Assembly (NCBI GenBank): GCA_037893225.1
Contig: JAZGUH010000228.1
Location: forward strand, 1 to 64,000
From: Hippasteria phrygiana
Lineage: Eukaryota > Echinodermata > Asteroidea > Valvatida > Goniasteridae
DNA: 64,000 bases
Direction of reading: 5' to 3'
The position numbers were made by a program, and so were the translations under genes. Position 1 is the stretch's first letter. Each line of letters starts with the position of its first letter. This document shows positions 1 to 64,000 of this stretch, piece after piece. The notes under the pieces are model-generated. The model was not told the origin of the DNA and ran no database searches. It was given only the letters and a program-made list of their open reading frames with translations.

Positions 1-338
1 TAGCAAAATCGTCTTTTTACACATTTCAAATACAAAGCTCAGGCCTTTTGTTCACCGCGCGGTAAATAAATCGTACATAGCTTTAATAACAAAAATACAC
101 TGTAAAAGAATTATGAGTAAATACTGTCGCAATAGCTCGTTAAATGCTTCAAATCTACGAAAAAATACCGTCACTTTTCTCTGTCCGTCTCGCACGTCGC
201 CATCTTTGATCTTGCGAACCCACCTCGCGAGCAGGATCACTAAAAACGTGATCCGGAGCAGCTTTCGACGCTCCGGATCACTGATCGCGCTCCAGATCTG
301 CGTGAAACAAACACGCCCACTAGCATGACTACTCCACG

Positions 339-1014
339 CGAGCACGACGCGACGCACGACGCGACGCACGACGCGACGCACGACGCGACGCACGACGCGA
401 CGCACGACGCGAGTACGACGCGACGCACGATGCGAGCACGACGCGACGCACGACGCGACACACGACGCGACGCACGACACGACACACGACGCGACGCACG
501 ACGCGACGCACGACGGTGCGACGCGATGGGCGACGGAAGGGGCGACGTTGAGAAAAGAAAACCTGCAAGCTGGAAAAAAAACGACGCGACGGCACGACGC
601 GACGTATGACGCGACGCCATAAAGTATGGTGTACTATTTACGACACATCGCTTTGCCTCTTCCATACGCGACGCGACTATACGACGCGACGGCACGACGG
701 CTGCGTTGCATCGTACCGTCGCGTCGTGCCGTCGCTTCTTTCCCATTACTTCTGGCGTCGCGTCGTGCGTCGCGTCGTGCGTCGCGTCGTGCCGTCGTGC
801 CGTCGCGTCGTTGTTTTCTAGCTTGCAGGTTTTCTTTCCTCAACGTCGCCCCTTCCGTCGCCCATCGCGTCGTACCGTCGTGCGTCGCGTCGTGTGTCGC
901 GTCGTGCGTCGCGTCGTGCTCGCGTCGTGCTCGCGTCGTGCGTCGCGTCGTGTTTCGCGTCGTGTTTCGCGTCGTGTTTTGCTTCGTGTTTCGCTTCGTG
1001 TTTCGCGTGGAGTA
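339..1014. repeat. CpG-rich 12-bp minisatellite in foldback arrangement, copy 1
   Basis: 339-535 is a run of the unit cgacgcgacgca with variants; 745-1,012 holds the reverse complement (gcgtcgtgcgtc), so the two arms can form a large hairpin around 560-720. The arms end in matching actccacgcg and cgcgtggagt. Long ORFs here are only the repeat read in six frames. Confidence 0.85.
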
Positions 1015-1016
1015 GT

Positions 1017-1115
1017 CCTTTTAGAGGTATGGCGGACACAATAGGAGGGCGCTATTTTATTTGGGTATAAATACACAGGTTTTACCCAAATCAATATTTA
1101 TTTTGTCCCGCCAGA
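1017..1115 (+). mobile_element. Diverged copy of the CCTTTTAGAGGTATGGCGG MITE
   Basis: It shares ccttttagaggtatggcgga and the following gggcgctattt with intact copies at 9,912 and 16,876. The right terminus is degraded (tacccaaatcaat then loss of similarity). Confidence 0.7.
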
Positions 1116-1357
1116 CACCGCTGTTATCGCGGTACCGTTGTTGATTCTGTAGATTGTTTGCTACGAAAATTGGGAAAATACAAACAGAATTCTAGCAAAA
1201 TCGTCTTTTTACACATTTCAAATACACAGCTCAGGCCTTTTGTTCACCGCGCGGTTAAGGGCATGCGCGCATAAATTTAAATTTATTAGCGGGTTATTCT
1301 GTGAGCCAGTTCGGTATTTCAACTGCGCATGTTCACAATAGCATGACCGGACTACTC

Positions 1358-1760
1358 CACGCGAAACACGAAGCGAAACACGAAGCAAAACACGACGCGA
1401 AACACGACGCGAAACACGACGCGAAACACGACGCGAAACACGACGCGAAACACGACGCGAAACACGACGCGAAACACGACGCGAAACACGACGCGAAACA
1501 CGACGCGAAACACGACGCGAAACACGACGCGAAACACGACGCGAAACACGACGCGAGCACGACGCGAGCACGACGCGAGCACGACGCGACGCACGACGCG
1601 AACACGACGCGACGCACGACGCGACGCACGACGCGACGCACGACGCGACGCACGACGCGACGCACGACGCGACGCACGACGCGACGCACGACGCGACGCA
1701 CGACGCGACGCACGACGCGACGCACGACGCGACGCACGACGCGACGCACGACGGTACGAC
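1358..1760. repeat. CpG-rich 12-bp minisatellite, copy 2
   Basis: 1,376-1,555 is about 15 units of cacgacgcgaaa; 1,575-1,755 is about 15 units of cgcacgacgcga. The same flanks as copy 1 (actccacgcg before, gggcgacggaaggggcgacg after) frame the array. 1,855-1,936 and 1,985-2,078 then repeat a shared segment ending in cgtaaatagtacacc. Confidence 0.88.
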
Positions 1761-2085
1761 GCGATGGGCGACGGAAGGGGCGACGTTGAGGAAAGAAAAC
1801 CTGCAAGCTAGAAAAAAACGACGCGACGGCACGACGGCACGACGCGACGCGACGGCACGATGCAACGCAGCCGTCGTGTCGTATAGTCGCGTCGCGTATG
1901 GAAGAGGCAAAGCGATGTGTCGTAAATAGTACACCATAATAATGTGCACAAAAGTAATGGGAAAGAAGCGACGGCACGACGCGACGGCACGATGCAACGG
2001 AGCCGTCGTGCCGTCGCGTCGTATAGTCGCGTCGCGTGTGGAAGAGGTAAAGCGATGTGTCGTAAATAGTACACCATATCAATGT

Positions 2086-2160
2086 GACAAAGTATGCAAT
2101 CTGATGCGTCTGGCAGGGTTTCTAGCCAAAATACCCTGGAGGGTTAGGGTTAAAATTGAC
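2086..2160 (+). mobile_element. Fragment of AACCCTAACCCTGCCAG MITE
   Basis: The stretch from atgtgacaaagtatgcaatc through gcgtctggcagggt to ggagggttagggtt matches the right half of the complete element at 12,955-13,103. Confidence 0.7.
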
Positions 2161-2489
2161 ACTATTTTCACTTCACACTATTTTTTACTTGTTTGGCAGG
2201 TACTTTGCTTTACACAATCACTCTTGGTGATAGAAGGCAAAAAAGGGGAGAATATCTGGAATTGCAACATCTTATTAAACATGTCACAGAGACACCAAAA
2301 ATTTCAGACTTTTGGACCTTAAATTAAATTTATGGAATGACCCACATGCTGAGTTTGATGACAAAGCCTTTTCAAAGAATTTATCAAAATTATTTTGATT
2401 CATTAATAAGACCCTTTTTAAAAACTGGAATTTTTTTCTAAAGTTGTTGACCACTCCACCATTTTTCAAAAGCCTTCACGACATTCAAA

Positions 2490-4060
2490 ATAGATTTTGG
2501 GCACTTAACGTGGGTCTTGCATCAGTTTCAAGCAAGTTTGAAATATGTCATTTCTGGGCCAAATTCGACAAAATGGCAAGGGGTGCCCCTGGATATTTTT
2601 TTCTGTTAAAATAACTGGAGTGAAATTTCAGATCTCTGGATTTTGTATGAGGTTTGAAGATTTCATATTTTCCCAAACTTGTTGAAAAATAAATTTTCCC
2701 CCCACAAATGCACTTTCATGACTAGCAATGTTGAAATGTTGGTCTACCCCTTACCATTCTTTTTGGTCCATTAAAGAAATCGGCCTTAAAATTCCAGGAA
2801 AGATAGAAAGTCGTTAAATTTCAAGTATCTGGAATCATCTTTTGATATTTTTTAACCCTAACCCCTTGGGTAACTTTACCAGAAAGTATCCTGAATCCGC
2901 CAAAATCCACCTATTTTGTCATGCACAAAAAGTTGGTTTTGGTGACTGCTCAATATGGAGGTATCCTGAATCCATCAAAATCCTGCAGTAATGCTAGGCT
3001 TACAATCCTCAATCCATCAAAATCCCCCAGTTTTTAATATGGAGGTATCCTGAATCTGCCGAAATCCTCCAAAACAGGGTTTGGATTTTGATGGATTTAG
3101 GTAGGTTAGGGTTAAAGAATATTTTGAAAAATAAGTCTTTCTCGCAAATATATCTGTATGAATTCCAAAATTGATTTTTCGCACTTCTGCATGTCTCCTT
3201 GAATCAGTTTCACGCAATTTTAGAAATTGCTATTTTTGCACCAGATTTGACAAAAATGACAAATTGTCATTATTTTTTGTTGTCTGTCCAAACCCCAAAA
3301 GTTGCCCCCAAAACTTCAGGAAAGATTAAAAATGCAAAAAGAGAACATCATTTGTGAAGATTGAGCTGTTTGGAATCATCTTTTGACTTTTTATAATTTT
3401 GAAGGATTTCCTATTTTTCAAAAATTGTTACAAAAATTAATCTCCCCGGGGAAATATGCCTTCATGGTTATCAAAACAGGTTTTCGGTACCTCTCATGTT
3501 TCTTGTATAGATTGTGTTTCAAGCAATTTTGAAAAATGTTATTTTTGGACCAAATTCGACGTCACTTCCACTGTCTCTTCCCATTTTTGTCCGTCAAAAA
3601 GTTCAAAATTCCATGAAAGAAAAGAAATGCAACAAGGACATTAATTGTAAAATTTCAGTTGCAAAATTCGTTTTTTTTTCTATCAAGATAGATTTTCGGC
3701 ACCTGCGTGTTTCTTTTATCGGTTTCGAGCAATTCTGAAAAAAATTGCACTTTTGGACCAGATTCGATAAAAATGTCATTTGATTGTGTCAAAATAAAAC
3801 TGGTCTAAAAATTTCAGGAAAGATTAAAAATGCAACAAGGACTTCAGTTGCGAAGCTGTTTCGAATCATCTTTTGACTTTTTAAAAATGAATTTTGAAGA
3901 TTTCAGGGCTCACGCTTTCACTGTGTTTTCCATATATCCTGGAATTTTAAAGGCCAACCTTCTTTTTGAACCGAAAAGAAAAACAATGGGGGTCCCCCTA
4001 GGGATCTTTTAAATATTTCTTGTTTCCAAAACGGAAATATGCTTTCATGGCTCAGAATAG
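2490..4060 (+). repeat. Degenerate dispersed-tandem repeat, unit of about 200-310 bp (the first two detected copies are about 680 bp apart)
   Basis: A block reading roughly gattttcggcacct...catgttt, then tcggtttcaagcaattttga, then ttttggaccaaattcgac occurs at about 2,491, 3,172, 3,479, 3,691 and partly 4,050. Copies are strongly diverged. I see no gene here; short ORFs have no recognisable content. Confidence 0.65.
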
Positions 4061-4069
4061 ATTTTCGTC

Positions 4070-6340
4070 AAAAATCAATTTCAAAACAAACCAAGCAAAA
4101 TTGTACCGCATTAATTATTTCCCCATTTCATTAAAATCAATGACACAAAAACAAACAAACTAACTTCAAGCACACACCAAGTTTAATGAACACACAGTCT
4201 ATGTATAACTATAATGCATCACGAGTGTCCTTCTGTAAGTCTAGCAAAACTGTTCAGTTTATAAAAAAAAGTTGTCAAAATATGGCAAAGTGATAAGCAC
4301 ACAATGCAAACTAAAGAAAGTGACAGAGCAAAGGACGAAGGTAAAATAAGAGAAAATTAAGCAAGGTCCGTTTCATTTTTTGCATTGCATGTAGTCGGGT
4401 CCATCACAATCCCTCCAGTCCTAATCCCAATCACATGCTATTCAAATGAGCTTTGACAAAGGCATTCCTTTGTTCATCCAGTTATTTGTGAATGGACTTG
4501 TGAAAGGACTTGCAGGGGAATCGACTGCAACTCTGTTTAAAGATACACTGTCCGAGCTTAACAAATTTGAATTTTGTTCGGGAAAAACCTCAACCCAAAA
4601 CGTGGTTTTATTTCGGTCGTCTGCAACCCCTAAGCCTTCGAAAAGGCTTGTATTTTTGGTTGTTTAAGCGCATCTAATGCGCAAAAAATTATTGTCGGGC
4701 CGCAAATAATTCAACATTTCTAAAGTAATTATTAGATGACTAAATGTTGGAGGTTTTTTGTTTGTTAATTGCTTCAAAGTGAATAGCTTTTGAATTACTA
4801 GAAAATCAAATATTTGTCAGGGTGAAACTTGAAAAGAGAACGGACAGTATACCTTTTTAAATATAAAAACTCAACATACATTATTATTTACTATATTCAA
4901 ATTAGCAACATGTGATAAACTTGTTTTTTGCTTAGTCTAACATAAGCTGTATTGAAATGTTTCATTTAACAATTTCCCTGACAAGTTACAAACCTTAGTC
5001 TATATCAAAATGTATTTCAGCTTGATTCAATATAATAGTATCATTAAAATATGCACATAAAATGGGACTCATTTTTGTTCTGCTAAAAGCAAAAAAAGAA
5101 CGGGCATTACAGCACAATCACATCTTTGCAATGCTTTTTTCTGTGTGACAATTTCCCTCGCCAATATTCAATGTTTCACAGACGCAAAAACTTCATTTGA
5201 AGATTTTTTGACTGAAAATCAATGGGAATACATAGGGCCTATGGTGGATGCTGCAGAATCAAGAAATGATTGCTGAAAGCAATTGATGCACAAATGCTGC
5301 TTTTGCAGTATGCTTCAAGCATTTATTACAGATAACTAATCTATAGCAAATACTACAAAAATACTTGATAAAATGTTCCCTTCCTTTAAAAAAGATGTGA
5401 CATTCTAATTCCATTCATTGTAATCACATGCTTCTGTTTATGTCTGTACTTTTGATCGGTTTCCTTTTTGACAAATATTTAGTCTTGACTGATTTAATGA
5501 ACTGCACCGCATACAAACTTTAATTGACACTAACACTACCATATGAAATTTGCAACTGAAATGTAGGCAGATACCATTGAGTTACTTCCAAAAAGAATAT
5601 ACTATTATCCACACAGTGACATTCTTGTTTCTAAATATAAACTGATGTAGTAAAAATGAGCCCAGCGTTGTCAAGCTATTTTTTTTTTAACTGCAGGCTT
5701 TTAAATATGACTTGTATACTAGCAAACTGCAATGTCAAACGTGTTAATCTCAATGATATCGTCATTTGACAGGCTGAACAATCTCAGCAATGTGTGAAAA
5801 TGAATAGTGATGTTTACCATTTATCATGTGCTCAGAAACCTTATGTTTAGCATTGTGCACTATTTAGAAAAGTCACCGACGGTAACGCGACAAGGCTTTT
5901 TAAAAAAAATAAACCATTATTGAACAGTCTGTCAAATTTGGCACTATGGAAGTTTTCACAAAAGAAACCTTACAAATATCCCAACGGATATATATGCAAA
6001 CAGTGCATACCTTCACAATCTGTCAAATGAGGCCACTTTTTTTCCAAACAGCCTTTTTAGAAACTACATTAGACTACCGAACCATTTTCATAGGTTTCAA
6101 GCAATGGTTCTTTGCACACCGCACTAAATGTTACAGGGACACTGTCTAGAATGTTTGTTTCTCTTGGTTGACACAGACATCTAAAATAGGAACTGTTTTA
6201 TGCTTTGAGCCTAACTTGACCACTACAACTCAACAGCGCACAATATTAGAGACACAGCACTTTGGCGTACTCAACAAGCTCTAAGCCTGAAAAATCCTGT
6301 CCTAAAAATCCGGTTGGGGATGTAAAAACAAAGTAATTAT
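4070..6340 (-). other. Region 3' of the gene; possible 3' UTR, no recognised element
   Basis: It follows the MYND-exon stop on the minus strand. It is AT-rich, without obvious repeats or coding features. Minus-strand AATAAA occurs near 5,319 and ATTAAA near 5,518, but neither can be called the poly(A) signal with confidence. Confidence 0.35.
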
Positions 6341-6341
6341 C

Positions 6342-6502
6342 TTAAATGCGGCCGTTGTCCAATTTCACTGCTTTACTTGAGCACTGCATGCTGTGACGGA
6401 CCCAGTCTGTGGACTGACACTGTGGGCTGCAGTAGGCCTGATGTCGACAGAGGGAACACTCAAACTGACCCACCAGACCGCACACACACAACTTGGAATC
6501 TC
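6342..6502 (-). CDS. Exon 31: C-terminal MYND-type zinc finger and stop
   Basis: Acceptor tgccttctgtttttcag, then 161 nt to a TAA stop at 6,342-6,344. Phase 1 entry gives GDSKLCVCGLVGQFECSLC, then RHQAYCSPQCQSTDWVRHSM, Q-C and a basic end KAVKLDNGRI. The ligand spacing C-x7-C-x2-C-x5-C-x3-C-x7-H-x3-C with Y-C-S and D-W is that of a MYND zinc finger, which in other proteins binds proline-rich partners. The first knuckle is C-x1-C instead of the usual C-x2-C, next to a (GT)n run. It could instead be the last exon of a separate downstream gene, but no other upstream exon fits. Confidence 0.75.
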
Positions 6503-9500
6503 CTGAAAAACAGAAGGCAAAAAGAAGAGATAAACAATAATGATAATACTATTTATAAAGCACCATATATCCAAACAAAACCAAGTTTATAAAATACCAA
6601 GGCTACACGATATATTTAAACAAATTACAGTGGAACGCCGATTTTTCAACATGGCGTCCGTTCTTTTCAACAGCATCCTATTGCGATTGTAATTGAAGGT
6701 TTTAGGCAATACGTGTACCACATTTTCCCCCAAATTTTGCTGCTTGGCAATGTAATATTCTGCTCCACTTTTTAATTTAATTTTTAAATAACTGTTTATC
6801 AAACAAATTGTGTGAAGTGTATTTTAAAAGTTGATTATTTCTAAGGTTTACTTGTAAAAATAATGTATGACTCAAGTAATACTCATTTTGAGTTGAGAAT
6901 AAAAAAGAAATGGATAATAAAATTGACACAAGAAATGAGGAAAAGGGAGAGACTAGCCGGAACATAAAGCTGCGTTTGTTCGGTAAGTTTTGTACACAAG
7001 ATTTGGGAGCCAAGGATGGTGTTCGTTATAGCCGAATGTTTGGTATAGCGGTGTTCGACCGACTGACCGGCCGAACTGTCCTTAGCTGTAAGCAAGGTAA
7101 ATAAAAAAATTGCCCCAAAATACCAATATAACAAAATGCATCCGAAATATTAATGGAAAGTTTATTACCCCAAGTTTATGATAAAAACCACAGTAATGTT
7201 CATTATGTACACAGATTGGTCATATTTTCCCTTTGATTGTGGGTTACTTTTTTGGGGGACACCCTTTAAATCATATGTTCTTTAAATTGTGTGTAATATG
7301 AACATTTATATGATACATGTTCTTGGCATATTTTCAGGTGTGAATCAGGGTTGGTGAATTCCTCAACCCATTCTGTCTGGCTGTTATTAACCCTCCCTCT
7401 CTCAGGGCCAAAACGGAGCCAACTACCCTATATATCAAACCTATCAAGTGACAGGTTGAAACACACACAAACTGTGAGAGTTGGTGGGTAGATTTTTTGA
7501 TAGGCTGTGATAGTTATAACTATAGGAGCGTTAATGAGGTGCTTGTGCAGCCAAGTGTAATGCAAACAATGGATTGAATATGCACAGGAATGTGCATACT
7601 ACCAGCCAGGTGGTCTTTTTCAAACTGCGGCTATGGCCAGCGTCCATTTTTTAAGAGGTTAAAAGAAAATCTGTCGGGCCTCACCACTTTCGTCCACCCA
7701 TCGGATCATGACGCAGTCGGAGTGATAAACCTCGGTCAGCGACATCTTCGCCTCTCTGCCTCCACTGATGTCCTTCAGCGATTCCTCGGTCAGGATGAAG
7801 GGCTTTCCTTGCAGCTTGCCCGGCAGGACACGCGAGATGTCCTTGCGCAGCTCCTGTAGACTGCCAGCCTTGTTGGCCTGGACAGTACAGAGTTTCTGCA
7901 GGGTGGAGTCTGGGTTCTTGACCATGACGAACATCTCCATGCGGTCCTCGATCACTAGCACAGAGAACGGTAAGAGCATTTATAGTTGTGGTCGAAGGTT
8001 AAGTGCACTCGGAAATTGTTCCCATACTTGTTCCTGGACCTGTTGCATTTGTGGCAATTTTCCAATAGTAAATTCTCAGAATTTCAATAAAATGTTTCAG
8101 AGGGAACAAAGAAAACTGTCGGGATTTCAACCTGCGACCTCCGGAATACCGCATCGGCACTCTACCAAAAGAGCTTCTCTTGCCCTATGTTGGTGGTCTC
8201 TCAAATTGTCAATGTCTTTGTTCTGAGGGAGCAGGTTCAAATCCCACTCCTGCTCGGGAGAGCACCACCACCATAGGGCAAGATAGCTCAGTTGGGAGAG
8301 CGCCGGGTACGGTATTCCGGAGGTCGCAGGTTCAAATCCCACTCCTGCCAGTTTACTTTGTTCACTTTAACAATTCTTTGTAATTATCTAGTCAATTTCC
8401 CTCGTGGTTTGTTTAATGATATAATAGAATGTTTCAATAGAGTACCGAAGTGATGACGTCAATGCAATGTTTGGAACCAGAATACCTTTGTTATTTTGTG
8501 TCAATGTGTTTGCAGGACTGGCTGTTAAAAAAAAAAGAACAGTCAAAATCTCCATTTGTTTGGAGCCAGTTGTCGTGCCAACTGACGTCAAACTTCGGTA
8601 CTCTATAGTCCTTCCTGTATAATGTATAATCAGTTGGTTTGGTTCCCTTCTGTTAGATGAAATTGGAATTTGTTTGCCGGACTGAGGTGCATGTAAACGT
8701 TTGACAGCAACTGCTCCTGGATACCAACTTTCTGAAAAGTTTTCCCGAACGTTTGATTTGGTTTATTATTGTATACTGTTGCAGAAGTGCTTGGATCGAC
8801 TATACAATTAAACTTTTAACTATGTAATTCTTATCCAAGGTCTGGAGGTTTTGGTCTTGGACCACCATGTCGCAGTCTCGGGTCTTGAATACAGAGGTGG
8901 TGGGGTTGGCCACATTTTAGGTTGCCAGCCCCACCACCCTCACGGTTTTCCTGGGCCCAAATCTTCAATAGATGCCAAATAAATTATCCCAGTTTTCAGA
9001 CCTATAGAGTACTACCGAAGTGATGATGTCAATGCAATGCTTGGAACCAGAATACTTTTGTTATTTTGTGTCAATGTGTTTGCATGACTGGCTGTTAACA
9101 AAGGAACAGTCGAAATCTGCATTTGTTTGGAGCCAGTTGTACCAACTGATGTCACACTATGGTACTCTATAGACCCAGGCAGGGTAACTTTCATTGTTGG
9201 TGAGACCAAACCACCTCCCTGTAGTGAGTTAATAGCAGTTTTGAAAATGAATTAAATTGCTGCAAACAGCTGATGGACTGAATTAACCTGAAATATACAT
9301 ATCAACATAGCTGGCCTAACATTTCAAACTAATAAGCAAGTTCTTTCTCAAAGGCAAATGATAGTGTACAAGAAACAAACATGTACCAATGCCATTTGCC
9401 TTTGAGAAAGAACTTGCTAAACCCCTTGCGTATGGATGACGCCAAATGGTGCAAAAAAACCAAACAGTGGCACCAGGCCGGATGACGCCATTTGCCGCTA

Positions 9501-12500
9501 TTTGTGCAGTTTCAATCCATTGTTGGATTATTGTGTATGTTATTACACTTGACTGCACAAGCACATTGTGTCCGTTTCACTTGGCTGCAAAGGCCGGCAC
9601 GACACCCCGGCGCCTCCTGTAAATAACCGTACTCAAGGGGTCAAGTTTAAAACTTTGAACCAGTTAATTTTGTTCATTTAATAGCAGTTGTGTTTAGCCT
9701 AGAACAACTTTTTCCAGTATTGTCTGTCCGTCGGGACAGGGCAAAAGAGAAAACATCTCTGTTCTAATTTACTTCATCCCCAGACGCAAACATTCCATCT
9801 TCTGACTGATTACGCGGTGCCCGATGCTGCATTGGATTCGAATCGGCCAGCCGACCCCGGCAAGCTCGGTGGTCGAGTGGTCAAGACGTCTGCACTAGTA
9901 AGCAGGAAGTCATTAGCCTTTTAGAGGTATGGCGGACACAATAGGAGGGCGCTATTTGATTTGGGTAAAACCTTTGTATTTATACCCAAATCAAATAGCG
10001 CCCTCCTATTGTGTCCGCCATACCTCTAAAAGGCTAATGGGTTCGAATCCCGCCTGAGTAAGCCTGTGAATTTGTTCACACAGGCTCTCGGAAAGAACTG
10101 AGCATACAGTGCTTCATACATTACGTCAGGATAGGGCAAAAAGAGAAAACATCTCTGTTCTAATTGACATCATCCTCGACGCAAACATTCCATCTTCTCA
10201 CATCCCTACCCGTTTCCTCCTGGCCTGTGGCCTCGGTGAAGCCTGGTGGCAGGGCAGTGGCCTGAATCTCTGGGGTACGTCTGGGGGAGTTAGCCTGACT
10301 CCTCAGGGCACTCAGACTGTTTAAGCTTTAATGGATCAAATAAGAAGAAAACAGTTTTAATCTGAAAGTTCAAGTTTGAAGGCATGTAATTCCTGTGCAT
10401 ATAAACACCACAATAGAACAACTCTTGTAAAATTGTGGAATCATATGCACTGTCAGCACATAGGAAGAAAAATAGAGAGATATAACCATTAAAAAAGAAA
10501 CATACAAGATCTTTTTTTTTGCATACAACAAAACAATGAGTACCCAGAAAAAATTAAATGGAATGGAAAAACTGAAAAACGAGCAAGGACACTGCTTTTC
10601 AACCCTGGCTTCGAACTGATCAAATGCTGTAAGGTAAAAGATTTGTGAGTAGCACCGTGTAGCAACTCTCTCTTTTGTGAATTTGTAGGGTTCTGAAAAG
10701 AACCAGGGCGAGTTTCCCCCCGGTTCTGAAAAGAACCGGGGCGAGTTTCCCCCCAGTTCTGAAAAGAACCCTACAAACATTGCTACCGCAAATCTTTGTC
10801 TTATTGCCGTCTTCACCATCCAAACCTTCAAATCTTAACTGATCAAATATTTTCTAATATGTGGTACAGCAGTTCTTTAAGGGTGCTTCCATTTGTTGCT
10901 CAAAACTAGTCAACAACCTGGGCCCTCCTGAATGTCATCCACTGGTACTTAAGCCCTGGGCACCAGCAAGAGTCCGGCAGTCTCCTGATGATGAACAGAG
11001 CATACTGTTCGAAACGTCAAGTTAAAACAACCAGTTTTTCTCGTAACCACACAACTCCAAAGAGATACTGTTCCAAGTCAGAAGTCCGAGTGTGAACAAG
11101 ATTTATCTAATTTTTACTCTAGTCTCAGTAAGATTTAACAAAATAAACCCAGTGTGAACACGACTTTGGACACTTACTGTACTTCCTCCAGGTCCCCATC
11201 ATCTCCTTCAATCACCATCGTTGGGGCTTTGTGCAAGGTTGGGAAACTGCTGAGTTGTACTCCCTCCTCGGTCAGTGGTACGTTGTCAGAAACGGTAAAC
11301 GTTTTACCTTTTGGTAAAAAGATCAGACCAAATCTTGTTCAATATTTTTTCAGTTACAATGTTTAAAATGGCTCAAATGGGTAACTCCCTTCCCAAGTTT
11401 CTGCTTTTCACATTATTTTCTGGACTGAAAATATGTCCAAAAATTTGTTTGGGAAAAAAATGTTAAACAAATGTATGACTCCCCCTCTGCTAAATCGTGT
11501 GGTGTGCTGCCTGTAACCAAGGAAAAAGAATAGGCTTGGGTGACAATTTTGCAGTAAACTCCGACTGGGAGCAGGAGCAGGAGCAAGAATCGCAATTCCA
11601 TTCATAATTGACTCCAATCATCATGCACAATGGCATGAGTGCTGCATCCTTTGAAGACAGTGTTGTGATTGATTTCATGGACAATACAACTGATTCTGTG
11701 AAGTGCTACATGCAATCTTTTCAGGGAATTGGTTCCTCAAACCCTGGCTTGGGCTCGGGTTTCAGCTTCGCGTAATTTTATGTCCCCAGATTTGGCAAGA
11801 TCTTGGATACTGTTTTTGCTACATGTATATCAAAGTCTGATGTTTTAATCCGAAGCCAGAGTCTGTTAATATATTTACGTATTCAAGGCTTCAGATTGGC
11901 AATGGGACTGGGGAATAGCTGGAGATGAAGCCCAAGCCGAAGCCAGGTTTGAGAAATGCCCTGAATACTGTTTTGGAGTCCGCGGTGCCTTGAATCTACC
12001 CCAAGGAAGCAGGAATTGGCTACCCCAAGGAGTCGACTCCTCACTAAAATGGAATTGCGAATTCCGATCGCAATGTTTGAGTTGAGTCGACTCCTGTACG
12101 GAATCACCCAAGCCTTCAACAGGGGCGACTGTCTCGGTTTCAAGGCCATGGTTACGCCTCCCGTCTGCAATTCCGTAATTAGGGTTAAGGGACTTTCCTA
12201 CAATTACAATGAAAAAAATCTGATTTTTTTTACCTCGTTTTTCAATCTTTATTCTAAACGCATACTTGGTTGGACCTTATATTTGTAAGAAATAAGGAAT
12301 AAGGACAAATGCAGTTTTCGCACATTTTCTCTTGAATAAACAAAGTATTTTTGAAAAAATACATTTTCACTATTTTTGTTATTGTAAGCAGAAACATCGT
12401 TGTAATCCAATAACATTCCCAGAAAAAAACAATATTTAGAAGCAATATCCTTAATATCCACTTAATTGGTCAAATGTCACAAGACAGACTTTTTAACAGT

Positions 12501-15500
12501 TGGTAATCACAGAAATTCATTGAATTGCTGCTTTAACCCTCCTGTTCTCAGGGCCAAAATCGACCCAGCTGCTGTACAGATCAAAACCTAACAAACTGTC
12601 AGAGTTGTGCTATGGTTGCCGAGCTACACTTTAAAAACAATATACTTCGTTATGAGCTTCGTCAAACAATCCACAAGGGAATCCACAGCGGGATTCGAAC
12701 CTGCGACCTCTAGGTTACCGTACCGGCGCTCTACCAACTGAGCTATCTTGCCCTCTATGTTGGCGGTCTCCCAAATTGTTAGTATCTTTGTTCGGGTGAG
12801 CTTGTTAATGATTTTGTCTAATTAGTCGTAAAAGGTAAAACTTGTAAAAAAAAAAAGTGTTTCGCAAGTGATAAACAGTAAAAATAGGATGAAAAATTAA
12901 AAAATTGTGATTTTTTTTCTTTAAAAAAAGATGCTAATTGTCGAAAGGTAACTTAACCCTAACCCTGCCAGACGTAGCACAGTGCATCTGTGCTGATAGC
13001 TCCACGTTGATGGACTCCTCCACACAAGTCAATGTGACAAAGTATGCAATCTGATGCGTCTGGCAGGGTCCTAGCAAACATGCCCTGGAGAGTTAGGGTT
13101 TAATAAAAAAAAACTTTCGGGTGGAGAAAGATTATGACTGAGATCTCACCTTTCCCGCCAAAGAGCTTGTATCCAAGGAGCAGAAGGATCGCAATGATGG
13201 CTACAGAGAAGATGACAATTAGTGCAATAGCCCATCCAGGGAGACTGTTGGACGTCACCTGTAACAGGCAAAATAGGAAACAAAACCCCAAGAGAAATAA
13301 AACCCGTTTCTGGTGCTGACCGAAGAAAAACCCATTTAAGCCACCAAAAGACAAACGTGTTAATAGTCAAGCAGAAAGAATATTAGTTTAAAACAACTCT
13401 AAGCCAAGCAAAGAAAAAACTTGGTTTTGCAGAACTGATTGAATGTAATAGAAAACCAATTATAAGCATGAAGGGCCGGTTGCACAGGCCACGATAGCAA
13501 TGACGAAAACAAAAATGGTGAGAATGAACGCCATCGATTGGTAGAATTGTCGCGCGTGTAATACGCATGCGCCCCATCTACCAAAAGAGAATTTAGAGTT
13601 TATTCGCATCGTTTTTTTCCGTCTTAGCCCGTACGAACAGTCCTAAAAAAGAAATATATAAAATGTTTTAGTGGGGAGGTGAGTTGGTCTCACCATAATT
13701 CCTTCCTCCGTGGTCTCACTAACAGTAGAACCTCCTGGGTCTATAGGTCTGATAATTGGGATAATTTCTTTCATGTCTATTGAAGATTTATCCTCTATTT
13801 AGATCTGTACCCAGGAAATCCGTAAGGGTGGTAGGGCAGGCAAACTAAAATGTGGCAAACCCCACCACCTCTGTTGTAGCCCTTTACCTAGAGTGGCTTT
13901 TAGCCTTGTATTGGCAACTTCTATATAAAAAAAACCCAAAACCAAAACAACCTCACTGAATAATTAATTATGGATTTCTGGGCACGAGAGAATGCCATCA
14001 TTCTATATTAATGCAGAGTAAAATATCTGTGCGCAATTAACGTTGTACTCTTGTATGCTGTTAATTAAATTAAACATGCGCAAAGTGAGCACTCTGCTAT
14101 CTGTATTCTGCTCAAATTGTGACGGTTCATGCTAAAACCCAAACTAAATGATAAAAAGTGGTAATCTGTCTTAACCCTATTTCCCCTTCTTGAATATTCC
14201 ATAACTTGAGAAATACTTCACCTATAGACCCCTTTGAGGGCTTATGTTAAAGTTCTTTAACTCCTTTAACCCTGCGAATTGCCATGGTACTGTTTTGTAC
14301 AGTCCGTTGTGCGTTAATTTTTTATTACTCCGTCATTTTTTCAGCAAAAATCTGAAACTGTTTAAGTTCTATGTTCAAACATTGTATTAATAAATAATTT
14401 ATATCCCTTAAATTTCTTTTTAGATTTTTTGAAGGAAAAAACCCTTGCGGAGAACCCCGTGTATAATCAGGGGTGAGATTTGAGGAAAATAAAAAAAATC
14501 CCCAAAACATTCAGAGGCATTGATTTGTATGGCATTGCTGAAAAATGCTTAAGAAAAACCTGCATTTTCTACCAAGGATACAGTTCAAATTGCCAAAAAT
14601 AGGGTCATTAGAATAGACAGAAGACCGTTTCAGGTTGCAGAGGTCATTTTGGAATGATGAAAACAATTTGAGGACCACAAAAAAAATCTTCAGGAAAAAT
14701 CTGGAGAAAACACACCTTTTGTAGAATAATTGATGTAATAGCAAACTGTTTTTCTCATATATAAAAAAGAAACCAAAAACAAAACTTACATCGACTGGTC
14801 CGTAATCCTTCCCATCCACTAACAGGTACTTGTCAGCCGTCAAAGTCTGACCGTCGAAAACCAGGTTGAGGTGTCCTGCTTGGATATCAGCCCACAGGGC
14901 CTTCACTCCTGCATCAACGTCGCCACCCTTCATGTCAAAGGAGGCCAGAATCGACCCTGGGTACGATGGGAGACAGGGATGTAGTAAGTTACACAGAAAG
15001 ATGGTCGTGCTGCCAACAAGTTCAACTTTCATTTCCACACAAAATGTGGACGGCTCTTTCCCTACATGGTCTCGATGGATCATCAGAAGCGACTTCAAAA
15101 ATTTGGTGAAAATGTCGGAGAACTGCCTTCATATTTTCTTGATAAAAGTGTGAAGGAATTTGTAAGTAAGGAATTTGCTCATCAGATTATATATTAAAAT
15201 ATAGATTTGTATATTAATATAAAGTGATTCATTAATTGATTAATCTGTTGGCAGATTGAATTAAATTTAAATAAACTGAATTGAACTGCTTTGAATTGAC
15301 TGAACTAAATTGAGTTGAATCAAATCAAATTGAACTGATTTGACTTCAATTGAATTTGTAAAGTCCATGTAAAACCAAAATCAGAATCATCAAGTAAAAA
15401 CTGCATCTTAGCCAAGAGTCACGTGATGTTTATTGCATATAGATGCTCTCATCTGATTAGCCAGTAAATGTGCTGACCAGGAGCTCTATGCAAGTAATAT

Positions 15501-18500
15501 GTGTATAATATCCTAGTATGCACCTTTCTCAATCGTAACCTTGCTGAATTTAACACCGTCGTACTTGGAGCCTAAATAGTCCAGCAACTGACTGCCGAGA
15601 AGCTCTTCCTTCCCAGCAGCCACCTGGTCATAGTCGGCCTGGAAACGCATCGTGATCCTGCTGAACTGCAACACCACCACATCGAAGGGTTCAGAGCTGA
15701 TGCTCTCGAGGACCGAGGTGTTCGGGTAGGTAATCTTGAAGTCCAGGACAACCCCCGAGGCTGGGGCGGCGACAGTGACATCGGTGAAGTTGGCCCAGCT
15801 GCCGTCGAACGGCACGGTCAGGTTACCGGAGAGTTGGACTTTGTTGGCGTTTGGGGTCACAGGACTCACTGAGACAGTTAGTTGCCAAGGGTTGGAAGGG
15901 GATCCAAGTTGTGGAAGCATTTCGCCCTATATACGTGCAACGCAATAAGATGGAGACTAGATCAGTTAGGTTAGTGTCTTGTAGTGTTGGGCGACGAGTC
16001 GGCAGGTTTAAAGTCGCGAAGCTTTTGGCGGATTAATTTTGGAAATTGGTTTGACACCAACATTATTGATAACAAAAATGCATGTGTCTGGCAAACCAAC
16101 TTGTATCAAGGTAAACAATAACCCTAACCCTGCTAAATGCAACAGAATGCACCAATGGTAAAAAGGTGTTGCACTTAGCAGTCAAGGCATGTCTCCTGGT
16201 CTGATGCATTCTTTTAGATTTAGTATTATACATGTATAAGCCTCCAGCAACAAGGCTGGTACAGATGAGTTCACTGCACAGTGCAACATTGCATTTGGCA
16301 GGGTTCTTATTTCAGCTGTGTTGCATTCTGTTGCATTTGGCAGGGTGCTCAGGGAATACCTCGTGGGGGTTAGGGATAATAAAAAATCATATGAGATTGT
16401 GAGTGAACAGCAACTATCAAACTATTCCAAAATTCTAATAAATAAAATGATTCTGGACCCTTTTCTTTTGTATTTTTGGAAGGTATTTGACATATTTACG
16501 TCATAATTATATAGGCATTTTGAAACCTGGAAACAAGTCGACCTTGTCAATAGTGGGAGTCGTAGTCGCTACTAGCGTTACTAGTCGCGATGTCAACTGA
16601 GTCGCCCAACGCTAGTGTTATAGGACTTTTCCCACCTTTGACGTAAACTGTGGCAAGGTTTAGGGAGGGGGCAACTTTCCACCAGGTAGCATTTTGATTT
16701 GTTTTCATCAAATCTTAACTGAGTCAATCAAGAGTTAATCACAAGTTGCATCACAAGTTGCATCACAAGTCAAAACACAAGCCTTTCACAAGTTCATTTG
16801 AACAGATTGTGACATGACTTGTGATGACTTGTTTAATGTCGTGGCCTCTCATGGTCTAGTACCGGACTCAAGATCATTAGCCTTTTAGAGGTATGGCGGA
16901 CACAATAGGAGAGGGCGCTATTTGATTTGGGTATACCTTTTGTGAAACCACAGGAAATTTCAAAGGTGAAGATTAGGCATGATCTATGGATTGTACTATG
17001 GATTGTACTTTAACTCAAAACAATATCTGATTCTGACTTTCACTGGAATTTGTGGTTTCACAAAAGGTATACCCAAATCAAATAGCGCCCTCCTATTGTG
17101 TCCGCCATACCTCTAAAAGGCTAATGGTGGTACTACAGATTGTGGGTTAGAGTTCAGCAGGGGTCACGGTGCATGTGTCCTTGAGCAAGACACTTTGTCA
17201 CAACTTGCTATTCTCCGCTCGGGACTAAATAGGTTACCTGTGAGGGCAGTGATGGTTATGTGTTTGATTAGCCCACATGCGCTTAACTTGCAGCCGGGGC
17301 TGTATACTCCCCAGGGAGCTGAGATTTCAGGAATGATTAATAGGCCTGATGAGCAGGGGTAATAATGTAGAGCCTCGGGTACTATGATCATGGTGGATAA
17401 GTGCGGTTTACAAATGTGACCTGTTCCCACGAAATGGGGATCAAGTAGCAAAATTTGACAATCAAGATTATGGTATTTCCTGAAAGTGCAGGTTAAAAGC
17501 TTTAATTTGATATATTGTGTGTTGTGGTATCTCGTTCCTAGCCCCTAATACAACCTCTTAAAATTATCAGAGTCTTGACCCCTTGTTTTGAGAAAATGAA
17601 GCTCAAAGTTTGTGATCTGTGCACACTTGAACCAGAGTTCAAAAAAAGAAATCAGCCCCCAAGAATATTTCATGAAGAGATTCAGTTTAAAATCTTTGGG
17701 ACATGATAGAATAGGGTTTTTCAAATATACATTTGTTAAAATCCCAAAATTGACTTTTCAGTGAAAAAAATGATTGTTTCTGCTTGTAGCTCAGAAAGCC
17801 ATAGTGCGACTTTATTTGTGCTGTCACGTCACAAATCTACTTTACTGTTTTCAGTATGAAAGCAGAAACTAATATCATCATAGAACCAAATAAACTCCTC
17901 AAAAGTAGTTCGTAAAATTTGTTTCACTCATTTATATCTCGGTTATTTGAGACCCGTTTGTATCGTGTTGCATATCAGTGAAAGGTTCGTCATTCCCCTT
18001 CACAACGACACCACATTTGTAACAATCACTTGCTTCACAGCTGGGTACCTCTCCTGTGAATACAGGTGGGTCTCAAACAGATTGTGCCAAATTTGCCATT
18101 ATCTGTGCTCAACAGAACAACCAACTGTGTCAGTAACCAGGAATGAAGAGATATATTGGCAATTTGACACTGTATTCATTACACAAACAACAGTCACTAA
18201 CATCAATAGCGGGTGGAAGAACCATACGCAGCCACAACAGCCTGGCACCTCCTCCTCATGCTGCTCACCAGTCTTCTTGGGGTGTTGTCTTCTTGGGACG
18301 CCCACTACTGGGTCTGTCCTTGACATCACCAGTTTCACGTAATGTTGCTTTCAATATGGAGATGGTACTATAGCTAGCGCTCACTCCAAAAATTGCCGCA
18401 ACTTGGTTCTGGATGGGGAACACCAGCTTAATTGAGCTTCCCTATAGCACCAGCCTTCTCCACGTTGGATAATCTTGGCATGATGATGCTTGGATTAGAC

Positions 18501-21500
18501 ACCAGCACCAAAGACTCACTGTGCCTTCATCCATGTTCAACCACCTGTAAAACTGCTAATCCTGTCCTGGCACTTACTCATTCAAAACAAATCCAATCCC
18601 TGAACAACTCAAAACAACAGAATCAATATGCTAAAGCACAGTGCACAGATAATGGCACATTTGGCATATTCTGTTTGAGACCCACCTGTATTCACAGAAG
18701 AGGTACCCAGCCGTGAAGCAAGTGATTGTTACAAATGTGGTGTCGTTGTGAAGGGGAATGACGAACCTTTCACTGATATGCAACACGATACAAACAGGTC
18801 TCAAATAACCGAGATTTAAGTAAGTGCAAAAAGATTTTCGAACTTTTTTCGAGGAGTTTAGAACCCCACAAAAAAGATAGACACTAGAGAATTTGCATTG
18901 GTCTTACCGATGCATCCACAACATAAATTGAAGGTTGTTGATCAAAGGCCTCCCCCTCGGCTGCCCCGCCGGGCTGGGTCAGGAAGATCAGGTGATCAGG
19001 GGTGCGGTATTCAACCCCTACGCCTTTGTTGGAGTTCTCTTTCTCCTCCTCTTCCCGCATCACTTCATCATATCTGACAAGACCAAAAGGAAAATTAACA
19101 AAGAAAACTGGCAGGAGCGGGATTCGAACCTGCGACCTCCGGAATACCGTACCGGCTATTTTGTGCCGAAAATATCTAATTTTCTTTTCAATTTTTGGAG
19201 GAATATTTCCATGGGTCTGGAAACATGGACTACCAAACTGTAGGCACAGATGATGCCAAGAAAATTTATGCCAGTAAAACAGGTTGTTCTTTTTAAGCCA
19301 GGATTTTTAGGCATGGAGCTCACGTGCCGTCCCTGAGCTGGGGAACCTTCTAGGATCTAATTCCTTATACAAATCTTGTGGGAAATAATTGAGCAAATGT
19401 ATTTCTATAGGACTGAAAATCCATGTTAACCCCTTGCGTACGGATGACACCATATTGCGTCCCAAAAAAAGGAAGTGCCACCAGGCCGGATGACGCCATT
19501 GGCCGCCTTTTGTGCAGTTTCAATCCATCGTTGGATTATTGTTTATGGCTGCCAGAACCGCTGCAACACCCCAACGTCTCCCGTAAAATACCATGCCCAA
19601 GGGGTTAAGTAGGTGTTGTTGATGTTTGAAAAACATCACACAATATAAAGACGATACTTCCCAGGAAGCTTAAATGGTCTGAGGAATACTTTACTGGCCT
19701 GATGAGCAGGGGTAACAATTGGGCACCTTAAGTTGGTGGATCTATGCACTTTATAAATTCATAACTTGAATTGTGTTTGGACCCTCAAACCATGCCCACT
19801 TACAACTTAAATGGGCGTGGTTTATGTTAGAACAATGCCACTTACAAAGAGGGCACTCCACAGGGAGCGGAGATGGTCGACGGAATACTTTAAAGGTAGT
19901 ACAGTGGAACGCCGCTATAGCGAACATCGCAGGGATCCACAGATTTTGTTCGGTATAGCGATCGTTCGGTATAGCGATCGTTCGGTATAGCGATCGTTCG
20001 GTATAGCAAATCTTTTTTAGCCGCCGGTTACTTAAGGACGACTTTAAACATGTGCCAGCCATTGAATTATGTAATTACATGTTCATACTTTCTAAGCTTA
20101 CCAAATTCTAAAGCAACAGTTGGCTTTTCCCTTCTATTCCTTGGGGAAATAATAGCCACCTGTCACTCTTCAACATAAAGCTGCAGCCGTTTGGGAATTA
20201 CAAACAGCCCAAATAGCCGGTACATGTTTTTAATCCGTTGCCTTTTTTTTTTTTTTACAACAATGTTCGGTAAGTTTTGTACACAAAATCTGGGAGCCAA
20301 GGATAATAATAATAATAATACAAGCATTTGTAAAGCGCCATCTATCTATGTAGACATATTCCGAGGCGCTTGAAGAAAAGAAACTGTCCAGAACTCTACA
20401 AATAATTAAATATACTTGTACATGTATGTATACTTGAAACAAAACCAGCAATCTAATTATAAGTTGAGTTAAACAGGAATGTTTTAAGAAGGCATTTGAA
20501 GGTATGTAAAGATTGACAGCTACGAATTTCCTGAGGCAAAGAGTTCCATAGAGTGGGCGCCGTAACTGAGAAGGCATAGTCCCCATACGATGTTCTAGTT
20601 CTTGGTGTCACAAGAAGATGTTTGTCAGATGACCTTAGGTGGCGATTAGGGGAATACTGGGTGAAGAGATCCTGCAGATATGTTGGTGCGCTGTCATTGA
20701 GGGCTTTCCGGGTAAGTAGGATTATTTTGAAGGCAACCCTCTGTTTGACTGGAAGATTTCTCAGGACTGGAGTAATGTGGTCAAATTTCCGTGTTCGGGA
20801 TAAGACATGAGCCGAACAAGTTTGCACATGAGAGTGTTGGTGATTCCAAACAGAAGTGAGTTGCCATTATCCAACCTTGATGTCACGAGAGCATGGATAA
20901 GGATGGCAGCCGACAAGGATGGTGTTCGGTACAGCCGAATGTTCGGTATAGGGGCGTTCCACTGTATACAACATTTGCTTTTGATGTATCTTCCAGAAAT
21001 GGATGGTAGTGGAGTTTAGTATTTTATAGCAAATACTGTAATGATGACCAGTTTAATGTTCTGTGTGCATAGATGCTGGGAAAACGGAGAAAGAATGCTG
21101 TTCTTGTAGTCTGGTTCCCTAACCATACTTTAGACAAAACGGAGCAATTTATAGATGCCAGGGAGTTATCAGGTCGGGGAACTAGACAAGCTGGCTTGCA
21201 CCCATTCACACGGACGTGTAACCAATTGGCAAACAAAATGTGGACTAACTAAAGTTAGTAAATTGGGGGCAGTACTTGGAAATTTCCTGGAAATTGATAC
21301 AAAAATCCCACTTTTGTTGAAAATGACAGCACACAAGGTGCCATGATTTCTCAGGATACCCGAGACTATTATTTACTTACAGTCAAGTAAGGTATTTCAT
21401 AATTATTTAGCAGTTTTTTTGTTGTTGATGTTTGCAAATGTTGTATATTACCTTCAAGGGCCTGATAAGCAGGAATAATAATAATAAGACGTCATCTTCA

Positions 21501-24500
21501 GCACCATATTGGCGGCCATGTGTGCATTGATTTCAAATTCATATCATAATTCTAACTTACGGTTTGGTTCCTTCAGGAACATCGGGGTCTCCACCGGTCT
21601 CGTTGGTAGCCCGCACCCCGTCCGTGGGGTCAACACGCTTCGGAGCGGGTTCGGACATCCCCATGCCGGTGATGGGTATGTTAAAATAGTCAGTGAGTGC
21701 TCCCGTCTGCATGTCATTGGCCAGTTGTGACGTGACCCGGAGAAGGTCCTGGTAACCCAAAGAAACATCCGACTCTGGAGATGCTGTATGGTTAAAAAAA
21801 AAAAAAATTGAGATGACCATTCAGAAAGTCTGTTTTACGATTGTGAAAATCACCATCCCATATTGACTACTGGTGTACTAAGGGAATAAATATGTGCTGG
21901 GCAGGTCTTAACCCCTTGCGTACGGATGACGGAATTTGGAAAACAGTGCCACCAGGCCGGATGACGCCATTGGCCGCTGTTTGTGCAGTTTCAATGCATT
22001 GTTGGATTAAACAGTGCCACCAGGCCGGATGATGCCATTGGCCGCCATTTGTGCAGTTTCAATCCATTGTTGGATTATTGTTTATGTCATGCTTGACTGC
22101 ACAGACACATTGTAGCGGTTCGATTTGGCTGCCAGAACCGTTGCAACACCCCGACGTCTCCCGTAAAATACCGTGCTCAAGGGGTTAAACAAGTACGTTT
22201 AAAACCGCCTTGAAGCCTGGACGCTGATAATGACCCGAGCCGTATAATTCAGCAAAAATCCCCGAAATTTGTCGTAAGTGAACTTTGCCGTTCCGCCATT
22301 TTTTGTGCTTTTTCCCTATCCATGTTCAGGGGCCACCGGTGAAACGACCTTGTTTCTGTCTCTCCTTTATCAGTAATAAGATAATGCAAACAACACGAAC
22401 CAGACTAAGCGACAAATTATAATTGCCATTGGTGATCCGGAGGTGTGGGGCAAGGAAAAACACCTGAAAATTCTATTTTTGTTTTCAATGAACACACAAA
22501 CCACACAATCAAAACCCACCCACTTTCGGGGGAACAATTTAGCTTCTTTCATTGAAAAAAAAAAATGCACGAGAGTCTCTTGACGATAGGCAGAGTATGC
22601 TGCCCAAAACAGTCTCTTCCGGTTCTTTTCAGAACCCAACAAACTCACAAAAGAGAGAATGGCCATATTGTGGCTACCACAAATCTTTACCTGATTGAGA
22701 TTAATTTGATTACGACTCCAATTATAACAGTCAATCAGTTCAAAAACAATACCAAGAGAAAGAAACATCTTACGTGTCGTTGGGGCTTCGGTGGCAAACT
22801 CATCCTCTGGTGGCTCGATCTCCTGGGACGGCTGCGGCCCAATCTCTAGAATCACCGCCCCTTCTCCTTGCGCCCGACGTCGCCGTCGACTCTCCTCCTT
22901 CACAACCTCCACCACGCGGATCTGCGACGGGTCCACATTCAGCAGTGCAGCGAGGTTATTCACGAGGTTCCCGTTCTCATAGAAGTCGTCCACCTTGATG
23001 GCGGGCACGCCGAACGATACCATGACGACGGCGGTGGTGCGGATCTCGACGGGTTCGGGGCCCTTGACAAGAACCCACAGGGTCTTCGTGCTACGCTCAA
23101 AGTAGTTCTCGCCGTACACACCCGACGTGACGGAGGGGTTGTACTGGTCATCGGGCTTGTCGGGATCCTTGGCTTTCCAGATCAGCTCTCCGGTGCTAAA
23201 GTCTGCATTATTTGGAATCACGTAGCGATCCTAATGAAAAAGAAAAAACCAAAAATAAATCCTTCTTTCAACAATTTTCTTTTTCAGCTCCTGTTTCTTG
23301 TGTGTAGCTCTTTACCTGGGGTTAACCTGACAAATGTTTCAGCAAACAAGGCAAACTGAAGAGAGCGGGATTTGAACCTGAAACCTCTTGATAACCATGC
23401 CGGTGGCTCTACCAACTAAGCCATCTTTCTCAACATGCCCCATCTTTGTGATTCAACCAGGTTGCAGCATTGTGGGGATCACTCAATGAGGATACGACTT
23501 TTTAACTTATAATTCGTCAAACAATCCACAAATTATAAGTTGAAAAGTCGTATCCTCATTGAGTGATCCCCACAATGTCGCTTCCCAGGTTGTATCGTAA
23601 CATTGGGTGTGATCCCTGGTTATACGGCATTCTGGGTTTATGACTTCTGACTAGCGCCCACCCGAACAAGATAGCTCAGTTGGTAGAGCGCCTGTAACCC
23701 GGAGGTCGCAGGTTCGAATCCCGCTCCTGCCAGTTTCTTTGTTCACTTTGACAAGGGGAATTAGGTAGTTTAGTAAATGTTTCGAGTAACAAAGACAACT
23801 GGCAAGATTGTGATTTCAATCTGTGACCTAAAAGATATTTAAAAAAAGTAACTTATAAAACTACTAACAATCTTATAGCCATGTCATTCTTTTTAACCCC
23901 CCCCCCCCCAAAAAAAATTAAAAACCCAGACAGATTTTTTTTTGAGGCACAGGCTGTACATTTTTCACACTGTATTCTCTGAATTGAGACGGCTTTCGGA
24001 GCAAAGTGTCTTGTGGAAGGACACAAAGCCAGGGGTGACATTTCAGGAAAATGAACAATTCACAAAAAATTCAGAGGCATTTAATTTGTACAGCATTGCT
24101 GAAAAATGCACAAGAAAACTGCATTTTCTACCAAAAGATATTCAAAGAAGACCGTTTCAAGTTGCAGAGGTCATTTTGGAATGATTATTAAGAAACAATT
24201 TAAGGACCAAAAAAAATATGGAAGATATCTTACTCAAACATCCTAAAAATCAGGAAAATCCAGAGAAATCTCTCTGGGGTTGAGCCTACATGACTCACTT
24301 TGTAGTAGACGTCCAAGCGCTCAGGCGCCGAGTACCAGATACCGAGCACCACTGCCTGGTTGTTGTCCGAGTTTAGCAGATGGAAGCGCACGCTCTGGGG
24401 GTTAGTGCCAGTAAAGTAGACCTCGTAATTCAGCCCCGTGGCAATCATGCTGTACAACGTACTGATGCGTTCCTGGCACGTGTACCTGGAAGTAGGAACA

Positions 24501-27500
24501 AAAATTCAACACAACTAGCAGATTGTGGCTACGACTCGGTTGTGTAACCTCGCTTCAACAATTCCACATGGGGGTCCTCTATTACCTGGATAACTTCAAC
24601 TTTTTGCCAAACTTTTTGTTGAGCCTAAAACGCACTCAGGTAAACATTGCGGCAATTATCTTCACCTCTTGAATACGGATGACGGCAACAGCCTTTGTTG
24701 TGAAAAAGCTCCATCTATTCATTACACTCCCATTCAAGAACAATATCGTTGCAACATGAATGGATCGAGTATGCACAGAAATGTGCCTATAGACGTCAAC
24801 CGGCCAGGTGGTCTTTTTCAAAACATGCCGATGGCCGTCGTCTGTATTCAAGTATGCTCTTCCTTTGCCATGAAAATATCATGAGACTCTACTTACCCAT
24901 TGCACCAGCCATGATCCGCGGGCCCGTTGATCAAGTCCACGTAGCTGTCGCTGTACATGGCCAGCGGGGTCAGTCGACGGACTTCCGTGTCGGCGTCCAT
25001 ACTCTCTACCACCAACATCATGTGATCGATGCCGTGGCACTCATAGGCTTGCCAATTGGCATTCCATGCACAGTCATCAGTTTTACCACGGTAAATGCCT
25101 TTAGGAAAAGACGAAGGCGTAAGATTAGTTAGGGACGGCATAAGTATGTGTGATATTGTTGTACGTGGGTTTAGTTTCAAATAGATCCCAAGGAAGTATT
25201 AACCCCTTGCGTCCGTCTGTTATTAATAGGGTGCTGGTATGCCAAGATTGGGCTGTGCAGCCAAGCATAAATGCAAACTGAATAGAGTGGTCCTATTCAC
25301 CACAATTGAAGCCCCCCTTTCTTGTGAATGAAAGCTTTGTTTGAAAAAAAAAAAAAAAATCCTCTATTCATTACACTCCCATTCAAGAACAATATAGTTG
25401 AAACAAAAATGGATCGAGTATGCACAGGAATGTGTGTACAGACAACCGGCCAGGTGGTCTTTTTTAAACAGCGGCTATGGCTGTCGTCCGTATTCAAGAG
25501 CTTAATACAACTCCATCTTACCTTTATTCGGTGCCTTATCTTCAATAGGGATCCTGGAGCCGTCTGGCCTGGTCAGCAGGGCCTTAGGGATGCGGTAATC
25601 GCCCAGACCGCGTCGTGGGTCACCATCCCACTCAAACTCGGACTGCGGGATGACCGTGCCCGGAGAGCCGAGGAGACTGCCATCCAGGTCACGGATCATG
25701 GCCTTCTTCAAGCCATCGCAGTCCATGTCCACGCAGTCTGATGGGTTGACGGAACTATAGAGAATAGTATAAAGAATTAACAGATACGGTCTGTCACTGT
25801 TTATATACATACAAAACAATGTATGGTCAGGCTCAGTGGCATACACAGCAGTGATGTAGTCGAGACCATCACAAGACCCTGCAAGACCCGACAAGACCAT
25901 CACAAGACCTTAATTAAGTCTTAATTAAGCTATTCAAATGAACTGTCATAAAGGCATTCCTTTGTCATGGTTTATGCCTATTACTTGCGCCTGTAACAAG
26001 CTGGTCTTGCAGAGTTGTAGTAATCAAGTCAATCACAAGTGAGGTCACAAGCTATATGGGATGAACAATGACAAAGGAATGCTTTTGTTATTATAGTGTG
26101 TTTGAATAGCTTGTTATGTGTGCGTTCGAGTAGCTCACCCGGGTCGACTCGTGTTAGCCCCGTGCTGTTCGATTAGCTCTGATGTCATACCCGGGGCTCA
26201 CTCGGGTCAGCCACCACAGACCCTGCTCGCGGAGCAGAGTCACTGGTGGAATTACGTCACACGCATGCGTAGTTGAGTCTGACTACCCACAGATTCTACT
26301 GGAGCGGGGAATTAAAAATGGCTGACCTCAAGGGCGATTGTGTAGTTAAGGACTGTTCCTATAAGAGAACAAAATCCACTTATTGGACTTAGCAAACTAG
26401 ATTGCGACATTAAAAACCAACAGGTATGTCGTAGATAGAGGGCAGAGTTTTCCATTTCTTTGTGGGAAATTTTTGGGTAAAACGACAACGAAGATGACAA
26501 AACGAAAATAAAGATGGCGAAGAATGCACTGATTCGCAAGACACCAACCGCATTGCATTTTTCTCCCGCAGGAAACTGTTCAGAATTACAAAAAATGATG
26601 TTATTAGAATTGAGAGGAGTATACTTGAGGTTGATAAATTCATTTTGGAATGATAAAAACAACCTTGACTCGAAATGGATCAAATCTAAAGAGGTGTCCG
26701 TAACTACACAATCGCCGACTCGTATTTATTCATGGCCGACCAGGTGCAAGGTGACATCAACAGGAGAGGGCGTTTGAGCATCCTATTAGCCCAGCTCTCG
26801 TGTCGAACCAGTCTGCCTTCACCCGGGTATAAAGCTACTCGAACGCACCCTATATGGCTTGAGACCAGAATTGTGAATTGACTTGTGGTGACTTGGTCTT
26901 GTGCCTGGTCTTGTGCCTGGTCCCGACTACATCAGACACTGATACACAGGTTCTTTTCAGTGGGGGGGGGGGGGGGGGGGGGATGGCTAGTGTGGTCAAA
27001 GTCAACTTTCTTATCCAGATTTTTTTATTTAGGATCAAATTTTGCCTAATCTTTTGGAAGCCCGGCAACATGTGAAAAGTGAGGGTGGAGTGGGGCTGGC
27101 TGTGGGATGTGGGTGTGGGGTGGGGTGGGGTGTTCTTACATTAGACTCCTTATGGGGTACCTGGAAGAAAGAGTAACTATAGGGACAAGGGGACCCAACA
27201 AGGGAAAACGCTATGGAGTTTGAAATTTCAATATGAACAAAGGAGAATAATAGTAGGGAAGTAAAGATGACCGCTAGAATGCAGTACCGGTGCTCTACCA
27301 ACTGTGGTTTGTGTGTCCGAAAAAGGAGCACTCAGTGCCCGTGCAAACGTATACGCCTGTGCTGTTGCGATGCAAAAGCACACATTTTGGTAAGCACAGA
27401 AAAGATTAGCTATAATAAGCAAAAAGCAGGTTACCAGCCAAAACTGAACGCAACGTGTATTGCTTGTGACTGGTTCTCAATCATTTTGTTTAACACACAA

Positions 27501-30500
27501 GTTTGCCGAGCATATTGTTGGGTCAGCAGATCCTAAATTTGGGCCCTGATGAGCGTGTGCAAGTCAAGGGCACAGGCTTTGAACCCCTTGTGTCCGGCTG
27601 TTATTGATGGGGGGGGGGGGGGGGGTGGCTGGTATGCCGAGAACGGGCTGTGCAGTCAAGCTAAATGCAAACAATAGGCACCACACTGAATAGAGTGGTC
27701 CTATTCATCACACTTGGAGCCCCCCTTCCGTGTGAAAGCTTTGTTTGAAAAAGCTCCATCTATTCATTACACTCCCATTCAAGAACAATATAGTTGAAAC
27801 GTGGAGTGATTGAGTATGTGCAGGAATGCGCATATAGAAGACAACCGGCCAGGTGGTCTTTGTCAAACTGTGTCTGTGGCCGTCGCTCCTATTCAAGAGG
27901 ATAAAAGTCCAATTAAAGACCTACCCAACGTTTGGATGGTGGATGAAGATTCTCTGTCCGTCTGCCACGTCCTTAAAGGTTATCTCCGAGGTGATCAGAG
28001 GATGCTGAGCACTCTCACTGGAGGGATTGGTCATGATGGCTGCATCCGTCTTGCCACAGTGCTCGCCGAAACTGTGGAAAGCCACGTCTGTTGCCAAAAA
28101 CCAAACGCCATTTTCTCAAATCAAAGTAACCTTCACCAAATCATTCAAATGAGTGGTCGTTTGGGTAATAGAAGCAACATAGTCTCCCTTAAACGTAGTG
28201 TACAGTACATGATTGGTCATTGCTGCAATTTTCAGAAATGGGCAGATTTGGGGGTTAGTATTTAATAGAAAATATTGTTTCACTGACCTGTTCAAAGTTT
28301 TGCATTCTTGGATATAAAAAAAAAAAAACTAGAGGAAAAATGGCGTTCGTTTTCAACCATCGGGCGGCAGTTTACTGGATTTGTTAAATAAGCCCAATTT
28401 TTGTAAACGGATTCGTTTCTAATTGGTCACATAACTTCGCGAGCCGACTGGTTACAACCTGTCGCTTCGGTACACTACAATCTTTCCCAATTTAAACGAA
28501 ATGTGAAAAGATACCTTCTATCCCTGTGATTTATGTCTTTTCTTGTCTTTTTTAGCCCACACATTGAGTGGCCTTTTGGGCGCATAGAGTACTAGAGACC
28601 TCGCCCCTTCAGGGCTCGTAATATACTAGAGACCTCATTGCCAGTCAATATGTGCATATAATAACACACCTCTTGCTGGTTCTTGATCCTGGTTGGCTGA
28701 AACACGGTCAAGTGGGATTCACTCACTAATATAGGCTAGTGCATGAAATTTGCTTCAGCATGAACTAAATGCACGTCAAGACAATGCGCGTGCGTAATTT
28801 CCGGAGTATAGTGCCTGATCGGGCACTATACTCGAAATAGTTGACTATAGCTTTCATGGATGTGTGGTATTATTCATAATCACTAAGCCTACACCAACAT
28901 GATGTGAACAGTGAACAGCAACTCAAACACTGAATCTCGGCAATTAATAAAAACCCTGAAAAGTTTCCTATTTTAGATTTTGGACAGAGGTGTGTTGCAA
29001 AACACCGGACTGGCATAATTCGGTCACAACTGCACGTCTATGCCCCCCTCAGGCATGTGAGTGACTAGAAGAGGGTCCTATTTCCCCTTCAGCTGAGAAA
29101 TAGGACCCTCTTCTGGTCACTCACAGTCCCTCGGGGTGCGTAGACATACACTAGTGACCTCATTACCAGTCAATAGGTGCATATTATCCACTCCACCGAA
29201 CATTTATCACTTACTTTTGAGTTCACTGATGCCGTTGATCGTTGGATAGTTGTCAGCAATGTGCATCCCCAAGAAGGGAGCGTGATTGGCTGCCTGGACA
29301 AAACTAGCCCAGACGAAGCCAGCGTGACCCTTCCCAGGGGTGCGAGGTGCCCTCACCCCTGCACTCTGCTTGGCATTTTCTGGTTCAACCTACGATTGAA
29401 AGGTAGGTTGAAAAAAATGCTCATAAGCATGGGATATGTGACCGGATTCAACGAAATGAGTCTTAAGGTTATATTTTTTACTTGTTAGTTTTCTAAATTG
29501 TTAATTCGTTAAACAATCCGCAAGAGGGAAACTGACTAGGGAAATTTAAATACATTTTCAAAGTGAACAAAGAAACTGGCAGGAGCGGGATTCGAACCTG
29601 CGATCTCCGGGTTACCGTACCGGTGTTCGGTATAGCGGTGTTCGTTATAGTAGCGTTCCACTATACCACAGTACACGCTGCAGCTCCACTCACCATGCGT
29701 ACATTTTGGATTTCTGTTGAACTTTTTCATGCGTAGTCGCAGTTGTGATTGGTCAGTACAGCAAGGAGGTGGGGTTATAATGGATAGGTCTGTTTCTGAC
29801 ATCGCAGCACAAGGGGCTCATTACAGACAGAGACTGGGTTGTAAAAGAATATGGAAAATTTTCTACAGCAACTTACCGCATCGGCTGTGCAATCAAAAGA
29901 GTCACTGACGCCAACAATGACGGAATTCTCCATCTTGAAGAAGACGTTCCCTGTGCGATGGGCAAGAGCACTGGGGCCGATCACCAGCGGCAAGACGGCT
30001 AACTTGTTGTCCACCAATGTCATCCCAGACATCCAAATGCTGGACTTGAACTGAGGAATTAAAAAAAGGGAGGTCAAAGGTCATAGTAACAAAAGATTGA
30101 CCTGATGAAGGTCAAAGCCACAATGAGAATGATGAGCGAAACACCAGTGCGAGAATTCAGTATTATGATGGTTAAGATTTACATTAAAAATAGCTACACA
30201 ATCCTACTGATATATTGCAGGCAATATGTGAGTAGGAATGCGTAGCTATGGCAACTGATGTACCAACGAACAATGTAAAACCCCGTACAAGTTTGAAGTT
30301 TGATTATTTTCTGGTTTCTTTATCAAATAACTCCTTATCCCATTGGTATAAGCATTTCATTCAAGCAGCACGATACACATGAATGCCTTATCAGGGATGA
30401 GATTGTCAATGAAGAAAATTTTTATAAAATGTTCGAAAATACATATCTTTCTATTAAAATAATGTCTTTCTCTGAGATTAAAAAGTCTGAATTCAAATAG

Positions 30501-33500
30501 AAGTCAAAAAATCTCATGCTTGGGGGGGGGGGGGGGGGGGGGAGAGAGAGGAACCTCTGTCATCTTCCATTTATTCATCATGTTTTCTCTGAATGTTTGC
30601 ATGCAGTGAGAAAAAACAAAATCCCCCATTTGAAGGCACATCGTGTTCATCTGCCGAACATAACTCCGCCATTCCTACATTTGAAATCTTCATTCAACCC
30701 CCCTTGAGGCCGGTTCTCACTTCACAGGAATGCGAATGCGAAGAGAATTTGACGTCATGAAACATTCGCGCCGCAGATTCGCACAAGTTGACATGTTTGC
30801 TGCGAATATTTTGCATTGACGTCATAAATTCGCTTCGCATACATATTCGCGTGAACTATGAACCAGCCTTTTAGAAGGGGCAGGAATTCCTCTTTCTTGT
30901 CCTGTAAAACCTGACGCTATCGCGGAGCATGAACTTTGCTATTGCTATGAGATTTCAGCGTTATACATGACCGATCGTACTGACACTGTGTCAATATAAT
31001 ATGTTGTGATAATATGGATAGAAGGAAGAGAAATAGAAGATGTGGAACATTTTTCATATTGTAGTGATGTGAAAAGTAACTATAAGTATGCATGACACGT
31101 GAGAGCAGCACGTACACATGCGTGCGTGCGTTGCGTGCGCAGCGGACGTGCGTGCATAATTTAGAGAGTTGTAAAGTAACTATAATTATGCATGGCACGT
31201 AAGCAGCTGGGTACATGCGTGCGTGCGTTGCGTGCGTGCGTGCGTTAAAGATGTGTGCGTGCGTGCATGCGTTAAAGTAATTCGAGAATAATATGAAAAG
31301 GAATTTGAATAACAATTGAAGTTTTACTTGTTCTTAAAAGAATTTAGTCAGTTGGAGTTTGGCGGTTGAAGAAGAGAGTTGGAGTTTGGAGGTTGAAGAG
31401 GAAAGATGTAGTTTGGGATCTGGAAAAGCAAATAAAGTTTAAAGAGATTTCGCAAACTACACTTTGAGGTGCGACTGTCTTTGTTGGTTCGTCGTCCAAG
31501 AATTATTTAGAAGTTCCCCTTCCCGACTTCACACGAAGTCTTCCCGGGATTGCGTTCCTGAACCTGACGCTTTACAATATATTGGAGCAACGGTGAGCAA
31601 AGAAGGTGGAGGAGAAATGGGCATAAAGAGTAGGATCAATAGAGCCAGAACTGCATTCAGAAAACTAAACAAAGTATGGAGATCAAAACAATATAGGAGA
31701 AAAACAAAAGTCAAACTCTACAAAAGCTTAGTAAGACCAGTACTTCTATATGACTGCGAGACATGGAAGATGAATAAAACTGATGAAAGAAAACTGGATT
31801 CTCTTCAATACCAGTTGTTTGAAGAAAATTATGCAGATATGGTGGCCAAACATCATCTCAATGGAAGAACTCAATGACACAGCACTTCTCCAAAAAACTA
31901 GTCTAGAAGTCAAAAGAAGAAGGTGGAATTGGATAAGGCACATATTCAGGAAAACAAATGATCACCATTGCATGACTGCCTTGACATGGCAACCAGATGG
32001 GAAAAGAAAGATCGGTAGACCAAAAACAACATGGAAAAGAACCGTGGAAAGGAAAGAGGCGGGATGGAAAACATGGAATGAAGCCAGGGGAAAAGCAAAA
32101 GACAGGGAACAGTGGAAATTGAGTGTGGAGGCCTTATGTGCCAGGAGGCAATGAAGTAAATTGAAGGTATTAAAGCCAAAGTATTTTTTTCAGAAAAAAT
32201 CAAATGATAAGCATTTATATATTTAGGTGTTGTATAAAAAAACTGTTTTAATTTATGCAATGGAAGGAATATTTTCATTCAGTGAAAGGTTGACTGTTCC
32301 GTTCAACTCACCTCATGAAAATATTCCTTCCATTGCACTCACAAACATTCATTATTTGTATAACATGCCCTGAAGTTGTTCTATTTTTCTTCACAAATCT
32401 GTGACACCAATTACCTGGGCGTAGAATCCAAAATCCCAGCTCTTGTAGATCAAGAAGTTGGCAATCTTGGTGCAGGTTGGTTGGCATTTTTCCTGCATGT
32501 AGATGCCGTAGAGTGTGGAGTGGGCCACGTTGCCTCGCCAGTCTGTCTCTGGGTTGGGCGGGCCGTCGCACGGCTCCCCCTTGATCTTAAAGGCCACCCT
32601 CTCTGAGCCGGCCACCGTGTTATCAACCAGAATGACCGTGCCGGCCCTCTCCACCTCGATGCCGGCATTCCACATCCTGTTTTCCGGCTCGTAGCGATCT
32701 TGGTAGGTTCCGGGGAAGACAACAAGGGTCACTAGATTGTGGACGAGTCGGTTGTCCTTACCCCACACGACCACACCTGAAACCAGGCAAATATGGCAGT
32801 TCATTTCTGGGCTCAATTACATGGAGTTGACATTGAAATGTAGTACACAACATCTGCTTTTGCTGTAATTTTCAGCATTGAATAGATTTGGGGGTTAGTA
32901 TTTTACAGCAAATACTGTAACACTGACCTGATTAAAGTTTTGTATGCATAAATGCCGGGGGGGAAAAGAGAACAAAATGCTGTTCTTGTAGTCTGGTTCT
33001 GTAACCCTACTTCAGACAAAACAGCAATTTATAGACGTCAGGGAATTATTAGTTCAGGGAACTAGACTAGCTGGCTTTCACCTGTTAAGGGCCCTTTTCC
33101 AAAACCTGGCTTGGGCTCGGGCTTCAGCTTAACATAATTTTACGGTAACCCGGAGGTCGCAGGTTCGAATCCCGCTCCTGCCAGTTTCTTTGTTCACTTT
33201 GAAAATGCATTCAAATTTACCTAGTCAGTTTCCCTTGTGGATAGTTTGACGAAATAATTTTATGTCCCTAGATTTTGCAAGATCTAGGATGCTGTTTTTG
33301 CTACATGTACATCAAAGTCTTTTGCTTTAACCAACAGCCAGAGCCTGTTCATTTATTTACATATTCAAGGCTTCAGATTGGCAGTGGGACTGGGGAATAG
33401 CTGGAGACAAAGCCGAAGCCCGAGCCCAAGTCAAGGTTTGGAAAAGGTCCAAGGAATGTGCAACCAACTGCCAAACAAAATGTGGACTAATTAAAGTTGG

Positions 33501-36500
33501 TAAATTGGGGGGCACTATTTGAAAAAAATCAGTTTTTTTCAAACAAAATCATTCTATTTTTAAACAATGGTTGGCCGGCCATCACTGGAAATTGATACAA
33601 AAATTCCACTTTTCTTGAAAATAACAGCACACCAGGTACCATGATTTCACAGGATGTTTGAGACTATTATTTACTTACAGTCAACTAAAGGTATTGCATA
33701 ATAATTCAGTAGTTTTATTTGTTGATGTTTGCAAATGTTGTATATTACCTTAAAAGTACGTAGATATTTGAACTGTTGTCTACTTCATAAAAGCCTAAAG
33801 GTAGAAAGTTCTTGTTTAACCCTTTCCTTACCACATTGTTTAATGGCTCATCTTCCCCCAGTACCACATTCTTTTTTCAGTCAAGCAGAAAACCACTTAC
33901 GCAGAAAAATCAGCTGACTGCTTGTTGAATGGTTGAATTTTCAACCAAAGATTTCACCCTCAAGAATTGACTGAAAAGGAATTGACTGAGTATACGGTGT
34001 TTATGAAATACGTCGGTGAAGGGCAAAACCCAATATCGAATTCACATCATCCCGACGCAAATTCCATCTCATGAAAAGGAAAATGTTGTGTGTAAAGTTT
34101 GTTCCATGAAAATTTCTCTTTCATATGGTGTAAAAATGAAAGTCATAACTGTTAAAATAGCAAAGTTATGGATGTTCTAGCCCACTTGATCAAACAGGAA
34201 TGTTGTTTGTCACATGAACAAATGGCACCCCATACACATATAGGGAAACTTCGGATACAGTTTTCTCAAAATATTGTAATGATGACACATGAATTTGATA
34301 GCACCATTGGAAAGATTAGAACAAGCTCTTTCTGTTGGTACGGTGGAATGTCGCTATAACGAACATCGCTGGATCCACAGATTTTTTTCGGTATAGCGAT
34401 TTTCAGGTGCCATTTACTTAACCAGTTCGCGTCAGATGACGTGTATTCATGCACTCAGCGAGGCAAGGATCCAGCGGAAATATTCAGCGACCGGCTCGCA
34501 GTGAGCGAGGCCAGGGTGTGCTACCCGCAGATAAAGGCCTGAGCCCGTCTGGCACCCAGGCTCGTGAAAAATAATCACGGCGTGAACTGGTTAAGGATGA
34601 CTTTGAAAATAGTGCTGGCCATTGAATTATGTAATTATGTTCATACTTTTTAAGCTTACCGAATTCTAAAGCAACAGTTGGCTTTTCCATTCTACATGTA
34701 TTCCTTGGGGAAATAATAGCCACCTGTCACTCTTCAACATAAAGCTGCGGCCGTTTGGAAATTACAAACAGCCCAAATGCCCAGTACATTTTTTAATCCG
34801 TTGCCAACAATGTTCAGTAAGTTTTGTACACAAAATTCGGGAGTCAAGGATGGTGTTCGGTACAGCCGAATGTTCTGTATAGCGGTGTTCGGTATAGCGG
34901 CGTTCCACTGTATAAGAATCATGTGTGGACAGTGAAAAACACAAGCACTACAGTTCGTTGAAACATGGTGAATATATTTGTTGTTTGGATGCTCTGGTGT
35001 GTGGTTTCCTTGTCGAGTAAACTTGACATTGGTAAGCAACAGGGGTGTTGAGGCTTGTCGAGTAAACTCAACATTGGTAAGGAAAGGGTTAAAGCTGCAA
35101 TGTCCGTTCTCTGGACGAAAATTTCAATTCAGTGGATTTCCTCAGTGAGGATACAACTTTAATTCACAACAACATCATCAAATAAACTACAAGGAAAAAT
35201 TATTTAATCAATTCTATTTTACGTCAAACAATCCACAAGGGAGGTCGCAGGTTCGAATCCCACTACTGTCAGTTTCTTTGTTCACTTTGAAAATGCAATT
35301 CTATTTTTAATCAAAGTTGTTTAATACATTTTTCAGAATAAACCAACAAAACATTTACAAGAGTGGAGTTTGAACCTGCGACTTCCGGATTACCGTGCCA
35401 TAGTGTCCTACCAACTGAACTGTCTTGCTTTGTAATGGCGGTCTCCCAAATTGTCAGTCTTTTTGTTCGGGGGGGGGGGGGGGGGGGGGGGATTCAGAAG
35501 TCATAAACCCATTATGCTGTACAGTCAGGGATCGTGTCCCAATTACATGTGACCCAGTATGACAAAACCCACAAAAACGTCCCAGAAATAAAAAAAATAG
35601 TTCTGGTATCATATGAATGGGCAACTCTTTATCTTTTCAATGGTGAAAAAATTATATCCATCGTGCATTCTGTTGGAAAGTTATGGACTTTGAAAGTCGA
35701 AAAACAATGTGCACATCTATGGAATAAACTGAATTAAATTCATACATTTCTTGGTTTGGGGTTCAGCGACTTTTTTTGCGGGTTTCGCCGTGCTGGGTCA
35801 CATATAATACACCCAGGAAGAAGCAATGCAGGGATCACACATTAGGATCAAATTTTTTCACATTATATCTTCAGATTAGCGTTTCAAACCATAGGGAACA
35901 CTAATGTTTAACCCCTTCTGCCCGATTGGGATGCCAAGAACGGGCTGTGCAGCCAAGCGTAAAAGCAAACAATAGCACCACACTAAATAGAGTGGTCCTA
36001 TTCATTGCACCTGGAGCCCCCCTTTCGTGTAAATGAAAGCTTTGTTTGAAAAAGCTCCATCTAATCATTACACTTCCATTCAAGAACAATATGATTAAAA
36101 CATGCATGGACTGAGTACGTGCAGGAATGCACCTATAGGCGGCAACCAGCCCGACGGTCCTTTTCAAACCGCGGCTGTGACCATTCTCCGTATTCAAGGA
36201 GGTCAAATGCCTTCAAACATACCCGGTCCAACGGTGTGATGTACGACATTGTCCCGGAGAAGGAGCCCGTTGGTTCCGTACACACCGATGGCGGTGCTAA
36301 ATCCGTTGTGGAAGCTGCAGCCTTTGACAAAGGAGGGCGCCTTCTCGGTGACCTCGCCGACATTCAGGAAGGCTAGAGAGTAGCGGGGGTCAAAGCTGTC
36401 CGACCAACCCTCCTGGCCGGAGTGGAAGAACTGGACGTTGGAAATTCGGGCACTTCCTGTGAAACAGGTAGTGATGAAAATTCAGTTTTGACCATATTTT

Positions 36501-39500
36501 TGAGAGTAGCAAAATTTTAAAATTAAAACAGGAAAAATGCAAGAAATGGTTCTGAAACAAAAATTCTGATGTGTTTTGTGTTGTAATAATTGATTAAGAC
36601 TGAGGGTAGGAAAAATCCAGAATTTTCAGGCGCCTGTGGTACTGTACAACAAGGTCAACTATATGTACACAAATGCAGTTGTGAAAAGTTTGCACAACTC
36701 TCATAACAGTAATCATTAACAACATAGTTATAAAGTTTATGCTTCATTTTGTAAATAAGCTGAAAGATTATTTTCATTATATTGGAAACTCTGGGTAGAA
36801 GGGAAGATTCTATTGACCGTCCCCCTCTGACCAAAAAGTTAGGAGGGGGATATGTCTTCCCAATTATTTATTAGATTTATTTACCCAGGGTGTGCCCAAA
36901 CAATAAAAAAAAAAAAACCTGATTTCTATTGGGGCCCTGTATACATTTTTAATTAAAAATGAATATTTACAAACATACAAAAAATAAATACATGTATTTA
37001 CACACATACACAAATATTTATAAAAGTACAAGAATATTTCTACAAATACAAGAATATATTTACACAAATAAATCTATGTAGGGTTAAGTTGTAAGCTTCC
37101 AGTATAAGGCTAGTTTTGACTGACGGGATGGATAAAAACCTTCAAAAAAACAACAAATAGAAATTCCCCTCCGGCTCCAAGTTACCGTGGCAACCAAGTT
37201 TATAACTTTAGAAATCAGCACAAATGGCAGAAATATCACTGATGGATTTGCACCCATGGTACGATATTTTGAGTACATTCGGGTATTTACTTTAACGCCT
37301 TTTCTCAAATGCAAATCCTTTCTTTAAATCCCCTTGACCCTTCACATATATTGGACAGGTATATGTGACCCACTCTACAAAACGGGGCTGTTCTATGTGA
37401 AGAGAGTGAAACAAATTTCATACAAGGGATGTTTTGTTTTTTTTCGGTTTGTTGGCTTCCATTATATCTAAATTTTTCTAATTTATTTTCAGAAATGTAA
37501 ATATTGATGAATAAAAGATGAAAAAAAATGTTGATAGAAATGACCTGTATCTTAATTTCTTTTAACTTGTTATGTTTAAAGGGCTATGTATATCTCTAAA
37601 TGCACTTAATCAGAAAATGTGAGTATGCAAATGTCAAGATATCTCGAGAACACAAAATGCCACAGGGGTCAAACCTACACCAAATTAAAAGCTTAGGATG
37701 TGACAAATTCAACTATGTATATAACAATTTTTTTCAAATTTTGCGCCGTAACAGCCGTTTTTGTCGAGCCAGTCACATATTACTCGTCTACCTTTGTATT
37801 CCGTTCCATCTTGGAAGAACTGGCCGACCAGGACGCGAGCTCCAAAGGATTCCTTGAAGAGAAGATCATTGAAGTCATTGCCTTCAATCTTGATGTTGCG
37901 GGTCAGGAGTCCCACCTCGGCAGCTAGGACGTAGTCGTCAGTGTATTCAGCTGAATGAGACAAAAATTATAGAAAATTTTGAAAATTGTCTCCTTGTTGT
38001 AAAATATGTCTATTATAAAGATGGAATTTGCGTTAAGAATGATGTAAATTAGAAGAGAGATTTTACCCTTTTCCGACGTATTGTATAAAGCACTCTATGC
38101 TCAGTGCTTTCCGAAAGAGCCTGTGGGAAAAAAATTAAGAGGACTCGAACCCACAGACCCATGGGACTAGAACTGCACTACTAAGCAGGTCGTGGGTTCG
38201 AATCCCACCTGAAGCCTGTAATTTTGTTCCAACAGGCTCTCGGAAAGCACTGAGCATAGAGTGCTTTATACACTACATTGGGAAAAGGCAAACATCTCTT
38301 TTTATCTGCTCAAAGATAATTGATAAATGCCAACAATTGATTGACGGAAAACCACAATAGAGTACCGAAGTGATGACGTCAGTGCAATGTTTGGACCCAG
38401 AATACTTTTGTTATTTTGTGTCAATGTGTTTGCATGACTGGCTGTTAACAAAGAAACAGTCGAAATCTCCATTTGTTTGGAGCCAGTTGTCGTGCCAACT
38501 GACGTCAGACTTCGGTACTCTATAGGACCGGAAAGTTAAAGAAATAAGTAATAAGCATTATGGGTTGATGACTTCTGACTAGCGTCCCCCAATCAAAGAC
38601 ACTGATAATTTGGGAGACTGCCAATATAGGGCAAGATAGCTCAGTTGGTAGAGCAACGGTGCCGGGGCAGTATTCTGGAGGTCGCAGGTTCAAATCCCAC
38701 TCCTGACAGTTTTCTTGGTTTACTTTGAAAATAAATGTATTCAAAATGGTCAGTTTCCCTTGTGGTTTGTTTGATGATATATGGAATAAGTAGTAAAAAG
38801 ATGTCTCCAGTTCCATTCCTGTTTAATAAGTGTAATGTTCATGTTCAAAGTGAACAAAGAAACTGCCAGGAGCGGGATTCGAACCTGCGACCTCCGGGTT
38901 ACCGTACCGGCGCTCTACCAACTGAGCTATCTTGCCCTATGTTGGCGGTCTCCCAAATTGTCAGTATCTTTGTTCGGGTGGGCGCTAGTCAGAAGTCATA
39001 AACCCAGAATGCCGTATAGCCAGGGATTACACCCAATTTTACGCTACAACCTGGGAAGCGACATTGTGGGGATCGCTCAATGAGGATACGACTTTTTAAC
39101 TTTTAATTCGTCAAACAATCCACAAGGGAAACTGAATAGGTAAATTTGAATATATTTTCAAAGTGAACAAAGTATAATTTTCAACATAAACAAAGAAAAC
39201 TGGCAGGAGCAGGATTCGAACCTGCGAACTCCAGATAACCACACCAGTGCTCCACCAAGCCTATGTTGGCGGTCTGCCAAACTGTCAGTGTCATTGTTCA
39301 GTGGGCGCTAGTAGAAGTAATAAACCAAGAAAGCTATATACAAAGGGATTACGAGCTCCGTGCGCCAACAAAAGAGGGCGTTTTTTCACCTAGCAACCAT
39401 GTCCCATGGGCGGGTCACATACAATTTATCTGGTTTCACACAAGCCGTTCCTCGTTCATGTGATACACGTATACCAATTGGGATTGGATAGTCTGTTCAC

Positions 39501-42500
39501 AGACTCTCTTGATAAGGTTATGATTCTGAATAATAGAGGTGGGAATCAGCCACTTCACAACCCAATTCGAAGTCGGGCAAGATGGCGTCGATAGTGACTC
39601 TCCAACTCTCCCTTTCTTTCCGTTGTGGGGGGTACTTGTGCACAGAGCCAATAGCCCAACTTTATGATACAACCCAGGAACCGGCAATGTGGGGATCACT
39701 CAGTGACGATAAATTGGACTTTTGAATGTTTATATTTAGAATAAGTTTCTTTGCTTATCTACCGTTATAGTCCACTCACCAACATGTCTAAAGGCAAAAC
39801 TCCCATTGATCTGGAAGGTAGAGGCGTCCGTGACGGCTTCAATTCTGAACGTCTCTGTCTGCCAGGCTTCGTAGGAGGTGGTGGCGACAACGATCTCATC
39901 CCCTACCCGCCAGTCTGTCTCATTCTTGACGGTCAGGGTCGTATCTCCTGGGGAGACAGTGGCTGAGAGCTGGGTCCAGTAGACGTTGCGAGTCTTGCCG
40001 TGGAGGTCTAGACCTCCGAACACGCCTAAACAGGAACCGGACATTAGAAAACTGATGCAAATCAGAAAATTCAGTGTCTTTGTAAATACACAGTCGATTC
40101 TGTTCGACTTGTCTGCCGTGACCCTTGGCTGGCACTTGATAGTCCTGATGAAATATGTGAAGTCCTAATATGAAACTGGGCAAAATTCCATGGCTTAACG
40201 ATCTGGGCCAAATTTTTACGGAGCTGCTCATCAGTGAAAAATTTGCTTAGCAAATTTTCCTAATTTTCCTACCAAAAAGATTTGCAGAAAACCAGTCACA
40301 AACAGTATAACATCACATGCAATTTTTGTTGGTTACCCAATTTTGATATGTGATGCACTCACGCAAAATCAGTCGGAAATTGACAATCCTTGTTTTGAGA
40401 TATGGGCCAAAATATGTTCGTAGTGGAAAAATCAAAATTGACTTTTTTTTACAAAAACAGAAGGGAAAAACATTCTTCTTTCCCATGAAAATATGACATG
40501 TATTATAAATGTGCTAAAAATGACTAAATTAAACTTGATTTTCTCAGTTTCTTTTTTGTTAATGTGCCGGTGTTCAAATATTTGTAACTTTTTAACCAAA
40601 GGTCATATTCACATGGGGTTTTCACTAATATGGAGCTTGAAGTACGCTACAAATGAATATGTAAAAATCCCAAACTTGACCAGGGCCTACTTCAGACTGA
40701 TTTTGCTTGATCGCATCACATATTAAAACAAAACTTTAAGAGCCTATTAAAATATTTGATTTGGCAGGTCCATAAAATTTGGCATATCTGTTTATCAAAC
40801 ATTTTCTGCTCAAAGTAATTATATTTTTAAGTTTAAGCCATTTGGTGATAGTTGGTCTCAAAGTCAATGACATTCAATCAGAAGTTATGTACATCAAATG
40901 GCATTTCATTTTATACACATACTTAATTCATCTTCAACAAAGTTGCTTAATACAGCTGTGTTAGTCAGCTAGATATAGATCAATCTGATGAAATAGCTGT
41001 AACTGCAAAAGCTTTTTTAATTTTAAGTGCTACCTTTAATACTTATCTTAATTCATCTTAAACAATTTATTATTTTTTGGTATCAGTTCTCAGTATGGAT
41101 GGAAATAAACCCAGCCCGGCCCGGCTTGGGACCTTTCTCAACCAGGGACCATATTGTCCTCTCTTGTTCAAGGTCCCCTATTGAATGCAAAAACAAACCA
41201 AACCCCAGCCCAGCCCAGCCCAAAACCCAACCAACCTAAAGCTTTAGATCCCAGGTTGGGCCCGTTGGGCAGCGGCTGCTCTGGTGTCAAGTGATGTCCA
41301 TTCAGCAGGATCCGGATCTCATGCTGGAAGGGTTCATCCTCATTGAAGCCGATAACGAGACGACCGCCCTGGATCAGGATGTAGGTGGCCTCCAACTTAT
41401 TGTCCTGGGTGTCGTCGATCTCCAGACCCCCGTAGATGAAGAGTTTGTTCATGACCGGGAGCTGGACGTCAGCGACCATCCACACGGCTGCAGTCAGGGA
41501 GAAAATATCACAGGGAATGTACGTTGAAACAAAAGGCTTAATACAATCTAACCTGCTACTGAGATAACCTTGATAAATAGGCCACCTAAATAGAATCTGC
41601 TCATCCACTTTTCCTAATGAGCAGAAACCAGTCACAAACAGTAGACATCATATGCAATTTGGGTTGGTATCCCGATTTTGCTAATCAAAACTTGATGTGC
41701 CTTGTAAATGTGCGACTGTGACAAGCTTGATAAATAAGCCATCTGGCCTGTGATGGTCCCAACCACACTAGCTTTACAACCCAGGTTTCCATACAATCAC
41801 AAAGAATGCCGACAGCTTGCAACATGGCAAGTCGCTGACTGTTGGGACGCCTTTTGGCTGAAAATGAAAACAACGGCATCCAAAATAGTCAACATTTCTC
41901 ACTATTTGACAACTTTTCTGAAAGCCGAACTGAGACTTCATTTCCATTATGGTAAGCTTCTTATTGGCAATTTATGCTCTTATTTCTTGATAAAAATGGG
42001 TTAAATTTGTGATGCTTAAGAAGAGAGAATGCCACTGAACGCACAGCATGCCAGCAGGTGTATTTAAATGGGCCTACTCTCACATTTCGAAGCAGACAGT
42101 AGGGAAAGCTGAACTTTTGCGTCAATCTGGAAAGTTCTCAATCAAACATTTCCATATGTTGGCGCTGCCTCATATCTGGGGCCATTTGGCAACACTTATA
42201 GCAATTATAACTATACAGAAACCAGGGTTAACTCCTTGAGTCCGGCTATTATTGATGGGGTTGCTGGTGTGCCAGGATCGGGGCTGTGCAGCCAAGCATA
42301 AATGTGACCCGCTCTGCAAAAAGGGCAAAATTTGAAAATAGTGTTTTATATATAGCTGGAAAGGCCATTTTATAAGCTTTCATATGGTATATATCTAAGG
42401 TCTCTAGCATTTTGCAATCACGAGATATTTGGAAATTTGCATGTTTAATTTCAGAAATTTCTTGAAATGACTTAAGGAGAAACAAGCCATTTAAATAAAC

Positions 42501-45500
42501 AAAAAGCAAAGCAATAGATGGAAGCACTTGACAAAAACACATTCTTTTTCCAACTTTATTCACTAAATCAAAGATTTTTGTTATGAAATAGAATAATATA
42601 GGTATCAAAGATGCAAAAAATTCCCTCCCTTCAAAATCACTTGTTTGAAGAATTTTTCACCCTCTTCACATTAAACTGCCCATAACTCGTAAAAGCATAC
42701 AGCGACTTATGTGCCCTTTTTGCAGAGCGGGTCACAAATGCAAACAACAGGCACCAGAGTGGTCCTCTTCATTGCACTTGGCGCCCCTCTTTCGTGTGAA
42801 TGAAAGCTTTGTTTGAAAAAAAGCTCCATCTATTCATTACACTCCCATTCAAGAAGAATATAGCTGAAACATGAATGGATGGAGTATGTGCAGGAATGTG
42901 CCTGTAGATGTCAACCGGCCAAGTTCGGCTGCACCAGTATGGCTATGGCCGTCACCAGGATTCAATAGGGTAAGCTTGGTACTCACAAGGAGCTATAGTG
43001 ACATCATCATTGTCCACAGGCAGGGTGCCGCTGTCCCATGCTGACACGTTGGACCAAAGCGTGAATTTGTCCGGGCGGAACACGTCTGGGGGTGGCCCAG
43101 GGACGGGTGGAATGCAGTCTTTGTAGAAACAGGAGTAGATGTTGGGGTGGATGTCACGATCAACGGGGGCAGACTCATCCTTACCAGACACTGAGCAGCG
43201 AGAAAAATAATACTACAAATTTTTAGCCGGCTTTAACATTTCAAACTTTATAAGCAAGTTCTTTCTCAAAGGCAAATGACCAGTGTGTTTTTTTTATTGA
43301 AATTCATTGACTAATGAAGCCGTTCAGTACTCATCGTTCTCCAGTACAACATTCTTTGTTCAGTCATGCATAAATCACTCAAGCAGAAAAAGACTGACTG
43401 CTTGTTGCATTTTCAACGAAATATTCCCCCCCCCAAAAGAAGAGGAAAATGTTGAAAATTACTCCTTTAGATGGCATAAAAATTTTCTCTCCTGGCCTAC
43501 TTTATCAAGACGGAAACCCGAGAGTGGTCAAGTAGCAGGGATATCCCTCCTATTTTACCAAATTAAAAAGGATCAAAGTGCCAAAAGCTGTAGTGCAAAA
43601 ACTACCAATACGACTTTTTTGATCGATTTCGCAAATGCTTTGCACTGTCAGGACCGTGCAATGGATGCACTTTTCAGCAGAAAAAAAAACTGACTGCTTG
43701 GCGAATAGTTTTATTTCAACCAAACATTTGAAGAAAAAAAAAAAAAAAAAAATTGAAAATTACTCCTTTATGTAAAGATGCAACGATGTTTAGTCACCCA
43801 CCTGCAACTGAATCCGGCATAAGTAGGTGCTTGTACTCAAACATAGTGAGTACAACAGAGGTACCATTTCTTATCAATCAAATATACTCAGTCGATTGAT
43901 TTTGCTCGATGCAATTAAACTCCTCATACAAGTGACTTGATCGCAGGAGGGTCAAGTTTGACCAGTCTATATGCCCAGTCAGGATTCCCACAGACATTTT
44001 AAATTCCATGACTTTCCCATGACTTTCCAGGGAAAAAAAAATCACGGTTTTCCCATGACCAATTCTGAAATGATTTAAGACCACTTTTCCCAAAGTGGAA
44101 AAAACTGTGTGTGCAAGTCTGCTTTGTGTGGACATCTTTTGTTTGCAAGTCCACACAATGAATGTAATACATTCATTTGTACACTCACATTATTGCACAT
44201 ACACCCAAGGTAACATACAGTTCACATACATATCATGCAGCGACATCCCGCACACATGCGTATGTATTTAATGTCAAGATATCTGCTTTATTTTGTCATA
44301 TTGATACAGAATTCCTGTATCAATGCTTGACACCTTCTACAATTTGTTGCCGTAATTTGGGGTTTTAAATTGCACTTTGTAATTTTGATTATTCCTCATA
44401 AAGATATTCTTAATGCAGGAAATATTTTTATTTTTTTTAATTCCACTATGATTTACACAAATTATTTGTGAAATGCAGGAAAAAAGGTACCAAATCGAAC
44501 TCACCCATATAAGTCAGTGTTCGATTGGCCTCATCGAAGTGCAAGTCGCCATTTTGGTTACCGTCATACGTTGGGATACTCTCCGTTGAATTCTTAAATT
44601 GACCATTTATGGCAAAGCGGTCGGGTGTCTGCGTGAATTGGTGATTGATCAGCACGAAGTCGCCCTCCCCATAGCCATAGAACGTTGCGTCATAAGTGAT
44701 GTTGGTGATCTGACCCTCGTCCTGGAAGGCGAAATTGTAGTTGTCGCCATCGATAAGCGTAACCATCCAGCCCTCGGAGTGCGTGATACGCATCTTCATA
44801 AACGGTGCAGCGGTTGTGCCGTAGGCGTTGGTGAACAGAGCCGCTTTGCCCAGTAAGGAGGAGGGCAAGGGGTTATTAAAGGACAAGCGGTGAAGACTGA
44901 CCGAGGCATCGCACGATGAACCCGGCACCTTGCCAATGCTGTATTGATCTTCTTGCCGGCATGCACCACCTGGAAGATTTGGGTTACTTGGGAGGACGAT
45001 ACCGTTAGGTGTACCCGTCAGCGTCCCATCCAAGTCTTCGAACCAACACTCATGCTCCCATTGAAAAGATGCTCTGTTGGGAGAATTGTAGAACTCTACA
45101 TTCTTGAATCGGACGGAATAACCCCCCTGGTAGCTTCTGCATTTGGAACAGTACGACAGCGTGGCGCATCGATCTTGGTCAAAGTTGATGAACTTTGCTC
45201 CGTCAACGGTGAGCCCCTCCAACTGCGGGCCTTGGATGCCAGATACTGTACACTTGTCCGCTTTCTTATCCTTAGAGATCTCACTGTGGCCGACCACCAC
45301 GACGTCTTTGACAAGCGCGCCATCCTCACCCCATGGGGCATTGATCATTTGGTATTCCACTCCTGACATGTCTGCGTCTGAGACCACAAAGTTGTGGAAC
45401 TGGACGGCGCCCACAGCTACAGCCTCTGCACCCCGCTCCGTCTCCCAGGCATACAGGGAATAAAACTTGGCTGGTTCGTCCTCCCAGGAATTGCAGCCCC

Positions 45501-48500
45501 CACCCTTTTTAGGGTGATACACGGGAAAGACCCACAGGCCATACCACCCCTGAGCATGAGCAGAATTGTTTCTGAACTCACCCAGAGGGACATTGCGAGG
45601 GCAGATAGACTTTGTAAAGGACGGGCCGCCGGGGTGGGTCGGCATGTTGTACCAGAAGCCGAAATGCGAGCCGCCAGCCGCCGCATTGTGCCGGACGATG
45701 TTGTCAGGATTGGTGACCCAGAAGGTGGCCGGGGTGATGTCCACGTTCAGCAAGCTGCTGCTGGGACGGACGAAGACGCCCAGGTTGTACTGGATGATGT
45801 TGCCCGTCTCGATGCCGTCCTCCATGAAGAAGGCGTGGCCCATGATGTTGTAGGCCACGTTGTGCTCCACGAGGAGATTATGCACCCCGTGGATGGTGAC
45901 AGCGCGGTTGAAGGTGCTGTGGATGCCGCACCCTCGTACGTAGGACCCGGTTACATCACCGCTCATATGGAAATGGATTGGGTAGCGGCCGAGACGGAAT
46001 GACTGGCCTGCGTGAGTGACCTCCACATACTCGATACGACCCGTGATGAGGTGCTCGTCTTTATTCGCTGCAAAGAACATGATCTGGGAACCAAACTGAT
46101 CGCTGCCCGTTTCTTCACCCAACTTCCCGAGGAAGCACGTCTGGGTAGCAAATTGGCCTGGAGAGAAACGATAAAACATCTGAGCATACATTCCATTGAC
46201 TGCACAAATTCTTCAGTGGTAAAGATTCAATCTGGAAAAAACCTAGTGGCCATTTCAAGAGAGGCGGTCCCTGAACCATTGCTCTCGGAGTCTACCAGAC
46301 CAATGCCTGGACTCATCCACTGGTCCAGTGCACATTTTGAGCTCCAATTGTGCGCCGGTAAGGCCCCGTTCTCACTTGAACGATTTTCTACGCGAATGCC
46401 GTGCGACTACCAAATCGCACAGGGCGTACGGGAGTCGCACGGAAGTCTGTTGATGATTCGCACAGGTTGTAGGGGTGTCTTGTGTAATTTGGACGGGTCG
46501 CATGCCCGTGCGAGTTTTTTCAAATGTTGAACATTTCCATACGGCTGTCGCACGGTTCGCATTGGTTCGCATTGGTCGCATGGGGGTCGCACGGCAGTCG
46601 CACGGCGGTCTGATAGTTCGCACGGGAGTCTAAAGAGAGTCGCACAGCTCAGCCATGCGACTCCCAGCAGACCCCGTGCGACTCCCGTGCGACATCCATC
46701 AGACTGCCGTGCAACTGCCGTGCAACCTGTGCGAATCTCATGAGAGCCTGGTGCGACTGCCATCAGACTGCTGTACAAGCTGTAGGAATCTCATGTGCGG
46801 TGCGACCCCATGCGAGCGCGGTGCTGCTGCCGTCTAACCTGGGCGGATCTCACCAACAAACATATAAAAAGCGGCCTCAGCGGCCTGAAAATCATTCGCC
46901 ACCTGATGTTCAAGCTGTCCACATCAAGATGGAAGACAACCAGAGAAGTCTGAGAAACAGGGAAATTTGTACGAAAATCGCACGGCTGTACAATTTGTTT
47001 AGTCGCACCGCAGTTGTACAAATAATCGTTCAAGTGAGAACGGGGCCTAATGAAAGAAATTACAGTAAGCGATCACTAGTTGTGTGCACATTCAGTTAGA
47101 AACATAGCAATGGAGTCATCTCACTAACCTGTGTCGAAGTCCTTTGGGCAGGCCTCGTACTCTTCGATCCATTCCTCCTGGACTGATCCACGGACTTTGA
47201 CATTACGCGTCAGCAGCCCCACCTCGGCGTGCATTTCCAGTGTAATGTCATCTATTGTCTGCGTGATGCCCCAGTGGTCGTACTCTAGAGCTGGAGTAAA
47301 TGTAAGCTCAAGGCTATCTGCCGACACATCTAAAGAAAGAAAAAACACAGAAACCCTTTATTTCGCAAACAAAATCAATTCACTTCACTTCAATTCGGAA
47401 CTACACTTATTTCCACATCATATTAACCCTCCTATGATTATAACTATCGCAGCCTATCAAAAACCCTACCCACCAACTCTCACAGTTTGTGTGTGTTTCA
47501 ACCTGTCACTTGATAGGTTTTGATATATAGGGTAGCTGGCTCCATTTTGGCCTTGAGAACAGGAAGTTAATATTGAAAATATAATAAAAATAAAAAAACT
47601 GTAATCCCCTCTCCCCTTTTCCACAATGCAGAGGTGAGACGGGCAACATTTTTAAAATCCACGAAATCCACAAAAAATCCACAAGAAAATCCACGGGAAC
47701 CCCAGATCATCATATAGTTTGTATTTGCCTATAAAAAAGTCTGCATCCTCTGAAATCCTGACAAAAAATCCTGACAAATTTCACCCCTGACAATGGAAAG
47801 TGACTAGGTAATTCTTAATGAATTTGCAAAGTGAACAAAGAGAACTGGCACGAGTTGGGATTTGAACCTGCGACCTCCGGCGCTCTGAGCTATCTTGCCC
47901 TATGTTGGCGGTCTCCCAAATTGTCAGTGTCTTTTGTTCGAGGGGGTGCCAGTCAGCAGTCATTTAAAATTGGGGTTGAGTTCATGAAGCAATTGAGACG
48001 ATCTAATTAGAAATTATCTAACAAACCACAAGGGAAACTGACTAGGTAAATTTAAATGACTTTTCAAGAAAAAAAAAACATTGCAGGACCCAGTTAGGAA
48101 CAAAATTGTTAGACACAATGCAAAATGTATGCTTTATACTCCAACAGTATGAACGAGCCAGCACTTATCAATTTGCCGTCGAGTACAGGGGTCAATGTCA
48201 TGAAACTGCTTAGCACAGAAAGTTGTTTAGCGTGAACAGTTTTTCTTGGTACCAACCAAATTTCCATGCGATGTATATTGCTTGTGACCGGTATTCAGCT
48301 GTTGTTTGCTTTGCATAAAAGTCGCACAGAGTTTTGGCTCACAGCCTGTTTTTACCAAGCAATACTTTTCACACTGTCCAAAATCTCGGGGTTGGACCTG
48401 GATCGAACCCCGACATTTTTTCAACCCTTTTCCCACTTGTAAATGTCAACCTTGCGCGAACCCGGGTAGCATGTTCTAGGCGGATCAAAATCAACCTAGG

Positions 48501-51500
48501 TCAAGACCAGGGTTGAAAATCTCAACCCGGACTGAAATTAGATTTTTCGGCATGAACCGTGTCGGAAATGATAATGGGCCAAACCAGGTTGAATGCTACA
48601 CAGTTCGCATAGCGGCCGGTCCGCAAAAAGAACAGTGTGAACGTTGAATCTCTCCGATCCGTGTCAAAAACAACCTGGGCTGAACCGGGGCAGATCTGGG
48701 GGCAGATCCGGGTTAGTTTCAACAGAGAAATTATCCCAATTTTCAGACCTATAGACCAAGGCGAGGTAACTTCCACCGTTGGTGAGAACAAACTTTTGTT
48801 CAAGCAAAACAAAAAGTGTTTTTACAATATATCAATGGGAGTGTTGGAGTTTTCTTGAAAACTGACCCTATATTTGGTACCCAATGGAGACATGAACACA
48901 ATAGGAACAAAGGGACTGAATAGGTCTCCACTAGGCAATTCTATGGGTTAGGTTGTCTCCACAAGGAATTTTGTGTACAAACTCTATGGGGGTTTGCTTA
49001 AGTACAGGGACAAAGGGGAGAACAATGTCATGTCTCCACAGGGATGCAGAAACGGGAATGCGTGTACCTGTCAGTGTGACCTTTTCATTCTCGTACTGGC
49101 TGTGACGATGTCCTGTCGACGCGATGACAACCTCATCCCCAGCCTTCCAAGTCACTTCCTGCTCAAGTTTCATCTTGGTAGACCCCTTGGCGGCGGTCTC
49201 AACTAAGCGGGTCCACGTGATTGGGATAGGCATCCCTAAAGGGCATTAAAATGAAAGATAATCAATCAAGAATAGCACGCGTCTTCCCTACCAGCCCAAA
49301 TTGCAGACGACCCTAACCTGGTGTGCAGTAGATCATTGTAAGCGTGCTTGTCGCGCTTGCATTGCTCTCCTGGCCAATCAGAAAGCCTGTTTAAGGAATT
49401 GAGGATGCCCTGGTCGCCATCGACCGGCTGCCACGACAGAGGACATTAAAATGAAATATAATCAATCAAACAAACAAGAAATGGTACGTAACATCAATAT
49501 CTTTTTGATACCACTGTTAGTTTTGAACGAGTGTCTCATAACTTGGAAGGACTGGAAGGTTTCAACATGTGTTCAAATCGGAACACATGCTACGAATTTT
49601 TATTTGGCAACACCACCCCTCCACCCCAACTACAACCAATATTAATCCCATCCAGTCACCACCCCAACCCCACCCCAGCTTAGCCATCACCCCACATCAT
49701 CACCCCATCACCCAACCCACCCCCACCCCATTGGCCAACCCCATCATTCCACCCCAGCCATCACCCCACTCAGCCATCACCCCACTCACCCCCAACCCCA
49801 CTCACCCCAACCCCATCACCCCAACCCATCACCCCACCCCATCGACCCAACCCATCATCCCACCCCATCGACCCACTCACCCCCACCCCATCGACCCACC
49901 CCAGCCATCACCCCACTCACCCCCACCCCATCATCCCACCCGATCGACCCACCCCAGCCATCACCCCACTCACCCCCACCCCATCATCCCGCCCCATTGA
50001 CCAACCCCATCATCCCACCTAAGCCATCACCCCACTCACGCCCATTCCACTCACCCCGCCCCATCGACCCACCCCATCATCCCACCCCAACCCCCAACTC
50101 AGCCATCTCCCACCCCATCATCCCACCCCATCATCCCACCCCTACCATCATTCCCACTATTCAAATCAAATTAAAATCATATACATGTACATGCATGTAC
50201 GAAATATATTCATACATGTACAATACATACTGGGATGTAACAATTAAAAACTTTAAACAATTTTAATAAAAAATTCCTCACTTAAAATTATAAAATTTAC
50301 TGTAATACAATGAGTCTAATAAACTGCATGTTTGGAATAAACTACCTAGAAGCAAAAACTTTAACATAATCTGAATGCAGACGGACGGACGGACGGACGG
50401 ACGGAAATTGGTATTACATAGGCTCGCATCTGCTTCGCAGCTATCCCAAAAACTAGTGTGGTCGGCAGAAATGAAAAAAGAATCTGGGAAGAGCCTGGGT
50501 AGGGTCAGCATTCCAGAACAGGAAATTGGTGTCCTGGGATGTGATTTTCTTGTCAAAACGAAGAGGGCGATTAGGCAAATAATGTTCTTTTAATGTGGGT
50601 CAAAAATCACATCCAGAGCCCGGAATCACAATGAGGTTTAAGCTGTCAAACCCAGAAGTCACGATGTACTCTTTGTCAAGGTGGACAACAGTTTCAAGAC
50701 TACATATGTGATTTTGGAGAAAAAAAATTAAGATGTAATTTTTGACACCCATTGTCGAAATGGAATAGAAAGTCACATCCAAGTGGTTTACAGCGGCATG
50801 TGGCAGCCCCATGTCCAACAAACTAAGCCAAGCCCGGACTCGTTTTATCAAATACTGTTTACCGTGTAGGTCCAAGGTCCCATTCCGTACGGCCAGGGCC
50901 TTGGCGCCAAACAACGGGAGCTCGACGGAGCGGACGTGGCCGTGCATGACGATGCTAGCTTCGTGCTTGAAAGGTTCTTCCTCCGTACCGATCTGGAGAC
51001 GCCCGCCCCCAACAATCAGGATGTTCTGGGCATGCAGCTCAATGTCGGCCTCATCAAAGATGACTGTACCACCTACCAAACCGAGCAACAAAATGGATAA
51101 TTATTGGATAATTATTGGATACTGTCCTTGGAAAGTCCACTGTACAAAACCCAAACCTTTTGTTTATGACTTCTAACTAGCGCCCACCCGAACAAAAATA
51201 CTGACAATTTGGGAGACCGCCAACATACATGTAGGGCAAGATAGCTCAGTTGGTAGAGCGCCGGTACGGTAACCCGGAGGTCGCAGGTTCGAATCCCACT
51301 CCTGCCAGTTTCTTTATTCACTTTGAAAATGCAGTTAAAAATACATTCAAATCAGTAAAAACACATTCACATTCTCTCATACATTCTCCAAAAAAGGCAA
51401 TACACACCATTGATGAAAAGCATCGACAAGACGGGCGTTGTGACGTCCAACAGCAGAGTCTGTTCTGGTGGGACGCGGACAAACTGGCCCTCTGTTGGTG

Positions 51501-54500
51501 GGTCCTGGTTTCCCCAGGTGTAGCGGGACGACCACACGTCGATGTAGTAGAAATCAGCATTGTCCTGCAGAGACAATGAAAATGTGGAGAGGTGTACAAA
51601 AATGAGGCTTTCAAGCAGACCCAGGTGAAAAAGTAGGAGAATAGTAGACATTTAAAAAACACAGGACAAAAGATGGCCGTCATTTATAAACAAATTCTGG
51701 CAACCGTTGGGGTTTCTCTGTTCAAAGACGCATTAAAAATGAAAGAGACATGTTGGACAAGAGAACTGAACATATTTGAAGTGTTTTTTAGTATGTTTGT
51801 AGCACCATATCAGCAAAAAAAACAACAACAAAAAACTTCCGACTCGCAAGTATTTATTTTCCGATTGACTGATTGACATTTTTGTTTTTTATACATAATA
51901 TTTCTGTGGTAATTTTTTTTTTAAATCCAGGCGGCCTCTAAAAAGGTAGCGGGCAAGGACGTGAAACATGTTTTTTTCTATTTCGCTTTAGGGGTAACAT
52001 GTAATTAAAATTGGAAAAAATTCTATATATGGTTCTGGAACAAGTACGACTACATACACTGTAAAAAATAAGGATTTTGATGTCCTTTTGTGTACTAATT
52101 CACTAAGATAAGGACAAAAAATAATGAGGCTTGCCACCGCCCATCAATATTAACCCTTTCCTGTGACATCAGTACAACATAACGCTCCTTGCAAAATTTT
52201 CTAACGAAAGCTTCTGCTTGCCACCTATCTTTATTTGATTGAGTACAGAAGCGCATTGTAAATTTGGTTGGAAAAGAGTTGGGCTCATCCTTACAATCAC
52301 TCTCTCAGCGGAGATCTGTTGCTACTCTTAAGCCGTGTCCGCACTGGACTCTGTTTTTGGAAGGTATGATTTTACAGAGAGACGATGGTAAAATGAAAAA
52401 TGGTCAAACATGACTACTGTCTGCACTTGGACTTTCGACACGGGAAAATTTTACCGAGACCGTGGTAGAAGTAACCGAGCTGTCAATATAACGACTCATG
52501 AGGGCGCTTTGCGTGATCTTTCTACATTGACGCGATTGACCCAAATCATGCGTGCCTTTTCATTTTTCTGGCTGATGTGTACACATAGTAGGCCTACATC
52601 TTTAGCACCAATCAAACTTCCGACTGTATCAATAATAAAATCTGCCATGATTGCGACCAAAAGAGGAACGATGCACTGGAATTTGGAAACTTGCCACGTG
52701 CACCGCACCGCGGTGAAACAATGCAAAGCGCATGCATGGTGTCCCTCGTGCTCGGGCCGGATGTACGCTTTCCTGAGCCACCTTTACCGACTCGCACTGT
52801 CCGCACTGGACTTATCGTCTCGGGAAAAGTTACTTGGTCAGATTTCCTGGGCAGCAGTTGTCCGGTAGAAGTAACCGCTGGACTCAGGAAAAGTAACTGA
52901 GAGGATGAATTCCTATCTTTTTGTAGCTCCGTACATCGAGTGGCTTTATAGCCTTGTTCGGGGCAAACTTACATCGAAAAAAACCAACCAAAAAACTGCC
53001 TGGGCACTTTTAACATCTTATGTCCAGCTGTTATTGATGGGGGGCTGGTATGCCAAGAACGGGCTGTGCAGTCAAGTGTAAACGCAAACAACAGGCAGCA
53101 CACTGAATAGATGGTCTTATTCATCGCACTTGGTGCCCCCCTTTCGTGCGAATGAAAGCTTTGTTTGGAAAAGCTCCATTTATTCATTACACTCCCATTC
53201 AAGAACAACATGAATGGATTGAGTATGCACAGGAATGTGCGTATAGATGGCAGCCAGGTGCTCTTTTTAACAACCCAACTAACCCGTGTAGCAATGCCAT
53301 TGGATCCGACTTCCACCCTGACTTTGGTCATTTCTGGGCGTCCGTGGGCTTCGGTCGTGCACTCTATCGTGGACTCTGACTGTGTTGTGATGACACACTC
53401 TTTGCCGCCAACTGTTACCATATTTCCATTCGCCCTAGACAAGTCAAACCACATGCAAAACTAATTTTACCATTTCACATGATTACTCGGAAGAACACCG
53501 TTTCCTGTTTCTTCAACATTGGTTCTTGGGCCAGGCTATGTGTTATAGTGCTGAAGCCTAGGTTAGTCTGAGGCACACAAACTCAGATTTAAGGCCAGTT
53601 TATAGTCGGTCGCGTGATGAAAATCGCCCGACTCTGATGGTCGCTAGGCCTTTTTTGTGCAGTTTATAGTCGTCACGCGACGTTTGTAAACACACGCGCA
53701 GCATACGCGCAGCATACGCGCAGCGTGTCTGGAATTTGAATGCGACGTGTGACGAACACGCATCGCCACTGCTGAACGTAAAATTATTTTAGCTGCGATA
53801 ATTATTAATTATCAGAGTTAGCAGCATTTTTTTGATGTGCGATTAATGTCTGTCCCAGCTGTTTTAATAACAATAAATATTAAAATGCATAAATATAATA
53901 TAGGACGTTTTCGATGATTATTGATAGTGATATTTATTTTTTATGCTGTGTGCCATATTTACATATTCATCGTTTCTCACCGATCAGGCAATTCTGTTGG
54001 CCCATTGAAAAAAGTGAGGTCAGCGACCATGTCAAAGTTTAATTGATTGAACTCTGTAGTGACGTCACCAGCGTCTTTCGGCGACTAGTCGCTGGTGCTT
54101 CCATGTCAACTATAAACCCTGCGTGAGAGGATCGCGCGTAAATTTTTTGTCGCGGCGACCATCGCGCGACCGACTATAAACCAGCCTTTATACATCTTTT
54201 TCTGCTGTTTTTGCCATTCCAATTTTTTTTCTTTGGGAGGGGGATTAGATTATGAAAGTACAGGAGTAGAATTTTGGCCCAGTATCTCTTGTTTTCAAGT
54301 ACAGAGGTATAAACAACTTGATTGGGGAGCTTTTTAGTGACTGGTCTGCATATAAGTGGGTTTCGGTAGAACCGTTTCGATCTTAAAAAGTAACCTGCTA
54401 TTTTATTTTACAGAAAATTTTGCGTCCATTATTTTCCCCGAATATCTTTGGTCTGGACCTTTCAAAATTGAGTCTTAAAAGGCAATACACAACATTTGCA

Positions 54501-57500
54501 AACATAACAAAACAGATCTACCAAATTATTATGAACGACCATATTTGACTTTAAGTGAATAATAGTCTCGAGCATCCTGTGAAATCATGGCACCTGGTGT
54601 ACTGTCATTTTCAATATAAAGTTGGATTTTGTATCATTTCCAATGATGGTCGGCCGACCAATGTTGAAAAAAAAAATGACTTAACAAATTAAAAAAACTG
54701 CCCCAATTTACCAAATTTAGTTAGTCCGCATTTTTTTGCAATCTGCGAACAGGTGCAAGCAAGCTAGTCTAGTTCCCTGACCTGACAATTCCCCGATGTT
54801 AGTGCAAAAACACACTCAGTACATAGGCCCTTTTCCAAACCTTGGCTTGGGCTCAGGCTTCGGCTTCGCGTAATTTGATGTCCCCAGATTTGGCAAGATC
54901 TGGGACGCTGTTTTTGCTACATGTACATCAAAGTCTTTAGTTTTAACCAAGAGCCAGAGCCTGTTTATTTATTTACAAATTCAAGGTTTCGGATTGCCAG
55001 TGGGACTGGGGAATAGCTGGAGACGAAGCCGAAGCCAGAGCCCAAGCCAAGGTTTGGAAAAGGGCCTAAGAACTGGCTTCCCCTCCGTCTAAGTTTTGGT
55101 CACTCTGGCTATAAAAAAAAACCCCAAGGATTCTCACTGGAAGCCTGATCCTGAGATTGTTAGCCCAGTGCCCCCGGCTGTGCCTCCACGCCGAGGGTTG
55201 ACAGAGTCAATGATTGGTGTCAGGCTGGTCTTGTAGGTGTAGGCGCTTGGTGTGTTGATGCTAACACCACTGAGAAGGGTAACTAGCACGTCACACACCA
55301 CATCGGAACTACCTGCAGGCCAAATATGACCCAATTTAAGAAAAAGGAAATATGTGGTGATTTAAGTGTAAAAGAATGGTCTCCCTGGTTATATTTATAC
55401 ATTATGCAAAATGCAAGCATAGAGTTTCCATGATTGTGTCATTTTAGAGAGTATACCGTTCTCTTTGGTAGTATGCTTTGTCAGATGCAGCTCCACATTG
55501 AGGTGAGGGTGAGGGGGAGGGTGAGGGGTGGATGTAGGGTGAGGCTACACCCTTAATAACAAAATTGCCATCCCCCAACCCCGTCCATTTTGCAAATTCT
55601 TTATCTCCTTGTATTCTCGTTATAATTTTGTTTCACAGAATGTACACAGTTTTTCGAATGATTGTTAAAATTTTATCACAATCCTTTCGTTTTTCAAATT
55701 TTCCAAAATCAGTTCGTTGATCACTGGCTCCGTTTATAAAAATAACAAATATTTCAGCCCTGTACCCAACAGAAATTTCTTCCCCAAACATATTTCCTGT
55801 TAATGAGTTCGATTTGGAATGTCTGCTACACAGCCTTACATGATTGAATACCCATGTGGAATGCCGCTATAACACACATCGCAGGATCCCGCACAGATTT
55901 TGTTCAGTAGAGCGATCGCTCGGTATAGCTATTTTCAGCCGTCAGTCCGCCAACATGGCGTCCGTTCTTTTAAATGGTGCCTCTTGCGTCGTATTTGAAA
56001 TGTGCCCTCTTTTGATTGTAATTGAACATGTGCCGGCCATTGAATCATGTAATTACATGTTCATACTTTCGAAGCTTACCGAATTCTAAAGCAACAGTTG
56101 GCTTTTCCCTTCTATTCCTTGGGGATATAAAAACCGCCTGTCACTCTTCAACATAAAGCTGCGGCCGTTTGGGAATTACAAACAGCTCAAATACCCAGTA
56201 CATTTTTTAAATCCGTTGCCTTTTGTATTTTTCAACAACAATGTTCGGTAAGTTTTGTACACAAAATCTAGGATTCAAGGATGGTGTTCGGTATAGCCGA
56301 ATGTTCGGTATTGCGGTGTTCGGTATAGCGGCGTTTCGCTGTATGTTTAAATTTGAATTTGAAATGTGAAATTTGAGCAAACAGCGTTACACTGTTTTTG
56401 GAAGGGCAAACAATTCTTGAATATATGTATACGCCCCAGACACAAACTTGATCTGAAATCTGAATTTCCTAGACACAGACAAATGCATAAATGTGACCCG
56501 CTCTGCAAAAAGGGCACATAAGTCGCTGTATGCTTTTACGAGTTATGGGCCGTTCAATGTGAAGAGGGTGACAAATTCTTCAAACAAGTGATTTTGAAGG
56601 AAGGGAATTTTTTGCATCTTTGATACCTATACAGGGCGTATCAAAAAAAACGCAACAAAATAATCATGTCGAATTTGGTCAAAATTGTGTTGGGTACATA
56701 AAAGTGCCTAGTATCATCTTAAAGCCACATATCTCCTCTTTCCAACGATAGGTCATTTGTTCACAGGCGGCAATGCTTGGCTGAACAGTCATTGTTTTTG
56801 CACAATGGGTCAAATTCAGCTTGGGACCAAGTTTTTATTAGCTAGTGATAACAACATCCCTTTTAACATCTTAACTTAATTTCTTTCAATAGCACTGCAT
56901 CCACTTATCATTGCTTACTGCACTAAAACTTGGTCCCAAGCTGAATTTGACCCATTGTGCAAAAACAATGACTGTTCAGCCAAGCATTGCCGCCTGTAAA
57001 CAAATGACCTATCGTTGGAAAGAGGAGATATGTGGCTTTAAGATGATACTAGGCACTTTTATGTACCTAACACAATTTTGACCAAATTCGACATGATTAT
57101 TTTGTTGCGTTTTTTTTGATACGCCCTGTATTATTCTATTTCATAACCAAAATCTTTGATTTCAGTGAATAAAGTTGGAAAAAGAATGTGTTTTTGTCGA
57201 ATGCTTCTATCTATTGCTTTATTTTTTTAATGGCTTGTTTCTCCTGAAAACAAACATGCAAATATCCAAATATCTCGTGATTGCAAAATGCTAGAGACCT
57301 CAGACATATACCATATGAAAGCTTATAAAATGGCCTTTCCAGCTATATATAAAACACTATTTTTAAATTTTGCAACATAAGTGCCCTTTTTGCAGAGCGG
57401 GTCATAAATGCTGTCTTAATCTCATTCTCAAGTCAACTGAAAGTGCAGACCATGTGCCCTTTGTTTCAAATGTTGCCTGGTGATATAAGCACACATTGCG

Positions 57501-59745: not shown

Positions 59746-59862
59746 CTGTAAAAAAAAATACGGAGTCAGGCTAATGTGGGGCTAAAAAGCATTCAATTTT
59801 AATTCCAAATTGCCCATATATTTTCCATTCGAAGTAGTGTCACTCGGTTAAAAAAAAAAAAA

Positions 59863-60290
59863 AGCAGACCCAGGTGAAAAAGTAGGAGCGTAGCACGCTC
59901 CAAATTTTAAAAAAGGACAAAAGTAGGCCTTTGGAGGACAAAATCAGGATGAAAGTAGGACTTTTAGAAGTAGTTTCGTTGATACTCACCCATGTACACA
60001 GCATCACAAGCCTCATTTGGCATGTTCTGTACTCACAACACTTGTGCTCCGTCCTCAACTAAGCTCTAAAGTAAAGTTGCAGTACTCCCCTGCAACCAAG
60101 CCCTTTGTTGAGTGTTTCCCATATGGCAGTGTATAACACTATAAATATTCGATGAGATTTCATTTTCCAGATTTGCGTGACAAAAATGTGGGAAAAAGTA
60201 GGGAAAAATAGGAATTTCAAGAAAAAAGTAGGAAAAGTAGGAGAAAGGTAAAACAAATTAGGGAATTTTTTTTTTTAAAGTAGGAATACT
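59863..60290. repeat. 'agtagg' repeat-like segment
   Basis: gcagacccaggtgaaaaagt and aggag match 51,618-51,645 exactly; then agtaggaaaagtaggag-type words. Confidence 0.5.
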
Positions 60291-60422
60291 TGAAAGCCGG
60301 TATGCTCTTATTTGTGTGCGCAAATTTGTACATTATCTGGTAGACTATTTGCATCAAGTCATATGAGTTGGATCATTGGACTAATGAAACAGACTGGGAA
60401 GCAATGTATTTAGCCTGGGGCC

Positions 60423-60926
60423 AATAAGCCAGTTCGGTATTTCAACTGCAGCACTGCCAACTATCCCGGATTTTGCGGACTTTTATTAATATTCAGACAA
60501 TACACAGTTACAAAATACAGGTAAATTTAAAAAGTATATAAAATTGACAATCCGGGAGATTTTTAGGTTGTGTACGTGTCGGGAGTCGGGAGATCGCGCA
60601 ATTTGTCAGGAGATCGCGCAATTTGTCGGGAGATCGCGCAATTTTCCGGGAGATCGCGCAATTTTCAGGGAGATCGCGCAATTTTCCGGGAGTCTTCCAT
60701 AAAATCCTGGAGAGTTGGCAGCTCTGCAACTGCGCATGTGCACAATGACATTTTATGCCGAATGACCTGCGTGACCTAACGCGCGCGTGTGAACGCAAAT
60801 GGCGGTCGCACAACGCGCACGTGTTAAATTCAATCAGAATGGGCGTTCGCGCAACATGGCGTGATGTTACGTCAGCAATTTTATCCCAAATAACCTTTGA
60901 CCTTTGAGATACCGAACTGGCTTATT
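60423..60926. mobile_element. MITE with AATAAGCCAGTTCGGTAT ends
   Basis: aataagccagttcggtattt and gataccgaactggcttatt are inverted. Part of the same element occurs at 1,303-1,350 (gagccagttcggtatttcaa, ctgcgcatgt). Confidence 0.8.
60450..60726. mobile_element. hAT-like MITE, nested, with 21-bp tandem repeat
   Basis: Ends (c)agcactgccaact and agttggcagctctg, flanked by caactg(c) on both sides. 60,585-60,700 holds about six copies of gggagatcgcgcaattttcc(g). Confidence 0.78.
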
Positions 60927-61225
60927 TCATGGAACTGCTATGAAGCACCACAACTTGCTGTAACAGCACAAAATCTCACCAGCTTACCAGCCAAAATTGC
61001 CATGTCAGAATTTCCATGTCAAGTAAACAACAGCTGAATACCAGTCACGAGAAATATACATCACGTGGACAATTTAGCTGGTAATCATAATTTTCCCAAG
61101 GAGGACTTTTCACGCTATAAAGCTAATTTTCATAAATTCTGTTGTGAAGACATGGTTTAATCTTGGAGGAAAGCTGGTAAGCAAATTATAGGCCACCCGA
61201 ATAGCAAGAACATAATTCAATAAGG

Positions 61226-61386
61226 GAATAAATATGTGCTGGGCCGGTTTTAAACGTACGTTTAAAACCACCTTGGGGCCTGGGCGCTTGATAATGACCC
61301 GAGCCGAAGGTCATTGTCAGTGTCCAGGCCCCAAGGCGGTTTTAAACGTACGTTTAAAACCGGCCCAGCACTTATTTATTTCCATT
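61226..61386. mobile_element. Foldback with palindrome AAACGTACGTTT
   Basis: Arms aataaatatgtgctgggccg, gttttaaacgtacgtttaaa ... and complement. A half copy at 21,881-22,250 is interrupted by the family A MITE. Confidence 0.82.
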
Positions 61387-62344
61387 CATAAAATACCTTT
61401 TTGTATAATTAAGCAAAAACCACCGAAAATTATAAATTTCCAATGATTTGTTTTCATTTCTTTTTACCTTGGTTTGTAAAACACCCCTTCAGCTATTTAA
61501 TTAATGGTTCGTGCCACGCACGAGTAGTGCTAAACATGTCCTTAGTTATATGGTTATTGACGCGCGCGCGACGCGCTCGCCAGGTGGTGCAGAACGCAGC
61601 AGTGCCGGTGTAGTGTGAAATTATGGACTTTAAATACGGACGCATCGGTAGTATTGCGCTTGCGTTAGGAGAGTGACTGGTCGCTCGAGTGTGTTCAACC
61701 AATAGAATGGACCAGATTTTGTAGGACTCTACATTTCGTGTGACACCGGAAAAAAATGTTTAAAACCGCGCCGTGCTTAAACAACTTCCAGCCGTGTTTA
61801 AACAACCGTTTAAACACACCCACGTGACAGTCTTTTGACCAATAGGGATAGTGAAACTCGCTGAGACATTTATGAATTAATAATAATAATAAATGACACC
61901 TCTAGCTGCCTCACAATATATATAAAAACTATATATCTACATGTATAAAACCAAGGCATTAATAAAACTTAAAATTAACAAATATAAGAAGTTACTTAAA
62001 GTTACTAAAAGTGCTACAGAATACAAGACAAGCACTTAAAGGTAGTATACACCAGTTGCTTTTGCTGTAATTTTAAGAAATCAATTGATTTTGGGATTAG
62101 TATTTTATAGCGTGCTAGCAAATACTGTTACAATGACCTGTTTAAAGTTTTGTGTGCATAGATGCTAGGAAAACAGAGAGGAAAAAATGATGTTCTAGTA
62201 GTCTGGTTCCCTGACCATACTTTAGACAAAACGGAGCAATTTATAGAGTCGGGGAATTATCAGGTTTAGGGAACTAGAGTATCTCCAACGATTGTCGGCC
62301 GACGATATAAATTTACACTTTTCTTGAAAAGGACAGCACACCAG

Positions 62345-63993
62345 GGCCCAATTTCACGGCGTTGCTTACCGTTAAGCAAATTTGTGTGCTAACCATAGCA
62401 GAAAAATTTGCTTACGCGTAAGCGTATTTCACGGCGAACTTTTCACGGATGCTATGCTTAGCACAAAAATACATGCGCGCGCATCCGATAAATGCGTCGT
62501 CTGCTAGCGTGCACGGTTTTCGTTGTCTGCAAAAATGAAGGAAGCTGGGAAGGAAAGCGAAAATCTTCGCCCTTTTCGATTTTGGGGAACCCTGAAATTT
62601 AATAGATATTATGGATCTGTAGTTGTTTTTCAAAGAACGCTTTTCACAATTCAAGTTAATGCTAAAATAAAATATTGAGCGTTGTTTTTTTAAACACGTA
62701 AAGTGCTATAATAGCTATCTTCATATTTAAAGTTTGTATTTATTTGTACATATTGCACAGAAAATTGAAATGTATTTTATTGTTGAAAAATATAAATTCT
62801 TGAAAATGTACGGTTTATGACGTATATTAACAAGTGTATTATTCAACCCTTGTTTGTTTTAATGAGTACCTTCGCTAACTTGAACCATTAAAAAATGTAG
62901 GCCAGCTGATTTGAACCCTGATACATCCATCTTCATAGTTTGCGCCGGCTAAGAATTTCCCCCTTTTTGTTTATATAATATGGTAGGCCAGCTGCTCTGG
63001 ATATGACCTACTGCCCTCTCTCAAAATGATACATTGTATATATTTATCGATTAATTGGTTCGTTACGCAATTTTTGCATTAACCTACGTGTATACGTACG
63101 CGCTGCATGTACAAAGTAAAAACATACAAGTGCAGTCAATGTGAGAGTCGTCTTCACGGGAAAACTTAAAGTTAGACACGTACGTACAAATCTCCCCTTT
63201 CCTCGACTTAAATGATATTTTCTGCAATAGAAGCTTCCTGCATATGTCAGCACTATAGCAACGCTTGTCTGGAAAACTGTGAGGTTACTGTGAGTATTAA
63301 AACTTGGCCTTCCACACCCGATCTACCCTCCCAGCTATTTTTTATTTGCAAAGGAAAAACGTTTGTTAACACTTAACAACATTAGAAACCATATTTAATC
63401 AAAAGGTCTTTCGTTTAAAATTACCAGCCACTCTGAAGAATCCTAATTGTTTTAGGTTCATCAACCTTTCCTCGTTTTGGGGATCAGGGAATTTGATTTG
63501 TTTTCTTTTATTGCCGAGCACTTGGATGAGTGCTTTGACCATCGACAATGGCCCCCCAAGCCGTGGGTGGGCTGACCCTTGGGACAGTGTCTCCCACCAC
63601 TATTGCCAGACAAACTTGCAGCAGTTGTGTGATGGATGGCATCGGAGACAATTCCAGCCAACAACAATATTTGTTTGTGGCCGAAATCGGTACCGCGCCC
63701 ACACTTGCGTTTCCGAGTACATCTCGAAGGGATTTTCCCTGTCATGGTACACTCTTGGGGGCCGGGGACCGTCGCAAAACCATACTTTTTGTTTGTAATT
63801 CTGTATATCGATACATGTACGACAAACAAGATGGCGGCCTTTAGCACAAAATCGGGCCGGTTAGCGTGCCTTTTGGTGTGCTAAGCCCTTTAAGCAGAAA
63901 ACGTCTGCTTACGGTCGCCGTGAAATGAAAAATTTGCTAAGGGGGGCTCGGTTAGCATAAAACGTGTGCTTAGCAGCGCCGTGAAATTGGGCC
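62345..63993. mobile_element. PIF/Harbinger transposon with decayed transposase
   Basis: Ends ggcccaatttcacggcg and cgccgtgaaattgggcc, CAG duplication at 62,342-62,344 and 63,994-63,996. The empty site (cacaccaggtgcc) is known from family D copies. The inside contains the transposase relic. Confidence 0.88.
63425..63845 (-). pseudogene. HARBI1-like transposase fragment, frameshifted
   Basis: The minus strand gives FGHKQILLLAGIVSDAIHHT, then LQVCLAIVVGDTVPRVSPPT and, after a frameshift, KFPDPQNEERLMNLKQLGFF, R-V-A-G. The V-V-G-D-T-x-x-V-S-x-P-T helix-turn-helix and the I-K-F-P / G-F-F segments are diagnostic of Harbinger nucleases. The part between Q-V-C-L-A and V-V-G-D is shortened, and the catalytic D-D-E part is absent. 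Confidence 0.82.
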
Positions 63994-64000
63994 CAGGTGC

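What the first reader, a model, noticed from the sequence alone, without database searches (positions are those of the whole stretch)
7363..53266. Every copy of one TTAA MITE family sits just downstream of a splice donor, same orientation
Seven copies (7,363; 24,663; 25,203; 27,584; 35,912; 42,232; 53,014) all have the CCTCTTGAATACGG end facing the exon, at about 26, 44, 20, 24, 20, 17 and 17 nt from the exon end. I found no copy elsewhere in 64 kb. Ordinary MITE insertion should not cluster this way. Possible causes: intron creation by the element (introner-like), targeting of transcribed or unwound DNA at donors, or a role in splicing that keeps copies there.
Basis: partly seen in the sequence, partly recalled or inferred. 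Interest (0 to 1): 0.88.

Follow-up and report, generated by a model that had tools for sequence, protein, structure and literature searches.

The report
Transposon copies parked at splice donors
In one 64-kb stretch of DNA, likely from a starfish, all seven copies found of a small non-coding transposon family lie in the same direction just inside seven of the 30 modelled introns of a single gene, right after the splice donor, which points to a likely insertion machinery that reads where introns begin rather than to elements that made the introns.

Summary
Seven copies lie in sense, 11-40 nt after a donor, in 7 of 30 introns of a fibrocystin-L (PKHD1L1)-like gene whose 31-exon model is one open frame backed by starfish orthologs. 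Uniform placement gives 3e-11 for 7 of 7; other repeats are that close in 3 of 69 loci. The 45-nt cut-off was set after seeing the copies. Corrections: one copy lost its donor-facing end, one is a two-headed hybrid, one is a diverged relative, and a sister family has three antisense copies 568-1954 nt from donors. Intron creation is not supported: at 6 of 7 junctions proteins align gap-free at the junction out to vertebrates (one exception), and introns 19 and 20 still have 124 and 218 nt without the element. A splicing role is not supported: the donor-facing end is the most diverged part. Most likely is oriented insertion of a TTAA, piggyBac-like MITE guided by real 5' splice sites in existing introns. 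The deciding genome-wide map could not be made: the genome tool did not complete in ten tries.

The parts
53012..53272 (-). MITE copy c53, intron 4, 11 nt after the donor (exon ends at 53284); donor-facing end lost
42230..42972 (-). MITE copy c42, intron 10, 14 nt after the donor (exon ends at 42987); split by a nested insert about 42325-42736
35915..36202 (-). MITE copy c36, intron 14, 20 nt after the donor (exon ends at 36223)
27584..27902 (-). MITE copy c27, intron 18, 22 nt after the donor (exon ends at 27925)
25204..25502 (-). MITE copy c25, intron 19, 19 nt after the donor (exon ends at 25522); TTAA intact on both sides
24664..24856 (-). MITE copy c24, intron 20, 40 nt after the donor (exon ends at 24897); hybrid with the same kind of end on both sides
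7364..7662 (-). MITE copy c7, diverged relative with an interior like the sister family, intron 30, 22 nt after the donor (exon ends at 7685)
21910..22186 (+). sister family B copy, antisense to the gene, 587 nt after the donor of intron 22
19428..19607 (+). sister family B copy, antisense to the gene, 1954 nt after the donor of intron 23
9420..9642 (+). sister family B copy, antisense to the gene, 568 nt after the donor of intron 29
6363..59745 (-). fibrocystin-L (PKHD1L1)-like gene, 31 modelled exons, the 5' part lies outside the window

Best explanation
These are seven copies of a short non-coding TTAA transposon family (MITE), all lying sense-wise 11-40 nt after the donors of seven introns of one gene, and they were likely inserted into introns that likely already existed, by a likely piggyBac-like machinery that would be guided by the real 5' splice site or the exon end beside it. 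Shown: the copies, their ends, direction and distance; the gene model; gap-free protein alignment at 6 of 7 junctions (one exception); no copy at 27 TTAA sites beside donor-like GT motifs that are not donors. Inferred: that the machinery is piggyBac-like (TTAA target, ends CCCCTTG/CCTCTTG); and that it was tethered to something asymmetric at a transcribed donor, such as nascent RNA with U1 snRNP, or polymerase and exon chromatin, so that one end always faces the exon, as Tn7-like elements do at their target (recalled). The sister family would lack, or have lost, that preference.
For: 7 of 7 copies within 45 nt of a donor, 2.9e-11 under uniform placement, against 3 of 69 other repeat loci (Fisher 5.5e-8). 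7 of 7 in sense and 7 of 7 on the donor side; 0 copies at the 10 TTAA sites within 45 nt of acceptors. 0 of 27 TTAA sites after non-donor donor-like GTs are occupied, while only two free TTAA sites remain within 45 nt of the 30 donors. Flanks of the copies are unrelated, so these are separate insertions. TTAA is intact on both sides of c25 and on one side of c7, c36 and c42. c7, from a different branch, sits the same way.
Against: One gene in one window. Three related sister copies are antisense and distal, so the rule is not general to the wider group. TTAA is not legible at c24 and c53 and is altered at c27, c36 and c42 on the donor side; counting only legible donor-side sites (c25, c7: 2 of 4 against 0 of 27) the occupancy contrast drops to p 0.013. 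Distances are not fixed (11-40 nt). No transposase and no empty site was seen. In mammals a donor-side bias of elements within 20 bp of exons also arises by selection (PMC3088655).
Confidence: 0.5

Rival explanations
1. Chromatin-edge targeting without direction: the element goes into open DNA at both edges of exon-bound nucleosomes, and selection then removes insertions beside acceptors and in the antisense direction.
For: Introner sites show reduced predicted nucleosome occupancy in 104 of 132 genomes (PMC9860276, passages). Elements within 20 bp of exons are biased to donors in mammals (PMC3088655). Insertions at acceptors would break branch point and pyrimidine tract.
Against: It does not by itself give 7 of 7 sense: the consensus has no strong donor/acceptor pair on either strand and no AATAAA or ATTAAA. 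Other repeats show no excess at exon edges (3 of 69 at donors).
Confidence: 0.2
2. Selective retention: insertions were random, but copies beside donors in sense were kept because they help splicing or expression of the gene.
For: Same side and direction in all seven. The whole c27 element folds better than its shuffles (z -2.68), though inverted ends alone may do that.
Against: The donor-facing blocks are the most diverged (0.176, 0.229, 0.126 against 0.037-0.122 in later full blocks). Folds of the donor regions are ordinary. Donors with a copy are of usual strength. By arithmetic on 3.1%, seven survivors would imply some 220 insertions into this gene with nearly all lost.
Confidence: 0.17
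3. Introner: the elements created these introns.
For: One family in many introns in one direction, with inverted ends and TTAA; some introners recruit both splice sites from the insertion site (PMC9860276, section 7); four weak acceptor-like AGs lie near the far end of the sense consensus.
Against: Gap-free proteins at 6 of 7 junctions, one exception; 105-3138 nt of non-element intron on the acceptor side; introns 19 and 20 keep 124 and 218 nt without the element; phases 0, 1 and 2 all occur; 7 extra residues beside intron 18 in one sea cucumber protein hint at an old intron there.
Confidence: 0.08
4. A quirk of this one gene or a chance pattern picked out because it looked odd.
For: Only one gene is seen, and the cut-off was set after the fact.
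Against: 2.9e-11 for place before direction is counted leaves room for a very large number of windows read.
Confidence: 0.05

Closest known systems
Pokey / mPok (piggyBac superfamily, Daphnia; PMC3849761, passages)
   Same: TTAA target, MITE derivatives, repeated insertion at one narrow kind of site; its non-TTAA insertions all have one orientation
   Different: The site is one place in 28S rDNA, with weak sequence preference elsewhere; here the sites share a position relative to exons, and no shared flanking sequence was found
Introners (PMC9860276, section 7 and passages)
   Same: One DNA-transposon family in many introns in one direction; both splice sites may come from the insertion site
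   Different: Introners make the intron; here introns look older and mostly consist of other sequence
CMITE, coral MITEs (PMC2872659, abstract and section 10)
   Same: TTAA duplications, ends such as CCCCTCAGTGTCCG, likely piggyBac-driven
   Different: About 100 bp; no placement at donors is described in the parts seen
Mammalian intronic TEs near exons (PMC3088655, passages)
   Same: Elements within 20 bp of exons lean to the donor side
   Different: There elements near exons are depleted, and LINE and LTR elements near exons lean to antisense; here 7 of 7 are near exons and sense
Tn7-like transposons (recalled)
   Same: One end faces the target at a short, nearly set distance
   Different: Bacterial, guided by protein or RNA with fixed spacing; works alike at most, not a relative

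Membership tests
MITE | short, multi-copy, no coding capacity for a transposase | tested here: met
   193-319 bp apart from the nested insert in c42, seven copies
MITE | inverted ends and short target duplication | tested here: met
   ends CCCCTTGYGTCCG / CCTCTTGAATACGG; TTAA intact on both sides of c25, decayed in others
piggyBac superfamily | TTAA target and ends beginning CCY | tested here: met
   comparison with CMITE ends; other TTAA superfamilies (Kolobok) are not excluded
piggyBac superfamily | DDD transposase partner with the same ends | not testable with these tools
   genome search unanswered
Introner | many similar introns in one direction | tested here: met
   7 of 7 sense
Introner | element ends at or next to both splice sites | tested here: not met
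   105-3138 nt of other sequence before the acceptor
Introner | intron absent from orthologs without the element | not testable with these tools
   no other echinoderm genome at hand; protein alignments give indirect evidence only
Site-selective DNA transposon (Pokey-like) | strong excess at one kind of site | tested here: met
   7 of 7 at donors in this window; genome-wide not testable
Site-selective DNA transposon (Pokey-like) | shared sequence around the target | tested here: not met
   no similarity between flanks of different copies beyond chance-level short matches

The most novel reading that the evidence does not exclude
A cut-and-paste transposon that homes to 5' splice sites: its machinery docks on the transcribed donor and inserts, always with the same end toward the exon, some 15-25 bp into the intron.
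Probability: 0.35. Interest if true: 0.92.

Novelty: new variant of a known kind. Interest (0 to 1): 0.68.

Why it matters
In mammals, transposons beside exons are depleted, and LINE and LTR elements there lean to antisense (PMC3088655); here every copy found is beside an exon and sense. A DNA transposon that reads splice donors would link transposition to splicing or to exon chromatin, would make the start of introns a safe harbour, and would offer a route by which ordinary MITEs could become introners. It can be tested with an assembled genome of the source species and its relatives.

Tried and rejected
Segmental duplication of one intron: rejected, flanks of 300 nt are unrelated, apart from the stretch that c24 and c25 share because they are neighbours. 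A bare donor-like DNA motif as target: of 223 non-donor GT sites with score 1.5 or more, 27 have a TTAA at +8 to +44 and 0 of 27 hold a copy. Scarcity of TTAA elsewhere: 296 intronic TTAA sites, 6 within 45 nt of a donor, four of them in or beside copies. A wrong gene model: 31 exons give one open frame and match orthologs. RNA structure at the donor: seven folds, z -1.74 to +0.45. Exonisation explaining direction: best sense donor and best antisense acceptor of the consensus score below all real ones. Intron age from annotation artefacts in the 120 listed ortholog proteins: 22 of 331 insertions fall at a junction, 18 of them at intron 12, where our protein is short; one hint at intron 18. Copies in other records: patterns gave 0 matches in viral contigs and genome contigs; a translated piece of the element gave no protein with E<=10. 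Literature: the listings showed no title or abstract start that describes a DNA transposon aimed at splice donors; they are capped lists, and most subscription papers are not held.

Full report
What the window is. The minus strand carries a fibrocystin-L (PKHD1L1)-like gene. A simple exon finder trained on eye-picked open frames, corrected with orthologs and by hand at three exons, gives 31 exons and 30 introns between 59745 and 6363; the joined exons have 0 stops in one frame, against 95 and 134 in the other two. The best listed ortholog is from the starfish Acanthaster planci (68% identity over 99%), then Asterias amurensis (61% over 88%), then other echinoderms, so the source is likely a starfish; the species is not known.

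The copies. Seven copies are found by blastn and by profile, all in the sense direction of the gene. They lie in introns 4, 10, 14, 18, 19, 20 and 30, at 11, 14, 20, 22, 19, 40 and 22 nt from the donor (good to about 4 nt). Six form one family, 7-14% different from its consensus; the seventh (c7, 7 kb) is far more diverged and its interior matches the family B profile. c53 has lost its donor-facing end, so its original distance is unknown. c24 carries the same kind of end on both sides. c42 is split by a nested insert. TTAA is intact on both sides of c25; on the donor side it is intact in c7, reads TTAC in c42, TTAT in c27 and TTGA in c36, and is not legible in c24 and c53.

The sister family. 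Three further elements (9420-9642, 19428-19607, 21910-22186) have ends like CCCCTTGCGTAYGG; TTAA is intact on both sides of two of the three, not of the 9.4 kb one. The family A profile matches one of the three (E 2.5e-4), and the family B profile matches three of the seven A copies (c24, c7, c25; E 4e-6, 3e-5, 9e-4) in 64 kb. All three are antisense and 568, 1954 and 587 nt from their donors. Over the ten elements, sense goes with donor-proximal (7 of 7) and antisense with distal (3 of 3); Fisher 0.008. So not every relative follows the rule.

Chance. On intron lengths with the elements removed, 3.1% of intron sequence lies within 45 nt of a donor: 7 of 7 is 2.9e-11, 6 of 6 without c53 is 9.4e-10. 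Of 69 other merged repeat loci in the gene region (several families, some split, the B copies included), 3 lie within 45 nt of a donor, about what chance gives, and these three did not match each other; Fisher 5.5e-8. The cut-off was set after seeing the copies. Of 296 intronic TTAA sites, 10 are within 45 nt of an acceptor and none holds a copy; 6 are within 45 nt of a donor, four in or beside copies and two free. Of 27 TTAA sites 8-44 nt after a donor-like GT that is not a donor, none holds a copy. If all seven occupied sites were once TTAA, 7 of 9 donor sites are occupied against 0 of 27, p 4e-6; counting only the two whose donor-side TTAA is legible at the element, 2 of 4, p 0.013.

Did the elements make the introns? 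I aligned 12 of the 120 listed orthologs (echinoderms, acorn worm, amphioxus, vertebrates). In 6 of 7 junctions they are gap-free at the junction itself, with one exception: 7 extra residues within 2 residues of intron 18 in one sea cucumber protein, which may be intron sequence left in a gene model. Small gaps lie a few residues away at introns 4, 10, 14 and 19. The junction of intron 30 can be aligned in five echinoderm proteins only. Introns 19 and 20 without their element are 124 and 218 nt long, and on the acceptor side the seven introns hold 105 to 3138 nt outside the element. An insertion into an exon that recruited these splice sites would have removed many codons. The sense consensus does hold four weak acceptor-like AGs in its last 70 nt and no good donor, which is noted for the introner case. 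None of the seven sites is seen empty, so age remains inferred.

Do they help splicing? The part nearest the donor is the least conserved: 22 of 125, 32 of 140 and 18 of 143 sites differ from consensus in the first three 25-nt blocks; later full blocks range from 0.037 to 0.122, and the last 9 nt are at 0.171. The first three blocks also lead the other full blocks when CpG, TG and CA sites are left out. Donors with a copy span the range of the 30 donors. RNA folds of the seven donor regions are ordinary; the whole c27 element folds better than shuffles (z -2.68). So there is no sign of constraint at the donor side.

Mechanism. What is left is preference at insertion. Direction and the donor-only side argue for something asymmetric: a tether to the transcribed 5' splice site, or to polymerase and chromatin at the exon end. 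A chromatin-edge preference followed by purging is the main rival. Pokey shows that a piggyBac element can evolve a narrow target, and that its non-TTAA insertions have one orientation (PMC3849761, passages). Coral CMITEs share TTAA and similar ends (PMC2872659, abstract and section 10). Introners are described in PMC9860276 (section 7 and passages). In mammalian introns elements are depleted beside exons, those within 20 bp lean to the donor side, and LINE and LTR elements near exons lean to antisense (PMC3088655, passages).

Limits. One gene in one window. No other record of the element was found by exact patterns in the collections open here, which hold viruses and prokaryotes.

Noticed in passing
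6363-6502 and 7685-7954, minus strand: The likely starfish fibrocystin-L has a cytoplasmic tail that ends in a cysteine-rich exon (83% identical to Acanthaster); a sea cucumber relative carries the precomputed zf-MYND domain PF01753. The tail aligns in five echinoderm proteins and not in the acorn worm, amphioxus and four vertebrate proteins compared.
   Followed up: partly
44505-46157, minus strand: One 1653-nt exon covers the first PbH1 region, while the corresponding stretch of the second module is split by several introns, two of them with MITE-free and MITE-bearing donors side by side.
   Followed up: no
306-2078: Arrays of a 12-nt unit (ACGACGCGACGC-like) with long inverted arms beside the gene.
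   Followed up: no
8277-8350, 23665-23732, 38630-38708, 38864-38936, 51235-51307: Five tRNA-like Rfam matches within longer repeats, likely tRNA-derived SINEs.
   Followed up: no
56629-57131: 207-nt inverted repeat, 99% complementary, 89 nt between the arms.
   Followed up: no
42325-42736 and 56492-57373: The insert nested in copy c42 shares stretches of 130-140 nt (95-97%) with the inverted strand at 56.5-57.4 kb, so a second mobile family entered the MITE later.
   Followed up: no
31443-32154, plus strand: Open frames that look like a fragment of a non-LTR reverse transcriptase (label from memory).
   Followed up: no
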